Origin: Shinella sp. WSJ-2
Lineage (GTDB): Bacteria > Pseudomonadota > Alphaproteobacteria > Rhizobiales > Rhizobiaceae
Direction: 5' to 3'
NCBI RefSeq assembly: GCF_003432075.1
Contig: NZ_QWBU01000016.1
Span: 1-64,000 of the forward strand
DNA length: 64,000 nt
Shown here one piece after another: positions 1 through 64,000 of this stretch. The stretch's first letter is position 1. Each line of letters opens with the position of its first letter. The notes under the pieces are model-generated. The model saw only the letters and a list, made by a program, of their open reading frames with translations, did no database searches and was not told the DNA's origin. Made by a program: the position numbers and the translations under genes.

Positions 1-116
1 TCGAACGGGTTCATCGACATCTTCACATTCGCAAGCTCAACGCCTGACCCATCCGCCTTGACGCGGATCTTTACGTTGTAATCAACAACGCGCTTCACTG
101 GGACCAAGATCTTCAT
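1..116 (-). CDS. etfB: Electron transfer flavoprotein beta subunit, N-terminal part (cut by window edge)
   Basis: The first 38 codons are visible, starting [20 protein letters not shown] and running to the window edge. This is the characteristic N-terminus of alphaproteobacterial EtfB. EtfB with EtfA carries electrons from flavoprotein dehydrogenases to ETF-ubiquinone oxidoreductase. An AAGGA-type ribosome site lies just before the ATG at 116-114. The gene begins 17 bases after the stop of the dimethylglycine/sarcosine dehydrogenase-like gene on the same strand, so the two are probably co-transcribed. Enzymes of that family pass electrons to ETF, so the pairing makes sense. Whether etfA follows cannot be seen. 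Confidence 0.9.
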
Positions 117-133
117 GGCTTCCTTCCCACTCG

Positions 134-2575
134 TTACATGCGGCCGCGCAGGGCTTCAGGATCGTAGGGCGATTCCGCGATCACCCGCGCCTTGCGGCGT
201 TCGCCGAGGATCGGCACTTCCAGCTCCGTGCCGGGCGTGCCGAGCGCAACGGGCAGCAGGGCGAAGGCGATATCGTGCCCGACCGTATAGGCATAGCTGC
301 CGGAGGTAACGCGCCCGACAAGTTTGCCCTCGTGATAGACGCCTTCATGGATGAGCGAGCTAGCACCGTCCGTATCGATGGCGATCGTTACGGAGCGTTG
401 TTTGACGCCCTCCTGCTGCTGGCGCACGAGCGCCGCCTTGCCGATGAAGTCACCCTTATCGAGCCGGATGAAGCGGTCGAGGCTGCTTTCCCACGCTGTC
501 AATTCCGGATTCATGTCGCGATACATGGCGCGGTAGGACTTTTCGAGGCGAAGCGATTCCAGCGCATGGTAACCGATGAGGCGAAGGCCGTGCGGCTCAC
601 CCGCCGTAAGAATCGCCTGCAAGAGCTGCCGCTGATAGGGCAGCGGATGATAGAGTTCCCAGCCAAGTTCGCCTTCATAATTGACACGCAACATGCGAAC
701 GTCAGTCGCCAGGCTGACTGTGCCGGACTTGGCGCCGAACCACGGGAACGCCTCGTTGGAAAGATCCATCTCGGTCAGGCCCTGCAGCACGTCGCGCGCC
801 TTGGGGCCGACGACCGTGAAGCAACCGCGCTCGTTCGTGACGTTGCGCAGCTGCACGCTGCCGTCCTTCGGCAGAAGCTTCGACAGGTCGTCAAAATTCC
901 AGCGTTCGGCGCGCGGCGTGGAGATCAGGTAGAAGCTGCCGTCTTCAAGGCGCGCCACGACATATTCCGCCTGCACGCCACCGTTCTTCGTCAGATGATG
1001 GCTGAGGTTGACGCGACCGATTTTCGGCAGGCGATTGGCAAGAATAGTGTCGAGCCAGGCTTCGGCACCGGGGCCCGAGACTTCGAACTTCGTCATCGGC
1101 GTCATCTCGACGAGACCCACCGCCTCGCGCACCGCGCGTACTTCTTCGGCCACGTAATGGCCCTTCTGCGTCCAGCGCCAGCTATACTGGTCCTTGGCTT
1201 CCACCCCCTCGGGCGCAAACCAGTTCGGTACTTCCCACCCGTTCAGAACGCCCCAGACGGCACCGCGCTGCGATAGAATATCGTAGGAGGGCGCGGTCTT
1301 CTGCGGGCGGGCAGCAGGCATGTCCTGCCCCGGATAGTGCAATTCCGCATGCGTACCCCAGCTCTCCTTAACCTTGTGACGCGTCCATTCCTTGTTGGCG
1401 TAGGTGCCGAAGCGGCGCGGATCGAGTTCCGACGTATCGAGACTGTTGGCACCTTCGACGATACGTTCAGAGAGATAGTAACCGATGGCACCGCCCCACA
1501 GGATGCCGCCCGGAACACCCTCGGCGATCCAGACATTTTCCAGCCCCCAGGCCGGGCCGACGAGCGGCAGCTCGTCCGCCGTCATCTGGAAGGGGCCACG
1601 CACATTCGCCTTGATACCGACGCGGCCGAGTGCAGGCACCATTTCCATCGCGGCTTCCCAGTTCCAGGCGACCGCGTCGAAATCTTCTTCGACGAGATCG
1701 GCACCGAACCACTCTGGCACACCGTTTTCGGCGAAAAGCTTCAGGTGCTCGGTCTTTTCGTAAGGACCGAACATCAGGCCGTCGCCCTCCTCGCGCAGAT
1801 AGCCCTCGAAACCTTCATCGCGAAGGATCGGCATTTCCGGCAAACCCTGGCGCTTGCGCTCGATGATCTCGGGCACCGCATCGGTAATCCAGTATTGGTG
1901 AAGGATCGGGATCGCGGGGATTTCAAGGCCAAGCATAGCGCCGGTCTGGCGGGCATAGTTGCCGGTCGCCGAGATGATATGCTCGCAGATGATCTCGCCA
2001 TTGTTGGTGATGATCTTCCATTCGCCGTTGGCGAGGCGCTCGAAACCCTTGACCTCGGTGTTGAGATAGATCTTCGCGCCGCGGTCGCGCGCGCCCTTTG
2101 CCATGGCTTGCGTAACGTCGGCGGGGGCGATGTGGCCGTCGTCGGGATGGTAGAGCGCAGCCAGCATATCCTTGTTGTTTTCGAGCAGCGGCCAGAGCTC
2201 GCGTGCTTCCTGCGGCGTCACGAGTTCGGCGCGGATGCCCTGAACGGCGGCAACGCTCATATAGCTCTTGTATTCGTCCAGGCGGTCGCGCGTGTTGGCG
2301 ATGCGCAGCTGACCGCATTTGTGCCATCCGACATGCTGACCGGTTTCAGCCTCGAGGCCTTCATAGATCTCGATGGTCTTGGCAATCATGCGGCCGATAT
2401 TGATGCTGCGTGCATAGGAGGGGATGAGACCGGCAGCGTGCCAGGTCGAGCCGGCAGTAAGCTGCGTGCGCTCCAGAAGCGCGACATCCGTCCAGCCGCG
2501 CTTGGTGAGACCGTAAAGAATGGCGGCGCCGACGCAGCCACCGCCGATAACGACGGCGCGAGCATGAGTTTGCAT
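134..2575 (-). CDS. Dimethylglycine/sarcosine dehydrogenase-like FAD protein with GcvT-type folate domains
   Basis: This 813-residue protein has the two-part layout of mitochondrial-type dimethylglycine and sarcosine dehydrogenases. The N-terminal DAO-type FAD domain carries [16 protein letters not shown] at about residues 8-23 and GSTWHAAGL at about 42-50. The His in the second motif is the family's covalent FAD attachment site. From about residue 430 to the end there is an aminomethyltransferase (GcvT) module, which in the family passes the removed methyl group to tetrahydrofolate. Length matches the family (about 800-850). The exact N-methyl amino acid cannot be told from sequence. etfB follows directly and supplies the electron acceptor. 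A LysR gene is divergent and likely controls it. Confidence 0.85.
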
Positions 2576-2654
2576 GAAAAGGTTCCCTCGAATTGGTTTT
2601 CACCAACCTACAAACGCCCTTTCGGCCTGTAATCTTGCTAAAAATTGCCGAGGG

Positions 2655-2673
2655 GCATAACCTCAGATTATGC
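2655..2673. promoter_or_regulatory. LysR-type operator dyad overlapping the LysR start codon
   Basis: The sequence is GCATAA, seven bases, TTATGC, a perfect 6-base inverted repeat that contains the T-N11-A signature of LysR boxes. It lies between the divergent dehydrogenase and regulator genes. Its right arm covers the regulator ATG at 2670, which would suit autorepression. Binding is inferred, not shown. Confidence 0.5.
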
Positions 2674-3617
2674 ACAGACTCCGCTCCCTCATCCCGTCCG
2701 CCAACTATCTCTTCTGCTTCGAAGCCGCAGCCAGAAGGCGCAGTTTTACGGCCGCCGCACAGGAGTTGAATGTCAGCCAGCCAGCCGTCAGCAAGACCAT
2801 CCGCCTGCTGGAAGAGGCGACCGGGCTAAAGCTCTTTCGCCGCGAACATACACGGCTGGAACTGACGGCAGAGGGACAGCGACTCTACAAGGAGACGCAG
2901 GAAGCCTTCGACCATCTGCACATGGTAATCTCGTCGCTGCAGAAAAAGCACTCCAACGATGTGGTGCGTGTTTCCTTTTCCGCATCGTTCGTGCAGCTGT
3001 GGCTTCTACCGCGACTGAAAGACTTCAAGGCCAAACACCCAGATGTTTCGTTGCGCATCGAAGAAAGCAGCCGCGACGATCAGGATTTGGTGGAAGAGGA
3101 CATCGATCTTTCCGCTCGCCTCGGCAACGGCAAATGGCCGGGCATTCACTCCTGGCGTTTTGTGACGGAGGAAGTGCTGCCGGTGTGCAGCCCGGACTAT
3201 CTGAGGGACCATGGGCCAATCCATGAGCCGGCTGATCTCCTTCAGCATACGCTGCTGAATTTCGAGGAAAGGCACCGCACCCGTCTTGGCTGGCGCGAAT
3301 GGCTGGAGCGCCATGCAGTCCCAGTTGCCCGCCTGAAGCAGGATTTCGTCTTCACCGATGCACTGGGCTCCATCGAGGCGGCGGTGCTTGGCCAGGGTAT
3401 CGCGCTCGGCTGGAAGCATCTCGTTCACGACCATATAAGGGCCGGACGGCTGGTTCTCCCCCTGCAGGAATCCTATCGGTCGGGGCACGCGATCCACATC
3501 ATCATGCCGGCACAGCGCCCGCCGAAACGCGGGACGGAACTTTTCCGCGACTGGCTGATCGAGCAGGATGCCGATGCCGGCGTTCTGCAGCCCACGGGAA
3601 ATGCTGATACCGGCTAA
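2670..3617 (+). CDS. LysR-family transcriptional regulator (GcvA-like)
   Basis: This 315-residue protein has the LysR helix-turn-helix at about residues 15-70. Key parts are FEAAARRRSFTAAAQELNVS and QPAVSKTIRLLEE, followed by the substrate-binding domain. The N-terminus resembles the GcvA subgroup, which often controls glycine or one-carbon genes. It is divergent from the dehydrogenase-etfB operon, with the putative operator between them, so it probably regulates that operon. Its stop codon overlaps tail-to-tail with the stop of the FAD oxidoreductase on the other strand, with a 4-base overlap at 3614-3617. There is therefore no room for a terminator between the convergent genes. Confidence 0.88.
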   Translation: MHRLRSLIPSANYLFCFEAAARRRSFTAAAQELNVSQPAVSKTIRLLEEATGLKLFRREHTRLELTAEGQRLYKETQEAFDHLHMVISSLQKKHSNDVVRVSFSASFVQLWLLPRLKDFKAKHPDVSLRIEESSRDDQDLVEEDIDLSARLGNGKWPGIHSWRFVTEEVLPVCSPDYLRDHGPIHEPADLLQHTLLNFEERHRTRLGWREWLERHAVPVARLKQDFVFTDALGSIEAAVLGQGIALGWKHLVHDHIRAGRLVLPLQESYRSGHAIHIIMPAQRPPKRGTELFRDWLIEQDADAGVLQPTGNADTG

Positions 3618-4897
3618 AACCTTTCACCCACGAAATGGGCAGCTTGCGCGCCCGCTTCGTAATAGAGCTCCTTCAGTGGACGCAAGCCCGGTTCCTTTGG
3701 ATCGCTGAGCGGCAAGGGCAGTTCGGCTTCGGTCTTCTCGCCAAGGACCAACTGTGCCAGCGTGCGCCCGAATACGGTGCCCGGCGCGATACCGCGGCCA
3801 TTGTAGCCGGAAAAGCCGACCACCTTGTCGGCGAAGCGATGGAAGCGCGGCAGGGCATTGTCGGTCATCCCGATCTTGCCGAACCATTCACATTCGAATT
3901 CGACGGGACCGAGTTGGGGGAAGAGCCTTTTCAGCGCACGTTTCGCCCACGCGACATGGATAGCGCGGCCGGTATTGCGCAGCGCACCGACACTGCCGAA
4001 AATCAGCCTGCCAGCCTGGTCCATGCGGAAGGACGACAAAATCTCTTTCGTGTCCCAGACGCCCTCGCGCCCCGGCAGGATCGACGACAGGAGGTCCGGT
4101 GACAGTGGCTGCGTTGCCAAATTAAAATATGGCAGATGCACCTGCTCTTGACGAACATCGCTCCAGGGACCTGTGCTGTAAGCATCCGTCGAGACGATCA
4201 CCCAAGGCGCGGTGACGGAACCACGGTCGGTACGCACCCTCCAGCCATCCCCGGAACGTTCGCAGGCGACAACGCGCGAACCCGTATGGATGACAGCGCC
4301 GGCAGCAATCGCGACCTTTGCCAGACCGCGCACATAGGCGAGCGGTTGCAACGTACCTGCCCGCATGTCGAGCAGCGATCCGGCATACGCTCGGCTTCCG
4401 ATGCGGCGCGCCGTCTCCGCCGCGTCGAGAAGCATGACGGGCGCGCCGCGTTTTTGCCACTGGTTCGCCCGTTCTGTGATCTCCTTGAGGCCTTCGGCAC
4501 CTACCGCGCAGTGCAATGTCCCCTTGCGCTCCAGCTCGCAGGCAATTCCGTGTTTTTCGATGAGGTCCATGACCAGTTGTGGTGCATTACCCAACATATC
4601 GAGCAGACGTTCGCCGTGGATATCGCCGAGCGCACCGGGCAAATCGTCCGGCATCACCCACATGCCGGCATTGATCAGCCCGACATTACGGCCGGCCCCG
4701 CCAAAGCCGATTTCCGCCCCTTCGAGTACGACCACGCGGCGTCCTGCCTCGGCCAGATGGAGGGCCGCGGAAATCCCGGTAAACCCGCCGCCGACAATGA
4801 CGACCTCTGCCTGCCGATCGCCCATCAACGGCTGTGTTGCCGGAGCAGGCGGTGCCGTTTTTTCCCAAAGGCCGTGGGAGTGCGGGTCGGTCAGCAT
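3614..4897 (-). CDS. FAD-dependent amino-acid/amine oxidoreductase (DadA/PuuB type)
   Basis: This 427-residue protein has an N-terminal dinucleotide fold (VVIVGGGFTGISAALHLAEA, about residues 32-51) and a C-terminal FSGYNGRGIAPGT motif of the kind seen in gamma-glutamylputrescine oxidase and D-amino-acid dehydrogenase relatives. It would oxidise an amine or a D-amino acid. It is the last gene of the amino-acid ABC operon, 24 bases after the aldo/keto reductase gene, with an AAGGA ribosome site. With the upstream racemase, the context suggests use of an imported unusual or D-configured amino compound. The substrate is unknown. Confidence 0.8.
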   Translation of the reverse strand: MLTDPHSHGLWEKTAPPAPATQPLMGDRQAEVVIVGGGFTGISAALHLAEAGRRVVVLEGAEIGFGGAGRNVGLINAGMWVMPDDLPGALGDIHGERLLDMLGNAPQLVMDLIEKHGIACELERKGTLHCAVGAEGLKEITERANQWQKRGAPVMLLDAAETARRIGSRAYAGSLLDMRAGTLQPLAYVRGLAKVAIAAGAVIHTGSRVVACERSGDGWRVRTDRGSVTAPWVIVSTDAYSTGPWSDVRQEQVHLPYFNLATQPLSPDLLSSILPGREGVWDTKEILSSFRMDQAGRLIFGSVGALRNTGRAIHVAWAKRALKRLFPQLGPVEFECEWFGKIGMTDNALPRFHRFADKVVGFSGYNGRGIAPGTVFGRTLAQLVLGEKTEAELPLPLSDPKEPGLRPLKELYYEAGAQAAHFVGERF

Positions 4898-4921
4898 GGT
4901 CTCGGTCCTTCCAGGTCCTTG

Positions 4922-6058
4922 CTATTTCTGATTTTTCGGCTGACCGAAAACATAGTCGGCCACCTTCGGCAGGAAGCTATCGGACCGATATGTCTTTGGC
5001 TTGTCGCCAACAGAGCTGCCGGTGTTGAGAATGCCCGCCTGATAGTCGTCGGCAAAGAGGCTGTAGGGGTAAGGCGCTTCGGTGGCGCTGGCTGCGTCGA
5101 GCGCGGCGCGTTGCTCGACAGCTAGCTCGAAGTCGAGTGACGCAATATTGTCTTCGAGTTGATCGAGCTTGCTCGCCCCAACGATCGCAGCAGCTACGCC
5201 TGGGCGATTGACGACCCAGTTGAGAGCCACCTGTGCCATGCTGCGTCCCACTTCCGCAGCCGTTTTCTCGAGAGTGGAGACGATGCGGGCATTGCGTTCG
5301 TTGAACAGGCCGAGGCCGGTGCCGGAGGCATCCAGCGCAAGGCGCCCTGCCTGTGCGCCGGCGCGGTATTTGCCGGAAAGCAGCCCCATGGCAAGCGGGC
5401 TCCAGGCGGTAATGCCAAGTCCAAGCGTTTCGGCAAGCGGCACGAATTCGTGCTCGATGCTGCGTTCGACCAGTGAATAGGGAAGTTGCAGGCTGATCGG
5501 CGTGGTCAGCGCATGGGCTTCCGCCCAGGTCTGCGCCCGCGCCGCATACCAGCCCGGCACGTCTGACAGGCCCGCATAGCGGATCTTGCCGGCGCGCACG
5601 AGATCATCGAGCGTGCGCATCACCTCTTCCACCGGGGTCATGCGGTCCCAGGTGTGCAGGAGATAGAGGTCGATGTAATCCGTCTTCAAACGCCGCAGCG
5701 AAGCCTCGACCGCGCGCATGATGTTCTTGCGCCCATTGCCGCCAGCATTCGGATTTCCGGGTGAAAGGTTGTTGGAGAACTTTGTCGCGATGACCACCTG
5801 GTCACGAAGCCCCGCATCGGCAACGAAACTGCCGACGAGGCTCTCGCTCATACCCCCCGCATAGGAATCCGCCGTGTCGATGAAGTTGCCGCCCGCCTCG
5901 ACATAACGGTTGAAGATCGCACGAGCGCTCGCCTCGTCACTGCCCCAAGAGCCGCCAATACCGCGGATACCCGCATTGCCAAACGTCATGGTCCCGAGCG
6001 CAAGGCGGCTTACCCGCAATCCGGAACGGCCTAGAAGATAGTAATGATCGAGCGACAT
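4922..6058 (-). CDS. Aldo/keto reductase
   Basis: This 378-residue member of the aldo/keto reductase superfamily is a TIM barrel using NADP(H). The catalytic tetrad is visible: Asp and Tyr in FIDTADSYAGG (about 58-68), Lys in VVIATKFSNN and His in LYLLHTWDRM. Tandem AKR proteins with YDYLLGRSGLRVSRLALG-like starts reduce or oxidise a wide range of carbonyls. It is the sixth gene of the amino-acid ABC operon, between the racemase and the FAD oxidoreductase, with AAGGA before the ATG. It may handle the aldehyde or keto product of the oxidase. The specific substrate cannot be inferred. Confidence 0.88.
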   Translation of the reverse strand: MSLDHYYLLGRSGLRVSRLALGTMTFGNAGIRGIGGSWGSDEASARAIFNRYVEAGGNFIDTADSYAGGMSESLVGSFVADAGLRDQVVIATKFSNNLSPGNPNAGGNGRKNIMRAVEASLRRLKTDYIDLYLLHTWDRMTPVEEVMRTLDDLVRAGKIRYAGLSDVPGWYAARAQTWAEAHALTTPISLQLPYSLVERSIEHEFVPLAETLGLGITAWSPLAMGLLSGKYRAGAQAGRLALDASGTGLGLFNERNARIVSTLEKTAAEVGRSMAQVALNWVVNRPGVAAAIVGASKLDQLEDNIASLDFELAVEQRAALDAASATEAPYPYSLFADDYQAGILNTGSSVGDKPKTYRSDSFLPKVADYVFGQPKNQK

Positions 6059-6091
6059 CGTCGGTCCTTCATTGTGCGTGACGCACCTGCG

Positions 6092-6826
6092 CTACATGGC
6101 GCCCATATAAGGGCGGCGTGCGGTACTCTGCTGCACATAGTTGATCATGGTGATGAAGTCGAAGACCGGTCGGCCGGTCGCCGCCTGCACGGCATGGGCA
6201 TAGGGCGGCAAGTCACTGCACTCAAGCAGAATGGAGCGGACATCGGGATTGTCCTCCACGAGACGCCGGGCAACCTCCGTCACTTCCCGCTCGATCGCAG
6301 CGGAATCCAACGTTCCGCGCTCTTCCAGAATGGCCTCTCGAAATTCCGTCTGCTCTTCCATACCGGCAACCGCAAGAGGAACGTGGTCGGCGACGTTGCA
6401 GGCGGCAAAGTGGCGCGGGGTCAATCGCGTGGCATTGGCGGTAATGACGCCGACCCGCCCACCGCACAGAGCATGCATGAAAGGAATCTGCATCAGGCTC
6501 GAAAGGAAAACCGGAATTTCGACAGCGGCCGCGACTTCTTCCTGAAAATAGGCCATGAAACCGCAAGCGCCCGTGATTGCCTTGACACCTCGGTTCTGCA
6601 GTTCGACGGCAGCCTCGATGAAGACTTCCTTCAGCGCAGGATCACGCTGGTTGAGCAGGCGGTCGATCGACGCACCCCGCACCTCCTGGAAGCGCACGGG
6701 ATAATCATAGGTCGTCGCATTGCCGACATTGCCGGGCACACAGGGATAAGCGGCATCGAGGATCAGGATGCCGATCTGCTCACCGTACCACGACTGCGTC
6801 TTCCGCGTGACCGTATAGACAGTCAT
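6092..6826 (-). CDS. Aspartate/glutamate/hydantoin racemase-family protein
   Basis: This 244-residue protein has the pseudo-symmetric two-cysteine arrangement of the Asp/Glu/hydantoin racemase superfamily. The first Cys is in AITGACGFMA (about residues 85-94) and the second in ILLECSDLPPYA near the C-terminal third. Cofactor-independent racemases use these two cysteines as acid/base pair. It sits directly after the amino-acid ABC binding-protein gene in the operon, separated by a strong hairpin. I infer it interconverts or isomerises the imported compound before the FAD enzyme oxidises it. It could also be a decarboxylase or isomerase of the same fold, as in the arylmalonate decarboxylase relatives. 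Confidence 0.75.
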   Translation of the reverse strand: MTVYTVTRKTQSWYGEQIGILILDAAYPCVPGNVGNATTYDYPVRFQEVRGASIDRLLNQRDPALKEVFIEAAVELQNRGVKAITGACGFMAYFQEEVAAAVEIPVFLSSLMQIPFMHALCGGRVGVITANATRLTPRHFAACNVADHVPLAVAGMEEQTEFREAILEERGTLDSAAIEREVTEVARRLVEDNPDVRSILLECSDLPPYAHAVQAATGRPVFDFITMINYVQQSTARRPYMGAM

Positions 6827-6859
6827 CGTTGTTCTCTCCGATTTCCATGTCAGGGAAAT

Positions 6860-6881
6860 GCGGGAGAGTTCCCTCTCCCGC
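6860..6881 (-). terminator. Intercistronic hairpin after the amino-acid binding-protein gene
   Basis: A perfect 9-base stem GCGGGAGAG/CTCTCCCGC with loop TTCC lies 11 bases after the stop of the binding-protein gene. There is no run of T, so it is more likely an mRNA-stabilising or attenuating hairpin than a full terminator. Confidence 0.6.
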
Positions 6882-6892
6882 CTTGTGGTTCG

Positions 6893-7732
6893 TTACTCGA
6901 CGAGACGCGGCGCGCCCGTATCGGCGGCCGTGCCATCCAGGCCGTAGGACTTGAGGATGGTGACGATCGTGCCGTCCGCATGCATTTCGGCAATCGCGGC
7001 ATCCAGTGCAACGCCGAATTCCTTGGCGTTCAGCGAATAGGGGAAGGCTGCCTGCGCAGCTTCCTTCGTCGCCTTCACACGCTCGTCCGGCGCAGCGACA
7101 TTGACCTTCACGTCGCCAAGAGCGCCCTTCTGCGCCGCGACGACGCCCGTCGAATATCCATCGACCGCCACGTCGATGCGGCCCGACGACAGGTCCTGCT
7201 GCATGTTGACGGAGTTCGGATAAAGCTTCAGCGAACCGCCGAGCATCGCCTTCAGGTCGGCAACCCAGAGATAACCCTGCACCGTACCGACCTGCTTGCC
7301 TTCGAGATCGGAAACATTCTTGAAGTCTTCCTTCGAATAGATGCCCATCTGGTCAGTGTAGAGCGGAGCGGAAAGGCTCATCACCTTCGCGCGCTCGGCC
7401 GTGCGGTACCAGTCTCCGGTCGCGATGTCGGCTTGACCGGACAGGACATACTGGATAGCCGCGGCCGGATCGACCGCAACGGCCTTGACCTTCAAGCATT
7501 CGCGCTTGGCGAATTCTGCGGCGATGTCACCGTCGATGCCCTTCATGTTGCCGCTGTCATCGACGAAGGAATGGGGAACATAGGTGGTGACCGCCACGGT
7601 CAGCGTGCCCGCCTCGACCGTCGTGAACTGATGCTTGGGCGTGCACTCCTGGGCGGATGCGGCACCGACCGACAGGGCCAGACCGGCAATACCGGCAAGG
7701 AGGAACTGCGTGGTGGTTTTGGTTTTCGGCAT
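6893..7732 (-). CDS. Amino-acid ABC transporter substrate-binding protein
   Basis: This 279-residue periplasmic binding protein of the polar amino-acid family (SBP_bac_3) has a clear signal peptide ending near AASAQE (residues 1-28). The body includes GDIAAEFAKRECLK and QADIATGDWYRT, typical of ligand-contact segments in this family. It is encoded after its ATPase and two permeases, an order reversed from many such operons, and before the racemase and oxidoreductases. The ligand is unknown. The catabolic genes suggest an amino acid or a derivative that needs racemisation and oxidation. Confidence 0.85.
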   Translation of the reverse strand: MPKTKTTTQFLLAGIAGLALSVGAASAQECTPKHQFTTVEAGTLTVAVTTYVPHSFVDDSGNMKGIDGDIAAEFAKRECLKVKAVAVDPAAAIQYVLSGQADIATGDWYRTAERAKVMSLSAPLYTDQMGIYSKEDFKNVSDLEGKQVGTVQGYLWVADLKAMLGGSLKLYPNSVNMQQDLSSGRIDVAVDGYSTGVVAAQKGALGDVKVNVAAPDERVKATKEAAQAAFPYSLNAKEFGVALDAAIAEMHADGTIVTILKSYGLDGTAADTGAPRLVE

Positions 7733-7755
7733 GCAGGTATCCTTTCAGCTTGGTT

Positions 7756-8418
7756 TCAACGTTGCGCGTAGAGACCGGCACGCTTTTCGACGTGATTGAC
7801 GAGAAACGCGGCGGGAATGGAAATGGCGGCGTAGAGCACCCCCGCGGCAAGCAGCGCAGGAAAATAGCGGAAGGTGGTCGAACCGATCTCGTAGGCCCGG
7901 CTCACCAGCTCCGGTAGCGCGATGGTGAAGCAGAGCGAAGTTCCCTGGAAAATAAGGATGGAGAAACCGAGCAGCGCTGGAAGCGCGACCCGGAGGCCCT
8001 GCGGCAGCAGTACGTAGCGCAGCTCGTCGAATCGGCTGAGGCCAAGCGCTTCGGCTGCCTCGCGCTGGCCAAGCGCGACGGACTGCAGGCTGGCGCGGAT
8101 GATCTCGCTGGTATAGGCGCCGGTGTTCCAGGCGAGGGCGATGATTGCGGCCGAGAAGGAGCTAAGCGTCAACCCGGTCGAGGGCAGGCCGAAATAGATG
8201 AACTGCAGAAGCACCAGCGCCGGCGCGCCGCGACCAACCTCGACGAGAAAGAGGCTGACACCTTTCAGCAAGCGGTTCTTGGCGAGAACGCCCAACGCCA
8301 AAACAAGCCCGAAAGGAATACCGATCAGCAGGCTGAGGCCCGTTACCTGGAGACTGATGGAGAGGCCGCCCAGAAGGTCCGGGAGCCAGGCGGAGATTTC
8401 GTCTTGGGTCGGAAACAT
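7756..8418 (-). CDS. Amino-acid ABC transporter permease (His/Glu/Gln/Arg type)
   Basis: The protein has 220 residues from [21 protein letters not shown] chose this start because its ATG overlaps the stop of the upstream permease gene (TGATG), which implies translational coupling. The longer upstream reading frame merely overlaps that gene. The protein has about five membrane segments and the inner-membrane EAA loop, REAAEALGLSRFDELRYVLL. It forms a heteromeric channel with the adjacent permease and serves the same ATPase and binding protein. Confidence 0.85.
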   Translation of the reverse strand: MFPTQDEISAWLPDLLGGLSISLQVTGLSLLIGIPFGLVLALGVLAKNRLLKGVSLFLVEVGRGAPALVLLQFIYFGLPSTGLTLSSFSAAIIALAWNTGAYTSEIIRASLQSVALGQREAAEALGLSRFDELRYVLLPQGLRVALPALLGFSILIFQGTSLCFTIALPELVSRAYEIGSTTFRYFPALLAAGVLYAAISIPAAFLVNHVEKRAGLYAQR

Positions 8419-9062
8419 CAGCGTGCCACCTTTGCCCGGAGATAACCGTCTGCGACGCGCGAGAGCCAGGCGATCGGCAGGCTCAGGAGCACGTAGAACA
8501 GCCCGACCAGCGCGAAGACTTCGAGGCCGCGGAACGTCAGCTGCGAAAGCTGGTTGCCCTGATAGGCAAGCTCCGCCACACCGATGGTGGAGGCAACCGC
8601 AGTCTCCTTCATCAGGCCGATCAGATAGCTCGCCGCCGACGGCAGCGCGACGCGGAAGGCCTGCGGCGCAATGATATCGCGGAAAATCGACCAACGGCCG
8701 AGATCAAGCGCCGCGGAGGCCTCCCATTGACCGAAATGGATAGAAGCGACGGCGCCTCGGTAGATTTCCGCCATGTTCGCGGCCGCGATCAGCCCGAGGC
8801 CCATCAGAGCGGCATTGAAAGGGCTGATCGGCATCACGCCCATGCCGAGGCCAAAGAAGATGATGAAGAGCCATAGGATCGGCGGAATGGCGCGCACGAT
8901 CTGGATAGCAGTCATCGCAAGGAAACGGAGCGGCCAGAGGCGGCTTTGGCGCGCCGCAAGCAGCGGGACACCAAGTACGGCGCCGATGAGAAACGCGCCA
9001 GCTGTGAGTGCGACCGTCCAGGTCAGACCTCGCAGGAGTGGCAGAAGGTCCGCCGCGCTCAT
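8418..9062 (-). CDS. Amino-acid ABC transporter permease, partner subunit
   Basis: This 214-residue membrane protein is of the polar amino-acid permease family. It has several hydrophobic segments and an EAA-like loop in [20 protein letters not shown]. Its start overlaps the end of the ATPase gene by 4 bases (ATGA) and its stop overlaps the next permease start, so all three are translationally coupled. It pairs with the 7756-8418 product as a heterodimeric channel. Confidence 0.86.
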
Positions 9063-9823
9063 CGGTCGTGTACCGCACGAAGGAAACGCTTCGTGCGTTC
9101 CTGTTGCGGATTGCGCATGACGTCCTTGGACGGTCCCTTCTCCACGATATGTCCGTCGGCCATGATCATGACCGTATCGGAAACGTTCTCGGCAAACCCC
9201 ATCTCGTGGGTGACGACGATCATCGTCATGCCAGTCTCTGCGAGTTCCCGCATGACGGCGAGAACCTCGAGCCCGAGCTCTGGATCAAGCGCCGAGGTCG
9301 GCTCGTCGAAAAGCATGATCTCCGGGTCGAGGGCAAGAGAGCGCGCGATGGCGATGCGCTGCTGCTGACCACCGGAGCAACGGACCGGGAACTGTCCCGC
9401 CTTGTCCGCGAGCCCGACCCGCTTGAGAAGTTGCATGGAGCGTTCATCGGCTTCCGCGCGGCTGCGACCAAGAACACGCTCCTGCGCAAGGCTGACATTG
9501 CGCAGAACCGACATATGCGGGAAGAGATTGAAGGACTGGAACACCATCCCGACCCGCCGACGAAGACCGGAAAGCTCCGCCCGCGCAACCGGACGGGCAG
9601 CGTCGATCGTCATCGAGCCGATCGTTATGATGCCGCCATCCGGCGGTTCGAGATAGTTGATGCAACGCAGCAGCGTGCTCTTGCCAGAGCCGCTGGGCCC
9701 TATGATGGCAAGCACCTCGCCAGAACGCACATCGAGATCGATACCGTCAAGAACGATATGGGTGCCGTAGTGCTTGCTGAGAGACTTGAGGCGGATGAGG
9801 ACATCGGTCGAGGCTGGCATCAT
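9059..9823 (-). CDS. Amino-acid ABC transporter ATP-binding protein
   Basis: This GlnQ/HisP-type ATPase has Walker [13 protein letters not shown], signature [13 protein letters not shown] (the usual LSGG is CSGG here), Walker [15 protein letters not shown] and the switch His in [10 protein letters not shown] start it at [12 protein letters not shown], since the preceding 21 codons back to 9886 do not resemble the family. The upstream ATG at 9886 has a G-rich stretch before it and cannot be excluded. It is the first gene of a seven-gene minus-strand operon that ends with the FAD oxidoreductase at 3614. Confidence 0.87.
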
Positions 9824-10256
9824 CGCGGGTTGCACCCTGCCATGCAGCCGATCGTCTTCCCGCAGATAAAGGATGGCACCATCCATATCATCGTGACCCC
9901 CAATAGATCAGCACTCCGCGCGCCGCCTTTGCGGGCTGGTTATCGCCTGAGCTGCCTGGTTATGATTTGGCCGTCGGAATTTCCGCTTCCGGCCCTGTTC
10001 CCGTTGTTATTGAGAGAATGTTAGCATTCTACCGCGCGCTGAGCAGGGCGAAAAAATTGCCTCCTCACCAAACCTGAAGTTATGCACTGGTGGCGAGACA
10101 TTGCGGAAAAACGGGCAGATCAGATAATTTGTCAAACGACGCGCGGGAGGCATAATCCAGTCTATATTTTCAGGTGTACCAGCCTCGAAATCTTTGGATC
10201 CCCTCGCGTGGGTCGTAGCCGCTCGGCCCTGGACTCGCCAACTTGGCCGAGGTTGG
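9824..10256. other. 433-base intergenic region with promoter of the amino-acid operon and a dyad
   Basis: No gene is visible here. The region must hold the promoter of the minus-strand amino-acid operon and follows the 3-prime end of the XRE regulator gene. At 10015-10030 there is a dyad, AGAATG, TTAG, CATTCT, with perfect 6-base arms, which is a candidate operator for the operon. I see no convincing -35/-10 pair and no clear terminator for the regulator gene. Confidence 0.4.
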
Positions 10257-11045
10257 TCAATACTCCGTCGGCACGGTCAACAACTCTGCAGGAGGGCCGT
10301 CGAGGAAGCTCCGCACCGTTGGCGGCAACTGTCGCGCGTTCAGCGGTAGCACACCACAGCGGGACAGTGTCGCCCGCAGGTTGGGTTTCGTGCCGAGGTG
10401 GCGCCAGATCATGCGTGAGGCATAGGGCAGGTTTCCCTGTCTCCATGCGACACCTAGGGTAACACCACGCAGGTAGACGCGTTGGTGCGCCGCCTCGAAG
10501 GGAATAAGGATGGTCTGCGACAACATTGGATTCACCCCGAGGCTGCGTTCGGTGATGAAGATACGGTTACGCCAGAAAGCGGCGAGGCCGGTATATTTCG
10601 AATCCTGGCGAATCTCGCTGTCGCTGTCGCGAATGCGCTCCATGGACTTCACGCGCATTTCGCCATGCTCCTCGTAAATCCGGCTCAACGAGCAGATCAC
10701 GAGATCGGGCCAGGAGGGAGAGCGATGATAGGTCTGGAAATAGCCAGTGTGCCGGCGAAGCGCTTCGATATCACCCGGAAACCCCTCGAGCAAACCGGCC
10801 CGTACCGCAACAGGTGGCTCCAGCTTCTGCAGGCGTTGGCGGAAAATCGCCGGCGGCAGCGAGAAATCGCCGGCCGCCAAACCGAAGTAGTCAGCTATAC
10901 GGGCGAGATTATACGCGGAAGGTTGTGTGTCACCGTTGATATAGCGGTTGAATTGCTGACGATTGATCGCGACCTGCCGGCAAATATGCGAAATCGAGCG
11001 TTGCGTGGCGCAGGCCGACTTCAGGTTTTCCAGAAAATTCTCCAA
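10257..11045 (-). CDS. XRE-family helix-turn-helix regulator
   Basis: This 262-residue protein has an N-terminal lambda-repressor-like domain. The segment SISHICRQVAINRQQFNRYI (about residues 18-37) and the following TQPSAYNLARIADYFGL form the helix-turn-helix. The C-terminal 190 residues have no motif I recognise and probably sense a ligand. The gene is divergent from the orphan binding protein and CocE hydrolase and points toward the amino-acid operon, so it could control either. A perfect dyad at 11090-11104 lies between it and the divergent gene and is the likeliest operator. Confidence 0.8.
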   Translation of the reverse strand: MENFLENLKSACATQRSISHICRQVAINRQQFNRYINGDTQPSAYNLARIADYFGLAAGDFSLPPAIFRQRLQKLEPPVAVRAGLLEGFPGDIEALRRHTGYFQTYHRSPSWPDLVICSLSRIYEEHGEMRVKSMERIRDSDSEIRQDSKYTGLAAFWRNRIFITERSLGVNPMLSQTILIPFEAAHQRVYLRGVTLGVAWRQGNLPYASRMIWRHLGTKPNLRATLSRCGVLPLNARQLPPTVRSFLDGPPAELLTVPTEY

Positions 11046-11089
11046 GCATCAACCTATTTATCATAGCTTAAACTCGCTTAAAGTAGCAT

Positions 11090-11104
11090 CAACTTGCGAA
11101 GTTG
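11090..11104. promoter_or_regulatory. Dyad between the XRE regulator and the binding-protein gene
   Basis: CAACTT, GCG, AAGTTG is a perfect inverted repeat, 61 bases before the binding-protein ATG. Just upstream, the heptamer GCTTAAA occurs twice (about 11066 and 11076) and the octamer GCATCAAC twice (11046 and 11086). This looks like an operator region for the XRE regulator. Binding is inferred. Confidence 0.45.
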
Positions 11105-11165
11105 CACAACATTCCCGCAACGCTAGGCTCGGTTCCGACAACACCATAATGGGAACCACGAAAAA

Positions 11166-12764
11166 ATGTCAGACTTCGGCAAGACTCCCAGTGCAACCAT
11201 GCCCGCTGGCGCACTCGACCGTCGCGCATTCTTGGGCGCCACCGCTGCCTTTGGCGCCGCGATGACGTTGAGCCCAGGTGGCATCTTGATGCCGAAATCC
11301 GCCCTCGCGGCCGATGAGCCAAAGCGCGGCGGTAATCTCAAGCTCGGCATGAACGGCGGCGCAACCAGCGATACGCTCGACCCCGCGGGTTATAGCGCTT
11401 CCGTCCTCTTCGTTGTCGGGCGTCTGTGGGGCGACACGCTGGTCGAATCCGACCCGAAAACCGGCGCGGCACTCCCCTCCCTCGCCACCAGTTGGGAACC
11501 TTCGGCGGATGCCTCCGTCTGGACCCTCAAGCTGCGCGACGACGTCTCCTTCCACGACGGGACCAAAATGACGGTCGCTGACGTCGTTGCCACGCTGAAG
11601 CGCCACGCGGATGCCAACTCGAAATCCGGTGCACTCGGCCTTCTCTCCTCCATCAAGACCATAGAGGAGAAGGCGGGTGATCTGGTCCTGACACTTTCGG
11701 AAGGCAATGCCGACCTGCCGCTGCTTTTGACCGATTATCACCTCATCATCCAACCCAAGGGCGGGGTGGAAAACCTCAACGCTGCCATCGGCACCGGGCC
11801 CTATGTACTGAAGAGTTTCGAGGCGGGCGTGCGCACGACCTTCGAAAAGAACGCCGCCGACTGGCGTTCGGATCGCGGTTTCGTCGACAGTGTCGAAATC
11901 ATCGTAATGAACGACACCACAGCACGCATTGCCGCCCTTTCCTCAGGCCAGGTGCACTTCATCAACACCATCGACCCCAAGACCGTGCCGCTGCTGGAGC
12001 GCGCACCAACGGTGGAGATCGTGCGTAACGCCGGCAAGGGCTTCTACGCCTTCCTGATGCATTGCGACACCGCCCCCTTCGATAACAATGATCTCAGGCT
12101 AGCCTTGAAATATGCCATCGACCGGCAGGCGATCCTTGACAAGGTGCTGGGCGGCTACGGCACCATCGGCAACGATTATCCGGTGAACGGCAACTATGCG
12201 CTGGCTCCGGACGACATCGAGCAACGGACCTACGATCCGGACAAGGCCGCATTCCACTTCAAGAAATCCGGCCATGAGGGTTCCGTCCTGCTGCGCACCT
12301 CCAGCGCAGCCTTCCCCGGCGCCGTGGACGCCGGCGTGCTCTTCCAGGAAAGCGCAAAGAAGGCAGGCATCGACATCGAGGTGCGACGTGAGCCGGAAGA
12401 TGGCTACTGGACGAATGTCTGGAACGCCCAGCCCTTCTGCGCCACCTATTGGGGCGGCCGCCCGACGCAAGATTCCCGCTACTCGACCTCCTACCTCTCG
12501 ACAGCGGAATGGAACGACACCCGTTTCAAGCGCGAGGATTTCGACAAGCTGGTACTGCAGGCGCGCTCCGAGCTCGACGACACCAAGCGCAAGGCTCTTT
12601 ACCGCACCATGGCGCTTATGGTGCGGGACGAGGGCGGACTGATCCTGCCGGTCTTCAACGACTATGTCATGGCGCAGAGCCGGAGCGTTAAAGGCTATGT
12701 CAACGACATCGGCAATGACATGTCGAATGGCTATATCGGTAGCCGCGTCTGGCTCGACGCGTAA
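11166..12764 (+). CDS. Tat-exported peptide-type ABC substrate-binding protein (family 5), orphan
   Basis: This 532-residue SBP_bac_5 protein resembles dipeptide and oligopeptide binding proteins. The N-terminus has a twin-arginine signal, LDRRAFLGATAAFGAA (about residues 17-32), so it is folded before export. Family features include GTGPYVLKSFE in the middle and the usual large two-lobe size. No permease or ATPase genes are next to it. It must use a transporter encoded elsewhere, possibly the Dpp-type system at 23.5-28.4 kb. It is followed by a hairpin and then the CocE hydrolase gene, so the two are probably co-transcribed and the ligand may be an ester or peptide substrate of that enzyme. 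Confidence 0.85.
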   Translation: MSDFGKTPSATMPAGALDRRAFLGATAAFGAAMTLSPGGILMPKSALAADEPKRGGNLKLGMNGGATSDTLDPAGYSASVLFVVGRLWGDTLVESDPKTGAALPSLATSWEPSADASVWTLKLRDDVSFHDGTKMTVADVVATLKRHADANSKSGALGLLSSIKTIEEKAGDLVLTLSEGNADLPLLLTDYHLIIQPKGGVENLNAAIGTGPYVLKSFEAGVRTTFEKNAADWRSDRGFVDSVEIIVMNDTTARIAALSSGQVHFINTIDPKTVPLLERAPTVEIVRNAGKGFYAFLMHCDTAPFDNNDLRLALKYAIDRQAILDKVLGGYGTIGNDYPVNGNYALAPDDIEQRTYDPDKAAFHFKKSGHEGSVLLRTSSAAFPGAVDAGVLFQESAKKAGIDIEVRREPEDGYWTNVWNAQPFCATYWGGRPTQDSRYSTSYLSTAEWNDTRFKREDFDKLVLQARSELDDTKRKALYRTMALMVRDEGGLILPVFNDYVMAQSRSVKGYVNDIGNDMSNGYIGSRVWLDA

Positions 12765-12791
12765 GCTCAGCAACCCAGTACCCTATAGGAC

Positions 12792-12823
12792 TTCGGAGCG
12801 TTTGCGCGGCAAACGCTCCCGAA
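12792..12823 (+). terminator. Intercistronic hairpin after the peptide-type binding-protein gene
   Basis: The stem GGAGCGTTTG/CAAACGCTCC (12795-12804 with 12810-12819) is perfect over 10 bases with a 5-base loop. It extends outward through TTC/GAA with one bulged C. It starts about 28 bases after the stop codon and has no T run. The ribosome site of the next gene follows it. Confidence 0.6.
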
Positions 12824-12839
12824 TGGAGTATCCAGAACT

Positions 12840-14843
12840 ATGTCTGGCAAACGCCCCTTCAGCATCATCGAGAATGAATGGATCACGCTTGCCGACGGCA
12901 CGCGCCTCGCCGCCCGTATCTGGATGCCGGAGAATGCCGAGAGCGATCCGGTGCCCGCCGTTTTCGAATTTCTGCCTTATCGCAAGCATGATGGAACCTG
13001 CCTGCGAGACGATTCCACCTATCCGGAATTCGCAGCCGCGGGCATTGCGGGTGTGCGTGTCGATATCAGGGGCTCCGGCGAGTCCGACGGCATCATTGAC
13101 GGCGAATATACCCCGCTGGAACTGGCAAACGCCTGCGAACTCATCGCCTGGATTGCTGCCCAGCCCTGGTCGAACGGCTCCGTCGGCATGATGGGCATCT
13201 CCTGGGGCGGTTTCAACTGCCTGCAGGTCGCAGCCCTGAGGCCGCCCGCGCTGAAAGCCGTCATTTCCATTGCCTCGACCGTCGATCGCTACAATGACGA
13301 CATACACTACAAGAACGGCACGCATCTTTCCGCCCAGCTTTCCTGGGCTGCGACCATGCTGGCCTATCAGTCGCGCTCGCCGGACCCCGCACTTGTCGGT
13401 GACCGGTGGTGCGAGATGTGGCTCGAGCGGCTGGAAAAAGAGCCTTATTTCATGGAGGAGTGGCTGGCACATCAGCGCCGCGACGCCTTCTGGAAACACG
13501 GCTCCATCAGTGAGAATTTCAGCGACATAGAGATTCCGGCTATGGTTATCGCCGGTTGGGCGGACGGCTACCGCAACACGCCTCTGAAGGCGGTGGAAGG
13601 CCTCGGCGACAAAGCCAAAGCCCTGATCGGTCCTTGGGTGCATAAATATCCGCATTTTGCCTGGCCAAAGCCGCGTGCTGACTTCCTTGGCGAGGCGATC
13701 CGCTGGTGGAACCGGTGGCTACGCGGCGAGGAGAACGGCATCGAAACCTTGCCACAGGTGCGCGCCTATATCATGGACGATATCCGCCCTGCCCCTCGGC
13801 GCGATTTCGACAACGGCTTCTGGATCGGAAAACAGCACTGGAGCAAGCCGGAGGCAGCGCATTTCTACGTCGACCGGTTCGGCATGCTGAACCCTGGAAA
13901 CCCGATCCCCGGCGCCCGTGGACATGACCGTTATATCCGCTCGCCCCTCGACACGGGCACGGCTTCGGGAGAATTCTTCACCCTCAAGCCCGATGCGGAA
14001 ATGGCGCTCGACCAACGCGGAGATGACGCCGGCTCGATGGTCGTGGAAACGGCCGTGCTTGAAGAGGATACTGATATCCTCGGCCGCCCGGTGCTGACGG
14101 TCGAGGTCGCCTGCGATGAGGATTGGGCCAATCTCTGCGCGCGTCTTGTCGACGTGCACCCCGATGGCACCGCGACGCGTGTGTCATTCGGGGTCCTAAA
14201 TCTTGCCCATCGCGATGGATACGAAAATCCGAGCGCCATTCCCCAGAAGGAGAAGACCAAGATTCGCATCGAACTCGATGCTTGCGGCTATCGTTTCCGT
14301 AAAGGCCACCGCATCCGCCTGTCGATCTCGACCGCCTATTGGCCGATGATCCTGCCTGCGCCGACGGATCCGGGTGTAACTCTCGATCTCGCCTCGCTCG
14401 GCCTTGCGCTTCCAAAGCTCGGCGCACACGAGAAGATCACGGTCAAGGAACCGGAAAACCCCAATCCGCTGCCGAAGTATACCGAGCATACACCCGGCAC
14501 CACGCGGCGCTTGGTGACGAAGGATATGACGGCCAATCGCACCGACTATCACATCAAAGAGGACACCGGGCTTTCAGAGCGCCCCGGCACGGGTCTCTCG
14601 ACCCGTCAGGTGCGCGAGGAAGTATGGTCGATCAGGTCAGACGACCCGCTGTCGATGAACGGTCAGTCCACGTGGACCTGTGACATGCAGCGCGACGGCT
14701 GGTTCCTGCGAACCATCTCCACCGCCCGTCTCTCCTGCACTGCGGAAGAATGGGTCACGACCGCCGAACTCGTCGCCTACGAAGGTGAAAACGAAGTCTT
14801 CCGCAAGACATTCGAAAAGCGCCTCCCCAGAGACTTCATGTAG
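12840..14843 (+). CDS. CocE/NonD-family alpha/beta hydrolase
   Basis: This 667-residue protein belongs to the X-Pro dipeptidyl-peptidase S15 / cocaine esterase family. The nucleophile elbow GISWGGFN lies near residue 121. Likely charge-relay residues are the Asp in GWADGYRNTP (about 240) and the His in GPWVHKYPHF. The C-terminal region matches the jelly-roll PepX_C domain. Family members hydrolyse esters, acyl-amino acids or beta-lactam esters. No signal peptide is seen, so it acts in the cytoplasm. It follows the orphan binding protein, suggesting it processes the imported compound. The specific substrate is unknown. Confidence 0.85.
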   Translation: MSGKRPFSIIENEWITLADGTRLAARIWMPENAESDPVPAVFEFLPYRKHDGTCLRDDSTYPEFAAAGIAGVRVDIRGSGESDGIIDGEYTPLELANACELIAWIAAQPWSNGSVGMMGISWGGFNCLQVAALRPPALKAVISIASTVDRYNDDIHYKNGTHLSAQLSWAATMLAYQSRSPDPALVGDRWCEMWLERLEKEPYFMEEWLAHQRRDAFWKHGSISENFSDIEIPAMVIAGWADGYRNTPLKAVEGLGDKAKALIGPWVHKYPHFAWPKPRADFLGEAIRWWNRWLRGEENGIETLPQVRAYIMDDIRPAPRRDFDNGFWIGKQHWSKPEAAHFYVDRFGMLNPGNPIPGARGHDRYIRSPLDTGTASGEFFTLKPDAEMALDQRGDDAGSMVVETAVLEEDTDILGRPVLTVEVACDEDWANLCARLVDVHPDGTATRVSFGVLNLAHRDGYENPSAIPQKEKTKIRIELDACGYRFRKGHRIRLSISTAYWPMILPAPTDPGVTLDLASLGLALPKLGAHEKITVKEPENPNPLPKYTEHTPGTTRRLVTKDMTANRTDYHIKEDTGLSERPGTGLSTRQVREEVWSIRSDDPLSMNGQSTWTCDMQRDGWFLRTISTARLSCTAEEWVTTAELVAYEGENEVFRKTFEKRLPRDFM

Positions 14844-15056
14844 GAAGCGAGGGCTTATAGTTTCATCGGAGAGGCAATTTCCCCTTCGACGGAACTCGAT
14901 TGATTATTTTCCGCCCCGACGTTCGTGATGCTCGGCAGTTGCTGGCAGCCACACGGGTTTCTTGCAGCAGCGATATGCGGTTCAACCCTGTGCCCGCGAT
15001 CTGGACGCGATTTCACCCCGCGCGAGAACCTTCGAATAGGAAGCAAGGCAAGCTGC

Positions 15057-16304
15057 CTAGCTCCAAGCGTGAAGCGGCGGCTTTTCATCGTTGAGGAAAT
15101 AGTTGCCGAGAATGGCATATTTCCAGCGCACGGGATCGTGCAGCGTGTGGGTGCGGGCATTGCGCCAATGCCGGTCGAGATGATGTTCGGCGAGCGTCGA
15201 GCGCGTGCCGGCAAGCTCGAACAGCTTGTTGGTGGCGGAAATCGCGATTTCCGTCGAGAGGATTTTTGCCTCGGCGGTCACGATCTGGGCCTCTGCGACC
15301 GTGTCGGCATTAGGGTTCTCGATGGCCCGATCAATGGCGTAACCTGCCTTTTCGAGCAGCGCCTGGGCGGCGTGAAGGCGCAGCGTCAGGTCGCCGATGG
15401 CCTGGATTGTGTAGGGATCGTCTGAGGCGCGCTCCAGGCCGCTGTCCACCCAGGCGCGGCTCTTGGTGCGCACGAAGGAGACGGTCTCGTCGATCGCCGC
15501 CTGCGCGATACCAGTGTCGACCGCCACCTGGATGATCTGGAAGATCGCGCCATCGGCCGTCGGCACAGCATAGCCTTTGTAACCGGGCACGAGATGGGTC
15601 TTCGGCACCTTTACATTGTTGAGGATGACGGTGCCCGACAGCGTGGTGCGCTGACCGAAGGACGACCAGTCGTCGATGACGGTGAGGCCCGGCGCGTCGC
15701 GCTCGGCAATCGCATACCAGGCGCGGCCCTCCTCATCGAGCGCGACGATCGGCACCAGATGGGCGAGCAGTGCGCCGGAGGAATAGAATTTCTGGCCGTC
15801 GACGACGACATGGTCGCCGGCATCGGTGAACTTCGTCTCGAAATCTGCGGCGCGCTTGGAGCCGAATTCGGAGAAGGCGTTGCCGAAGCGCGTGCCGCGC
15901 AGCACCTCGGCGAAGAGCAGCTTCTGCTGCGCCTCGTCGGAGACCGTGCGGATGGCCGCAACGACACCGAGATGGTTCTGGGCGATCTGGCCGATGGACG
16001 AATCCGCCGCCGAGACGATCTCGATCACCTTGGCGAGCGTTGCATAGGAGACTTCCGGACCGCCGAATGCCTTCGGCACGTTGATCGACCACAGGCCGCT
16101 CTGCGAGAAGGCGTCGAGCTCCTTGACCGGCCAGATGCGGTCACGGTCGCGGATCGCCGCTCCCGGCGCGATTTCTGCCGCAAGCGCCTTCGCGACCGCG
16201 ATCGCCTCGGCATCGCTTTTGATGATATGAGCCGGCTCGCTCGGCCGCGGCACGGCCGGAACGCCCTCGACGGCGCCCTTCGTGTTGACGTTCGAAATGG
16301 TCAT
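15057..16304 (-). CDS. sfnB: SfnB-family sulfur-acquisition oxidoreductase (acyl-CoA dehydrogenase fold)
   Basis: The start MTISNVNTKG is chosen because an AGGAG ribosome site lies 8 bases before it, and the upstream extension overlaps the previous gene. The 415-residue protein has the acyl-CoA dehydrogenase/DszC fold, with NVPKAFGGPEVSYATL near the N-terminus and FSEFGSKRAADFE and FYSSGALLAHLVPIVA in the middle. SfnB-type enzymes are flavin-dependent and linked to use of organic sulfur such as dimethyl sulfone under sulfate limitation. It is the last gene of the msuE-sfnG-Liv operon, which supports the role. Confidence 0.83.
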   Translation of the reverse strand: MTISNVNTKGAVEGVPAVPRPSEPAHIIKSDAEAIAVAKALAAEIAPGAAIRDRDRIWPVKELDAFSQSGLWSINVPKAFGGPEVSYATLAKVIEIVSAADSSIGQIAQNHLGVVAAIRTVSDEAQQKLLFAEVLRGTRFGNAFSEFGSKRAADFETKFTDAGDHVVVDGQKFYSSGALLAHLVPIVALDEEGRAWYAIAERDAPGLTVIDDWSSFGQRTTLSGTVILNNVKVPKTHLVPGYKGYAVPTADGAIFQIIQVAVDTGIAQAAIDETVSFVRTKSRAWVDSGLERASDDPYTIQAIGDLTLRLHAAQALLEKAGYAIDRAIENPNADTVAEAQIVTAEAKILSTEIAISATNKLFELAGTRSTLAEHHLDRHWRNARTHTLHDPVRWKYAILGNYFLNDEKPPLHAWS

Positions 16305-16329
16305 CGCAAGTCTCCTCTTGAGTTGGGTT

Positions 16330-17109
16330 TCAATGGACAAAGGCAGGGGCAGCCGCGGCGGGTTTCTGCCCGAGATAGAAGGCCTTGACGTCGTCGCGCG
16401 CCTTGAGATCGGCAGCGCTGCCCGAGAGCACGCTGACGCCGTTTTCGAGAATGACCGCCCGGTCGGCATAGGTGAGCGCCACCGCCGAGTTCTGCTCGGC
16501 GACGAGGATCGACAGGCCTTCCTCCCGGTTGAGCCGTTTTAGCGTGCGGAAAATGTCCTGCACGACGAGCGGCGCGAGGCCCATGGAGGGCTCGTCAAGC
16601 ACCAGCAGCCGCGGGCGTGACATCAGCGCCCGGCCGATCGCCGTCATCTGCTGCTCGCCGCCGGAGGTGAGACCTGACAGCACCCGGCGCTTCTCCTTGA
16701 GCCGCGGGAAATGGGCATAGACCTTTTCGAGATCGTCGGCGATTTCGGCGCGGGAAGCGCTGCGCCCAAGCCCGCCGGAAACGAGGTTTTCCTCGACCGT
16801 CAGCGACCTGAAGCAGTGCCGTCCCTCCAGCACCTGCACGAGGCCGCGCCGCACCAGGCTTGCCGGCGCCTCACGCGTCACGTCACGGCCTTCGAACCGT
16901 ACGCTTCCGGCAAGGATCTGCCCGCGTTCGGCCGGCAGCAGGTTCGACACCGCCTTCAGCGTCGTCGTCTTGCCGGCGCCGTTCGCGCCGAGAAGGGCGA
17001 CGATTTCGCCGCGGGCAAGCGACAAGGTCACACCATGCAGGGCGGTAATGGAATGATTGTAGGTCGCATGGACGCCCTCCACGGCGAGCAGCCGGTTCTC
17101 ATCAGTCAT
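16330..17109 (-). CDS. Liv-type ABC transporter ATP-binding protein (LivF-like)
   Basis: This 259-residue ATPase starts MTDENRLLAVEGVHATYNHS. Walker A is GANGAGKTTTLK, the signature LTSGGEQQMTAIGRAL, Walker B LLVLDEPSMGLAP. The LivF family pattern is clear. It completes a Liv transporter whose other parts are the upstream genes at 17.2-21.5 kb. It lies between the binding-protein gene and sfnB. I infer that the transporter carries a sulfone or sulfonate rather than branched-chain amino acids. Confidence 0.85.
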   Translation of the reverse strand: MTDENRLLAVEGVHATYNHSITALHGVTLSLARGEIVALLGANGAGKTTTLKAVSNLLPAERGQILAGSVRFEGRDVTREAPASLVRRGLVQVLEGRHCFRSLTVEENLVSGGLGRSASRAEIADDLEKVYAHFPRLKEKRRVLSGLTSGGEQQMTAIGRALMSRPRLLVLDEPSMGLAPLVVQDIFRTLKRLNREEGLSILVAEQNSAVALTYADRAVILENGVSVLSGSAADLKARDDVKAFYLGQKPAAAAPAFVH

Positions 17110-17142
17110 GTCGAAGGCTTTCCTTGGTTTCCCGGGATGTGC

Positions 17143-17169
17143 GGCCGGGCATCCATCCGGTGCCCGGCC
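17143..17169 (-). terminator. Intercistronic hairpin after the Liv-type binding-protein gene
   Basis: GGCCGGGCA pairs perfectly with TGCCCGGCC (9 bases, 9-base loop). It starts 7 bases after the binding-protein stop and lies before livF. There is no T run, so it is likely to stabilise or attenuate the message. Confidence 0.6.
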
Positions 17170-17176
17170 CAAGACA

Positions 17177-18511
17177 TCAGTTCGTCGCAGCCTCGGCATC
17201 TTCGGCCGTGCGAAGCTTGATGCCCTTTTCGGCGGCATAGGCTTCGGAGGACTTTTCGATGATCGGCCGCAGCAGCGCCCAGTCCGGGGCGATCCAGTCG
17301 GAGACGACGTTCCACTTCTTGCCGTCCCATTGCTGGAAGGTCACGTAGCCGTTGCCCTCATGGTTGTCCCAGGTCACGTTGATAGAGTGGAACAGGCCCT
17401 TGGCGCCGAGCGCCTCGACGCGGGCCGGATCGAGCTGGAGATGCTCGAAGCCCCAGCGCACCTCGTCGCCGGTCAGCGTGCGCTTGCCGAACTTTTCCTG
17501 CGCGATGCGCACGGCCTCGACGTTCAGGATACCGTTGACGATACCGAGATTGTGGTAGACGGAACCGATGCGGTTCTTGTCCTCAAGGTTGCCCTTGCCG
17601 GCGTCATAGACCGTCTTCACGATCTCCTTGACGACTGGATATTCGGCACCCGACGCCTGCGTGGTGATGGCCGTATAGCCCTTGGCCGCATCACCCGCCG
17701 GGATGACGTCCTCTTCCGAGTTCGACCACACATTGCCGATGATGTGATCGACCGGGAAGCCGGTCTTTGCGGCCGTCTTCAGAGCGACAGGGTTCATCAC
17801 GCCCCAGCCGCGCAGCACGACATAATCAGGCTTGGCGCGGCGGATCGTCAGCCACTGCGACTGCTGCTCGTTGCCCGGATGCGGCACTTCGATCTGCTGC
17901 AGCTCGAAACCGTATTTTTCGGCGAGCAGTTCGTAGATCGGGATGGTTTCCTTGCCATAGGGCGAGCCGTGATAGAGCACGACGATCTTCTTGCCCTTCA
18001 GGCTTTCGAGGCCGCCTTCCTTCGAGGCGATGTAGTTCACGATGCCCGAGGTCTCGCTGTAGGGGTTAAGCAGCAGCGGGAAGACATAGGGGAAGACGCG
18101 GCCGTCGGTCGAATCCGTGCGGCCGTGGTTGATGGTGATCAGCGGCACCTTGTCCTGCGTGATACGGTCGATCATGGCATAGGCGATGCCGACCGAAAGC
18201 GGGTTCCAGGCGGCGATGCCCTGGTTGCTCTTCAGGCGCTCATAGGCCTCGACGCCGCGCTCGACCTCGTACTGGGTCTCGGCTTCCGACCAGGTGAGCT
18301 TCACGCCGTTGACGCCGCCGTCCCTGGTATTGATGAGGTTGAGATAATCGATGAAGCCGCCGAAGAAACCGGTGCCGCCGGCCGCATAGGGGCCGACGCG
18401 GTAGCTCTGCAACGGGAAATGCTGCTCGTCTGCCGCCGCCGGAAAAGCGATGGCGGCAAGGCCGATGCCGGCGGCGAAAGCGGCGGCTCTGATCTTGGTG
18501 TAAAGGGTCAT
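17177..18511 (-). CDS. Liv-type ABC transporter substrate-binding protein
   Basis: This 444-residue periplasmic binding protein of the branched-chain/amide family has a signal peptide that ends near FPAAADEQ. The opening of the mature protein, YRVGPYAAGGTGFFGGFIDY, is typical of this group. A GGAG ribosome site lies 10 bases before the ATG at 18511. A GTG three codons upstream is too close to it. Its place inside the msuE-sfnG-sfnB operon suggests that its ligand is an organosulfur compound such as a sulfone or sulfonate. This is an inference from context. Confidence 0.84.
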   Translation of the reverse strand: MTLYTKIRAAAFAAGIGLAAIAFPAAADEQHFPLQSYRVGPYAAGGTGFFGGFIDYLNLINTRDGGVNGVKLTWSEAETQYEVERGVEAYERLKSNQGIAAWNPLSVGIAYAMIDRITQDKVPLITINHGRTDSTDGRVFPYVFPLLLNPYSETSGIVNYIASKEGGLESLKGKKIVVLYHGSPYGKETIPIYELLAEKYGFELQQIEVPHPGNEQQSQWLTIRRAKPDYVVLRGWGVMNPVALKTAAKTGFPVDHIIGNVWSNSEEDVIPAGDAAKGYTAITTQASGAEYPVVKEIVKTVYDAGKGNLEDKNRIGSVYHNLGIVNGILNVEAVRIAQEKFGKRTLTGDEVRWGFEHLQLDPARVEALGAKGLFHSINVTWDNHEGNGYVTFQQWDGKKWNVVSDWIAPDWALLRPIIEKSSEAYAAEKGIKLRTAEDAEAATN

Positions 18512-18605
18512 TCTGGACACACTCCGTCTGTCGGCGGCGCTCGGCCGTCCGGTTGCTGTCAGGGTTCAAGAGTTTTTGTTGTTGGAAGCCGGAAGCTTCG
18601 AGGTT

Positions 18606-19646
18606 TCACGCCCGCCGGAGGGCGGCCGTTATGCGTGATTTCAGGCGGTCCCACAGCGCGACGAGGCCATCGGGCTCAAGCACCAGGAACAGGATGATGA
18701 AGGCGCCGATGACGATGCGCTGCGTCATGTCGAGCACGCCGGAATCGAAGACGTCGCCGAGCAGGAAGGACCCGAGCCGGGAAAGCACCAACGGGAAGAC
18801 CACGATCAGCGCCGCACCGAAGAAGGCGCCGCGGATCGAGGCGAGGCCGCCGATGATGACGATGAACAGGATCTGGAACGACCGGTCGAGATTGAAGCCG
18901 GCCGGCTCCACCGTGCGCAGATAGGCGAAGGCCCAGAGCACGCCGGCAACGCCGATGATGAAGGAGGAAACCCCGAAGGCGAGCAGCTTGGTGCGCAGCA
19001 CCGGCACGCCGATGATGCGCGCAGCGGTCTCGTTGTCGCGTACCGCGATGAAGTTGCGGCCGGTCTGCGAGGAGACGAGGCGGTGGGCGAGGAAGGTGAG
19101 GACCGCCACGACCGTCAGCGCGAAGAGATAGCGGCCGACCGGGCCTTCGAAGGAAAGGCCGGCAAGCGACAGCGGCGGCGCATCGATGACGCCGGAGGCG
19201 GAATTGTTGGAGAACCAGCCGAATTTCGTCAGCGCCCATTGCACGAAGAACTGCGCGGCAAGTGTCGAGACGGCGAGGTAGAAACCGCGCAGGCGCAGGC
19301 TCGGCAGGCCGAAGACGATGCCGATCGCCGCCGCCGACAGGCCGGCGAGCACGATCGAGGCAATGAGCGGCAGCGCCTCGACGCGCAGGTTGAAATTATA
19401 GGCCGCGAAGGCGCCGACGGCCATGAAGGCGGCCGAGCCAAGCGAGACCTGGCCGGCATAGCCTGTCAGGATGTTGAGCCCGACACCGGCAAGGCTCAGC
19501 GCCAGGAAAGGCAGCAGGATCGCCTCGAAGAGATAACTCGAGCCGATGAAGGGCACGACCAGATAGGCGACGGCCAGCACCGCAAGCGTTCCGGCGCGGA
19601 ACGGCAGCGAGAGGGGCGGAGAAAGATCGGCTGTGACGGCGGACAT
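18606..19646 (-). CDS. Liv-type ABC transporter permease (LivM-like)
   Basis: This 346-residue membrane protein starts MSAVTADLSPPLSLPFRAG. It has about nine or ten hydrophobic segments and the LivM signature region GLNILTGYAGQVSLGSAAF. The start lies 2 bases from the end of the preceding permease gene, so the two are coupled. A longer upstream reading frame overlaps that gene and is rejected. It pairs with the LivH-like product as the transport channel of the sulfur operon. Confidence 0.86.
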   Translation of the reverse strand: MSAVTADLSPPLSLPFRAGTLAVLAVAYLVVPFIGSSYLFEAILLPFLALSLAGVGLNILTGYAGQVSLGSAAFMAVGAFAAYNFNLRVEALPLIASIVLAGLSAAAIGIVFGLPSLRLRGFYLAVSTLAAQFFVQWALTKFGWFSNNSASGVIDAPPLSLAGLSFEGPVGRYLFALTVVAVLTFLAHRLVSSQTGRNFIAVRDNETAARIIGVPVLRTKLLAFGVSSFIIGVAGVLWAFAYLRTVEPAGFNLDRSFQILFIVIIGGLASIRGAFFGAALIVVFPLVLSRLGSFLLGDVFDSGVLDMTQRIVIGAFIILFLVLEPDGLVALWDRLKSRITAALRRA

Positions 19647-19647
19647 G

Positions 19648-20544
19648 TCAGACCCTTTCCACGAGCTTCTGGCCGAACAGGCCGGAGGGGCGGACAAGCA
19701 GGAAGGCGAGTGCCACGACATAGGCGAACCAGCCCTCGATGCCGCCGCCGAAATAATCGCCGATATAGACCTCGGCGAGTTTTTCGGATGCGCCGACGAT
19801 CAGACCACCGACGATGGCGCCGAGAATGGAATCGAAGCCGCCGAGGACCAGCACCGGCAGCGCCTTCAGCACCACCAGCGACAGCGAGAACTGCACGCCG
19901 AGGCGCGCGCCCCAAAGCAGGCCGGCGACCAGCGCGACGAGGCCGGCCGCCGCCCACACGCTCGCCCAGATCCAGGGCAGCTTGAGACCGACGGCAAGGG
20001 CCGCGAACTGATCGTCCGCCACGGCGCGGAAGCCGAGGCCGATGCGGGTGTAGCGGAAGAAGGCCGAGAGCGCCGCCACCATGCCGGCCGCGACAAGGGC
20101 GGCGAAGATGTCGAACTGGCTGATGAACACGCCGCCGACATCGAAGGGGATATCCTCGATGCCGAGATCGAGACCATGAACCTGCGTGCCCCAGATGAGC
20201 TGCGCCGCCCCCTCGATGATGTAGGAAAGGCCGAGGGTGGCCATGAACAGCGTGATCGGCGGCTTGTTGGTGAGCGGCCGCAGCACCGTGCGCTCGATGG
20301 CGATGCCGATGACGACCATCGCCGCGAAGGTGATGGCAAAAGCCACGGCGAAGGGCACGCCCTTCTCTACGAGGCTGACGAAGGTGAGCGCAGCGAAGAG
20401 GAGCAGTGCACCCTGCGAGAAATTCAAAACGCCCGAGGTCTTATAGATCAGTACGAAGCCGATCGCGACGAGGGAATACATCACGCCGGAGAGCAGCCCG
20501 CCGATCAGCACCTCGGTAAAGAAAAGCCAGTCGAATTCGGCCAT
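19648..20544 (-). CDS. Liv-type ABC transporter permease (LivH-like)
   Basis: This 298-residue membrane protein has the LivH pattern, with GVMYSLVAIGFVLIYKTSGV near the N-terminus and VLGGFDSILGAIVGGLIVGA near the C-terminal third. Its start overlaps the stop of the upstream LivG-like gene by one base (TGATG). It is the second channel subunit of the transporter in the msuE-sfnG-sfnB operon. Confidence 0.87.
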   Translation of the reverse strand: MAEFDWLFFTEVLIGGLLSGVMYSLVAIGFVLIYKTSGVLNFSQGALLLFAALTFVSLVEKGVPFAVAFAITFAAMVVIGIAIERTVLRPLTNKPPITLFMATLGLSYIIEGAAQLIWGTQVHGLDLGIEDIPFDVGGVFISQFDIFAALVAAGMVAALSAFFRYTRIGLGFRAVADDQFAALAVGLKLPWIWASVWAAAGLVALVAGLLWGARLGVQFSLSLVVLKALPVLVLGGFDSILGAIVGGLIVGASEKLAEVYIGDYFGGGIEGWFAYVVALAFLLVRPSGLFGQKLVERV

Positions 20545-21455
20545 CAGATGCCCTCCCCGTCTTCGTTTTCCGGCGGTACGCCGAGATAGGCGTCGATGAC
20601 ACGCTGGTCGCTCGCGATCTCCTGCGGCGTGCCGTCGGCGATCTTGCGGCCGTAGTCGAGCACGGCGATACGGTCGGACAGGCCCATGACGACCCCGATA
20701 TCGTGCTCGATCAGCACGACGGTGATGGCGTATTCGTCGCGGGCGAGGCGCACGTAGTCGGCAAGCTCGTTCTTCTCCGTCGCCGTCATGCCCGCCATGG
20801 GTTCGTCGAGCAGCAGGATGCGCGGTTCGGCAGCCAGCGCACGGGCGAGCTCGACGCGCTTCTGCAGACCATAGGGCAGCGTGCCGGCGAGCCGGTCGAC
20901 GTAAGGTGCCAAGTGCAGGAAATCGATGACGCGGCGCGCCCTTTCGCGCGCATCCGCCTGTTCGCGGCGCGCATTCGGCAGGCCGATGATCTGGCTCAGG
21001 AAATTCGAGCGCCCGGCATAGGCACGGCCGGCGGCGACATTGTCGAGCACGCTCAGCCCCTTGAAGAGGGCGAGATTCTGGAAGGTGCGGGCGACGCCGA
21101 GCTTGGCCAGCTTCTGTGTCGGCACTGGCCAGTAGGCGGCGCCGTTGATGGCGACATGGCCGCGGTCCGGCTTATAGACGCCCGAGATGACATTGATCAA
21201 CGAACTCTTGCCGGCGCCGTTCGGGCCGATGATCGCGCGGATCTCGCCATGACGAACCGAGAGATCGACATCCTTGAGCGCCACCACGCCGCCGAAGGAC
21301 AGATCGATGCCGTGCAGTTCCAGCGCAAGCGCCGCGTCCGTCCGGGGGCCGGGCGCCTCCGCAGCCGCACCCCGCAGAGCAAGATGCTCCGCGATGTCGG
21401 GCGGGACAGCCACCTCGCTGCTGAGGCCGACGAGCAGAAAATTCGATGCCGACAT
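20544..21455 (-). CDS. Liv-type ABC transporter ATP-binding protein (LivG-like) with N-terminal extension
   Basis: This 303-residue ATPase has Walker A GPNGAGKSSLIN, signature LPYGLQKRVELARAL, Walker B ILLLDEPMAGMTA and the LivG-specific C-terminus (DYGRKIADGTPQEI). About 45 residues precede the ATPase core (MSASNFLLVGLSSEV onward), longer than in typical LivG. A later start in the extension is possible but I see no ATG close to the core. It lies directly after sfnG in the sulfur operon. Confidence 0.84.
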   Translation of the reverse strand: MSASNFLLVGLSSEVAVPPDIAEHLALRGAAAEAPGPRTDAALALELHGIDLSFGGVVALKDVDLSVRHGEIRAIIGPNGAGKSSLINVISGVYKPDRGHVAINGAAYWPVPTQKLAKLGVARTFQNLALFKGLSVLDNVAAGRAYAGRSNFLSQIIGLPNARREQADARERARRVIDFLHLAPYVDRLAGTLPYGLQKRVELARALAAEPRILLLDEPMAGMTATEKNELADYVRLARDEYAITVVLIEHDIGVVMGLSDRIAVLDYGRKIADGTPQEIASDQRVIDAYLGVPPENEDGEGI

Positions 21456-21564
21456 GGTCCGTTCCGTCCATTGCCCACCGGGCACAGGATTCCCTTCGCG
21501 GACACGATCGCGCCCGCGTTGCAGGGAGCGGCGGCCGAGCCGCCGCTCCGTTTGTTCGTTTGGC

Positions 21565-22668
21565 TTATTCAGCCGCGATGGCGGCGCTCTCCTCGGCCTC
21601 TTCCAGCGCGCGCACCAGCGGAATGACGTGCTTGCCGAAATACTCGACCTCTTCCTGGAAATGCAGGAAGCCGAGCAGGATGAGATCGGCGCCAGCGCGT
21701 TTCAGGCGCACGATACGCTCGGCCACCTGCTTCGGCGTGCCGATGAGGTTGGAACGGAAGCCGTCATTATACTGGACGAGGTCCTCGAAGCTCGATTTCG
21801 CCCAGTTGCCCTCGCCCTCAGGCGAAGACTTGCCGGCATTCTTCACCTCGTGGCCGAAGGCGTTGACCGCTTCGGGATTGGCCTTCTCGATGATTTCGGC
21901 AAGAACGGCCTTCGCCTCTTCCTCGGTCTCGCGCACGATGGCGAAAGCATTGACACCGACCTTGACCGAATGGTTGTTCTCCCGCGCCTTCGCCCTGATA
22001 TCGTTGACCTGCTTGGCGATTTCCTCCGGCGTGTTGCCGTTGGTGAAGTACCAGTCGGAGACGCGCGATGCCATGTCGCGTGCAGCGCGCGATGAACCGC
22101 CCTGGAAGATTTCCGGCTGCGGATCGATCGGCTTAGGCTTCAGCGAATAGTTGTTGAAGCGGTAGAAATCGCCGCGGAACGTAAAGTTGTCTTCCGTCCA
22201 GATACCGCGCAGCGCGCGGATGAACTCTTCCGAGCGGCGGTAGCGCTCGTCATGGTCGAGCCAGGGCTCGCCGATGGCGTGGAATTCGCCGCGGAACCAG
22301 CCGCTGACGACGTTGACGGCGACGCGACCGTTCGTCAGGTGGTTGATCGTGGCGATCTGCTTGGCGGCGAGCGCCGGATTCCAAGGGCCGGGCAGGATCG
22401 CCGCGATAACCTTCAGTGTCGTCGTCGATTCCAGCAAGGCATGGCTGAACGAGACGGATTCATGTTGGAACTCCGCGCCGTATCCGGCCGTGAAGCGGAT
22501 CTGGCTCAGCGCATAGTCGAAGCCGCTCGCTTCCGCGATCTGGGCGAGCTTGCGATTGTAGTCGATCGTCCAGCTGGTGCGCTGCTCGATATTGGAAATG
22601 ACGAGACCGCCGGAGACATTCGGCACCCAATAGGCGAATTTCACGGCGTCCCTGCTCTGTTCAGTCAT
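21565..22668 (-). CDS. sfnG: Dimethyl sulfone monooxygenase SfnG (FMNH2-dependent)
   Basis: This 367-residue luciferase-fold monooxygenase starts MTEQSRDAVKFAYWVPNVSG, with GAGGAG 8 bases before the ATG. Segments such as AYWVPNVSGGLVISNIEQR, NVVSGWFRGEFHAIGEPW and EIFQGGSSRAARDMA match the SfnG group, which oxidises dimethyl sulfone to methanesulfinate using reduced FMN. The reductase gene (msuE) lies immediately upstream and the other genes of the operon encode a transporter and SfnB. The unit would let the cell draw sulfur from sulfones when sulfate is scarce. Confidence 0.9.
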   Translation of the reverse strand: MTEQSRDAVKFAYWVPNVSGGLVISNIEQRTSWTIDYNRKLAQIAEASGFDYALSQIRFTAGYGAEFQHESVSFSHALLESTTTLKVIAAILPGPWNPALAAKQIATINHLTNGRVAVNVVSGWFRGEFHAIGEPWLDHDERYRRSEEFIRALRGIWTEDNFTFRGDFYRFNNYSLKPKPIDPQPEIFQGGSSRAARDMASRVSDWYFTNGNTPEEIAKQVNDIRAKARENNHSVKVGVNAFAIVRETEEEAKAVLAEIIEKANPEAVNAFGHEVKNAGKSSPEGEGNWAKSSFEDLVQYNDGFRSNLIGTPKQVAERIVRLKRAGADLILLGFLHFQEEVEYFGKHVIPLVRALEEAEESAAIAAE

Positions 22669-22690
22669 GGGGTACTCCTCTCTTCCTGTG

Positions 22691-23281
22691 TCAGTTGGCG
22701 GCCGTTTCGCGCGCAACGACGCGAAGGGCCGGATGGGTGTCGCCGGCGGCAAGGACCGTGGCGGGCAATAGATCGAACAGGTCGGCGACGGCGCGCTCGA
22801 TGCGGGCTTCGACGGCCGGGTTCGAAAGCGTGTATTCGGTGAAATCGGCCTCGACGGCGTAAACCGTCGTCGGCACGGTGACGGCGCCGAAGAAGCCGAG
22901 CAGCGGGCGAAACTGGTGCTCCAGCATCAGTCCGTGCAGTGGCGTGCCGCCGGTCGCAGCAAGGACGACGCGCTTGCCCTGCAAGGCCCGAAAATCGACG
23001 AGATCGAAGAGATGCTTGAGCGCGCCGGTATAGGAGGCACGATAGACCGGCGAGCCGACGACGAGCACGTCCGCACTTTCGACGGCATCGATCAGCGCCC
23101 TTCCGGCGTCGTCGAGCTGGTCGGCACGCAGCGCCCGGAACAGCACCGGCGCGGCATCGGCAAGGTCGATTACCTCGGCCGATACATCGGCCACCCGCCC
23201 GATCGCGGCCACAATGCGCTCGACAACATGCGCCGTGCGTGATGGCCGCTTGACGCTGCCGGAAATTCCCAGGATCTTCAT
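22691..23281 (-). CDS. msuE: NAD(P)H-dependent FMN reductase (MsuE/SsuE type)
   Basis: This 196-residue flavodoxin-like reductase has the FMN-phosphate loop GISGSVKRPSRTAHV near the N-terminus and GSPVYRASYTGALKHLFDLV, the family hallmark, near residue 78. It supplies FMNH2 to the SfnG monooxygenase encoded next. A GAGGG ribosome site precedes the ATG. It is the first gene of the sulfur operon. The promoter region upstream is unusually AT-rich (23281-23340), with a GATAAT element on the minus strand near 23332. Confidence 0.87.
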   Translation of the reverse strand: MKILGISGSVKRPSRTAHVVERIVAAIGRVADVSAEVIDLADAAPVLFRALRADQLDDAGRALIDAVESADVLVVGSPVYRASYTGALKHLFDLVDFRALQGKRVVLAATGGTPLHGLMLEHQFRPLLGFFGAVTVPTTVYAVEADFTEYTLSNPAVEARIERAVADLFDLLPATVLAAGDTHPALRVVARETAAN

Positions 23282-23410
23282 GACGCCCTCACACTTTTAT
23301 AATTTATATTTTCCATGGATTTTGTGGATTATCAAAGACGGCAATTCCAATATTTGCGTCATTCGTAAAATGCATTGGCGTTCATGCCCGCGCAGGCAAA
23401 CGATCTCGCA

Positions 23411-23447
23411 TCACCGAGGGACGGTGACGAGAAGGGACAAGGTCCCT
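23411..23447 (-). terminator. Pair of small hairpins after the Dpp-type operon
   Basis: TCACCG/CGGTGA (23411-23416 with 23422-23427) and AGGGAC/GTCCCT (23433-23438 with 23442-23447) lie 33-69 bases after the last gene of the Dpp-type operon. Both stems are perfect but short and lack a T run. Terminator function is only possible. Confidence 0.3.
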
Positions 23448-23479
23448 CCCTGGCTCCCGATACAGCATTGGACGGTCGT

Positions 23480-24229
23480 CTAGCCGCCTGGCATCCTGGG
23501 CGTGCTGGCAAGCAGTTTTTGGGTATAGGAATGCTTAGGGCGGGCAAGGATTTCCCGGGTCGCGCCTTGCTCGACGATCCTGCCTTTTTCCAGCACCACC
23601 AGTCTTTCACACAGCAGAGCCACGAGGGCGATATCGTGCGAAACAACGATAAAAGTCATTCGTTCAGAAAGCGTGCGCAGCAGATCGATGATGCGGGTGC
23701 GCGTGGTCAGATCCAGGGCACTCACCACCTCGTCGGCGATGATCAGATCGGGTTTCGCGACGATTGCCCGCGCGATGGCGATCCGCTGGCGCTGGCCGCC
23801 GGAAAATTCGTGGGGGTAGCGCACGGCGGCATCGGCGGGCAGATCGACATCCTTGAGGGCCTGCATTACCGCCGCGGCGATGTCGGTGTCGACCTTGAGG
23901 GAGCGCAGCGGTTCCGCGATGATGTCGAAAACACGCTGGCGCGGATCGAGCGAGGAATAGGGATCCTGGAAAACTGCCTGCACGCTGCGCCGGAAGCCGC
24001 GCATGAAGGCGCGATCGGACGTATCGAGAGGATTGCCGCGAAACGCGATCGCACCGGTGGAGACGCGCTCCAGCCCAATCAACAGCTTCAGCAGGGTCGT
24101 CTTGCCGGAGCCGGATTCCCCAACGATGCCGAGATTGTCGCCGGCGGTCACGGTGAGGTCGATACCATGCAGCACCGGCTTCGTCTTCGTGTAGCCGAAG
24201 GAAACACCGGAGAGGTCGAGCAGCGTCAC
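23480..24229 (-). CDS. Dpp/Nik-type ABC transporter ATP-binding protein, second ATPase
   Basis: This 249-residue ATPase has Walker A GESGSGKTTLLKLL, signature FSGGQRQRIAIARAI and Walker B LIIADEVVSALD. It lacks the C-terminal oligopeptide extension of full-length DppF or OppF (about 330 residues), so its size matches the NikE-like short form. It overlaps the upstream ATPase gene by 4 bases (ATGA). It is the last gene of a five-gene operon. Confidence 0.85.
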   Translation of the reverse strand: MTLLDLSGVSFGYTKTKPVLHGIDLTVTAGDNLGIVGESGSGKTTLLKLLIGLERVSTGAIAFRGNPLDTSDRAFMRGFRRSVQAVFQDPYSSLDPRQRVFDIIAEPLRSLKVDTDIAAAVMQALKDVDLPADAAVRYPHEFSGGQRQRIAIARAIVAKPDLIIADEVVSALDLTTRTRIIDLLRTLSERMTFIVVSHDIALVALLCERLVVLEKGRIVEQGATREILARPKHSYTQKLLASTPRMPGG

Positions 24230-25035
24230 AGGGTGGTCTCCAGGGCTTTGTCAAAGGCGCGAGCGGCCGCGACCAAACCTTGCGTATAGGGATGGGCGGG
24301 GTGCTGGAAGAGCGGACCGACCAAGCCGGCCTCGATCAGCTCGCCATGGCGCATCACCAGCGCCCGTTCCGCGATGGTGGCGACGACCGGCAGGTCGTGA
24401 CTGATGAACAGAAGCCCCATCCCCTCGTCACGCACCAGCCCCTCAAGCAATTTTAGCACCTCGGCCTGGGTGGTGACGTCGAGCGCCGTCGTCGGCTCGT
24501 CCGCGATCAAAAGTTTCGGCCGGCAGGCAAGCGCCATCGCGATGGCCGCGCGCTGACGCTGCCCGCCGGAAACGCCATGCGGATAGGCTCGTGCGATGCG
24601 CTCGGGTTCCGGCAACGCAACACGATCGAGAAGTGCGAGGACACGCCTCCGCACCTCGGCCTTGCCTGGCCTTTCGCCATCACGGAGCGCGCGGCGGCGC
24701 ACCACTTCCCCGACCTGATCCCCGATCCGCATCAGCGGATCGAGAGCGGTGATCGGTTCCTGGAACACGGCGGCGATGCTGACGCCGCGCAACGGCACGA
24801 GATCGCGGTCGCGCGCGCCGATCACCTGATGCCCGTCGAGGCGGATCGAGCCGCCGACGCGCATGGTGTCCGGCAAAAGGCCGAGCACGGCGAGCGCCGT
24901 CAGCGACTTGCCGGAGCCGGATTCGCCGATCAGACCGACCCGCTCCCCGGCGCCGATCGAGAAGGACACGCCGGAGACGAGCGTGCGCCCGGCGGCGCGG
25001 ATGTCGAGGTTCTCGACGGACAACAAGGCGCTCAC
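24226..25035 (-). CDS. Dpp/Nik-type ABC transporter ATP-binding protein, first ATPase
   Basis: This 269-residue ATPase has Walker A GESGSGKSLTALAV, the Q-loop QEPITALDPLMRIG, signature VSGGQRQRAAIAMAL and Walker B LLIADEPTTALD. The length again fits the short NikD-like type. It overlaps its neighbours by 4 bases on both sides, so translation is coupled along the operon. It works as a heterodimer with the 23480-24229 product. Confidence 0.86.
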   Translation of the reverse strand: MSALLSVENLDIRAAGRTLVSGVSFSIGAGERVGLIGESGSGKSLTALAVLGLLPDTMRVGGSIRLDGHQVIGARDRDLVPLRGVSIAAVFQEPITALDPLMRIGDQVGEVVRRRALRDGERPGKAEVRRRVLALLDRVALPEPERIARAYPHGVSGGQRQRAAIAMALACRPKLLIADEPTTALDVTTQAEVLKLLEGLVRDEGMGLLFISHDLPVVATIAERALVMRHGELIEAGLVGPLFQHPAHPYTQGLVAAARAFDKALETTL

Positions 25036-25889
25036 CGGCTTCTCCTTCGGGTCGGGTCGGCGACGTCACGCAGCCCATCGGCAAAGAGATTGAGGCCGAT
25101 TACCAGCGAAACCAGCGCAAGACCGGGCGCGATAGCGCCAAAGGGGGCGGTATAGACGGAGGCCTGCGCCTCCTGCAGCAACCGTCCCCAGGAGGCATTC
25201 GGCGGCGGGGCACCGAGGCCGAGATAGGAGAGCGACGCCTCGGCGATGACGGCAAGCCCGAACTGAAGCGCGAAATTGACGATCAGCGTCGGCCAGATAT
25301 TGGGCAGGACATGGATGCGCACGATGGCGGGCCAGGACGTGCCGGAAATCCGCGCGGCGGTGATGTAGTCCATCGCGAGAATGCGCTTGGCGAGAATGCG
25401 CGTCAGCCGGGCGACGATGGCAGAACCGGCAATGCCGATGGCGAGGATCGCGGTGCCGAGGCTTGCGCCATCGCTGGAGGCGACGATCAGCATGGCGAGC
25501 AGCAGCGTCGGGAAGGCGATGAGAATATCGAGGGCGGCGGCCAGCACATCGTCGAGCGTGCGCGTGGCAAAGGCGGCGAACACGCCGACGGTAACGCCGA
25601 TCAACGCGCCAAGGAAGACCGCACCGCAACCGACGACGAGCGCGATACGCGAACCGATCATGATCTGCGTCATCAGGTCACGGCCGAGCCGGTCCGTACC
25701 GGCCCAATGAAGGAACGACGGCCCCTCGAGCCGGCCGCCCACCATGTCGCCGACACCATAGGGCGTCCAGACGAGCGAAAGCAGCGCCACGACGACGTGC
25801 AATCCCACCAGCAGACCGCCAACGACGAGCGGCCACGGCAGCGCGGACTTTTGCGGCACATGTGCGTCAAGCGTTTCCGGCACAGTCAT
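25032..25889 (-). CDS. Dpp/Nik-type ABC transporter permease (DppC-like)
   Basis: This 285-residue membrane protein has the DppC layout: one N-terminal membrane segment, a periplasmic stretch with FLHWAGTDRLGRDLMTQIMI (a family hallmark) and a permease core with TAARISGTSWPAIVRIHVLP as the cytoplasmic loop. It overlaps the DppB-like gene and the first ATPase gene by 4 bases each. Confidence 0.87.
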   Translation of the reverse strand: MTVPETLDAHVPQKSALPWPLVVGGLLVGLHVVVALLSLVWTPYGVGDMVGGRLEGPSFLHWAGTDRLGRDLMTQIMIGSRIALVVGCGAVFLGALIGVTVGVFAAFATRTLDDVLAAALDILIAFPTLLLAMLIVASSDGASLGTAILAIGIAGSAIVARLTRILAKRILAMDYITAARISGTSWPAIVRIHVLPNIWPTLIVNFALQFGLAVIAEASLSYLGLGAPPPNASWGRLLQEAQASVYTAPFGAIAPGLALVSLVIGLNLFADGLRDVADPTRRRSR

Positions 25890-26851
25890 GCCGCACCTCC
25901 GGCCATGCGGCCACGCAGGCGCGGATCGATCAGGCGCTGGAGAAGATCGGCGGCAAAGCCGAGCAGCAGGACCAGCAGCGTCGAGACGAAGAGCAAGCCC
26001 TGCACATTGGGATAGTCGCGCTGCTCGATGCCGAGCAGAAGCATGGAGCCGAGGCCCGGCAGCGCAAAGACCCGCTCCACCACGACAGCACCGAGCAGCG
26101 TCGAGGCCAACTCGATGCCGAGCACGGAAATCACCGGCACCGCGCCGTTGCGGATACCATGGCGGATCAATGCCTCGGAAAAGGTCGCACCCAGCGCCCG
26201 CGCCGTGCGCAGGTAATCGCTGCCGAGCACGTCCTGCGTCGCCGAGCGCACATAGCGGATCAGCGAAGCCGACATGACGATGGCGATGGTCGCGACCGGC
26301 AGGACGAGCGCCTGCAAAGCGACACCGGGCGATTGCCAGCCGCGCGAGGGAAATCCGCCGGAGGGGAAGAGCCGCAGATTGACCGCGAAGAGAGTGACGA
26401 GAAGGATGCCGATCCAGAACACCGGCACCGCGATGCCAAGCTGCGAGACGACGGAGATCAGCCCGCCATACCAGCGGTTCTGGCGCACCACCGAGAGGAT
26501 GCCGAGCGGCACGGCGACGGCGATGGCGACGATGAAGGCGAGCAGCGTCAGCGGCACGGTAACGATGAGGCGCTTGCCGATCTCAGCCAGAACGGGTGCG
26601 CCCGAGACGAAGGAATTGCCGAGATCGAAGCGGGCCAGGCTGCCGGCAAAACGCAGGAACTGCTCATAGAGCGGCAGGTCCGAGCCGACCTGCTTGCGCG
26701 CCGCCTCGATCTGCGCGGCATCCGCCCCGACGGAGACCAGCGCATTTGCGGGATCGCCCGGCAGGAGGCGCAGCAGCACGAACAGAATGACGGCGGCAAT
26801 GACGACCGACAGCGCCAGAATTGCCGAGCGGCGGATTATGTAGGAAAATAT
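25886..26851 (-). CDS. Dpp/Nik-type ABC transporter permease (DppB-like), apparent non-standard ATA start
   Basis: The conserved permease contains FVLLRLLPGDPANALVS and the loop RTARALGATFSEALIRHG. The first usual start codon in frame is a GTG at 26779, inside the first membrane helix, giving 297 residues and a truncated helix. Upstream in frame, the sequence IFSYIIRRSAILALSVVI completes a normal DppB N-terminus. It begins at an ATA codon (26851-26849) placed 8 bases after AGAGG, with an in-frame TGA at 26866-26864. There is no in-frame ATG, GTG or TTG between. I infer an ATA start, or a mutated ATG. The rest of the gene is intact. Confidence 0.7.
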   Translation of the reverse strand: MFSYIIRRSAILALSVVIAAVILFVLLRLLPGDPANALVSVGADAAQIEAARKQVGSDLPLYEQFLRFAGSLARFDLGNSFVSGAPVLAEIGKRLIVTVPLTLLAFIVAIAVAVPLGILSVVRQNRWYGGLISVVSQLGIAVPVFWIGILLVTLFAVNLRLFPSGGFPSRGWQSPGVALQALVLPVATIAIVMSASLIRYVRSATQDVLGSDYLRTARALGATFSEALIRHGIRNGAVPVISVLGIELASTLLGAVVVERVFALPGLGSMLLLGIEQRDYPNVQGLLFVSTLLVLLLGFAADLLQRLIDPRLRGRMAGGAA

Positions 26852-26873
26852 GGTGGTTACCTCTCACAAGCGC

Positions 26874-26906
26874 GGACGCCGCCTGAAAATAGGTCAGGCG
26901 GCGTCC
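26874..26906 (-). terminator. Intercistronic hairpin after the Dpp-type binding-protein gene
   Basis: GGACGCCGCCTGA pairs perfectly with TCAGGCGGCGTCC (13 bases, 7-base loop). It starts 28 bases after the binding-protein stop and ends just before the ribosome site of the DppB-like gene. No T run. Confidence 0.65.
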
Positions 26907-26934
26907 GGTGTCGAGCTTGCCTTTGCGGGACAGT

Positions 26935-28437
26935 TTATTCTGCTTTGGTGATACCGTAGGCGAAGAACTGCGAATTGAGACCGTTCACCGGGTAGCCGCT
27001 GACCGTTGCCTTCGACACGACGATCTGCGGATAGAGATAGAACCAGTTGCTGGCCGCATCTTCCGCGATGAGCGTGTTGGCTTCCTTGAGCTTCTCGGTC
27101 TGCTCGGCCTCGGTGGCGCTCGCTTCGGCTTCTTTGATCAGGTCAACGACCTTGGGATTGTTGTAACCCCAGTAGAAGTCCGGATTGCCGTAGAAGACGA
27201 TGTCGCGGTGGTTGACGTGTTCCTGTAGCGTCGCCTGGAAATCGTGCGCCTTGTAGATCTTCGTGTACCACTCGTTGGCGGTGATGACGTTGATCTCGAC
27301 CTTGACGCCGATCTTGGCCAGTTCGCTCTGGATGAACTGCGCGGCGATCGGGTGCGGATCGTAGTTCGGCGTATCGATGGTGAAGGTGAAACCATCGGGA
27401 TAACCGGCTTCCTTCAGCAGGGCCTTGGCGCTTTCCGGGTCATAGGCGTCGGTCTTGGTAAGATCGGCATACCAGGCATCCGTCGGAGGCACGAAGGAGC
27501 CGATCAGCGTGCCGTAATCGCCCCAGACGGCCTTCAGCAGCTTCTCGTCGTCGATGGCGCGGGTGAGCGCCTTGCGGACCTTCACATTGTCGAAGGGCGC
27601 GACGCGGTCGTTATAGGCGAGCAGCAGCTTCGTCGTCGACTTGCCTTCGCTGACGGTGAATTCCGGGTTGTCCTTGAACTGCGCCAGCGAATCCGGGCTC
27701 TGCACGGAGGTGATGATATCGACCGAGCCGGTAAGCAGCGCGTTGTTCAGCGCCGTCGCCTCGGTGAAACACTGGAAGACGACCTCGCCGTTTTTCGGCT
27801 TCGCGCCCCAGTATTTGTCGAAGCGGGCAAGCGCCAGCGACGAGCCGCGGCGCCATTCCTGCAACGCATAGGGACCGGTGCCGTCTTCCTTCGCCTGGAA
27901 ATCCGTCGCCTCGTCATTGGCGATCCAGACATAGCTGAGGTTATAGGGCAGCGAGATCGAGCGGGACGCGAGCTTCACCACGACCGTCGCGTCGTCAGGC
28001 GTTTCGATGCCGGCGATGGACTTCAGGCTGTTCTTGCGCGAACTCTTGGAGGCCTCGGCCGTCACGCGTTCGATGGAGAATTTCACGTCCTTCGCTGTGA
28101 GCGGCGCGCCGGAATGGAAGGTGACGCCCGGCTGCAGCGTGAACGTATAGGTCAGGCCGTCCTCGCTGACCTTGGTGTCCTTGGCAAGAACCGGCTCGAC
28201 CGCGCCCGCATCCGTCAGGCGGAACAGCGCTTCATAGACATTGCCGTTGAAGGCTTCGTTGATGCCCTGGCCCGCACCCGCCGTGTTGTCGAGGTTCTGC
28301 GGCTCGTAGAGCGAACCGATATTGATCGTGGCGTCCGGATTGGCCTCCTGGGCCAGCGCGGGGCTAAGGACCCCGGCGGCAAGGACGGCCACAAGCGCCG
28401 TCGTCAGTGCCCGGTTGCGGATTTTGGAACCGCTCAT
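26935..28437 (-). CDS. Dpp/Nik-type ABC transporter substrate-binding protein
   Basis: This 500-residue SBP_bac_5 protein starts MSGSKIRNRALTTALVAVLA, with AGGAG 6 bases before the ATG, and has a Sec signal peptide ending near SPALAQEA. Typical segments are YEALFRLTDAGAVEPVLAKD and GTGPYALQEWRRG. It is first in the operon, before the two permeases and two ATPases, and divergent from the M24 peptidase gene. A peptide or peptide-like ligand is plausible but not proven. Confidence 0.86.
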   Translation of the reverse strand: MSGSKIRNRALTTALVAVLAAGVLSPALAQEANPDATINIGSLYEPQNLDNTAGAGQGINEAFNGNVYEALFRLTDAGAVEPVLAKDTKVSEDGLTYTFTLQPGVTFHSGAPLTAKDVKFSIERVTAEASKSSRKNSLKSIAGIETPDDATVVVKLASRSISLPYNLSYVWIANDEATDFQAKEDGTGPYALQEWRRGSSLALARFDKYWGAKPKNGEVVFQCFTEATALNNALLTGSVDIITSVQSPDSLAQFKDNPEFTVSEGKSTTKLLLAYNDRVAPFDNVKVRKALTRAIDDEKLLKAVWGDYGTLIGSFVPPTDAWYADLTKTDAYDPESAKALLKEAGYPDGFTFTIDTPNYDPHPIAAQFIQSELAKIGVKVEINVITANEWYTKIYKAHDFQATLQEHVNHRDIVFYGNPDFYWGYNNPKVVDLIKEAEASATEAEQTEKLKEANTLIAEDAASNWFYLYPQIVVSKATVSGYPVNGLNSQFFAYGITKAE

Positions 28438-28628
28438 GTCATTCTCCTGTTTGGCGATCGCCGTCTGCCGGCGTTCTGGTGGCGATTGTATTTGCCCTTG
28501 CGGGAGCATGACATCCTCGCCCACTCCAATTTGCGGAAATTAAAGGGAATTGTCTTTCAACGAAGGCTAAATCCATGGATAGTTTTCGCGCCCGCGATGC
28601 GGCCATTACATAAGAGCATGAGGACGAC

Positions 28629-29843
28629 ATGAGCGACATCGATCGCGCAAGAGCGGAAAAGCTGCTGGCAGCGGAAGGGCTGGAGGGCATGGTCCTCTTT
28701 CGGCCGGAGGCGTTTCGCTATGCGACCGGCCTTGCCGCCGGGGTCGCGACGATGTGGGGCCGTGCCGGCTCGGCCATCGCGCTGGTTCCGGCCGATGCGG
28801 ACGCGCCGCTCGCCGCCGTCATGAGCGACCATGCCGCCGGCAACGCCCGGCCCATCGATATCCGCACGCACCGCATCTGGATCGACGGCGTCACCGTCGC
28901 GAACGCCACGTCCATCGATCAGGTCGATGCCGCCTACCGCGCCGGCGGCAACACCGGACCCCGGCCGGAGACGTTCGACCAGGATGCCTGTTTCCGCCTG
29001 CTCGCCGATCTGCTTGCCGAACGCGGCCTCTCCCGTGCGACTCTCGGCGTCGATCTCGATTTCATGCCGGCCGCCGATTTCGCGCGATTGAAGAGCCTGT
29101 TGCCCGATATAGACTGGCGGGATGCTTCCGACGTGCTGCGGCGGCTGCGCCTCATCAAGAACCCGCGCGAGATCGAACGGCTGCGCCGGGCGGCCGCCTG
29201 CGCCGAGGCCGGGCTGGAAAACCTCGCCCAAGCTGCCCACCCCGGCCTGCGCGCCGCCGATCTTTCGGCCGCCTGGCTTTCCGGCGCACGGAACGAAGCG
29301 GCGCGCAACGGACACGCGCTCTCAGGCCACTGGGATTACATCTCTGTAGGTGCCGACCTGCAAGATGCTGGCGCAGCACTCGGCGACGGGGATCTCATCA
29401 AGGCCGATGTCGGCACGCTGGTCGATGGCTATTCCTCCGACGGTGCCCGCACCTTCGTCTGGGGCAAGCCCTCGCCGCTTGCCGCGGATATCTACAAGGC
29501 GCTGCTGGAAACCTTCCTGGTCGGTGTCGAGGCTTTGCGGCCCGGCCTGCGTTTTGGCGAGGTTCACGAAACGATGCTCGCCGCCATGCGCCGGCGCGGC
29601 TTCAACGAGTACTATCGCGGCCATTTCGGCCATTCCGTGGGGGCCGCCGCCGGAATCGAGGAATGGCCGTTCCTCTCGCATGACAATGCCATCGTTATCG
29701 AACCCGACATGGTGCTGGCACTGGAGGCGCCCTTCTATGCCAATGGCATCGGCGCGCTGATGATCGAGGAACAGTTCGTTATCACCAGGGATGGCGCGCA
29801 GACGATGAACCGGCTGCCCCGTGAACTCATCTCGCTCGGCTAG
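28629..29843 (+). CDS. M24-family metallopeptidase (Xaa-Pro peptidase type)
   Basis: This 404-residue protein has a creatinase-like N-terminal domain and a pita-bread peptidase domain. The five metal ligands are visible in order: Asp in IKADVGTL, Asp in YSSDGARTF, His in GHFGHSVGAA, Glu in LALEAPFY and Glu in MIEEQFVI. A GAGGA ribosome site precedes the ATG. It is divergent from the Dpp-type operon, so it may cleave the imported peptide, commonly at Xaa-Pro bonds. Creatinase-like or other C-N hydrolase activities share the fold and cannot be excluded. Confidence 0.85.
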   Translation: MSDIDRARAEKLLAAEGLEGMVLFRPEAFRYATGLAAGVATMWGRAGSAIALVPADADAPLAAVMSDHAAGNARPIDIRTHRIWIDGVTVANATSIDQVDAAYRAGGNTGPRPETFDQDACFRLLADLLAERGLSRATLGVDLDFMPAADFARLKSLLPDIDWRDASDVLRRLRLIKNPREIERLRRAAACAEAGLENLAQAAHPGLRAADLSAAWLSGARNEAARNGHALSGHWDYISVGADLQDAGAALGDGDLIKADVGTLVDGYSSDGARTFVWGKPSPLAADIYKALLETFLVGVEALRPGLRFGEVHETMLAAMRRRGFNEYYRGHFGHSVGAAAGIEEWPFLSHDNAIVIEPDMVLALEAPFYANGIGALMIEEQFVITRDGAQTMNRLPRELISLG

Positions 29844-29928
29844 GACCGCTCCCATCCGACAGGTAGGACACTAACTAAAATCTCCTAATACGCCAATTGA
29901 TGAGCCGCCTAGAACATCTGGCAAATCC

Positions 29929-30732
29929 TCATGTGAAGTTTGGGAAACGATCGCTGTCAGGCGCATTTGCCCAGCTTTGCAGCGTTTGGCCGCCGTCGAT
30001 CAGCCAGTCGACACCCGTCACATGTTTGGCATCGTCGGACGCAAGAAAGGCGACAGCAGCGGCAACATCCTCGGGCTGGCCGATGCGGCGCAAGGGAATG
30101 CGGTGGGCAAAGCGCTCGATGCCCGCGGAGTAGGCCGCTTCGTCCTCTGCCGGAACACCCAGACGAGTTTCGATGACGCCGGGGCAGATGGCATTGACGC
30201 GGATACCGTAAGGCGCCGCATCAAGCGCTGCGATACGCGTGATGCCGACGACACCGTGTTTGGTTGCGGCGTAGCCGACCCCACCGGACAGAACGTCCCA
30301 GCCCGCCATCGACGACCCCATATTGACGATGGCACCCTGTCTTTTGCCGGCAATCATGGCGGCGAGGGTCGCGCGGAGAACATAGAAGATACCGTTGAGA
30401 TTGATGCCAACAATCTTCTGCCAGTCTTCAATCGACAGCTCGTGCACGGGCGCGACCGTGCCGGAGATGCCGGCATTGTTGAACAGGACATCGATGCCGC
30501 CGAAATGAGCGGTGACGGCGCCGACCATGGCTTCGACCGCAGCCGGATCGGCCACATCGACAGCGAACGCCTTGGCACGATCGCCGAATTCAGCCGCAAC
30601 CTCCTCCGCCTTGGCACCGTTGAGATCGGCTATGGCGACGCGGGCACCTTCCGAAAGAAAACGACGCACCGCGGCAGAGCCGATAACGCCGGCAGCACCG
30701 GTCACGAGCACGGTCTTGTTTTCAAAACGCAT
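29929..30732 (-). CDS. SDR-family NAD(P)-dependent oxidoreductase
   Basis: This 267-residue classical short-chain dehydrogenase has TGAAGVIGSAAVRRFL (cofactor), NNAGISG, the catalytic Ser in NMGSSMAG and YAATK. The start at 30732 has AAGGA 6 bases upstream. The ATG two codons earlier is too close to it. It is the last gene of the sugar operon and its start lies inside the end of the epimerase gene. It probably oxidises a sugar or sugar acid. Confidence 0.86.
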   Translation of the reverse strand: MRFENKTVLVTGAAGVIGSAAVRRFLSEGARVAIADLNGAKAEEVAAEFGDRAKAFAVDVADPAAVEAMVGAVTAHFGGIDVLFNNAGISGTVAPVHELSIEDWQKIVGINLNGIFYVLRATLAAMIAGKRQGAIVNMGSSMAGWDVLSGGVGYAATKHGVVGITRIAALDAAPYGIRVNAICPGVIETRLGVPAEDEAAYSAGIERFAHRIPLRRIGQPEDVAAAVAFLASDDAKHVTGVDWLIDGGQTLQSWANAPDSDRFPNFT

Positions 30733-31606
30733 CGTCATTCCTTCTCAAATCGTGGCCGGGCGCCGGCGGGTAGTCGCGCCAGGAACATCGTGGAACAAAT
30801 CCGAGAGCATCGCGCGCGACGCCGGTATCGATGAGCGACGCAAACCCGACAAGAGGCTGGCGATGGGCGACGCCCGGATAGGCCGCCTCGGCTAGCCCGG
30901 CCGATGGCTGGTCCATATAACTGTCCGCAGCGCTCAGGAACGCGCGAAGATGTCCCTCCACCGGCCGCTCAACGGCGGACAGGAAAGCAGAAGCGGCATC
31001 GCGCGCATCGAGATACGCCCAGAGATCACGGGCGGCTTCAGCCTGCGCGCGCCGCGGGCCGATCTGGGCGTGAAAGCTCTCCGGTGTCTGGATCCAGGGC
31101 ATGCGCAGACTGACAGCCGAGAATACCCCGCGCCGGACCGAGGCATCGACCATTTCTTCACCGAGCCATTTCGTAATGGCGTAAATATCCTGCGCTCCCA
31201 CGGGATGCCCCTCGTCGATCGGCAGGTAAGGCGGCACGACAGGCTTTTCAAAAAAGGGATAACCAAGCACGCTGAAGGACGAGGCATAGACAAACCGCCG
31301 TATACCAGCGATACGCGCAGCCTCGGTCGCCGCGTACATGGCCCCCATATTGACCCGAAACACGTCGGCAGCAGCACGCCCCGTGGGTCTCGGGATCGCG
31401 GCGATGTGCACCAGCACATCCTTGTCGGCCGCCAGTTCGGCAAGCACGCCGAGATCGCCAGCGTCCGCCGTGATATGCGCCCAGCCGCAGTCCGGCGGCG
31501 GGGCCATCATATCGAGACCGGTTACGACGTGTCCCGCATCCCGCAATGCCGTAGCGACGTGCCGGCCCAGGAGGCCGCTCGATCCGGTGACGAGGATGCG
31601 GCTCAT
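30722..31606 (-). CDS. NAD-dependent epimerase/dehydratase family protein
   Basis: This 294-residue extended SDR protein has ILVTGSSGLLGRHVATAL at the N-terminus, FVYASSFSVLG (catalytic Ser region) and YAITK (Tyr-Lys). Relatives include uronate dehydrogenases and sugar epimerases that act on free sugars or nucleotide sugars. It overlaps both neighbours: 4 bases with the Gfo/Idh gene and about 11 with the SDR gene. In this operon I favour sugar or sugar-acid oxidation over nucleotide-sugar synthesis. Confidence 0.83.
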   Translation of the reverse strand: MSRILVTGSSGLLGRHVATALRDAGHVVTGLDMMAPPPDCGWAHITADAGDLGVLAELAADKDVLVHIAAIPRPTGRAAADVFRVNMGAMYAATEAARIAGIRRFVYASSFSVLGYPFFEKPVVPPYLPIDEGHPVGAQDIYAITKWLGEEMVDASVRRGVFSAVSLRMPWIQTPESFHAQIGPRRAQAEAARDLWAYLDARDAASAFLSAVERPVEGHLRAFLSAADSYMDQPSAGLAEAAYPGVAHRQPLVGFASLIDTGVARDALGFVPRCSWRDYPPAPGHDLRRNDDAF

Positions 31607-32703
31607 GCCTGCCCTCCCTTCGGCCTTACGGGCAGTGCCCTGATGATGCGCTCGGCCAACTCGAGATCATCGAGCCCCCCCTGAAGCGGTGTGATAGGTG
31701 CGGCCTTTCCTTTAACGCAGGCGATGAAATGCCGCCATTGCCGGCGGAACGCGGTTTCCGGCGTGCCGGGCAGAATGCGCTCGCTCGGCCCCTCGCCGGC
31801 AGCCTCGCGCAGACGCACCGTCGCCGCGGCATTCCGCACATAAGGGTTCTGGAAATCGATGCGCACTTCGTCCTTCTCGCCGTGAACGGTCATCCATTCG
31901 TCCCACCATTCATACTGCGCGCCGAACGCCACTTCCAGCAGCGCCGGAACACCATCGGGGAAACCGAGCACGGCCATGATATGTGTCGGTCCCACCGCCT
32001 GCGCATAATCGACGCGCTCCGCGACGCCGAAAGCACCGCGCAGAACCGCAAGATCATGACTGCCGAGCATCAGAAGCGTCATGTAGAGGTCAGCGTAACC
32101 GGCATGGTCCTGTCCGAGTCCGGCTGCGACGCGCGCAGCCACATCCGCCTGGGTCGCCTTGATAAGCTCGATATCGCCGTCCTTGCCGCGCACCTGCGTA
32201 TAAAGCTGCTGATAGCGATCGAAACGGCCCGCGAAATCATGCACCTGGATCATTTTCGGCCGGCCGATCTGGCCGATCTTTTCGAGGCCGAGCCGATAGC
32301 CGGGATCATAAAGCTTCATGTAGCCGACAAGACCGACCAGCCCGCTTTCATTCGCCGCCTTCACAAGCGGACGCGCCTCCTCGGCTGTGAAGGCCAGCGG
32401 CTTTTCGACGATGAAATGTTTGCCGGCCTTGATGGCGGCCTCGACAACCGGGCCATGATCGAAGGTGCAGATGACCACAGCATCGACGGCCGGGTCGTCA
32501 AGCAGCGCCTGGTATTCCCGGTAGCAGGCGGCGACGCCATATTGCGCGCTCAGCGTCTCGAGAACCGTCCGGGAAAGATCGCAAAGCGCTGCCAGACGCA
32601 GCTCCGGAAGTTCGTGAATAACAGGAAGGTGCATCAGCTGCGCGATTTCGCCGCAACCGATCACGCCGACGCCGATCGGCGTTATGGGGTTGGAAGCCGT
32701 CAT
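31603..32703 (-). CDS. Gfo/Idh/MocA-family oxidoreductase
   Basis: This 366-residue protein has the N-terminal Rossmann motif GVGVIGCGEIAQLMHLPVI and the family EKPLAFT motif with catalytic Lys (about residues 100-106), followed by the C-terminal alpha/beta domain. Members oxidise inositols, sugars or glycosides with NAD(P). AAGGAG precedes the ATG. It follows the sugar permeases in the operon, next to the sugar isomerase-type, epimerase and SDR genes. Confidence 0.87.
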   Translation of the reverse strand: MTASNPITPIGVGVIGCGEIAQLMHLPVIHELPELRLAALCDLSRTVLETLSAQYGVAACYREYQALLDDPAVDAVVICTFDHGPVVEAAIKAGKHFIVEKPLAFTAEEARPLVKAANESGLVGLVGYMKLYDPGYRLGLEKIGQIGRPKMIQVHDFAGRFDRYQQLYTQVRGKDGDIELIKATQADVAARVAAGLGQDHAGYADLYMTLLMLGSHDLAVLRGAFGVAERVDYAQAVGPTHIMAVLGFPDGVPALLEVAFGAQYEWWDEWMTVHGEKDEVRIDFQNPYVRNAAATVRLREAAGEGPSERILPGTPETAFRRQWRHFIACVKGKAAPITPLQGGLDDLELAERIIRALPVRPKGGQA

Positions 32704-32724
32704 TGTGAACTCCTTATATTCCGG

Positions 32725-33630
32725 TCACGACTTGACCGCGCCGGCGGTCAATCCGGCGATGAATTGTTTCTGCATGAGCACGAAGACGATGATGACCGGC
32801 AGCGTCGTCATCGCCAGTGCCGCGAAATAGAGGTTCCACATCGATCCATACTGCTGGAAGAACGCGACGAGGCCGAGCGGTATCGTTTGCAGGGCAGGAT
32901 CGCGCAGCAGGAGGAAGGCGAGGAAGAAATCGTTCCAGATTTCGATGAAGCCGAAGATCGTCACCAAAGCGAGGCCGGGCCGGATCAGTGGCAGCATGAC
33001 CTTGCCGAGAATCTGGAGCCGACTGGCGCCGTCGATCCGCGCGGCATCCTCCAGCTCTGCGGGCAAGGACAGAAAGAAACTGCGCAGAATGAAAATGGAG
33101 AGCGGCAGGTTGGAAGCCGCGTGGATGATGGCAATGCCGATCCGGCTGTTGACCAAACCGAGATCACGCGCCGTCATGAAGAGCGGGATCGCCATGACCT
33201 GCGGCGGTATCAGCATCGCCGCTACGACCAGCGCGAGGATGACGTTGCGGCCACGAAACCTGAGGCGAGACAAGGCATAGGCGGCCGGGGTCGCAACCAG
33301 CAGCAGAAGCGCAAGTGCCGTTGCCGTCACGACGACGCTGTTGAGGATGCGCGCACCGATGCCCGCAACCCGCCACGCCTCGGTATAATTTTGCCAGGCA
33401 AAGCCTGACGGCAATCCCCACACATTGGCGATGACCTCTTCTTTCGTCTTCAAGGAGCCGGAAAGCACCCAGAGGAGCGGATAGAGTGTTTCGACAAGCA
33501 CGATTGCCAACAGGCCGTAAACGAGAACCAGCTCACTAACGGTACGGCCGGCGAGCAAGCCCTTCCAGAATAGGTGGCTAGAGAATGGCGGCTGGGCACG
33601 GGCGGGGCGAATAGAGCTGTGGTGTTCCAT
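32725..33630 (-). CDS. Carbohydrate ABC transporter permease (MalG type)
   Basis: This 301-residue membrane protein starts MEHHSSIRPARAQPPFSS, 2 bases after the end of the first permease gene. It has six hydrophobic segments and the EAA loop AELEDAARIDGASRLQILGK. The longer upstream reading frame overlaps the previous gene and is rejected. Its partner is the 33633-34538 product. The operon has no ATPase gene, so it must borrow one. Confidence 0.87.
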   Translation of the reverse strand: MEHHSSIRPARAQPPFSSHLFWKGLLAGRTVSELVLVYGLLAIVLVETLYPLLWVLSGSLKTKEEVIANVWGLPSGFAWQNYTEAWRVAGIGARILNSVVVTATALALLLLVATPAAYALSRLRFRGRNVILALVVAAMLIPPQVMAIPLFMTARDLGLVNSRIGIAIIHAASNLPLSIFILRSFFLSLPAELEDAARIDGASRLQILGKVMLPLIRPGLALVTIFGFIEIWNDFFLAFLLLRDPALQTIPLGLVAFFQQYGSMWNLYFAALAMTTLPVIIVFVLMQKQFIAGLTAGAVKS

Positions 33631-33632
33631 GA

Positions 33633-34538
33633 CTACATCTCCACCTTGCTGCGCCGCATGAGGCCCAAAAGCAGGACGCAGGACAGTGCGACAATGAGGA
33701 ACAGCGCGTATCCCATGGCGCTGGCATAACCCATATTGCCGTCCTGGAAGGCAGTCTTGACCATATAGGTCATCACCACTTCGGTGGCGTGGTTCGGCCC
33801 GCCCTGCGTCAGCACCTGTACGATATCGAAGTTGCGGACAAAGGCACCGGACAGGCCCAGAATGATGTTGATCAGCACGACCGGCATCATGAGTGGGAGG
33901 GTGATATGCCTGAAACGCTTCACCGCGCCGGCACCATCGATACGGGCGGCCTCGTAAAGCTCGTCCGGTATGGTCTGCAGGCCGGCGAGATAGATGACGG
34001 CGTGAAACCCCAGCCATTTCCAGACATCGACCACGATAATCGAATAGAGCGCGATATCGGCATCCCCCAGCCATGACAACTTCAGTGCTGAAAGGCCGAG
34101 CCCGTCTAGTGCCGCGTTGAGGAGGCCGAACACCGGATTGTAAATCCATGACCACAGAAGGCCGGTGGCCGCGAAGGAAAGCGTGACCGGAATGAAAACT
34201 GCGGCCCGGATCGGCCCACGCAGGAAAATTGCCCGGTCCAGCAGGATGGCCAGACCAAGGCCCAGCACGTTCTTTAGAAGCAGGATGAGGACAACGAAAA
34301 TCAGATTGTTCTCGAGCGCACCGAGAAACAGCCTATCACCCAAAAGCTTAGCGTAGTTGGCGACGCCGATGAAAACCGGCGCCGAAAACCCGTCCCACCG
34401 CGTCAGGCTGATCCAGAGCCCGCGCAGGAACGGCCACAGAAAGAACAGCGAAAACAGGACGGCGGCAGGCGCGAGCATGAAAGCCGCGACCGTCGCGTCG
34501 TCATCCCGCCGGATGATCCTCGTTATACGCGTGAGCAT
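33633..34538 (-). CDS. Carbohydrate ABC transporter permease (MalF type)
   Basis: This 301-residue membrane protein has six segments and the EAA loop ELYEAARIDGAGAVKRFRHI. It lies 11 bases after the sugar-isomerase-type gene and directly before the MalG-type permease. It forms a heterodimeric channel for the sugar bound by the 35587-36951 product. Confidence 0.88.
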   Translation of the reverse strand: MLTRITRIIRRDDDATVAAFMLAPAAVLFSLFFLWPFLRGLWISLTRWDGFSAPVFIGVANYAKLLGDRLFLGALENNLIFVVLILLLKNVLGLGLAILLDRAIFLRGPIRAAVFIPVTLSFAATGLLWSWIYNPVFGLLNAALDGLGLSALKLSWLGDADIALYSIIVVDVWKWLGFHAVIYLAGLQTIPDELYEAARIDGAGAVKRFRHITLPLMMPVVLINIILGLSGAFVRNFDIVQVLTQGGPNHATEVVMTYMVKTAFQDGNMGYASAMGYALFLIVALSCVLLLGLMRRSKVEM

Positions 34539-34549
34539 CCCAAACCCCT

Positions 34550-35473
34550 TCAGCGCTTGCTAGGGTTCAGCACAAGTCCAAGCGTTTCAGTGAGATAAGC
34601 AACACTTTCTCTTGCGCTCTGCTCTGCGGTCTTCTGCGAGGCATCGAGCTCCACGATCGCAAGACCGTCATACTCGGCGTCCAGGAGAACGTCGACAAGC
34701 CCGGGCATATCGACCACGCCTGCACCGAGTTCGCTGAACGCAGCATAGCGCTCAGGGCCGACGAGGCTGTCGTCCACCCGCGTATCCTTGAGGTGGATGT
34801 ATCGCACGGCGGACATGTAGGTGCGGAGCGCGTCCACCGGATCCGAATGGGTCTGCGCCAGATGGGCGGGATCGATGCAGAGCCCCGCATGCCGCGTATC
34901 CAGCTCATCCATCATCCGGTCGAGCTGTTCGCGCCGCTCGATGAAGGTGTCGAGATGCGGGTGGTATACTGTGGCAATGCCAAGATCGGCCGTACGCCGG
35001 CCGATATCCTCAAGCGCACGGCAGAAGGCCTTGTAGTCTTCCGGGAGATGTTTGTTGCCCGACGCTTCCGACGGCCCCCCGCCGAGCACCAGAACCGGAG
35101 CATCGAAACCCTTCAGGATGCGCGCAAGAGAAATAAGGCAGGCACGCTCCTGCTCCCACAGCACGGGATTGACGAAGGTCGCGTTCACATAGAGCGAGGA
35201 CAGGCGGATACCCAGATCGCTCTGTGCTTCGGAAAGTAGCGCGTAGCGCCGCAGGATGTCGGTATCCGTCGTTACGCCCGGAGGCGGCAGATCGCCAAGC
35301 TGCATGTATTTGCGGGCAAACTGGTCGGAGAGGCTGGTGAAGGCGAGAATTTCAAACCAGCCAAAACCTTCCTGTGCAAGAAAATCGAGCGCCGGGCGCA
35401 AGGGCTGTCCGGTCAGGTCCCAGCTGTTTAGATGATAGCCGATGGAAAAACGTTGGCGTGCAGAACGGGTCAT
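34550..35473 (-). CDS. Sugar phosphate isomerase/epimerase-family TIM barrel protein
   Basis: This 307-residue protein of the xylose-isomerase-like TIM-barrel family shows putative metal ligands in ATVYHPHLDTF, LCIDPAHLAQT, RYIHLKD and LAIVELD. Relatives include IolE, IolI and sugar epimerases. It is the second gene of the operon, after the binding-protein gene and its hairpin. Together with the Gfo/Idh oxidoreductase it resembles inositol or 3-keto-sugar pathways, but the substrate is not determined. Confidence 0.83.
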   Translation of the reverse strand: MTRSARQRFSIGYHLNSWDLTGQPLRPALDFLAQEGFGWFEILAFTSLSDQFARKYMQLGDLPPPGVTTDTDILRRYALLSEAQSDLGIRLSSLYVNATFVNPVLWEQERACLISLARILKGFDAPVLVLGGGPSEASGNKHLPEDYKAFCRALEDIGRRTADLGIATVYHPHLDTFIERREQLDRMMDELDTRHAGLCIDPAHLAQTHSDPVDALRTYMSAVRYIHLKDTRVDDSLVGPERYAAFSELGAGVVDMPGLVDVLLDAEYDGLAIVELDASQKTAEQSARESVAYLTETLGLVLNPSKR

Positions 35474-35543
35474 GGCTTTCTCTTTCGAACGGACGGATGA
35501 TCAGGCGCTCTGCAGAGCGCACGGCAATGTCGGGGGGAAATTT

Positions 35544-35574
35544 CGGCGGCGCGCTGGAGAAGGGCGCGCCGCCG
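35544..35574 (-). terminator. Intercistronic hairpin after the sugar binding-protein gene
   Basis: CGGCGGCGCGC pairs perfectly with GCGCGCCGCCG (11 bases, 9-base loop). It starts 12 bases after the binding-protein stop. No T run. Confidence 0.62.
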
Positions 35575-35586
35575 TGCGGCGCCGGC

Positions 35587-36951
35587 TTAGTCCTTCGGCG
35601 GCCAGTTACCTTCGTCGACAAGCGACTTGAACGTCGCCTGCACGCTCTGCGCGGCCTCTTCCGGTGTCGCGGTGCCCCCCACGACCCCGGCAATGCCGGA
35701 TGCCACTGCCGTCGTCACTTCGCTCGGCCAAATCCAGTCGAGGAACTTGATCGTGTTGGGGAACGCGGTGGCGCGCAGATCCTTGGCATATTGTTCGTCG
35801 ACACCCTCGACACCCTTGATGGACGTCGCGATCGGCTGCTCCGCATCGAGATAGATCTTTGCCACCTCCGGCTTCGTCAGATAGGCGACGAAGTCGAGTG
35901 CCGGTTTGACCTTTTCCTCCGGAATGGAAGCAGAGAGGCACATGCCGTTATCGGCACCGCCGCCGTGCTTGGCTTCACCCGGCGTTCCCTCCATCTTGGG
36001 GAACGGGAAAACACCCCAGGAGAAGCCCTTTACGTTTTCCTTCAGGGACGGAACCTCCCAGGTGCCGCCGTAGTACATGGCGCTCTTGCCACTGGCGAAG
36101 GCGGCGCGCATGCCCTCCATATCGACGGAGAGAGAATCCTTGGAAAGGATGCCGTCGTCGACCCACTGCTTGATCAGTCGGAACGCTTCGACGCTGGCAG
36201 CATTGTCGAACTTCTCTTTGCTTTCAAGCTGCGCCTGCGTGACGCCAACAGGGTCACCGCTTGCTTGCGAGAAGGTCTCGAAATACCACATCGGCCACAT
36301 GACGCTGTTCGATCCCTGATGCAGCAGCGGGATGACGCCCGCTTCCTGCAGCTTCGGCACCGCGGACTTGAGGTCCGCATAGGTCGGCGGCGTGGGAATA
36401 CCGAATTTCTTGAAAAGGTCGACATTGTAGAAGATCGTCGAGGTCGACAGCGACGTGATCGGCACGCCATAAACCTTGCCGTTCACATTGAACGCGCCGA
36501 GGCTGGCCGGATCGACATTTGCGACGAAGGGCTGGATCTCGTCCGTAATCGGCCGCAAGAGCCCGCGGCGCACATACGCGCCGTTGACCCAATAGGCAGA
36601 GCAGGCGATCAGATCCATCTCTTGGCCGGAAAGCTTGGCGGTCATCAGGCGTTGGAGCGAACCTGACTGGGGACCCTGCGCATCCCATTCGACGGCAGAG
36701 ACTTCGGGGTGTTCCTTCAGAAAACCGGCAACGATTTCCTCGCGGATCTTCGTTTGCACCTCCGGCGTCTCCCGTGGGGCAAGAACGTCGAGGGAGGAAC
36801 CGCCGAACACTTTCAACGTAACACCATCGGCGTTTGCCGAAGCCGGCATGAAGGCTGCCGAGAGGCTGAGGGCGACCACAAGCAGGCGCAAGGCCGACCG
36901 GCGGCGGGCGTTTTGGGGAATACGGGCATGAACTGGCTGAGAAAACGGCAT
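35587..36951 (-). CDS. Carbohydrate ABC transporter substrate-binding protein (family 1)
   Basis: This 454-residue periplasmic binding protein has a long signal region (Arg-rich start, hydrophobic LRLLVVALSLSAAFMPA, cleavage near ASANADG). SBP_bac_1 features include AYWVNGAYVRRGLLRPI and GKSAMYYGGTWEVPSLKEN. AAGGGG precedes the ATG. It is the first gene of a seven-gene sugar operon and divergent from the isochorismatase gene. The promoter contains a large dyad shared in part with the nucleoside operon. Confidence 0.87.
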   Translation of the reverse strand: MPFSQPVHARIPQNARRRSALRLLVVALSLSAAFMPASANADGVTLKVFGGSSLDVLAPRETPEVQTKIREEIVAGFLKEHPEVSAVEWDAQGPQSGSLQRLMTAKLSGQEMDLIACSAYWVNGAYVRRGLLRPITDEIQPFVANVDPASLGAFNVNGKVYGVPITSLSTSTIFYNVDLFKKFGIPTPPTYADLKSAVPKLQEAGVIPLLHQGSNSVMWPMWYFETFSQASGDPVGVTQAQLESKEKFDNAASVEAFRLIKQWVDDGILSKDSLSVDMEGMRAAFASGKSAMYYGGTWEVPSLKENVKGFSWGVFPFPKMEGTPGEAKHGGGADNGMCLSASIPEEKVKPALDFVAYLTKPEVAKIYLDAEQPIATSIKGVEGVDEQYAKDLRATAFPNTIKFLDWIWPSEVTTAVASGIAGVVGGTATPEEAAQSVQATFKSLVDEGNWPPKD

Positions 36952-36994
36952 AGCGAACCCCTTGTATTGCTACGCTCGGCGCTTGTGCACCGTC

Positions 36995-37047
36995 GACCAT
37001 ATCGTTGATGGTCATACAAGTAAGGATCAGCTTTTCCGTCTTGTCAA
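36995..37047 (-). promoter_or_regulatory. Promoter and operator of the sugar ABC operon
   Basis: On the minus strand a -35 box TTGACA (37047-37042) is followed after 17 bases by a weak -10 CTTACT (37024-37019). Over the start region lies the dyad GACCAT, seven bases, ATGGTC (36995-37013), inside TTGTATGACCATCAACGATA. The nucleoside operon promoter carries a 20-base stretch matching this at 17 positions. The core ATGACCATCAA (37015-37005) also resembles the palindrome in front of the marR unit. Confidence 0.55.
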
Positions 37048-37145
37048 GCGGCTACATGCCCTGACTATCGCGACAAAAAATTGCTGAGAACGCGCCATAA
37101 ACACCCCTATTTTATCGATTTCGCGCAAAAAATCTCAGAAAGCCC

Positions 37146-37185
37146 TTGACTTTGAACCACCGGACTTGATTGTTTGATTATCAAA
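37146..37185 (+). promoter_or_regulatory. Promoter of the isochorismatase-marR unit with a palindromic MarR-type operator
   Basis: TTGACT (37146-37151) and ATTGTT 17 bases later form a plausible promoter. TTTGATTATCAAA (37173-37185) is a perfect 13-base palindrome at the -10/start region, the position expected for a MarR-type repressor. The marR gene is second in the unit, so autorepression is likely. Confidence 0.6.
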
Positions 37186-37224
37186 TAAAAGCCGCATCAG
37201 CGAGCAACAAAGGGAACCTGATCG

Positions 37225-37866
37225 ATGTCACTTGATGTCTTTTCCGCGCACCGCAACGAGCAAGAGGTACGCCTCGACGCGAAAAGAACAGCGATCATCG
37301 TGGTCGACATGATCAACGAGTTCTGCAAACCGGGCGGTAAAATGGTTCTGCCGGGATATGAAGCGCTCGTCGGACCGCAGCGCGCCATCATCGATGCGGC
37401 CCGCTTAAACGATGCGCCCGTGATCTGGATCCACGACGCTCACCGCCCTGGTATGCGACACGAGCACGAATGGGCCAAACGCACACCGCACTGCCTTGAA
37501 AACACATGGGCAGTTGAGATCATCGAGGATCTCGGCGCCCGCCCTGATGAGATTCATGTGACGAAGCGCCGTTACTCGGCCTTCTTCCAGACGGATCTCG
37601 ATCTCGTTTTGAAAGACATGAAGATCGATCAGCTCGTCGTGTTCGGCGTCGTGACAAACATCTGCGTCCGCTCCACGGTGCATGACGCCTTTTTCAACGG
37701 CTACGAAGTTGTCGTTCCTGCCGATGCCTGCGCGGCGACCGGAAAACGGGAGCAGGATAGTTCACTCTATGACATCGGCACCCATTTCGGTGTCGTCTCG
37801 GATTCTAAGGCTGTTGTTGCAGCCCTGAGCGGAGGCGCTACCATCGCCAATCAGATTGCGGCGTGA
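37225..37866 (+). CDS. Isochorismatase-family cysteine hydrolase
   Basis: This 213-residue protein has the family triad: Asp28 in IIVVDMINEF, Lys114 in HVTKRRYSAF and Cys147 in VTNICVRSTVHDAF, plus the cis-peptide region before the Cys. Enzymes with this exact set hydrolyse amides such as nicotinamide, ureidoacrylate (RutB), N-carbamoylsarcosine and biuret, rather than isochorismate. It is followed by the MarR regulator (stop 16 bases before the chosen start) and the enamidase-like gene. I infer that it removes an amide or carbamoyl group in a heterocycle breakdown route. The substrate is unknown. Confidence 0.85.
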   Translation: MSLDVFSAHRNEQEVRLDAKRTAIIVVDMINEFCKPGGKMVLPGYEALVGPQRAIIDAARLNDAPVIWIHDAHRPGMRHEHEWAKRTPHCLENTWAVEIIEDLGARPDEIHVTKRRYSAFFQTDLDLVLKDMKIDQLVVFGVVTNICVRSTVHDAFFNGYEVVVPADACAATGKREQDSSLYDIGTHFGVVSDSKAVVAALSGGATIANQIAA

Positions 37867-37882
37867 ACCGGTGGGGCAGGAC

Positions 37883-38425
37883 TTGAGCAATATCGAAACG
37901 ATGGAAGACGAAACGCACGTTGAAACGGGCGTCGAGCAGGGATCGGAGCCGCCGGAACTCGGGCGCGACGAAATTCTGGCCTATGTCGCCCGCACCGGCT
38001 ACTCGCTGGAACATCACCCGGCACACATCATCCGCCGGGCACACCAGCGAGCAACGGCCTGCTTTCAGGAAATCATACCGGTCAGCGATGTGACACCCAC
38101 GCAACTTGCCGCGCTGGTGACGTTGCTAAAGGCAGGTGAGCTTTCGCAAAACCATCTCGGACGCATCAGCCAGATGGACCCATCGACGATAAGCCTTGTG
38201 GTGAAAGCGCTCCTGAAGCGCGGCCTTATCGCGCGAAAGCGCTCGGAAACCGACCAGCGCATGACGATGATCACCCTGACCAACCGCGGCGTGCATTACA
38301 CCCTGCCACTGCTGGATCACAGCATGCAGGTCGCGCGCACGCTTTTGGAACCGTTGACCCCGGCCGAACAGGCAACACTTCTTGAACTTCTCAACCGCAT
38401 CAGCGGACCGGAACCGACCGAATAA
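37883..38425 (+). CDS. MarR-family transcriptional regulator
   Basis: This winged-helix protein of about 180 residues has the core TQLAALVTLLKAGELSQNHL, ISQMDPSTISLVVKALLKRG and the wing RKRSETDQRMTMITLTNRG. I place the start at a TTG (37883) with GGGG 6 bases before it. The ATG at 37901 is the alternative and has no good ribosome site. It is the natural candidate to bind the perfect palindrome at 37173-37185 and the related sites in the sugar and nucleoside promoters. Its ligand is unknown. Confidence 0.82.
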   Translation: MSNIETMEDETHVETGVEQGSEPPELGRDEILAYVARTGYSLEHHPAHIIRRAHQRATACFQEIIPVSDVTPTQLAALVTLLKAGELSQNHLGRISQMDPSTISLVVKALLKRGLIARKRSETDQRMTMITLTNRGVHYTLPLLDHSMQVARTLLEPLTPAEQATLLELLNRISGPEPTE

Positions 38426-38498
38426 ACCGGACGCAGCCCACCATGCACATGGTTGCCGCCCGGACTCTGACCATACCGACAGATTGTAAGGACAACCC

Positions 38499-39689
38499 AT
38501 GTCAAATGCTGCCGTTCAAGCCGACCGCCTTCTGATCCGAAACCTGGGCGCCGTGCTCACCGGTGAGCTCTCCGCGCCTTTGGCGGACGCGGATACGATC
38601 CTTATCGAGAATGGAAAGATCGCTGCCGTGGGCCGCGAGGCCAATATCGATGCCAGCGGCGTCAAGCGTGTGATCGATGCCAAAGGCTCTTCGGTCATGC
38701 CCGGCATGATCGACAACCATTCCCACCCCGTCATGGGTGACTGGACGCCGCGCCAGAACCAGCTCGGCTGGATCGATTCAACGCTGCATGGTGGCGTGAC
38801 GACCCTGGTCTCCGCCGGCGAGGTGCACCTGCCGGGCCGCCCGCGGGACGTGATCGGAGTCAAGGCACTGGCGATCACCGCACAACGCGCCTTCGCAAAC
38901 TTTTCCCCGACCGGCATGAAGGTTCTGGCCGGAGCCCTCATCCTCGAGCATGGCCTCGAGGAGAAGGACTTCAGCGAACTTGCCGATGCCGGCGTCACAC
39001 TCGTCGGCGAAGTGGGCCTCGGCACGGTGAAGGATGGCCCGACGGGCCGCAAGATGATCGACTGGGCCCGCAAATACGGCATGACGTCGATGACCCATAC
39101 CGGCGGGCATTCCATCCCGGGATCCTCGCGGATCGGCGCCGACGTCGTGCTGGAAGTAGATGCGGATGTTGCCGCCCACATGAATGGCGGACCGACCTCC
39201 CTTTCCTTCTCCGACCTCGAACTGATCTGCCGGGAAAGCAAGCGCGGACTTGAGATCATCCATAACGGGAATATGAAGGCAGGGCTCTTCGTGCTCGACG
39301 TCATCAAGGACGTCGGCGCCCTCGACAGGCTCGTGCTGGGTACGGACGGACCCGCCGGGTCCGGCGTTCAGCCGCTTGGAATGCTGCGCCTCGTAACAAT
39401 GCTCGCCTCGCTCGGCGGTGTCTCCCCTGAAGTCGCCGTCTGCTTTGCGACCGGGAACGTGGCGAAGCTGCGCGGTCTGAACGACCGCGGCCGTATCGCG
39501 CCCGGCCTTGCGGCCGATCTCGTCTTCATCGATCAGGCGATGGGTGGCGCCGGCGATGGCGTGCTCGACAGCATGGCCCTCGGCAATCTGCCCGGCATCG
39601 GCATGATCCTGGTCGACGGGGTCCAGCGCACGGCACGCAGCCGCAACACGCCCCCCTCCGTTCTTGTGCCTGAAACCCAGGCGGCCTGA
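38499..39689 (+). CDS. Amidohydrolase, enamidase-like
   Basis: This 396-residue amidohydrolase-superfamily protein has the HxH metal motif (His74, His76 in DNHSHPV), Glu171 where many relatives have a carboxylated Lys, His200 and His204 in MTHTGGHS, and Asp283 in VLGTDGPAG. A bridging Glu is a known trait of enamidase, which opens 6-oxotetrahydronicotinate in nicotinate breakdown. The overall sequence and length (enamidase is about 385) fit that branch. AAGGA lies 6 bases before the ATG. The gene follows marR and ends before a strong terminator. A nicotinate-related or other cyclic amide substrate is inferred. Confidence 0.75.
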   Translation: MSNAAVQADRLLIRNLGAVLTGELSAPLADADTILIENGKIAAVGREANIDASGVKRVIDAKGSSVMPGMIDNHSHPVMGDWTPRQNQLGWIDSTLHGGVTTLVSAGEVHLPGRPRDVIGVKALAITAQRAFANFSPTGMKVLAGALILEHGLEEKDFSELADAGVTLVGEVGLGTVKDGPTGRKMIDWARKYGMTSMTHTGGHSIPGSSRIGADVVLEVDADVAAHMNGGPTSLSFSDLELICRESKRGLEIIHNGNMKAGLFVLDVIKDVGALDRLVLGTDGPAGSGVQPLGMLRLVTMLASLGGVSPEVAVCFATGNVAKLRGLNDRGRIAPGLAADLVFIDQAMGGAGDGVLDSMALGNLPGIGMILVDGVQRTARSRNTPPSVLVPETQAA

Positions 39690-39701
39690 CCTCAACCTCC
39701 C

Positions 39702-39741
39702 AAACGAAGAAGGCCCGCTTTTTGGCGGGCCTTCTTCGTTT
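39702..39741. terminator. Strong bidirectional terminator between amidohydrolase and PF06684 genes
   Basis: A 17-base perfect stem runs from 39702-39718 to 39725-39741, with a 6-base loop. The core is GGCCCGC/GCGGGCC, flanked by A-rich and T-rich ends, so it can terminate transcription from both convergent units. Confidence 0.9.
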
Positions 39742-39761
39742 CATCCGAGCGGACAGGACGA

Positions 39762-40358
39762 TTAGACCAGGCCATCCCTGCCCACAACCTTGTCCACCGT
39801 CAGGCCGCCCACCCGCGGATGCGGACGACCGGAATCGGTAACCGCAATCGCCACGGCGATTTCGTTTGCGCGCGGCGCATCGGCAACGCGCACCTCCATG
39901 CCATCGAAATGGGTTCTGACCCGCGCGGCATCCTTATGACCGAGCGGAATATCGAACGGAGCGCCGGGCGCACCACGTTTTTTCGACGACGGTATGAGAG
40001 CCGCACCGCCCCCCAGCACATCCCGAAACGGCGCCCCAAGCTCCGGATGCAGCAAGGCGGCGGCGTGCTCAAGCTCGCCATCCTCGCCGACCAACGCCGC
40101 CTTGCCGAAGCTCTCGACCTTTTCGGAGGCTACGCCGAGGGCGGCAACCGCCCGCTCCGGCAGGATGCGCCCCAGTGTACGGCCAATCGCCATGAGCGGC
40201 GCAAGGTCCTCGACATATCGGCCCGAGAAAGGGTTTTCGATAATGGCCACGGAAGCGGCGCGACGGGTCGGCTTGTCCAGTACCATGCCGCCTTCCGAAA
40301 AGGTTTCCTCCACGACCGTTACGATGCGGCGAATACCCGCGGTTCCGATGTCGCTCAT
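39762..40358 (-). CDS. Amino-acid-synthesis family protein (PF06684/DUF1185), copy 2
   Basis: This 198-residue protein has the family features: a start IRRIVTVVEETFSEGG, VAIIENPFSGRYVEDLAPLM, AALVGEDGELEHAAALLHPE and DNA-binding-like basic SSKKRGAPGA. No enzymatic role is firmly established for the family despite its name. It is a tandem paralogue of the upstream gene, with a 4-base overlap. Position beside the enamidase-like and nucleoside genes suggests a part in heterocycle catabolism. Function is unknown. Confidence 0.78.
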   Translation of the reverse strand: MSDIGTAGIRRIVTVVEETFSEGGMVLDKPTRRAASVAIIENPFSGRYVEDLAPLMAIGRTLGRILPERAVAALGVASEKVESFGKAALVGEDGELEHAAALLHPELGAPFRDVLGGGAALIPSSKKRGAPGAPFDIPLGHKDAARVRTHFDGMEVRVADAPRANEIAVAIAVTDSGRPHPRVGGLTVDKVVGRDGLV

Positions 40359-40939
40359 CGCAGGCCGTCCTCCCCCTTGATGTCGCTGGCTTTTAAGCCC
40401 CCCACACGCGCATGAATACGCGGACCAGTCGTCATGGCGAGAACGACCACCATTTCATTGGCACGCGGCGCGTCGTTGATGCCGACCTCGATCGCATCGA
40501 AGTGGCTGCGAACATAGGATGCGTTGACATGCGTGATCGGAATATCCAGGTGCGTTCCAAGCCCGCCGACTTTCTTCGTGGACGGCACGATCGCCTTCGC
40601 GTCTCCCAGGAGCTCGCGCATCGCATAGCCACCGGGATTGTGCCAGAGTGCGGCGTGTTCGAGCTCACCGGCCGCGCCGACAATTGCCCCCTTGCCATAT
40701 CCTTCGACTACGCCCGGATCACCCCCGAGGGCATCGATCAGCCGCTTGGCCATGTCCAGGCCGAGAGGACGCAGCGCATCCATGAAAGGCGCGATTTCCT
40801 CGACATAACCGCCGGCGAACGGATTTTCGATAACCGCAAGAACGGCTGCCCGCTTCAGCGGGACTGTCGCCGCCGGTCCGCCTTCGTGGAAAATCTCGTC
40901 GACCGAAACGACAATCTTGCGTACTTTCACGTCCGCCAT
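40355..40939 (-). CDS. Amino-acid-synthesis family protein (PF06684/DUF1185), copy 1
   Basis: This 194-residue protein is colinear with copy 2: VRKIVVSVDEIFHEGG, LAVIENPFAGGYVEEIAPFM, AIVGAAGELEHAALWHNPGG and VPSTKKVGGLGTHLDIPITH. GGAG lies 7 bases before the ATG. The two copies are clearly homologous but far from identical, so they are likely to form a heteromer rather than being a recent duplication. They are divergent from the nucleoside transporter operon and transcribed toward the terminator at 39.7 kb. Confidence 0.8.
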   Translation of the reverse strand: MADVKVRKIVVSVDEIFHEGGPAATVPLKRAAVLAVIENPFAGGYVEEIAPFMDALRPLGLDMAKRLIDALGGDPGVVEGYGKGAIVGAAGELEHAALWHNPGGYAMRELLGDAKAIVPSTKKVGGLGTHLDIPITHVNASYVRSHFDAIEVGINDAPRANEMVVVLAMTTGPRIHARVGGLKASDIKGEDGLR

Positions 40940-40965
40940 ATCATGCTCCCAAAACTTGTTAGAGT

Positions 40966-40986
40966 GGAAACAATTCTATTCGTTCC
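40966..40986. promoter_or_regulatory. Imperfect dyad upstream of the PF06684 pair
   Basis: The 21-base stretch from GGAAACAATT to ATTCGTTCC pairs at 7 of 10 positions around its centre. It lies 27 bases before the start of the minus-strand pair and may be an operator. The evidence is weak. Confidence 0.3.
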
Positions 40987-41103
40987 GGGAAATGTCAAGC
41001 CGATGCCGGCAAAATCGCGCCACCTTGAAAAAAACTGCCAGTTATTGGGCATTACTCATCACATCATCACAAATTTTTGGCCGGGCCTTGGCTCAAAACA
41101 CCA

Positions 41104-41198
41104 TTGACAACAAAAAATAGGATGCGCAATCTTTTGTACGACCATCAATGAAATCGGCACTGAAGACCGATGCGATGGAATCGCCTGTTGACCATCAG
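41104..41198 (+). promoter_or_regulatory. Promoter and two operator-like sites of the nucleoside operon
   Basis: TTGACA (41104-41109) and a weak CAATCT 17 bases later form the promoter. TTGTACGACCATCAATGAAA (41134-41153) matches the sugar operon start region at 17 of 20 positions, at nearly the same distance from TTGACA. A second copy of the core, TTGACCATCAG, lies at 41188-41198, just before the ribosome site. Both resemble the palindrome TTGATTATCAA of the marR promoter. Confidence 0.55.
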
Positions 41199-41213
41199 AG
41201 GGATTGAACCGCC

Positions 41214-42215
41214 ATGAAGAATTTCAAGCAGATTTTGGCAGCCGGCGTTGTGCTCGCTGCATCCGCAATGCCGTCCTTCGCTGCCGAAAAGGTTAACGTC
41301 GCCGCCATCTCCGGCTACTTTGCCCAGGGTTTCGGCGTATCGATCGTCGAAGGCTTGAACAAGGCAAAGGCCGATTTCGGCATCGACCTGAAGCTCGTCG
41401 ATACCGGCAACCGCGCGCTCGACTATGAGGAGCAGTTCAGCAACCTTGCCAAGACAGGTGAATACGACCTCATCTTCGTCATGGGCTGGGAACTGGTCGA
41501 TGCATTGCAAAAAGTCAGCGCCGCCTATCCAAACCAGCGCTTCGTCTTCATTGACGGCGTGCTCGACAGCGACAAGATCATCTACGCCAGCTTTGCTGAA
41601 GAACAGGGATCGTTCATTGCCGGTGCGCTTGCCGCATTGGTGGAAAATCTCGGCCCCGAATTCGACAAGATCGGTGACGGCAAGGCCATCGGCTTCGTCG
41701 GCGGTCGCGACATTCCCGTCATCCGCAACTTCCTTGGCGGCTACGAACAGGGCGCGAAATATGCGGTTCCCGATGTGAAGGTGAACTCCGTCTTCGCTGG
41801 CACCTTCGATGACCCGGCGAAGGGTAGCGAACTGGCCATGGCGCTCTACGGCCAGGGCACCGACATCGTCTACAACGTCGCCGGTCCGACCGGTGAAGGC
41901 GTAATGCAGGCCAGTGCCGCCGCCGACAAATATTCACTCGGCGTCGATGTCGACATGTGCGCCAGCGCGCCGGGCAACGTGCTTGCCAGCATGTTGAAGC
42001 GCGGCGACATCGCGGTCTATTCGATCATCAAGGACGAGGTCGAAGGCAAGCCCGTCAAGGCGGGCGTGCGCACGTTCGACCTCGCCTCGGGCGGGGTCGA
42101 AGTGAAACTCTGCGAAGACGTTGCCGCCAAGCTGCCGGCCGAGATTCCGGCCAAGATCGAGGAGATCCGCAAGGAAGTCGTCGACGGCAAAATCGCGATC
42201 ACCAAGGCAAAATAA
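41214..42215 (+). CDS. BMP-family nucleoside ABC transporter substrate-binding protein
   Basis: This 333-residue BMP/PnrA-type binding protein has a signal peptide ending near AMPSFAAEK. The family pattern includes GYFAQGFGVSIVEGLNKAK, LIFVMGWELVDALQKVSA and GKAIGFVGGRDIPVIRNFL. Such proteins bind nucleosides or related compounds. Neither a lipobox Cys nor a membrane anchor is seen. The gene heads an operon with its ATPase, two permeases and two nucleoside hydrolases, which supports a nucleoside-like ligand. Confidence 0.87.
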   Translation: MKNFKQILAAGVVLAASAMPSFAAEKVNVAAISGYFAQGFGVSIVEGLNKAKADFGIDLKLVDTGNRALDYEEQFSNLAKTGEYDLIFVMGWELVDALQKVSAAYPNQRFVFIDGVLDSDKIIYASFAEEQGSFIAGALAALVENLGPEFDKIGDGKAIGFVGGRDIPVIRNFLGGYEQGAKYAVPDVKVNSVFAGTFDDPAKGSELAMALYGQGTDIVYNVAGPTGEGVMQASAAADKYSLGVDVDMCASAPGNVLASMLKRGDIAVYSIIKDEVEGKPVKAGVRTFDLASGGVEVKLCEDVAAKLPAEIPAKIEEIRKEVVDGKIAITKAK

Positions 42216-42225
42216 GGCTTGAGCC

Positions 42226-42259
42226 GGCGGACAGGACGGGGGAACCTGCCCTGTCCGCC
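42226..42259 (+). terminator. Intercistronic hairpin after the BMP binding-protein gene
   Basis: GGCGGACAGG pairs perfectly with CCTGTCCGCC (10 bases, 14-base loop). It starts 10 bases after the binding-protein stop. No T run. Confidence 0.6.
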
Positions 42260-42340
42260 ATTGAAAGCCCCGCCCTTTTCCCTTGAAAGGCTGCTTTTCG
42301 GCGCAAGCCCGGCTGCACGCCTGTTATGATCGCTTGAAAC

Positions 42341-43870
42341 ATGACTTTTGCTGTCGAACTTAAAGGCATCACGAAACGCTTCGGCGCTTTTACGGCCAAT
42401 TCCGGCATCGACCTTGCCGTCCGGCAAGGCGAGATTCACGCCATCATCGGTGAAAACGGTGCCGGCAAGACGACGCTGATGAACGTGCTTTTCGGCCTGT
42501 TGCAGCCGGATGAAGGCACGATTTCGATCAATGGCAAGACCATGGCGATCGACAGCCCCGCCGTTGCCATCAATGAGGGCCTCGGCATGGTGCACCAGCA
42601 CTTCAAGCTCGTGCCCTCGCTGACGGTTGCCGACAATATTTTCCTCGGCATGGAAATCCGCCGCAGCGGATTGATCGATCGCGCTGCGCAGGTCGAGCGT
42701 ACACGCGCTCTATCGCAAAAGTTTGGCCTCAAGGTCGATGCCCAGGAGCGCGTTGCCGGTCTTTCCGTCGGCATCGAACAACGCATTGAGATTCTCAAGG
42801 TGCTCGCTCGCAACGCGCGCACCATCATTCTCGACGAACCGACAGCCGTGCTGACGCCGCAGGAAAGCCGTGACCTTTTCGAGACGCTGCGCAGCTTTGT
42901 CGACGACGGCATGACCGTCATTTTCATTTCCCATCACCTTGAAGAGGTCATGGCCGTTTCGGATACGATAACTGTTCTCCGCGACGGACGCGTGGTTGCG
43001 ACCCGCCCCAAGCAGGAACTCACCAAGCGCGAGCTCGTGCGACTGATGGTTGGCCGCGATGTCAGCTTCGACCGCCGCCCGCGCGAGGCAACGCAGGGTG
43101 ACGCCGTACTGGAAGTCAACGACCTGTGGGCGCGCGACGACCGCCGCCTTGCTGCGCTGAAATCCGCCAGCTTCTCCGTTCGTGCCGGCGAGATCGTCGG
43201 CATTGCCGGCGTTGCTGGAAACGGCCAGACCGAGCTTGCCGAAGTGCTCTCGGGCTTGCGAGAGGCAAGCCATGGCAGCGCAAAGCTTTACGGTCAGGAG
43301 ATCACCGGCCACACGCCCGCCGAAATCCGCGCCCGCGGACTGGCACATGTTCCCGGCGATCGCCTTGCCCGCGGCGTCGATCGCAATGCCTCGCTGTCGA
43401 CGAACATCCTGATGGGCCGCCAGAGAAAGGCACCCTTCGCAAAAAACGGCATCATCAACTGGAGCGTCGTTCAGGACGAGATGCGCGCCCTCATCAAGCG
43501 CTTCGACATCCGCGCGCGAGGTCCGAAGGATGTGGCGAAAAGCCTGTCCGGCGGCAATATCCAGAAGGTCGTGCTGGCGCGTGAGTTCACCGCGGGCGGC
43601 GACATGCTCCTGATCGACCAACCGAGCCGCGGCGTGGACATCGGCGCGCAGGAAGCGATCCACGACGAGATCATGCAGCAACGCGCGGAAGGCCGTGCGA
43701 TCCTCCTCATCTCCACCCAGCTCGACGAATTGAAGGCGCTCGCCGACCGCATCATCGTGATGTTCGAGGGGCGCATCATGGGCACCGTCGAGGGAAATAC
43801 CATGGATGAAGACACGATCGGCCTGATGATGGCCGGCGTGGATCCATCAGACGTGAAGGAACACGAATGA
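42341..43870 (+). CDS. Nucleoside ABC transporter ATP-binding protein (two ATPase domains)
   Basis: This 509-residue tandem ATPase is of the sugar/nucleoside type found with BMP proteins. Domain 1 has Walker A GENGAGKTTLMN and a variant signature LSVGIEQRIEILK. Domain 2 has a degenerate Walker A GVAGNGQTELAEV and a normal signature LSGGNIQKVVLAREF. That asymmetry is normal for the family. The start codon has no strong ribosome site. The end overlaps the first permease gene by 4 bases. Confidence 0.88.
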   Translation: MTFAVELKGITKRFGAFTANSGIDLAVRQGEIHAIIGENGAGKTTLMNVLFGLLQPDEGTISINGKTMAIDSPAVAINEGLGMVHQHFKLVPSLTVADNIFLGMEIRRSGLIDRAAQVERTRALSQKFGLKVDAQERVAGLSVGIEQRIEILKVLARNARTIILDEPTAVLTPQESRDLFETLRSFVDDGMTVIFISHHLEEVMAVSDTITVLRDGRVVATRPKQELTKRELVRLMVGRDVSFDRRPREATQGDAVLEVNDLWARDDRRLAALKSASFSVRAGEIVGIAGVAGNGQTELAEVLSGLREASHGSAKLYGQEITGHTPAEIRARGLAHVPGDRLARGVDRNASLSTNILMGRQRKAPFAKNGIINWSVVQDEMRALIKRFDIRARGPKDVAKSLSGGNIQKVVLAREFTAGGDMLLIDQPSRGVDIGAQEAIHDEIMQQRAEGRAILLISTQLDELKALADRIIVMFEGRIMGTVEGNTMDEDTIGLMMAGVDPSDVKEHE

Positions 43871-44922
43871 AAACGGCCCTCTTGCCAGACGGCCTGACCC
43901 GCACTCTCGCCGGGCAGGTCCTTGCCTTCGCCGTCGCGCTATCGCTCGGCGCCGTGATCATCCTGCTGATCGACGAGAACCCCGTGACGGTGTTCATGAC
44001 GCTGATGCGCGGCGCCTTCGGCGATGCCGAGAAAATCGCCGGGACCCTGTTGCAGACGACGCCGATCCTGATCTGCGGCATTGCCGCCTGCATCGGGCTT
44101 CGTGGCGGCATGTTCAATGTCGGCATCGAGGGCCAGCTTTTCTTGGGCGGTTTTGCAGCCGCTTGGGTCGGCTTCGCCTTTGCGCTGCCGCCGGTCCTGC
44201 ATGTCGTCGTCGCCATCGCCTGCGCCATTCTTGCCGGTGCCGCTTGGGTCGCGATCCCCGCCTTTTTCCGCGTTCGCTACGGCACCAATGAAGTGGTCTC
44301 CACGATCCTCGCCAATTACATCGCGATCCTGCTCACCTCCTATTTCACGATCTTCCTCTTCAAGCGCCCGGGTGGATGGTCGGAAACGCCGCCAATCCTG
44401 GCGACTGCCTATCTGCCAGAGCTTTTCAGCTTCTCGCGACTAAACGTCGGGTTGTTGATCGGCCTGTTCCTGGCGATCGCAACCGCTGTTTTCTTCCGCT
44501 GGGCCTCCACCGGTTACGGGGTGACGATGGTCGGCTCCGCACCGAAATTCGCGGAATATGGCGGCATTAACGTTCGTAAGGTCGGCTTCGGCGTGCTCCT
44601 CGCCTCGGGCGCGGTGGGTGGCCTTGCCGGCGGCGTCGAAACGCTCGGTGTGCACCACCGCTTCATGGAAGGCTTCGCTCCCGGTTTCGGCTTCGACGGC
44701 CTGATTGCGGCTCTTCTCGCCAACGGATCACCGATCGGCACGATTTTCACCGCGCTGTTCTTCGGGGCACTCCGAGCCGGATCCTTGCTGCTTGAAGTCG
44801 ATACGACGGCCTCGCGCGAGATCATTACGGTCATCCAGGCCTTGATCATTCTTGCGGTCTCCGCGGACCTTATGATGCGCCGGCGCGGCGATCGCACGGG
44901 AGAGCGTCGATGGAAGTTCTAA
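43867..44922 (+). CDS. Nucleoside ABC transporter permease, first subunit
   Basis: This 351-residue membrane protein is of the NupB/YufP type, with about nine segments. Family signatures are CIGLRGGMFNVGIEGQLFLG and RYGTNEVVSTILANYIAILL. It overlaps the ATPase gene by 4 bases and the second permease gene by 13. It forms the channel with that second permease. Confidence 0.87.
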   Translation: MKTALLPDGLTRTLAGQVLAFAVALSLGAVIILLIDENPVTVFMTLMRGAFGDAEKIAGTLLQTTPILICGIAACIGLRGGMFNVGIEGQLFLGGFAAAWVGFAFALPPVLHVVVAIACAILAGAAWVAIPAFFRVRYGTNEVVSTILANYIAILLTSYFTIFLFKRPGGWSETPPILATAYLPELFSFSRLNVGLLIGLFLAIATAVFFRWASTGYGVTMVGSAPKFAEYGGINVRKVGFGVLLASGAVGGLAGGVETLGVHHRFMEGFAPGFGFDGLIAALLANGSPIGTIFTALFFGALRAGSLLLEVDTTASREIITVIQALIILAVSADLMMRRRGDRTGERRWKF

Positions 44923-45905
44923 GCACCATTTTCAATGTCGCGCTGATCGTCGCGACGATCCGTACCACGGCACCGATCCTTCTCGTCGCCCTGGGTGGCT
45001 CCTTCACCACCAAGGCCGGCATCTTCAACATCGGACTTGAAGGACAGATGCTGATCGCCGCCTTCTTCGCGGTGCTCGGCTCGATCTGGACCGGCTCCTC
45101 CCTCGGCGGACTGGTGATCGGCGTGGCGGCAGCGCTCGTCTTCGCCCTGGTCTTCGCAGTGCTGGTCATCAGCTTCCGCGCGAATGAGGTGGTGGTTGGC
45201 CTGGCGCTCAATATTCTTGCGGGCGGCATGACCATCTCCCTGATGAAGGCGATCTTCGGCACGCGCGGATCGATCGTCGGCCGCGGCATCGTGGGTCTGC
45301 CGAAGGTGCAGATTCCTGGCGCTCGCGATATCCTCGGGCCATACGCCCAGCTGATCTCCGGCTACACACCGCTGATCTATGTGGCGTTCATCGCCGTGCC
45401 CCTCCTCATCCTCATCTATGGACGCACGCGTCTCGGCCTCTATATACGCGTGGTCGGCGAGAAGCCGGAAGCTGCCGAAGCACTCGGCATTTCGATCGCC
45501 AAGGTCCGCTACACCGCCGCCCTGCTGTGCGGCCTGCTCGCCGGACTTGCGGGTGCGCATATGTCGCTCGGCTACATCACGATGTTCACCGAGAACATGT
45601 CTTCCGGACGCGGCTTCATGGCTGTCGCGATTCTGATCTTCTCGGGTGGCGATCCCTGGCGCGTGCTGGCGGGCTGCCTGCTGTTCGGTTTTGCCGACGC
45701 GCTGTCGCTGCGCCTGCAGACCTTCGGCTTCCCGTCCTATCTTGTGCTGGCGGTTCCTTATACCGTTGCTCTCACGGCGTTGTTTGCACTCTCCTGGAAG
45801 GCACGGCCGAAGCTCATCCGCGAAACGATAGAGACGATGCAGCGCGCGCTCTCCGTTCATCCGGCGAAATCCGAAACGCCGGACACCCGATCCAACCGTT
45901 CCTGA
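44910..45905 (+). CDS. Nucleoside ABC transporter permease, second subunit
   Basis: This 331-residue membrane protein is of the NupC/YufQ type, with TTKAGIFNIGLEGQMLIAAF and FRANEVVVGLALNILAGGMT as family markers. GGGAG precedes the ATG, which lies inside the end of the first permease gene. It completes the nucleoside transporter. Confidence 0.87.
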   Translation: MEVLSTIFNVALIVATIRTTAPILLVALGGSFTTKAGIFNIGLEGQMLIAAFFAVLGSIWTGSSLGGLVIGVAAALVFALVFAVLVISFRANEVVVGLALNILAGGMTISLMKAIFGTRGSIVGRGIVGLPKVQIPGARDILGPYAQLISGYTPLIYVAFIAVPLLILIYGRTRLGLYIRVVGEKPEAAEALGISIAKVRYTAALLCGLLAGLAGAHMSLGYITMFTENMSSGRGFMAVAILIFSGGDPWRVLAGCLLFGFADALSLRLQTFGFPSYLVLAVPYTVALTALFALSWKARPKLIRETIETMQRALSVHPAKSETPDTRSNRS

Positions 45906-45929
45906 TCTCACATCAATCGAAGGCTTGTC

Positions 45930-46949
45930 ATGCAACGCATCATCCTCGACGTCGATTCCGCTGGCGACGATATTCTCGCCGTTCTCTTCGCTGCCGCCCA
46001 CCCCGATATCAAGCTCGAGGGTGTCACGACGGTAACCGGCGCCGCCGGTCCGATCACGCAGGTCACCAATGTCGTGCTCAACACGCTCTCGCTCGCGGGC
46101 CGCGACGACATTCCCGTCCATGCCGGCGCCTGGCGTCCGATGGTCGGCAATTCCAAGACAGATATGGAAGCTCCGGTCCATTTCGAAAAGCGGTTGACCG
46201 CCCGCTTCGGCGACCGGCTGAAAACGTTCAATCCTCCTGCCCCAATACCGAAACGTGCGGCAACGCAGGGCCATGCCGTCGATTTCATCATCGAGACGGC
46301 CAAGGCGCATCCGGGCGAATTGACCCTCGTCACGACAGGCCCGACGACCAATGCCGCCATGGCCATTCTGCAAGAGCCGGCACTGCCTTCGCTCCTCAAG
46401 AACATGCTGGTCCTGGGCGGCAATTTTTCGACGCCCGGCAACATGACGCCCCTGTCGGAATACAATATCTGGGCGGACCCGGAAGCCGCACGCATCGTGC
46501 TCAATGCCGATTGCCCGAAAATCCTCGTGCCCCTCGATATCTGCGAAGACAATCGCGTCGCCGACAGCATGCTGACGCGTGACGATCTCGCCGACATGGC
46601 CAGCGTCTCGAAGGACAACGCCGTCGTCGACATGATCCGCGAGGTCTTCCCGATCTATATCGATATCTGGCGCGAATTCTTCGGTCTTGTCGGCTTCCCG
46701 ATGGACGACGTCATCACCGTCGCGCTCGCCATCGACCCCGATCTCGTCACCACCACCGCTCCGCTGTTTGCCGATGTCGTGATCGAAAAGGGCATCGCGC
46801 GCGGCCAAACTGTCGCCTATCGCGGACACCAGATCCTGCCCGGCGGCGATGGCCCGAAGACCACCCGGATCGGCACGGGCCTTGACGGTCGCCGCTTCCT
46901 CGAAATGTTCAAGACGACAATGGCGCGCTACGGCCGCGCTGCAGCCTGA
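45930..46949 (+). CDS. Nucleoside hydrolase-family protein with atypical active site
   Basis: This 339-residue protein has the nucleoside hydrolase fold. The calcium-binding N-terminus is DVDSAGDD (Asp7, 9, 13, 14), where the usual form is D-x-D-P-G-x-D-D. Near the C-terminus, the position that normally holds the catalytic His-Asp pair reads PMDDVITVALAIDP, so the His is absent while the Asp is kept. The GNFSTPGN segment is intact. It may act on an unusual nucleoside, or partner with the canonical enzyme encoded next. AAGG precedes the ATG. Confidence 0.82.
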   Translation: MQRIILDVDSAGDDILAVLFAAAHPDIKLEGVTTVTGAAGPITQVTNVVLNTLSLAGRDDIPVHAGAWRPMVGNSKTDMEAPVHFEKRLTARFGDRLKTFNPPAPIPKRAATQGHAVDFIIETAKAHPGELTLVTTGPTTNAAMAILQEPALPSLLKNMLVLGGNFSTPGNMTPLSEYNIWADPEAARIVLNADCPKILVPLDICEDNRVADSMLTRDDLADMASVSKDNAVVDMIREVFPIYIDIWREFFGLVGFPMDDVITVALAIDPDLVTTTAPLFADVVIEKGIARGQTVAYRGHQILPGGDGPKTTRIGTGLDGRRFLEMFKTTMARYGRAAA

Positions 46950-46961
46950 AGGATCAGACCC

Positions 46962-47885
46962 ATGGCCACTCCTATCCTCTATGACTGCGACCCCGGTCAC
47001 GACGACGCCATTGCGCTTGTCATGGCGCATCGCTCGCCGGAAATCGAACTTCTCGGCGTTACGACGACCTGCGGCAATGCCGAACTCGAACGCACGACGG
47101 CCAATGCCATCCGTGTTCTCGACTTCCTGGGCGCAACCGATGTGCCTGTTGCCGCCGGCTGCGCCCGCCCGCTTGCCCGTCCTCTGGTTCTCGGCACGGC
47201 CGATGGCCCGAGCGGTATGGACGGTTCTCCCTACCTACCCGAGCCCAAGCGCGGCCCCATCGCCCAGCATGCCGTCGATTTCCTGGCAGAGAAGCTTGCC
47301 GCCGCAGCCGAACCCATGACCGTCGTTGCTACGGGGCCGCTCACCAATATCGGTCTGCTCGTATTGAAGCATCCCGACGTCTTGTCCAAGATCAAGGAAC
47401 TGATCTGGATGGGCGGCGTCTTCTATCGCAAGAGCGAGATCATCACGCCGACGGAATTCAACGCCTTCTGCGATCCGGAATCACTGAAGATCGTGCTCGA
47501 CAGCGGCGTGCCGATTACGATGGTCGGTCTGGATGTCACCATGCAGGTGCTGATCGAGGCCGAACAGTATGAGGAGCTTGGCAAGATCGACACGCAGCTC
47601 GGCAAGCTGGTGATGGACTGGCTGCGTTTCTATGAGAAACTGCACCGCAACTCGATGGGCGTCGGCGGCGCCATGCACGACCCGCTCGCGCTCGCCCTCG
47701 TAATCGATCCGACGCTGGTGCGCACCAAACCCGTTCACATCGGCGTCGACCTCAATGGCACCTACACATTCGGCGCAACCGTTGCCGATTTCTGGAAGGA
47801 GCGCGGTGAGCCGGACAATGCACGCATTGCCTACGAGGTGGATGCCGACCGATTCTTCAAGCTGATGTTCGATCTTCTGAGGTAA
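46962..47885 (+). CDS. Nucleoside hydrolase (canonical)
   Basis: This 307-residue protein is of the IunH/RihA type. It has the standard DCDPGHDD calcium loop (residues 8-15), GVTTTCGN, ATGPLTNIGLL and the C-terminal AMHDPLALALVIDP with the catalytic His-Asp. It splits nucleosides into base and ribose in the cytoplasm. AAGGA lies 9 bases before the ATG, 12 bases after the first hydrolase gene. The base specificity is not evident from sequence. Confidence 0.9.
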   Translation: MATPILYDCDPGHDDAIALVMAHRSPEIELLGVTTTCGNAELERTTANAIRVLDFLGATDVPVAAGCARPLARPLVLGTADGPSGMDGSPYLPEPKRGPIAQHAVDFLAEKLAAAAEPMTVVATGPLTNIGLLVLKHPDVLSKIKELIWMGGVFYRKSEIITPTEFNAFCDPESLKIVLDSGVPITMVGLDVTMQVLIEAEQYEELGKIDTQLGKLVMDWLRFYEKLHRNSMGVGGAMHDPLALALVIDPTLVRTKPVHIGVDLNGTYTFGATVADFWKERGEPDNARIAYEVDADRFFKLMFDLLR

Positions 47886-47918
47886 CGCGGCTACGGACGT
47901 CAACATGGAGACAAAAGC

Positions 47919-49025
<1,107 letters not shown>

Positions 49026-49071
49026 ACCACGCGGTGGTGGCGCGAGAGTTGAGCAATCGAGAGCGTTTGGC

Positions 49072-50262
49072 ATGATCTTCGACTATTGCGTTATCGGGGG
49101 TGGTATTGTCGGCCTCGCAACTGCCATGCGACTTCTCGAAACCAGGCCGGGCAGCAGTCTCGTTGTCCTGGAAAAGGAAAATCGGCTCGCGAAGCATCAG
49201 ACCGGGCACAACAGCGGCGTCATCCATGCCGGCATCTACTACCCGCCGGGAAGCCTGAAGGCAGAACTTTGCCGCAAAGGCTCTGTGGCAACCAAAACAT
49301 TCTGTGCTGAAAATGGCATCCGTTTCGATGTTTGCGGCAAGCTCCTTGTCGCGACATCCGCTGCCGAAGTTTTAAGGATGGAGGCACTCTACGAACGCTC
49401 GAGACAAAACGGCATCGAGGTTGCAAGGGTTGGTGCCGAGGAATTGAAAGAGCGGGAACCGAATGTCCGTGGTCAGGGCGCACTTCTTGTTCCCTCTACC
49501 GGTATCGTCGACTATTCCGAAATATGCCGCGCCATGGGCTGCCGTATCGAGGCCCTAGGCGGCGAGATCCACTTGTCGACCCGGGTATCCGGCATCCGCG
49601 AGACGGCGGCCGCCGTGGATATAGACTGCGAAGGCAAAAGCTGGCGGGCGAAAAAACTGATCGTGTGCGGCGGGCTGCAATCGGACCGGTTGGCGATGTC
49701 GGCCGGCCTCTCGATCGACCATCGCATCATCCCATTTCGCGGCGAATACTACCGCCTCTCGCCCGAGAAGAGCGCCATCGTCCGCCACCTCATATACCCC
49801 ATCCCCGACCCGGCCTTGCCGTTTCTGGGCATACATCTCACGCGCATGATCGATGGCGGCGTGACGGTGGGGCCGAATGCGGTCATCGGTTTTGCGCGCG
49901 AAGGGTATCCACGTCTTTCCGTTGATCTTTCCGACACGGTCGATATCGTGCGCTTTCCCGGGTTCTGGAAAACCGCTTTTTCCCATCGAAAGTCGGCCCT
50001 TCAGGAATTCCGAAACTCCTTCTGGAAGGCCGGGTATCTGAAGGAATGCCAGAAGTACTGCCCAAGCCTCGACCTGGGCGACCTTCTTCCATATGAGGCC
50101 GGTATCCGCGCGCAAGCGGTGCACAAGGACGGCACCCTGATCCACGACTTCCTCTTCGCCGAAACGGACAGGATGCTGCATGTCTGCAATGCCCCGTCCC
50201 CCGCGGCCACCTCGGCCTTGCCGATCGCAGAAATGATCATCTCGCGCATGGCGGCCCGCTAG
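49072..50262 (+). CDS. lhgO: L-2-hydroxyglutarate oxidase
   Basis: This 396-residue FAD protein starts MIFDYCVIGGGIVGLATAMR and carries QTGHNSGVIHAGIYYPPGSL, the LhgO signature, and LLPYEAGIRAQAVHKDGTL. It oxidises L-2-hydroxyglutarate to 2-oxoglutarate at the membrane. The start is chosen because the longer upstream frame lies over the ATPase gene. It is the last gene of the nucleoside operon. The link could be a dicarboxylate product of heterocycle breakdown. Relatives that act on other 2-hydroxy acids are possible. Confidence 0.85.
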   Translation: MIFDYCVIGGGIVGLATAMRLLETRPGSSLVVLEKENRLAKHQTGHNSGVIHAGIYYPPGSLKAELCRKGSVATKTFCAENGIRFDVCGKLLVATSAAEVLRMEALYERSRQNGIEVARVGAEELKEREPNVRGQGALLVPSTGIVDYSEICRAMGCRIEALGGEIHLSTRVSGIRETAAAVDIDCEGKSWRAKKLIVCGGLQSDRLAMSAGLSIDHRIIPFRGEYYRLSPEKSAIVRHLIYPIPDPALPFLGIHLTRMIDGGVTVGPNAVIGFAREGYPRLSVDLSDTVDIVRFPGFWKTAFSHRKSALQEFRNSFWKAGYLKECQKYCPSLDLGDLLPYEAGIRAQAVHKDGTLIHDFLFAETDRMLHVCNAPSPAATSALPIAEMIISRMAAR

Positions 50263-50285
50263 GCAGGCCGCCGAACGCGCGTCGG

Positions 50286-52337
50286 CTATCGCATCATCGC
50301 CGGCACATTGCCGCCATCGACCGTGATGACGGCCCCTGTCGAAGTGCGGGCGGTGGCAAGGTGAAGGACAGCATCGGCGACGTCGTTTGCGGTAACCTCA
50401 CGCTGAAGCAGGTTGCCGCGCATGTAGACCTCGGGTGTGACACCGCGTGCCTGGGCCCGCTCTTCGACCATCGCATCGGTCATGAGGCGCGTTCTGATCC
50501 GGTCGGGATTGACGGCGTTGACCGTAATCCCGTCCGCGGCATGTTCCAGCGCATATTGGCGCATCAATGCCATCAAGGCCGCCTTGGAGGTGCCATAGGG
50601 ACCAAAGTCCGATCCCGGATTGACCGCCTGTTTGCTGACATTGAAAACAATCGAACCACCGGTCTTCTGCTTGCGCATCACTTTCACCGCTGCGCGGGCG
50701 ATATAGTGATGGCTCCAGAAATTCAGGTCGAAGGCGGCCTTGAAAGTGCTGTCGGCAACATCGAGCAGTGCGCCCTGGAAAGCCGCTCCGGCATTGGAGA
50801 CCAGAATATCGATCCCGCCATAGGTCTCGGCTACCTTTGCGATCGCGTCAACGGCCGCTTTCTCATCCGTCAGGTCGCAGGCAACGGCAAGCGCGCCGAG
50901 ACGCCGCGCCTCACTCTCGGCACGGTCCGCGTCGACATCGATCAGGGCCACTTCTGCACCCTGTGCACGGAGAGCTTCCGCGACGGCAAGCCCGAGGCCG
51001 CCGGCTCCGCCGGTGACAACCGCGACCTGGCGTGTCAGAGGCTTCTCGACCTGCTTGGCCAGCTTCACCTGCTCCAGCGACCAATATTCGATATCGAACA
51101 GGTCTTCTTCGGAAAGCGCCTCGAACCTGTCGATCCCCTCAGCGCCTCGGATGACCTCGATGGTGGCTTCGGCAACGTCGGCACATATCCGCGCCGCCTT
51201 CTGCGTCGGGCCAGCAGCAAACAGGCCAATACCCTCGATATAGAAGACCCGCGGCATCGGATCGAGCATTGTCTTGCCGCCGCCGCAGCGGGCATTGTTG
51301 CGCTCGAAATAGGCCTTGTAGTCGGAGATGTAGGCCGAGACCGCAGCGGTCACCTTCTCACCCCACGTTTCAAGCTCGTTGGCCTGCGGCGCCGGAAGCG
51401 CGATGCCGAACCGCTTGATATGGATGACATGTTCGGGCGTCGCATTCCCGCGCCGAACGAGATCCGCGACATTCGGAGCGCCGCAGAAATCCAGGATGCG
51501 ATCGTTGGCGCGACGTTCGAGCACGAAGCGCCGGAAACGCCCCTCCTCCTGTCCCGGCAGCGCGATCGCGCCGCGCAGGATCGGCGCAATATCGGAAACG
51601 GATGCAAGCGGCTCCGCCTTTGCAATGAAGCGTCCGAACGGAGAGGCCTCGCCCTCGGCAATGCGCTTTTCCGCCCGGTCGATGGCCGCGATCATGTTTT
51701 CGTAAGCTTCGCGTGGATCGTCGGACCAGGTGAAGATGCCATGCTTCAACAGGATCATGCCGGGTGCATCCGGTCGTTTGGAAAACGCTTCGAGGCAGGC
51801 CTTCGAAAGATCGAAGCCCGGCATCACATAGGGCACGATGATCATCTCGGGAAACAGTTCCCGGATGATTGCTTCACCGTTCGGCTGGTTCGTCAGGGCG
51901 ACGATCGCGTTGGCATGGGTGTGATCGACATGCTTGAACGGCAGGATGGCGTGAAGGATTGCCTCGACCGACGGGTTGGGTGCAGCAGGGTCGAGCAGAA
52001 GACGGCGCTGCAGCATGACCATATCGTCATCGCTCAGTGTCTCGTATTCGACCATGGCCTTCAGCGGCGCGAGGCGAAGTGCCGGAAGACCCGCGGGCTC
52101 GATCTTGCCCATGTCCCAGCCGCTGCCCTTGACGCAAAGAACCTCGACTGCTGTACCGTCATGGTCGATCAGCGTGGTCTTGACCGACGTATTGCCGCCG
52201 CCGTGCAGCACCAGCTGAGGCACCGAGCCGAGAAGGCGTGTCGTATAGGTTCGGATTGCAACATCACGATTCACGCCTGCCTGCTCATAAGCACCGACGA
52301 CTGCATCAAACTCCGCTTGCGACCATTTCGACTGCAT
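50286..52337 (-). CDS. Bifunctional class II aldolase / short-chain dehydrogenase (RhaD-like)
   Basis: This 683-residue fusion has two parts. Residues 1 to about 410 form a class II aldolase with HGGGNTSVKT, VKGSGWDMGKIEP and the zinc motif KHVDHTHANA. Residues from about 430 form an SDR domain with VTGGAGGLGLAVAEAL, NAGAAFQG and YGTSK. The form is known as bifunctional rhamnulose-1-phosphate aldolase/lactaldehyde dehydrogenase, but no rhamnose isomerase or kinase genes are near. It would split a ketose-1-phosphate into dihydroxyacetone phosphate and an aldehyde, and the SDR would process one product. A SorC regulator is divergent. Confidence 0.86.
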   Translation of the reverse strand: MQSKWSQAEFDAVVGAYEQAGVNRDVAIRTYTTRLLGSVPQLVLHGGGNTSVKTTLIDHDGTAVEVLCVKGSGWDMGKIEPAGLPALRLAPLKAMVEYETLSDDDMVMLQRRLLLDPAAPNPSVEAILHAILPFKHVDHTHANAIVALTNQPNGEAIIRELFPEMIIVPYVMPGFDLSKACLEAFSKRPDAPGMILLKHGIFTWSDDPREAYENMIAAIDRAEKRIAEGEASPFGRFIAKAEPLASVSDIAPILRGAIALPGQEEGRFRRFVLERRANDRILDFCGAPNVADLVRRGNATPEHVIHIKRFGIALPAPQANELETWGEKVTAAVSAYISDYKAYFERNNARCGGGKTMLDPMPRVFYIEGIGLFAAGPTQKAARICADVAEATIEVIRGAEGIDRFEALSEEDLFDIEYWSLEQVKLAKQVEKPLTRQVAVVTGGAGGLGLAVAEALRAQGAEVALIDVDADRAESEARRLGALAVACDLTDEKAAVDAIAKVAETYGGIDILVSNAGAAFQGALLDVADSTFKAAFDLNFWSHHYIARAAVKVMRKQKTGGSIVFNVSKQAVNPGSDFGPYGTSKAALMALMRQYALEHAADGITVNAVNPDRIRTRLMTDAMVEERAQARGVTPEVYMRGNLLQREVTANDVADAVLHLATARTSTGAVITVDGGNVPAMMR

Positions 52338-52435
52338 AAGAACTCCCTTGCGGACGACGTACGCGCCCTGTCAGCGGGGCAAAGTCGCAACGCGCCATCC
52401 CCAAATCAACTCGAATTACAATTGCCATCATGTTA

Positions 52436-52447
52436 TGACATTAGTCA
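52436..52447. promoter_or_regulatory. SorC-type operator between aldolase and sorC genes
   Basis: TGAC, ATTA, GTCA is a perfect palindrome in its arms. It matches at 11 of 12 positions the sites at 59372 and in front of dhaK. On the minus strand it overlaps TTGACT, a likely -35 of the aldolase gene. It is a candidate operator for the SorC regulator. Confidence 0.6.
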
Positions 52448-52522
52448 ATGGACCATGTCGCATGGTTGATCAACTCTGCAATTCGTGTCAGTCAATCGCG
52501 GAGACCTCACTGGAAACGCTTC

Positions 52523-53503
52523 ATGAAACGGGACGACCTCGCGCCGACTGCGCAACCAACTCCGGCGGAATTCGACGATGCCGTCGTGTGGGCGACGTGG
52601 CTCTACTACGAGGATCAACTCACCCAGAACGAGATTGCAAAACTTCTGGGCGTTTCGCGTGCGACCATCGTCAATTACCTCCAGGAAGCGCGAAAACGCG
52701 GGATCGTGCGCATTCTGATGAATGCGGAAGTGGCCACCCGCACGGACATTTCCCGCAGGCTCGCGGAACGATACGGCCTCGAACAGGTCATGGTGCTTCC
52801 AGGTACGGAGGATAAAAGCCCGACGGCGATGCTCAAGGCGCTCGGCGCCGGCGGCGCCCGCCTGATCGAACGCCTGACGAAGCCCGGCGATACGATCTGC
52901 GTTTCCTGGGGACAAACGGTTCTCGCCGTCGCAGAAGCCCTCGATCTGCCGCGCCCGCTTGAAGGGCTGAGCGTGGTGCAGGTCACCGGCGCGTCGACCG
53001 GCAACAAAGCATTCTCGGCTGAATTCTGCACCGCCATCATGGCGCGCAATCTGGGAGCCGTCAGCGTCAATATGGTGGCTCCCGCGGTGTTGAGCTCGGC
53101 AGGATTGCGGGATGCGCTGATGGCCGAACCGGTGCTGCGCCGCCAGTTCGAACGCATAGGCCAAGCCGATCTGATCGTGTTCGGCGTCGGCGCGCTGGGG
53201 CCCGACAGCACGATGCGCATCGCCGATGTCACCGACAATACCGAGATCGATGAATATGCCGCAGAAGGCGCGGTCGCGGTGCTCATCTGCCGGTTCCTCG
53301 ACAATATGGGCCAGCAGATCACCCGCGATTTCGACAGTCGGGTCATCGGCATCGAGCTTGACGAGTTGCGCAGACTGCCGCGCCGCCTGTGCGTGGCCGG
53401 CGGCGCCAACAAGACGGATGCGATCCGCGCCGTCCTGAAGGGCGGCTATGCCACCCATCTCGTCACCGACATGGCGTCCGCCGAGCAATTGCTTCGGGAC
53501 TAG
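52523..53503 (+). CDS. SorC/DeoR-type sugar-binding transcriptional regulator
   Basis: This 326-residue protein starts MKRDDLAPTAQP (GGAA 9 bases upstream). It has the SorC helix-turn-helix WLYYEDQLTQNEIAKLLGVS and RATIVNYLQEARKRGIV, followed by a sugar-phosphate-binding domain (GAGGARLIERLTKPGDTICV and following). The DNA-reading helix is nearly the same as in the SorC-DhaK fusion at 61.6 kb. It is divergent from the aldolase gene with a palindrome between, and convergent with the PfkB gene. It likely controls the 50-61 kb units. Confidence 0.88.
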   Translation: MKRDDLAPTAQPTPAEFDDAVVWATWLYYEDQLTQNEIAKLLGVSRATIVNYLQEARKRGIVRILMNAEVATRTDISRRLAERYGLEQVMVLPGTEDKSPTAMLKALGAGGARLIERLTKPGDTICVSWGQTVLAVAEALDLPRPLEGLSVVQVTGASTGNKAFSAEFCTAIMARNLGAVSVNMVAPAVLSSAGLRDALMAEPVLRRQFERIGQADLIVFGVGALGPDSTMRIADVTDNTEIDEYAAEGAVAVLICRFLDNMGQQITRDFDSRVIGIELDELRRLPRRLCVAGGANKTDAIRAVLKGGYATHLVTDMASAEQLLRD

Positions 53504-53525
53504 GGCGGCGGCAGGCGCCGCCCTA
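53501..53525. terminator. Hairpin between convergent sorC and PfkB genes
   Basis: TAGGGCGGCG pairs perfectly with CGCCGCCCTA (10 bases, 5-base loop GCAGG). The left arm includes the stop codon of the regulator. There is no T run, but its place between convergent genes suggests a shared terminator. Confidence 0.6.
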
Positions 53526-53535
53526 TGAGCCGCTG

Positions 53536-54483
53536 TCATGCAGCCTTGCGCGGGGCGCTGTTCATGAAGGCCAGCGTTTCATCGAACGAGCGGATGCCCG
53601 CATCCGAGCCCAGACCGGTGGCGACGAGCGCAGCACTCGCCTGTGCAAAATTCAGCGCTGTCGTAAGATCCATCTTGTGGTGAAGCGCCGTGATGTAACC
53701 GGCATCGAAGGCGTCGCCGCAGCCGGTCGTGTCGACCACCTCGATTTCGAAAGCCCGCTCGCGCACGACGGCGCCCGCCGCATCCATGAAGCAGACGCCA
53801 TCTCCCCCGAGCGTGAAGACGCAATGCTTCACGCCGCGATCGAGGAAGAACCGCCCGGCACTTTCAACATCGGCCGCACCGGAAATCTGCTTGGCCTCCT
53901 CGATGGACGGCATGAAATAATCGATATGCGGGAACAGCGGCTCGATGAGGCCGAGCGTGCCATCATTGGCGCCAAGCAGGTCGAAGGTTGTGATGCGACC
54001 ACGCTGCTTGGCCGCGGCCAGTAGCCTGCGGCTCGGTTCGCCGTCGAGTTTTGCCAGAAGCCCCGTACCGCCGAGATGCACGATGGGCGCGGCCAGCACC
54101 GCATCGAGGCGGTCGGCAGGAACGTCGAAATGGTCCGATGCGCCGCGGGCGTGCAGCGCGGGACGATCGCCGTTGCGGCGAATGTTCAGGATGGTGGCTG
54201 ACGTCGGCACGCCCTTGAGGCGCTGCATTTCCGTGGTATCGACCCCGAAGCGCTGCAAGGTGGCCAGAACGAAATCGGCTTTTTCATCCTCGCCGACGGC
54301 GCCGACCGCCAGGCAGTTCAGTCCGAGCTTCGCCAGATCGACGACCGTTCCACCCGCCGTACCGGCAACCGTCAGACGGATCTCGTCGATGAATTCGACA
54401 TTGCCGCCTTCCGGTATCGCATCGACCGGCCGACCAAGCACGTCCAGAATGTAAAGCCCGACGACGGAAACATCATGAGCCAC
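53536..54483 (-). CDS. PfkB-family carbohydrate kinase
   Basis: This 315-residue kinase has the two PfkB patterns: a glycine-rich N-terminal AGTAGGTVVDLAKLGLNCLA and the C-terminal TTGCGDAFDAGYI with the anion hole and catalytic Asp. The start is GTG (54483) with GGGAGG 5 bases before it. It is the last gene of the ribose-type ABC operon and probably phosphorylates the imported sugar, ketose or polyol product, feeding the aldolase. The exact sugar is unknown. Confidence 0.87.
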   Translation of the reverse strand: MAHDVSVVGLYILDVLGRPVDAIPEGGNVEFIDEIRLTVAGTAGGTVVDLAKLGLNCLAVGAVGEDEKADFVLATLQRFGVDTTEMQRLKGVPTSATILNIRRNGDRPALHARGASDHFDVPADRLDAVLAAPIVHLGGTGLLAKLDGEPSRRLLAAAKQRGRITTFDLLGANDGTLGLIEPLFPHIDYFMPSIEEAKQISGAADVESAGRFFLDRGVKHCVFTLGGDGVCFMDAAGAVVRERAFEIEVVDTTGCGDAFDAGYITALHHKMDLTTALNFAQASAALVATGLGSDAGIRSFDETLAFMNSAPRKAA

Positions 54484-54508
54484 GAAAACCTCCCATTTTC
54501 AAATATAT

Positions 54509-55540
54509 TCACCCGCGATTGCGCAGCGTGAAGATCGTGCCGGCGATCAGGATGAACAGGCCGACGATAAAGAGCTGCAACGTGCTGGGAATGCCGACAA
54601 AGATCAGGACGTTGCTGACGAGGGTGATGAGCAGAACGCCAAGGAGCGTCCCGATCACCGAGCCGGATCCGCCCGTGATGCGCGCCCCGCCCAGAACCAC
54701 GGCTGCAATGATTTCGAGCTCCATACCGGCGAGATCGAAGGGGTTCGCCAACCGGTTGCTCGCGACATGAACGACACCGGCGACGCCCGCCAGCAGGCCC
54801 GCATAGGCGAAAACGAAGACGCGCACAGTGAAGAGCTTGATGCCGAGCCGCTCGGCGATCTGCGGATTGCCGCCGACCGCGAAGATGGCGCGCCCCATCA
54901 GTGTCCGCTCGAGGATGAACCACGTCACGAGGGCGGCGACGGCAAGCACCAGCACCGTCGCCGGCAAGGCCGAGGCGACCCCATTCGACGAAACATGGGT
55001 GTAGAGCGACGCCTTGCCCAAATTGTCCATCGCCGCCGGAATGTTCATGAACAGCGCAGTGCCGACGAAGGTCAGCAGGAAGCTGCGATAAACGTATTGC
55101 GTGCCGATCGTGACGATGAGCGATGGCGCGCTGAGCTTGTGCACCAGAAGGCCGTTCAGTGCGCCGAGCCCGGCACCACCGGCTGCGGCGATGACGAGAA
55201 TGGCCACCAGCGGCATATCAGGCGCGACATTGATGACGAGCATCGTCAGCGCATACATGACGAATGCGGCAATGGCGGTGAACGAGACGTCGATACCGCC
55301 CGCGGCGAGAACCACGAGCACGCCCATGGCAAACAATCCGCGCACCACGGAGGCGCGCAGGATATCCACCAAATTGCTCATCTGCAGGAAATCGGGATTG
55401 GCGATGATGACGACAACGCATGTCGCCACCACGAGCATGAGTGTGAACAGTTCCGGGCGCGCACCCAGAATGTCCCACAATCGCCGACCGAGGCTCCGTT
55501 GCTGATCACTTGCACCGGAAACGGAAATCGCGTCGCTCAT
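54509..55540 (-). CDS. Ribose-type ABC transporter permease, first of two
   Basis: This 343-residue membrane protein of the RbsC type has about ten segments, with GVLVVLAAGGIDVSFTAIAA and GRAIFAVGGNPQIAERLGIK as family signs. Its start overlaps the ATPase stop by one base (TGATG). A second, different RbsC-type permease is encoded at 58308-59291, so the channel is probably a heteromer. Confidence 0.87.
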   Translation of the reverse strand: MSDAISVSGASDQQRSLGRRLWDILGARPELFTLMLVVATCVVVIIANPDFLQMSNLVDILRASVVRGLFAMGVLVVLAAGGIDVSFTAIAAFVMYALTMLVINVAPDMPLVAILVIAAAGGAGLGALNGLLVHKLSAPSLIVTIGTQYVYRSFLLTFVGTALFMNIPAAMDNLGKASLYTHVSSNGVASALPATVLVLAVAALVTWFILERTLMGRAIFAVGGNPQIAERLGIKLFTVRVFVFAYAGLLAGVAGVVHVASNRLANPFDLAGMELEIIAAVVLGGARITGGSGSVIGTLLGVLLITLVSNVLIFVGIPSTLQLFIVGLFILIAGTIFTLRNRG

Positions 55541-57108
55541 CAGATGGTTTCCTTCGTATGTCCGGCCATGGCGCGATAGATGCTGTCTTCATTGAGGTAC
55601 ACGGCACTGTCGTCGGAAATGATCCGGCCCTGGCGCATGATGAGAATGCGGTCGCAGTTCTGCAGCAGTTCGGGCAGGTCGTCGCTGATGATGATGACCG
55701 ACATGCCGCCATCGGCGAGCCGCTGGATAATGCGGAAGATCGTGTCCTTCGATCCGACATCTACGCCCACCGTCGGGCCATGCAGGATCAGAAGCCGCGG
55801 ATCGATGGTCAGCCAACGACCGATGAGAACGCGCTGCTGGTTGCCGCCCGAAAGGGATTGCACCGGCGCCGAGACTTCAGGCGCGACGATCTGGAGATCA
55901 CGTACACTTTCCTCGGCGGTGCGGCGTGCCCTGCCGGCACTGATAATGCCGAAAGCATTCTTCAGGCGATCCAGGATCGGCAGCGTGATGTTGTCCTGGA
56001 TCGGCTTCTCCAGGAACAGACCTTCAGTCAGTCGGTCCTCCGGCACGTAACCGATGCCGTGGCCGATCGCCTCGGCAGCCGATTGCGGCGCAATCGTCTT
56101 GCCGTCCAGCCGGATCGTGCCATGAGAAGCGGGTGAAATACCGGCCAGTGCAAGAGCAAGCTCGTTCCGGCCGGAATCGAGCAGGCCGGTAATGCCGAGA
56201 ATTTCGCCACGACGGAGTTCGAAGGTCGCATCCGCGAAGGCGACGCCCTTGGAAAGGCCTTCGACCTTGAGCAGCACGTCACCCAGTTTCGGGTCGGTGC
56301 GGTAACGCGTTTCGCTGATCTCGCGGCCCGTCATCCAATGGCTGAACTTGGCCTTGCTGTGCGTGGCGACGTCCAGCTCGGTCACCTTCATACCATCGCG
56401 CATGATGACGGCTCGCCCGCCGATCTGTTTGCATTCATCGAGCTTGTGCGTGACAAAAAGCACGGCGACGCCGCGCTCCTGAAGGCGGGCGACGACCTTG
56501 ATCAGGTTCTCGACCTCCTGCCGGGTGAGCGAGGTGGTCGGTTCGTCCATGATGACCAACCGCGCATCGGATGCGATCGCACGCGCGATGGCGACGAGCT
56601 GCCGGGTGGCGAGCGGCAAAGTGTCCGTGCGCCGCGTCAGGAAACTGCGGTCTGTCGGCAAGTGCACGTCTGCCAGCGCCCGGCGCGCCGTCGCATGCAG
56701 CGTAGCGAGATCGAGGCGCCGGGCAAGGCGCCCGGACGACGCCACAAGCTGCTCCGTAAAGGCAACGTTTTCGGCAACCGAAAGATTGGGAAGCAGGGAG
56801 AGATCCTGATAGACCGTCTCGATACCGGCGCCCAAGGCGCCGATCGCGCCGAGATCGCCGGCAACGGCACCAGTCGGCTTGCCGTCTATCAGGATTTCCC
56901 CCTCGTCGGCCTTCTGCGCGCCCGAGAGGATTTTGATCAGCGTGCTCTTTCCGCAGCCGTTCTCGCCCATCAGATGATAGATTTTGCCGGCCTCGATGGT
57001 CAGGCTGACGTCCTTGAGGGCGCGCACGCCGCCAAAGGATTTCTTGACGTTCCTGATCTCGAGGAAGGGCGGTTTTTCGGCCGATGCTGATGGCGGGACG
57101 GCATTCAT
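55540..57108 (-). CDS. Ribose-type ABC transporter ATP-binding protein (two domains)
   Basis: This 522-residue RbsA-type tandem ATPase has in domain 1 Walker A GENGCGKSTLIKIL with a divergent signature (LPLATRQLVAIARAI). Domain 2 has a degenerate Walker A (GLLDSGRNELALA) and a proper LSGGNQQRVLIGRWL. This pattern is normal for the family. It lies between the binding-protein gene and the first permease gene. Confidence 0.88.
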   Translation of the reverse strand: MNAVPPSASAEKPPFLEIRNVKKSFGGVRALKDVSLTIEAGKIYHLMGENGCGKSTLIKILSGAQKADEGEILIDGKPTGAVAGDLGAIGALGAGIETVYQDLSLLPNLSVAENVAFTEQLVASSGRLARRLDLATLHATARRALADVHLPTDRSFLTRRTDTLPLATRQLVAIARAIASDARLVIMDEPTTSLTRQEVENLIKVVARLQERGVAVLFVTHKLDECKQIGGRAVIMRDGMKVTELDVATHSKAKFSHWMTGREISETRYRTDPKLGDVLLKVEGLSKGVAFADATFELRRGEILGITGLLDSGRNELALALAGISPASHGTIRLDGKTIAPQSAAEAIGHGIGYVPEDRLTEGLFLEKPIQDNITLPILDRLKNAFGIISAGRARRTAEESVRDLQIVAPEVSAPVQSLSGGNQQRVLIGRWLTIDPRLLILHGPTVGVDVGSKDTIFRIIQRLADGGMSVIIISDDLPELLQNCDRILIMRQGRIISDDSAVYLNEDSIYRAMAGHTKETI

Positions 57109-57149
57109 CGAGAAATCCTGAACGGCTTAAGACTGAAAGGCGCGACAAT

Positions 57150-57181
57150 GCGGACGCGGCGACTGAAGCCGCCGCGTCCGC
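57150..57181 (-). terminator. Intercistronic hairpin after the ribose-type binding-protein gene
   Basis: GCGGACGCGGC and GCCGCGTCCGC pair perfectly over 11 bases, extended by one G-C pair inside. It starts 8 bases after the binding-protein stop. No T run. Confidence 0.62.
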
Positions 57182-57189
57182 ACACGATC

Positions 57190-58188
57190 TTAGAACGGGT
57201 AGTTCTTGTAGTTGGACTTATCGACATCAACCCAGGCCTGGCCCTGGATGATGATGCCCTTGCCCGGACCCTTGGTGACAGTCATCTTGTTGTAGCCGGT
57301 CACGCCGAGATCCATGCCGTCCTTGATCTCTTCGCCCTTCAGGACGAGATCGGCGACCTTGTTCATGACATAGCCGGCATCCTTCGGATCCCAGAAGAAG
57401 ATCTGGTCGACAGCACCGGTTTCGAGATACGGACCGGTGTCTTTCGGCAGGCCGAGACCGTAGACGCAGGTCTTGTCCTGAAGACCGGCTTCCTCGACCG
57501 CACGGCCGATGCCGATGACGTCGATAGCGGAAGAACCCTGGAAGCCCTTGATGTCAGGGTATTTGCGCAGGATTTCCTTGGCCTTTTCATAGGCGCGGTT
57601 AGCGTCGTTGAAGGATTCGTTCTTCTCGGCAACCAGTTCCATTTCCGGATACTGCTTGGCATTTTCCGCACCGGCATCGACCCACTGATTATGCGTGAGA
57701 CTGCCGAGCGAGCCGACGAAGCTCGACCACTTGCCGGACTTGCCCATGCACTCGGCCAGCTTTTCGTTGATGCGCGCACCGAAGGCCTTGTTGTCGAAGG
57801 CTTCGATGTCGACATCGGTGTTCACGAGGCTGTCGCCTTCGTGGGTGATGACCTTGATGCCGCGCTGGGAAGCACGACGCAGAACACCTTCGAGGGCCGA
57901 GGGGTCCATCGGAACGACGGCGATTGCCGAGACGTTCTTGGCGACCAGGTCTTCAATGATGCGGGTCTGCTGGGCAGCGTCCGCCTTTGCCGGGCCGATC
58001 TGGCTGGCGTCGACGCCCGGATTGTCCTTGCCATAGGCGTCGACGCCCTCGTTCATGCGAATGAACCAGTTTTCACCGGTTACCTTCACCACGGTAACGA
58101 TCGTCGGCTTGTCTTCGGCATGCGCCGCGCCGATTGCCATGAGGCCTGCCAGCACGGTGCCGGCTGCGAGTTTCGAGATCATGCTCAT
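57190..58188 (-). CDS. Ribose-type ABC transporter substrate-binding protein
   Basis: This 332-residue periplasmic binding protein (Peripla_BP_4 type) has a signal peptide ending near AAHAEDK. Features include NWFIRMNEGVDAYGKDNPGV and SAIAVVPMDPSALEGVLRRA. GGAGGAG stands before the ATG at 58188. It is the second gene of the operon after a permease gene, an unusual order. It binds a pentose, polyol or related sugar. The ligand is not evident. Confidence 0.87.
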   Translation of the reverse strand: MSMISKLAAGTVLAGLMAIGAAHAEDKPTIVTVVKVTGENWFIRMNEGVDAYGKDNPGVDASQIGPAKADAAQQTRIIEDLVAKNVSAIAVVPMDPSALEGVLRRASQRGIKVITHEGDSLVNTDVDIEAFDNKAFGARINEKLAECMGKSGKWSSFVGSLGSLTHNQWVDAGAENAKQYPEMELVAEKNESFNDANRAYEKAKEILRKYPDIKGFQGSSAIDVIGIGRAVEEAGLQDKTCVYGLGLPKDTGPYLETGAVDQIFFWDPKDAGYVMNKVADLVLKGEEIKDGMDLGVTGYNKMTVTKGPGKGIIIQGQAWVDVDKSNYKNYPF

Positions 58189-58307
58189 ACGTCTCCTCCG
58201 TTTAAGTGAGCAAATTCACGTCTCCCCTCCCCGTCTCGCCAAATGGCAGATGCGGTTGCGGGATTTGGTATCGCGAGCGCCCGAGGGCGATCGCCGCCGG
58301 AAACCGG

Positions 58308-59291
58308 CTAGCGACTGGGTTTGAGCCAGATGCCGAGATTTACGCGCGCCGATGCCAGAAGCATGAGCAGCAGCAGGCCCCAGGCCAGATCCCGGAAGAA
58401 GTTCGAGATGTTCATGAAGTTGAACAGGCTGGAGAGGATCTGGAGGGCGGTCGACGCCAAAAGCACGCAGATGACCTTACCGTGACCGCCCTCGGGCTTA
58501 ACTCCGCCAAGAACAGCGATCAGGATGGCGATCAGGACGTAGGAGCTGCCATAGTCCCACTTCACCGATGAATTGCGCGCGGCAATGATGATACCGGCAA
58601 CCGACGCCAGAACACCGCAGATCGTGTAAGTCACCAACAGCATGCGCCGCTCGTTGATGCCGCCATAACGGGCCGCTTTTGCGTTGCTGCCGAGCAGCAT
58701 CAGTTGCACGCCGAAGCGGGTGTAAATGAGGCTGAATCCAAGCGCTGCCGCGATGACCAGGAAGAGGGCGAAGCAGAGCGGAATGCCGAAGACGGGCAGA
58801 TTCCCGAAGTCGTCAAGCGGTTCGATATAGCCCATACCGACGGCTGAGCCATTGGTCAGATAGATCGCAAGCCCCGTGAAGAGAAGCTGCGTGCCGAGCG
58901 TGGCGATCAGCGGTGTCAGGCCTGCATAGGCGATGATCATCCCGTTGAGAAAACCACCGGCGAGGCCGATCACCAGCGCCAGAGCGGCGAATGTCCAGGA
59001 AAAGAGCAACGGATCGTCGGCCACCGGGACAAGCGTTCTGGCAATGCCGAACGCCACGATACCGGCGAGGTTGGCGAGCGCGATGCCGGAGAGGTCGATG
59101 CCGCCGTTTCCGGACACCATGGCCAGCATCACGCCAAGGGCAAGCAAACCGAGCTCCGGAACCTGGGCCGCCATAGACTGCAGGTTATAGCTGTCAAGGA
59201 AACCGCGCCCGGCCAGGAACGCACCGGCGACCAGGACGATGCCATTGATGGCTGCCAGAAAAAGCGTCTGCCGATCCAGTCGCAAACTCAT
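58308..59291 (-). CDS. Ribose-type ABC transporter permease, second of two
   Basis: This 327-residue RbsC-type membrane protein starts MSLRLDRQTLFLAAING, with GGAGGAGG upstream. It has ALGVMLAMVSGNGGIDLSGI and GSNAKAARYGGINERRMLLV as family signs. It is the first gene of the operon; the palindrome at 59371-59384 overlaps its promoter. It pairs with the 54509-55540 permease. Confidence 0.87.
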   Translation of the reverse strand: MSLRLDRQTLFLAAINGIVLVAGAFLAGRGFLDSYNLQSMAAQVPELGLLALGVMLAMVSGNGGIDLSGIALANLAGIVAFGIARTLVPVADDPLLFSWTFAALALVIGLAGGFLNGMIIAYAGLTPLIATLGTQLLFTGLAIYLTNGSAVGMGYIEPLDDFGNLPVFGIPLCFALFLVIAAALGFSLIYTRFGVQLMLLGSNAKAARYGGINERRMLLVTYTICGVLASVAGIIIAARNSSVKWDYGSSYVLIAILIAVLGGVKPEGGHGKVICVLLASTALQILSSLFNFMNISNFFRDLAWGLLLLMLLASARVNLGIWLKPSR

Positions 59292-59370
59292 TATCGATCC
59301 TCCTCCATGAGCTTCCAGCCCGAGTTGCCATGCCTCCATAGTCTTCCGCGTGCCGTCAGATCATCATGCT

Positions 59371-59404
59371 CTGACATTTGTCAGATAGTAGTGGCGCTTG
59401 TCAA
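59371..59404 (-). promoter_or_regulatory. Promoter and SorC-type operator of the ribose-type ABC operon
   Basis: CTGACA, TT, TGTCAG (59371-59384) is a perfect palindrome with 6-base arms. On the minus strand TTGACA (59404-59399) and, 17 bases on, ACAAAT (59381-59376) form a promoter whose -10 lies inside the palindrome. A bound SorC protein would block it. Confidence 0.65.
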
Positions 59405-59557
59405 TAGCTCGATGAAACCGCTGCCGAAGTTCCGCCAAAGCCACAAGGATGCTGAAAACTCAGCCTTTCCGAGCGAAGCGATCCCTCAAGCTGCCGGGCC
59501 ACATGCTCACCGCTCTACATATGACAATCGAATTTCGTCATCTGTCGTTCTCCTGTG

Positions 59558-59586
59558 TTGACATTTGTCTAACAACTTATGTTATT
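59558..59586 (+). promoter_or_regulatory. Promoter and SorC-type operator of dhaKL
   Basis: TTGACA (59558-59563) and GTTATT 17 bases later (59581-59586) form a good promoter. TGACATTTGTCT (59559-59570) overlaps the -35 box and matches the palindrome at 59372 at 11 of 12 positions. Confidence 0.65.
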
Positions 59587-59640
59587 TGTAAACCCGAAAT
59601 CAGAAAGTTTCGTCGGGCCACCGAGGAGGAGCGGGTTGCC

Positions 59641-59751
59641 ATGGCAGTGCAGGACAATTCCCACCGGACCCCTTCGTCGCGTCTTGTCGGCGACGCAGTG
59701 CCACACCGCCGGACGGATGTCCGGCATGGCGCATACGAGCGGAAAACATGA
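59641..59751 (+). CDS. Possible leader peptide before dhaK (36 codons)
   Basis: A short frame starting MAVQDNSHRTPSSRLVGD follows GAGGAGGAG by about 10 bases and contains the leader hairpin near its end. It ends 85 bases before dhaK. It has no homologue I recognise and may be chance. Confidence 0.2.
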   Translation: MAVQDNSHRTPSSRLVGDAVPHRRTDVRHGAYERKT

Positions 59752-59836
59752 AGAGAGGGTTCGCACCCGGTCGCGCGAGCGTTCAAGGTTGGCAGATGTT
59801 CGGGTTTTATAAACTCGCGAAGTTCAAGGAGTTTCC

Positions 59837-60829
59837 ATGCAGCGTTTCATCAACGATCCTAACCTCGTGGTCGAGGATACGGTCAAAGGCTTCGTAAAAG
59901 CGCATTCGGACATCGTGCGCCTTGCGGAGAACCCGCGCGTCGTCGTCGCAAAGAATGCCCCATTTGCCGGCAAGGTCGGCGTTGTGACGGGTGGCGGCTC
60001 CGGCCATGAGCCGGCCTTCATCGGTTATACCGGCAAAAACATGCTGGATGCGGTCGCCGTCGGCGAACTCTTCTCGTCGCCCACTGCGAAAAGCTTCCAT
60101 GATGCCATCCGCGAAGCCAATGGCGGCAAGGGCGTCGTCGTGCTCTACGGCAACTATGCCGGCGACAATATGAACGTGAAGATGGCAACGAAACTCGCCA
60201 CCAAGGACGGGATCGAGGTCGCAACCGTCGTTGCCAACGACGACGTCTGCTCCGCGCCTCCGGCGGAGCGTGAAAAGCGCCGCGGCGTGGCCGGTGAGAT
60301 CTTCATGTGGAAGATTGGCGGTGCCAAGGCCGCGACCGGCGCCAGCCTCGAAGAGGTCCGCGTCACCGCGCAGAAGGCCATCGACAATTGCCGCTCGATC
60401 GGCGTCGGCCTCGGGCCTTGCACGCTACCGGCGGTCGGCCATCCGAATTTCCAGATCGAGCCAGGCACGATGGAAGTCGGCATCGGCCACCATGGAGAGC
60501 CGGGCGTGCGCGTCGAAAAGCTCAAGACAGCCGAAGAGGTCGCCAAGGACATGGTCAAGATCGTGCTCGACGATCACAACCTGCCGGAGGGCACCGAGGT
60601 CGCCGTGCTCGTCTCGGGCCTGGGCGCGACGCCGCTCAACGAGCTCTACATCCTCAACGATACGATCGAGAGCGAGATTTCGGCGCGTGGCCTGACGATC
60701 GTGAAGACGTGGATCGGCAACTACTTCACGTCGCTGGAAATGGTCGGCGCGACGCTGACCGTCATGGCGCTCGATGACGAACTCAAGACGCTGCTCGACG
60801 TCGAGACGCGTTGCACGATCATCCTGTAA
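59837..60829 (+). CDS. dhaK: Dihydroxyacetone kinase subunit DhaK (ketose kinase)
   Basis: This 330-residue DhaK domain protein has the substrate-site residues of the family: His57 in TGGGSGHEPAFIGY, Asp110 in GNYAGDNMN and His219, the one that binds the ketone covalently, in GIGHHGEPGV. AAGGAG precedes the ATG. dhaL follows after 14 bases. No phosphotransfer subunit DhaM is present, so the pair may use ATP. Relatives phosphorylate dihydroxyacetone, glyceraldehyde or erythrulose. The SorC-site promoter ties it to the sugar operon. Confidence 0.87.
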   Translation: MQRFINDPNLVVEDTVKGFVKAHSDIVRLAENPRVVVAKNAPFAGKVGVVTGGGSGHEPAFIGYTGKNMLDAVAVGELFSSPTAKSFHDAIREANGGKGVVVLYGNYAGDNMNVKMATKLATKDGIEVATVVANDDVCSAPPAEREKRRGVAGEIFMWKIGGAKAATGASLEEVRVTAQKAIDNCRSIGVGLGPCTLPAVGHPNFQIEPGTMEVGIGHHGEPGVRVEKLKTAEEVAKDMVKIVLDDHNLPEGTEVAVLVSGLGATPLNELYILNDTIESEISARGLTIVKTWIGNYFTSLEMVGATLTVMALDDELKTLLDVETRCTIIL

Positions 60830-60843
60830 CGGAGGAAGACAAG

Positions 60844-61485
60844 ATGCAGACTTTCGACAATGCTTCCGCCGGCGCCATCGTTGTGTCGATGGCTGAACGG
60901 ATCGTCGAAAACCGCGCCTATCTCAGCGAGATCGACGGCAAGATCGGCGACGGCGACCACGGCGTGAACATGGCCAAGGGCTTCGGAATGGCGGCCGAGC
61001 GCCTGAAGGGCAAGGACGCCTCGCTCGCCCAGTCTCTCGACACGCTGGGCACCGTTCTGATGACGGAGATCGGCGGCTCGATGGGCCCCCTCTATGGCGT
61101 CATGTTCACGGAATTCGCCGAAACCATCGAAGGCGCCGAAAAGGTCGACGCCGCAGCCTACAGCAGGATGCTGCATGCCGGCCTTGCCGGCATCCAGTCG
61201 ATCGGATCGGCCAAGGTTGGCGACAAGACGCTGCTCGACACCCTGGTACCCGCGGTCGAAGCCTTCGACGCGGCGACGGCGGACGGCAAGTCGTTCGGCG
61301 AGGCGCTTGAGGCGCTCGTCGCGGCAGCCGAGGCTGGCCGCGACTCGACGATCAATCTTGTGGCCAAGATCGGCCGTGCCAGCCGCCTGGGTGAACGATC
61401 GCTTGGCGTATTGGATGCCGGCGCCACCTCCTGCGCCATCATTCTCAAGGAACTGTCCGACGGCGCACGCGTCCGGCTTGCCTGA
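60844..61485 (+). CDS. dhaL: Dihydroxyacetone kinase subunit DhaL
   Basis: This 213-residue nucleotide-binding subunit has the Mg-ATP-binding Asp triad in DGKIGDGDHGVNMAKGF (about residues 31-47), GTVLMTEIGGSMGPLYG and GDKTLLDTLVPAVEAFD. GGAGGA precedes the ATG. It transfers phosphate to the ketone held by the DhaK partner. It ends before a T-tract terminator. Confidence 0.88.
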   Translation: MQTFDNASAGAIVVSMAERIVENRAYLSEIDGKIGDGDHGVNMAKGFGMAAERLKGKDASLAQSLDTLGTVLMTEIGGSMGPLYGVMFTEFAETIEGAEKVDAAAYSRMLHAGLAGIQSIGSAKVGDKTLLDTLVPAVEAFDAATADGKSFGEALEALVAAAEAGRDSTINLVAKIGRASRLGERSLGVLDAGATSCAIILKELSDGARVRLA

Positions 61486-61512
61486 GACAGGCGCAAAGTT
61501 CCTCCCAGGATG

Positions 61513-61553
61513 CGCGGCCTGTCAATCGTGACGGGTCGCGCACCGCTTTTTTG
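61513..61553 (+). terminator. Rho-independent terminator after dhaL
   Basis: A 13-base stem (61513-61525 with 61530-61542; two G-U pairs) with loop ATCG is followed within 5 bases by TTTTTT (61548-61553). It separates dhaKL from the SorC-DhaK gene. Confidence 0.8.
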
Positions 61554-61621
61554 CCAAGGCATGTTGCAAACCGGCGGCGTTGCTTTCATGGTCGCCGCCT
61601 GATGGGGGACCGGCGAAACCG

Positions 61622-63739
61622 ATGGCATTGAAGACTTCCGCACCGCGCAAGGGCGGCCCCGGCCGGGGCAATGGACCGGACGGCATCGAGACGATTCCGC
61701 TGCGCTATGGCGATGACCCCTATGTCTGGGCCTGCTGGCTCTATTACGAAGACGGCATGACGCAAGGCGAGATTGCCGAGGCGATGGGAGTGTCGCGGGC
61801 CACCGTCAACAGTTACCTGGCCGACGCCCGCGAGAAGGGTATCGTCAATATCTCCATCGAGCCCGCCCGTCTCGCCTCACTCACCATCGCCCAGGAACTG
61901 AAACGCCATTTCGGCCTGGCCGACTGCCTCGTCGTGCCCAACGACGACGATACCCGCCCGCTGATCGGTAGGCTCGGGGCCGCAGGCGCGCAGGCGCTCT
62001 CCAAGATGATCAAATCCGGCGACACGATCGCCGTCGCCTGGGGGCGCACGATCCTCTCCGTCGGCGAACATCTGGAGATGGGTGCCTTGCAGGACGTGAC
62101 CGTCGTACAGGCGACGGGCGGCACCACCGCAAGCTTCGCCTATACGCCGGAACTGACGACCGCTGCCGTCGCACGAGCGATCTCCGCGCGTTGCGTCAAC
62201 ATCACCGCCCCCGCCGTCGTAGCGTCGTCGCAAATACACGACCTGCTGCTGGCCGAACCCGTGATCCGCGAGCAGTTCGACACGCTGGCGCGCGCCAATC
62301 GCATCGTCTTCGGCATATCGTCGCTGCGCCCCAATTCGACGATCCACACCAGCGGCTTCTTCGAATCCGTACCACTGCAACATTATCTCGCCAAGGGCGC
62401 CGCCGGCGTTCTCGCCGGTCGGTTCATCGACGAACGCGGCCGTCCCGTCGCGGGCCCGCTCGACGATCGTACCATCGGTATCTCGCTCGAGATGCTGCGC
62501 GGCATCGGTACCCGTGTCGCCGTGGCCGGCGGCTTCGACAAGGTGCCGGCGCTGCTTGCGGCGTTGCGCGGCGGTTATGCCAATGTGCTGGTCACGGACG
62601 CGGCGACCGGCGCCGGCATCCTGCGCGCCGATGGTGTCACCAGCCTCGACGGCAAGCTCCTGCAGCGCCAGAAGAGCACGCCGGTTGCCAATAGCTATCG
62701 CACTCACGTCAAGAAGTTCCTTAACAATCCCAATGACGTGGTCGAGGAGATGCTCGACGGCCTGATTGCCTCGCACAAGCCTTATCTGCAAACGGTCGGC
62801 AATTCTCGTCGGGCACTCGTTGCGCGCAACGGCCCGCGGCCCGGCAAGGTCGGCCTCGTCATCGGCGGCGGCACGGGGCATGAACCCTGTTTCGTCGGCT
62901 ATGTCGGCAAGGGCCTTGCCGACGCTGTGGCGCTCGGCAACATCTTCTCGTCGCCCCCACCCGACCCCATCGTCAAATGCGCAATGGCGGCCTCGGGCGG
63001 CGCGGGCGTGCTGTTCGTCTACGGCAACTATGCCGGCGACGTGATGAATTTCGAGATGGCCGCCGAGCTTGCCGAAGAACGGGGCATTCCGATCCGCACA
63101 GTACTGACGACCGACGACATCGCCTCGTCGCCCGTCGAGGACAAGGAGGGACGCCGCGGCGTGGCCGGCAACTTCTTCGTTTTCAAGATCGCCGGGGCAG
63201 CGTGCGATCTCGGCATGACGCTCGACGAATGCGAGGCAATCACCCGCAAGGCGAACGACCGCACATATACGGTGGGCGTCGCGCTTGAATCCTGCTCGAT
63301 GCCGCAGACACGGCGGCACAATTTCGAGATCGGCCCTGACGACATGGAGCTCGGCATGGGCATCCATGGCGAGCCCGGCGTGTCGCGCGAGCGGCTGCGC
63401 ACCGCCGACGAGATCGTCGATGCGATTATGGACAACATCTTCAAGGAGATGAAGGTGGAGGCGGGCGACAAGGTGGCGGTTCTCGTCAACTCCTTCGGCG
63501 CCACGCCGCTGATGGAACTCTACATCCTCTATCGCCGGGTGGAACAGCGGCTCGCCGCCAAGAATATCGAGATCGAGGCCAACTGGGTCGGGCACTATTG
63601 CACCTCGCTCGACATGGTGGGCGCCTCGATCTCGATCCTGCATCTCGACCGCCAGCTGACCCATCTGCTGCACCATCCGTGCCAGACGGCGATCCTGACC
63701 ATTAATGCGCCGGAGACGGACAAAGCGGCACAGGGCTGA
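61622..63739 (+). CDS. SorC-type regulator fused to a DhaK kinase domain
   Basis: This 705-residue protein has two parts. Residues about 30-350 form a SorC regulator, with helix-turn-helix WLYYEDGMTQGEIAEAMGVS and RATVNSYLADAREKGIV. Residues about 358-695 form a complete DhaK domain with His420 (IGGGTGHEPCFVGY), Asp473 (YGNYAGDVMNF) and His582 (GMGIHGEPGVSRE), all substrate-site residues. The start at 61622 has GGGGGA 11 bases before it. A TTG at 61580 is the alternative. A DhaL gene follows. The protein could regulate genes according to its own kinase turnover. Similar fusions are annotated in other rhizobia, to my knowledge; the mechanism is not established. Confidence 0.85.
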   Translation: MALKTSAPRKGGPGRGNGPDGIETIPLRYGDDPYVWACWLYYEDGMTQGEIAEAMGVSRATVNSYLADAREKGIVNISIEPARLASLTIAQELKRHFGLADCLVVPNDDDTRPLIGRLGAAGAQALSKMIKSGDTIAVAWGRTILSVGEHLEMGALQDVTVVQATGGTTASFAYTPELTTAAVARAISARCVNITAPAVVASSQIHDLLLAEPVIREQFDTLARANRIVFGISSLRPNSTIHTSGFFESVPLQHYLAKGAAGVLAGRFIDERGRPVAGPLDDRTIGISLEMLRGIGTRVAVAGGFDKVPALLAALRGGYANVLVTDAATGAGILRADGVTSLDGKLLQRQKSTPVANSYRTHVKKFLNNPNDVVEEMLDGLIASHKPYLQTVGNSRRALVARNGPRPGKVGLVIGGGTGHEPCFVGYVGKGLADAVALGNIFSSPPPDPIVKCAMAASGGAGVLFVYGNYAGDVMNFEMAAELAEERGIPIRTVLTTDDIASSPVEDKEGRRGVAGNFFVFKIAGAACDLGMTLDECEAITRKANDRTYTVGVALESCSMPQTRRHNFEIGPDDMELGMGIHGEPGVSRERLRTADEIVDAIMDNIFKEMKVEAGDKVAVLVNSFGATPLMELYILYRRVEQRLAAKNIEIEANWVGHYCTSLDMVGASISILHLDRQLTHLLHHPCQTAILTINAPETDKAAQG

Positions 63740-63765
63740 GGCCGCTTGCGTCCAAGGGAGGAAGA

Positions 63766-64000
63766 CATGTCGGAAACTGCCGCACGTATGCTGGCCCGGA
63801 TCTTCGAACGGATGGCCGACGTCATCGAAGCGGAAAAGGATCACCTTTCTGAATTGGACGGCGCCATCGGCGATGGTGACCATGGCATCACCATGTCGAT
63901 CGGCTTCAAGGCGGTGACTGCGGCATTGGCCGCGCTTGATCTTGATGCCGCGAGCCCTTCGGATGTGATGTCGACCGCGGCTAGCGGCTTTCTCGATGCC
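63766..64000 (+). CDS. Second dihydroxyacetone kinase subunit DhaL, N-terminal part (cut by window edge)
   Basis: The first 78 codons are visible, starting MSETAARMLARIFERMADVI, with the ATP-site motif DGAIGDGDHGITMSIGF. GGGAGG lies before the ATG. It begins 26 bases after the SorC-DhaK fusion gene and is probably its kinase partner. Confidence 0.85.

What the first reader, a model, noticed from the sequence alone, without database searches (positions are those of the whole stretch)
29929..50262. A predicted composite nucleoside/heterocycle plus sugar catabolic system
Side by side are a nucleoside transporter, two nucleoside hydrolases, an isochorismatase-type amidase, an enamidase-like amidohydrolase, two proteins of an unassigned family (PF06684), LhgO, and a sugar transporter with oxidising enzymes. 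This combination could import an unusual nucleoside or glycoside, split it, open the heterocycle (nicotinate- or pyrimidine-like) and oxidise the sugar. I know of no described pathway with this set.
Basis: inference. Interest (0 to 1): 0.8.

Follow-up and report, generated by a model that had tools for sequence, protein, structure and literature searches.

The report
Nicotinamide-type nucleoside import and ring-opening cluster
This soil-bacterium gene cluster looks like one co-regulated system that imports a vitamin-B3-type nucleoside, probably a damaged form of the cofactor NADH, cuts off its sugar and opens its ring for use as food.

Summary
The cluster is one system. SDR1 to NH2 stay together in 14 of 26 contexts and, without the sugar module, in 7 more. 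An operator-like palindrome occurs in the 5.14 Mb genome only in this cluster's two divergent promoters. The amidohydrolase matches Eubacterium barkeri enamidase (E=4e-109). The PF06684 proteins belong to the lower part of the reductive nicotinate pathway, beside 6-hydroxynicotinate reductase (Hnr) and UPF0280.

Within fetched stretches, 28 nucleoside contexts hold no Hnr, UPF0280 or nicotinate-type hydroxylase; 25 AA1 contexts without NH1 hold no SDR1, SDRe, BMP protein or NH2; the ring opener is enamidase or HyuAB in both. So one lower module is fed by two exclusive upper modules. Thirteen of 17 NH1-bearing genomes, this one included, lack Hnr.

Best reading: import of a nicotinamide-type nucleoside with an already reduced ring, most simply hydrated dihydronicotinamide riboside from NAD(P)HX; SDR oxidation, hydrolysis and deamidation give tetrahydro-oxonicotinate, which is then opened. 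No biochemistry was done. The sugar module is optional; its role and the PF06684 chemistry are unresolved.

The parts
29929..30738 (-). SDR1, classical NAD-type short-chain dehydrogenase; proposed ring 6-OH oxidation (or epimer-specific partner of SDRe)
   Evidence: PF13561; TGxxxGxG start and YxxxK (Y156) invariant in 22 of 22 rows; 25 of 28 nucleoside contexts, 0 of 25 AA1 contexts without NH1
30722..31606 (-). SDRe, extended SDR / epimerase-family dehydrogenase
   Evidence: PF01370; YxxxK (Y142) invariant in 21 of 21 rows; weak PDB kin include uronate dehydrogenase 3rft (8.7e-7) and 4id9 (1.1e-18); 24 of 28 contexts at 50% identity
31603..32703 (-). Gfo/Idh/MocA oxidoreductase (optional sugar module)
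   Evidence: PF01408; PDB kin aldose-aldose oxidoreductase 5a02 and DgpA 7xr9; 15 of 28 contexts
32725..33606 (-). CUT1 permease (MalG/UgpE-like); start approximate (optional sugar module)
   Evidence: PF00528
33633..34538 (-). CUT1 permease (UgpA/MalF-like) (optional sugar module)
   Evidence: PF00528
34550..35473 (-). IolE-like xylose-isomerase-type TIM barrel (optional sugar module)
   Evidence: PF01261; weak PDB kin IolE 3cny and 2-hydroxy-3-keto-glucal hydratase 8ro4
35587..36951 (-). CUT1 solute-binding protein (optional sugar module)
   Evidence: PF13416/PF01547
37005..37019 (+). operator-like site upstream of SBP1
   Evidence: pattern TTGATNRTCRWAYRA; found by comparison of promoters
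37170..37188 (.). operator-like palindrome just upstream of the isochorismatase gene (overlapping matches 37170-37184 minus and 37174-37188 plus)
37225..37866 (+). isochorismatase-fold cysteine hydrolase; proposed carboxamide hydrolysis
   Evidence: PF00857; D28, K114, C147 and D71-x-H73...H89 invariant in 25 of 25 rows; nearest PDB 3hb7, then RutB
37856..38425 (+). MarR-family regulator
   Evidence: PF01047; 25 of 28 contexts
38499..39689 (+). enamidase homologue; proposed ring opener of 1,4,5,6-tetrahydro-6-oxonicotinate
   Evidence: PDB 2vun, E=4e-109, residues 10-387; H74, H76, E171, H200, H227, D283 invariant in 34 of 34 rows and aligned to the same residues of 2vun
39762..40358 (-). AA2, PF06684 (DUF1185) protein
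   Evidence: 22 of 28 contexts
40355..40939 (-). AA1, PF06684 (DUF1185) protein
   Evidence: PDB 3byq, E=7.6e-57; 25 of 28 contexts
41134..41148 (-). operator-like site in the AA1/BMP divergent promoter
41214..42215 (+). BMP/PnrA-type binding protein
   Evidence: PF02608; PDB Lbp 7x0r and TmpC 2fqw among the hits; 28 of 28 contexts
42341..43870 (+). ABC ATPase, two domains
   Evidence: PF00005, two stretches
43867..44922 (+). ABC permease 1
   Evidence: PF02653
44910..45905 (+). ABC permease 2
   Evidence: PF02653
45930..46949 (+). NH1, nucleoside hydrolase
   Evidence: PF01156; DVDSAGDD invariant in 26 of 26 rows
46962..47885 (+). NH2, nucleoside hydrolase (RihA/RihC-like)
   Evidence: PF01156; DCDPGHDD invariant in 26 of 26 rows
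47919..49025 (+). MalK/UgpC-type ATPase, a candidate for the CUT1 permeases, which have none in their own operon (Shinella-specific here)
   Evidence: 2 of 28 other contexts at 80% identity, both Shinella
49072..50262 (+). LhgO, L-2-hydroxyglutarate oxidase (peripheral)
   Evidence: NF008726 597 bits; start read; 7 of 28 other contexts

Best explanation
A MarR-controlled catabolic cluster for a nicotinamide-type nucleoside whose ring is already partly reduced. The BMP transporter imports the nucleoside; an SDR (SDR1 and/or SDRe) oxidises the ring 6-hydroxyl to a 6-oxo lactam with NAD+; NH1/NH2 split off ribose; the isochorismatase-fold hydrolase removes the carboxamide; the product, 1,4,5,6-tetrahydro-6-oxonicotinate (THON), is opened to 2-formylglutarate and ammonia by the enamidase (or HyuAB in some relatives), with the two PF06684 proteins in the same lower module. 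The simplest substrate is hydrated dihydronicotinamide riboside (from NAD(P)HX), because its step to the THON level is one two-electron dehydrogenation. Shown by sequence: gene content, co-conservation, a shared operator-like motif, module sharing with nicotinate operons, absence of Hnr. Inferred: every reaction, their order and the substrate. The general part (nicotinamide-type nucleoside feeding the THON module) I hold at about 0.75; the NAD(P)HX substrate at about 0.35; the figure below is for the statement as a whole with the substrate as first choice.
For: Enamidase: 2vun E=4e-109 and conserved metal-ligand-like residues. PF06684 pair next to Hnr, UPF0280, molybdenum hydroxylase and enamidase on plasmids and in the order; 42 of 46 Hnr genomes also have PF06684; 23 of 23 tandem-PF06684 genomes have an enamidase at 54% identity or more, and the 3 of these 23 without Hnr (G000, G099, G130) all carry NH1. 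Exclusive upper modules: Hnr, UPF0280, hydroxylase and ferredoxin reductase in 0 of 28 nucleoside contexts; SDR1, SDRe, BMP protein, NH2 in 0 of 25 AA1 contexts without NH1 (fetched stretches only). The enamidase/HyuAB exchange is seen in both kinds. In the AA1 tree starred branches force at least 2 changes between the two contexts, and the S. medicae nucleoside-cluster AA1 sits with HyuAB-type nicotinate AA1 (100/99). Hnr absent from 13 of 17 NH1 genomes; the 4 others have it on another contig. Regulation: the motif occurs only 4 times (3 sites) in 5.14 Mb, all in this cluster's promoters; 46 of 46 sites in 25 nucleoside contexts lie in cluster promoters. BMP, ATPase, permeases, NH1, NH2 and Isoch-MarR-enamidase lie on one strand in a row in 7 genomes: G099, G130, G225, G293, G307, G334, G347.
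Against: No ligand, enzyme or expression data. The own genome has other xanthine-dehydrogenase-family hydroxylases (10 matches, best 33% identity), so ring hydroxylation by a distant enzyme is not excluded, nor is an unknown reductase unrelated to Hnr. The isochorismatase is below the curated RutB (113 of 378 bits) and nicotinamidase (about 80 bits or less) cut-offs. Three NH1 contexts (G244, G371, G394) have only transporter and hydrolases within about 40 kb. 11 of 25 AA1 contexts without NH1 show neither ring opener in the stretch fetched, though for several the enamidase lies elsewhere in the genome. The motif was derived from the same promoters it is counted in, and 6 of 25 nucleoside contexts lack an exact match. 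No CsiD was found, so LhgO has no evident glutarate-derived substrate.
Confidence: 0.5

Rival explanations
1. The substrate is ordinary (oxidised) nicotinamide riboside or nicotinate riboside: NH1/NH2 release nicotinamide, the isochorismatase-fold enzyme deamidates it, and an unrecognised hydroxylase and reductase elsewhere bring nicotinate to THON.
For: Same lower module as nicotinate operons; the own genome has distant xanthine-dehydrogenase-family hydroxylases; 4 of 17 NH1 genomes do have Hnr on another contig.
Against: Hnr absent from 13 of 17 NH1 genomes, own included; it leaves the two conserved SDRs without a job.
Confidence: 0.2
2. The substrate is a pyridone riboside such as the 6-oxo (2PY-type) nicotinamide riboside, reduced by one of the SDRs.
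For: Already at the 6-oxo level; pyridone ribosides are known nicotinamide oxidation products (recalled; a review on them, PMC7866226, was seen in a search listing only).
Against: Needs reduction of an aromatic pyridone, done by Hnr in the known route (PMC3511419 passages) and unlikely for an SDR (inference).
Confidence: 0.1
3. A different nucleoside with a cyclic amide base (pyrimidine-like or other heterocycle), with the enamidase and PF06684 proteins redirected to it.
For: The isochorismatase is next to RutB in PDB searches; enamidase-like proteins at 43-46% identity occur with a single PF06684 gene beside other transporters.
Against: No RutA/C/D/E/F type gene among the cluster genes scanned; in trees the f16 nucleoside-cluster enamidases and AA1 group with nicotinate-operon ones; enamidase/HyuAB exchange occurs in both contexts.
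Confidence: 0.12
4. Three or more unrelated operons that merely lie side by side.
For: Divergent and convergent transcription units; the sugar module is absent from 13 of 28 contexts.
Against: Conserved adjacency despite rearrangement; the operator-like motif is confined to these promoters.
Confidence: 0.04

Closest known systems
Reductive nicotinate pathway of Eubacterium barkeri and Azorhizobium caulinodans (via THON)
   Same: Enamidase homologue (2vun); PF06684 proteins recur in proteobacterial operons with Hnr. [quoted passage not shown]
   Different: No Hnr, UPF0280 or nicotinate-type molybdenum hydroxylase in the 28 nucleoside contexts, and no Hnr in the own genome; a nucleoside importer, two nucleoside hydrolases, an amidase and two SDRs stand in their place.
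BMP/PnrA-type nucleoside ABC transporters with nucleoside hydrolases
   Same: PF02608 binding protein, two-domain ATPase, two PF02653 permeases, PF01156 hydrolases.
   Different: Coupled to a heterocycle-opening module; scores below curated cut-offs of named members.
Rut pyrimidine pathway (RutB)
   Same: Isochorismatase-fold amidase (113 bits to RutB).
   Different: Below the 378-bit cut-off; no other Rut-type gene among the cluster genes scanned; RutB lacks the D-x-H stretch in the alignment.
PF06684 / DUF1185 structures BB2672 (3byq) and SPO0826 (2qtp)
   Same: Same family by sequence; part 1 of 5 of PMC2954203 and passages read: hexamer, Bacillus chorismate mutase-like fold.
   Different: That paper proposes amino-acid metabolism; the contexts found here point to nicotinate/THON catabolism.

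Membership tests
Reductive (THON) nicotinate pathway | enamidase | tested here: met
   2vun E=4e-109 over residues 10-387, metal-ligand-like residues aligned; activity not tested
Reductive (THON) nicotinate pathway | 6-hydroxynicotinate reductase | tested here: not met
   0 matches in the own genome at E 1e-5 and 1e-10; the same query matches 46 of 199 genomes of the order
Reductive (THON) nicotinate pathway | molybdenum nicotinate dehydrogenase | tested here: inconclusive
   absent from the cluster; own genome has only distant homologues, best 33% identity, against 57-69% for the operon copies
Reductive (THON) nicotinate pathway | 2-(hydroxymethyl)glutarate branch or glutarate branch downstream | not tested
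   CsiD absent; other downstream genes not searched
Nucleoside hydrolase (PF01156) | family profile and DxDxxxDD motif (motif recalled) | tested here: met
   248 and 308 bits; motif invariant in 26 of 26 rows for each
BMP/PnrA transporter | PF02608 protein with ATPase and two PF02653 permeases | tested here: met
   28 of 28 contexts
RutB | curated TIGR03614 cut-off | tested here: not met
   113 of 378 bits
Nicotinamidase | curated NF008623 cut-off | tested here: not met
   56.9 bits for the protein and 41 bits for the best stretch, cut-off 174; but only 1 of 14 control genomes passes that cut-off
Nicotinamidase | D-x-H...H metal site (recalled) | tested here: inconclusive
   D71-x-H73 and H89 invariant in 25 of 25 rows; not aligned to a nicotinamidase structure
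PF06684 | Pfam cut-off | tested here: met
   239 and 243 bits, cut-off 27
L-2-hydroxyglutarate oxidase | NF008726 cut-off | tested here: met
   597 of 299 bits
3-keto-glycoside cleavage (DgpA/TIM type) | specific dehydrogenase and eliminase pair | tested here: inconclusive
   only weak matches

The most novel reading that the evidence does not exclude
A dedicated salvage-and-degradation pathway for damaged NADH: bacteria import the nucleoside of hydrated dihydronicotinamide (R-, S- and perhaps cyclic NRHX), oxidise its 6-hydroxyl with one or two SDRs to the lactam, and feed it into a ring-opening module shared by exchange with the nicotinate pathway. The paired genes (two SDRs, two nucleoside hydrolases, and in the full form a sugar-oxidising module) would deal with the different epimers or anomers.
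Probability: 0.3. Interest if true: 0.88.

Novelty: new variant of a known kind. Interest (0 to 1): 0.72.

Why it matters
If right, it gives a catabolic fate to a pyridine nucleoside that skips the molybdenum hydroxylase and reductase of known nicotinate breakdown, and possibly the first route that eats damaged NAD(P)H instead of repairing it. It also places PF06684, still named an amino-acid synthesis family, in nicotinate/THON catabolism, with a co-occurrence pattern that makes its function testable, and offers a defined MarR operator-like motif and inducer assay.

Tried and rejected
Simple nicotinate pathway: rejected as a full match because Hnr is absent from the own genome and from 13 of 17 NH1 genomes. 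Pyrimidine/Rut reading: disfavoured. Glutarate to L-2-hydroxyglutarate to LhgO as the downstream route: not supported, no CsiD (E. coli control positive). First idea that AA2 marks the enamidase branch only: held in 23 of 23 tandem genomes of the order sample but is contradicted by L212 and L213, where AA1-AA2 stand with HyuAB and no enamidase in the fetched stretch. Idea that AA1/AA2 are barbiturase/cyanuric-acid-hydrolase-like or RidA-like: not tested; the AlphaFold model of AA1 was poor (mean pLDDT 56) and no fold search was run. Class-wide search for NH1: 1 of 385 genomes, the own one only. Paper searches (open-access library only, 10 of 10 used): PF06684, DUF1185, enamidase/Hnr, nicotinamide riboside with enamidase (0 papers), NADHX with catabolism/riboside, THON terms, NADHX with nucleoside hydrolase (0 papers), Azorhizobium, nucleoside with nicotinate degradation, NADHX in bacteria. 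In the titles and abstract starts listed I saw no such pathway; only four papers were opened, and in passages only (plus part 1 of 5 of PMC2954203). Two key papers (E. barkeri, Azorhizobium) are not held.

Rows set aside before counts: one search counts 28 nucleoside contexts (window not counted) and 25 AA1 contexts without NH1; L073 (contig end), L080, L177, L179 and L180 fall in neither. Contexts are not independent: L069/L070 are Shinella, L075/L077/L078 are near-identical, L181/L209/L210 are one species. Identity thresholds are those in the script (50% for most; MarR 40% in nucleoside and 34% in other contexts, UPF0280 40%, LhgO 45%, UgpC 80%).
Full report
What is there. The window is close to Shinella (cluster proteins 91-100% identical to Shinella curvata L069 for SDR1 through NH2). 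From left to right: SDR1, SDRe, Gfo/Idh/MocA, two CUT1 permeases, an IolE-like TIM barrel and a CUT1 binding protein on the minus strand; isochorismatase-fold hydrolase, MarR regulator and enamidase-like amidohydrolase on the plus strand; two PF06684 genes (AA2, AA1) on the minus strand; BMP binding protein, ATPase, two permeases, NH1, NH2, a MalK/UgpC-type ATPase and LhgO on the plus strand. LhgO most likely starts at 49072.

Is it one system? The order sample gave NH1 at E<=1e-60 in 17 of 397 genomes; a class-wide sample gave only the own genome, 1 of 385. Of 26 contexts compared, 14 hold the full set, 7 hold the set without the sugar block but with SDR1 and SDRe, 3 hold only transporter and nucleoside hydrolases, 1 is a contig end (L073) and 1 has only the amidohydrolase (L080). 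In seven genomes (G099, G130, G225, G293, G307, G334, G347) the order is rearranged so that BMP-ATPase-permeases-NH1-NH2-isochorismatase-MarR-enamidase run in one row, with the PF06684 pair next to it or up to about 13 kb away. The sugar block (Gfo, two permeases, TIM, binding protein) is all-or-none: 15 of 28 present, 13 of 28 absent.

Regulation. Comparing the divergent promoters gave a repeated motif. The pattern TTGATNRTCRWAYRA has 4 matches (3 sites) in the window against 0.01 expected, and these are the only matches in the whole 5.14 Mb genome, with 0 for the reversed pattern. They lie in the SBP1/isochorismatase and AA1/BMP intergenic regions. In relatives, 46 sites in 25 nucleoside contexts (785 kb) lie in cluster promoters; 28 other contexts (570 kb) have 2 sites, both in the incomplete cluster L073; the control pattern has 0 in both sets. 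Six of the 25 contexts have no exact match: three lack the MarR gene nearby (G244, G371, G394), G099 differs by one base, and Aureimonas L076 and S. medicae L181 have none; L181 has a divergent MarR (40% identity). The pattern was built from these promoters, so the genome-wide absence elsewhere and the zero controls carry the weight. That this MarR binds it is inferred.

What the lower module is. The amidohydrolase matches PDB 2vun, Eubacterium barkeri enamidase, at E=4e-109 over residues 10-387; H74, H76, E171, H200, H227 and D283 are invariant in 34 of 34 rows and aligned to the same residues in 2vun (that they are the metal ligands is recalled). On plasmids the PF06684 pair and an enamidase at 54-57% identity stand with 6-hydroxynicotinate reductase (Hnr), UPF0280, a molybdenum hydroxylase and ferredoxin reductase (L174, L175, L178). 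In the order sample PF06684 is in 67 of 199 genomes and Hnr in 46 of 199; 42 of the 46 also have PF06684 (the other four are G032, G064, G120, G159). Of 23 genomes with tandem PF06684 genes, 23 have an enamidase at 54% identity or more (counted by reading the tables); ten further genomes of the 71 searched have such an enamidase without the tandem pair. Twenty of the 23 have Hnr; the three that do not (G000, G099, G130) all carry NH1. [quoted passage not shown] passages of PMC9304392 give enamidase opening THON to 2-formylglutarate.

Two exclusive upper modules. In 28 nucleoside contexts Hnr, UPF0280, the operon-type hydroxylase and ferredoxin reductase are found in 0; in 25 AA1 contexts without NH1, SDR1, SDRe, BMP protein and NH2 are found in 0 and the isochorismatase in 1 (L042) (fetched stretches, thresholds in the script). 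The ring opener in the 25 nucleoside contexts that have AA1 is enamidase in 21 and HyuA+HyuB in 4 (L181, L209, L210, L213); in the 25 other AA1 contexts it is enamidase in 11, HyuAB in 3 (L049, L176, L212) and neither within the stretch in 11. For several of those 11 the enamidase is elsewhere in the genome (for example G050, G068, G070, G095, G106, G121, G126, G135, G198); for G069 and G136 no enamidase was found at E<=1e-60 and HyuAB was not sought genome-wide. S. medicae WSM419 and WSM1115 hold unbroken copies of the HyuAB-type nucleoside cluster. In the AA1 tree the nucleoside label needs 4 changes, at least 2 forced by starred branches, and the S. medicae AA1 sits among HyuAB-type nicotinate AA1 at 100/99; in the enamidase tree it needs 2, at least 1 forced. 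I read this as one lower module exchanged between two upper modules, so that both deliver the same intermediate, THON. That step is inference.

Which nucleoside? Hnr is absent from 13 of 17 NH1-bearing genomes, own included; the other 4 have it on a different contig. Three clusters (G244, G371, G394) among those 13 are transporter-and-hydrolase only. If THON is reached without Hnr, the ring must arrive reduced. The nucleoside-specific enzymes offer glycoside cleavage, amide hydrolysis and NAD-linked alcohol oxidation. Hydrated dihydronicotinamide (the NAD(P)HX ring, 6-hydroxy-1,4,5,6-tetrahydronicotinamide; structure recalled) needs just those three to become THON. S-, R- and cyclic NADHX are named in passages of PMC11715087. 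SDRe has weak similarity to uronate dehydrogenase, which turns a cyclic hemiacetal into a lactone (recalled), an analogous reaction. All this is inference. Against it: no data on any activity, ten distant matches to xanthine-dehydrogenase-type hydroxylases in the genome, and no test of unrelated reductases.

The isochorismatase-fold enzyme keeps D28, K114, C147 and a D71-x-H73...H89 pattern in 25 of 25 rows. I recall a D-x-H...H metal site in nicotinamidases; this was not checked against a nicotinamidase structure. It scores below the RutB and nicotinamidase cut-offs, and its nearest PDB chain is the uncharacterised 3hb7.

What stays open. The chemistry of AA1/AA2 is unknown; they accompany both ring openers. 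The AA1 model was poor and no fold search was made. The sugar block shares the operator-like sites but is optional; its TIM and Gfo proteins have only weak structural kin. LhgO stands directly after NH2 or the ATPase in 7 of 28 contexts plus the window, and the L075 and L079 copies pass the curated cut-off, yet CsiD is absent.

Novelty. Searches of the held open-access library listed no paper that by title or abstract start describes such a pathway; subscription papers are mostly not held. I rate it a new variant of a known kind, with a bolder reading (a pathway for damaged NADH) that the evidence does not exclude.

Noticed in passing
L181 335-1142, 3384-4761, 10825-12575: In S. medicae ml29 the SDR1, BMP ATPase and HyuB homologues each appear in two reading frames, while WSM419 and WSM1115 (L209, L210) have unbroken copies.
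   Followed up: partly
L042 8168-15741: Variant with enamidase, AA2, AA1, a urea/branched-chain-type ABC transporter and a 57% isochorismatase but no Hnr in the stretch, possibly for the free amide base.
   Followed up: partly
L177 11399-15206; L180 9391-13860: Single PF06684 gene beside a 43-46% enamidase-like gene with other partners (FAD monooxygenase; glutamine-type ABC transporter), suggesting wider use of this pair.
   Followed up: no
G244, G371, G394 (L153-L156, L169, L170): BMP transporter with NH1 and NH2 but none of the other cluster genes within about 40 kb, and no operator-like site.
   Followed up: no
G099:C4 895100-954800 (L173, L159, L160): A third nucleoside hydrolase (33% to NH2) between Gfo and SDRe, and a second BMP/permease/NH2-like set (29-49% identity) further away.
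   Followed up: no
window 50286-57108: Neighbouring minus-strand sugar locus: aldolase/SDR fusion, PF02653 permease, two-domain ABC ATPase, PfkB kinase; looks like a rhamnose-type locus (the rhamnose label is recalled).
   Followed up: no
window 25886-29843: Peptide-type ABC binding protein and permease next to an M24/creatinase-fold peptidase.
   Followed up: no
L213 45-21511: Rhizobium rhododendri plasmid carries the sugar module with a MarR of its own (53%) beside a HyuAB-type nucleoside cluster with a second MarR (41%).
   Followed up: partly
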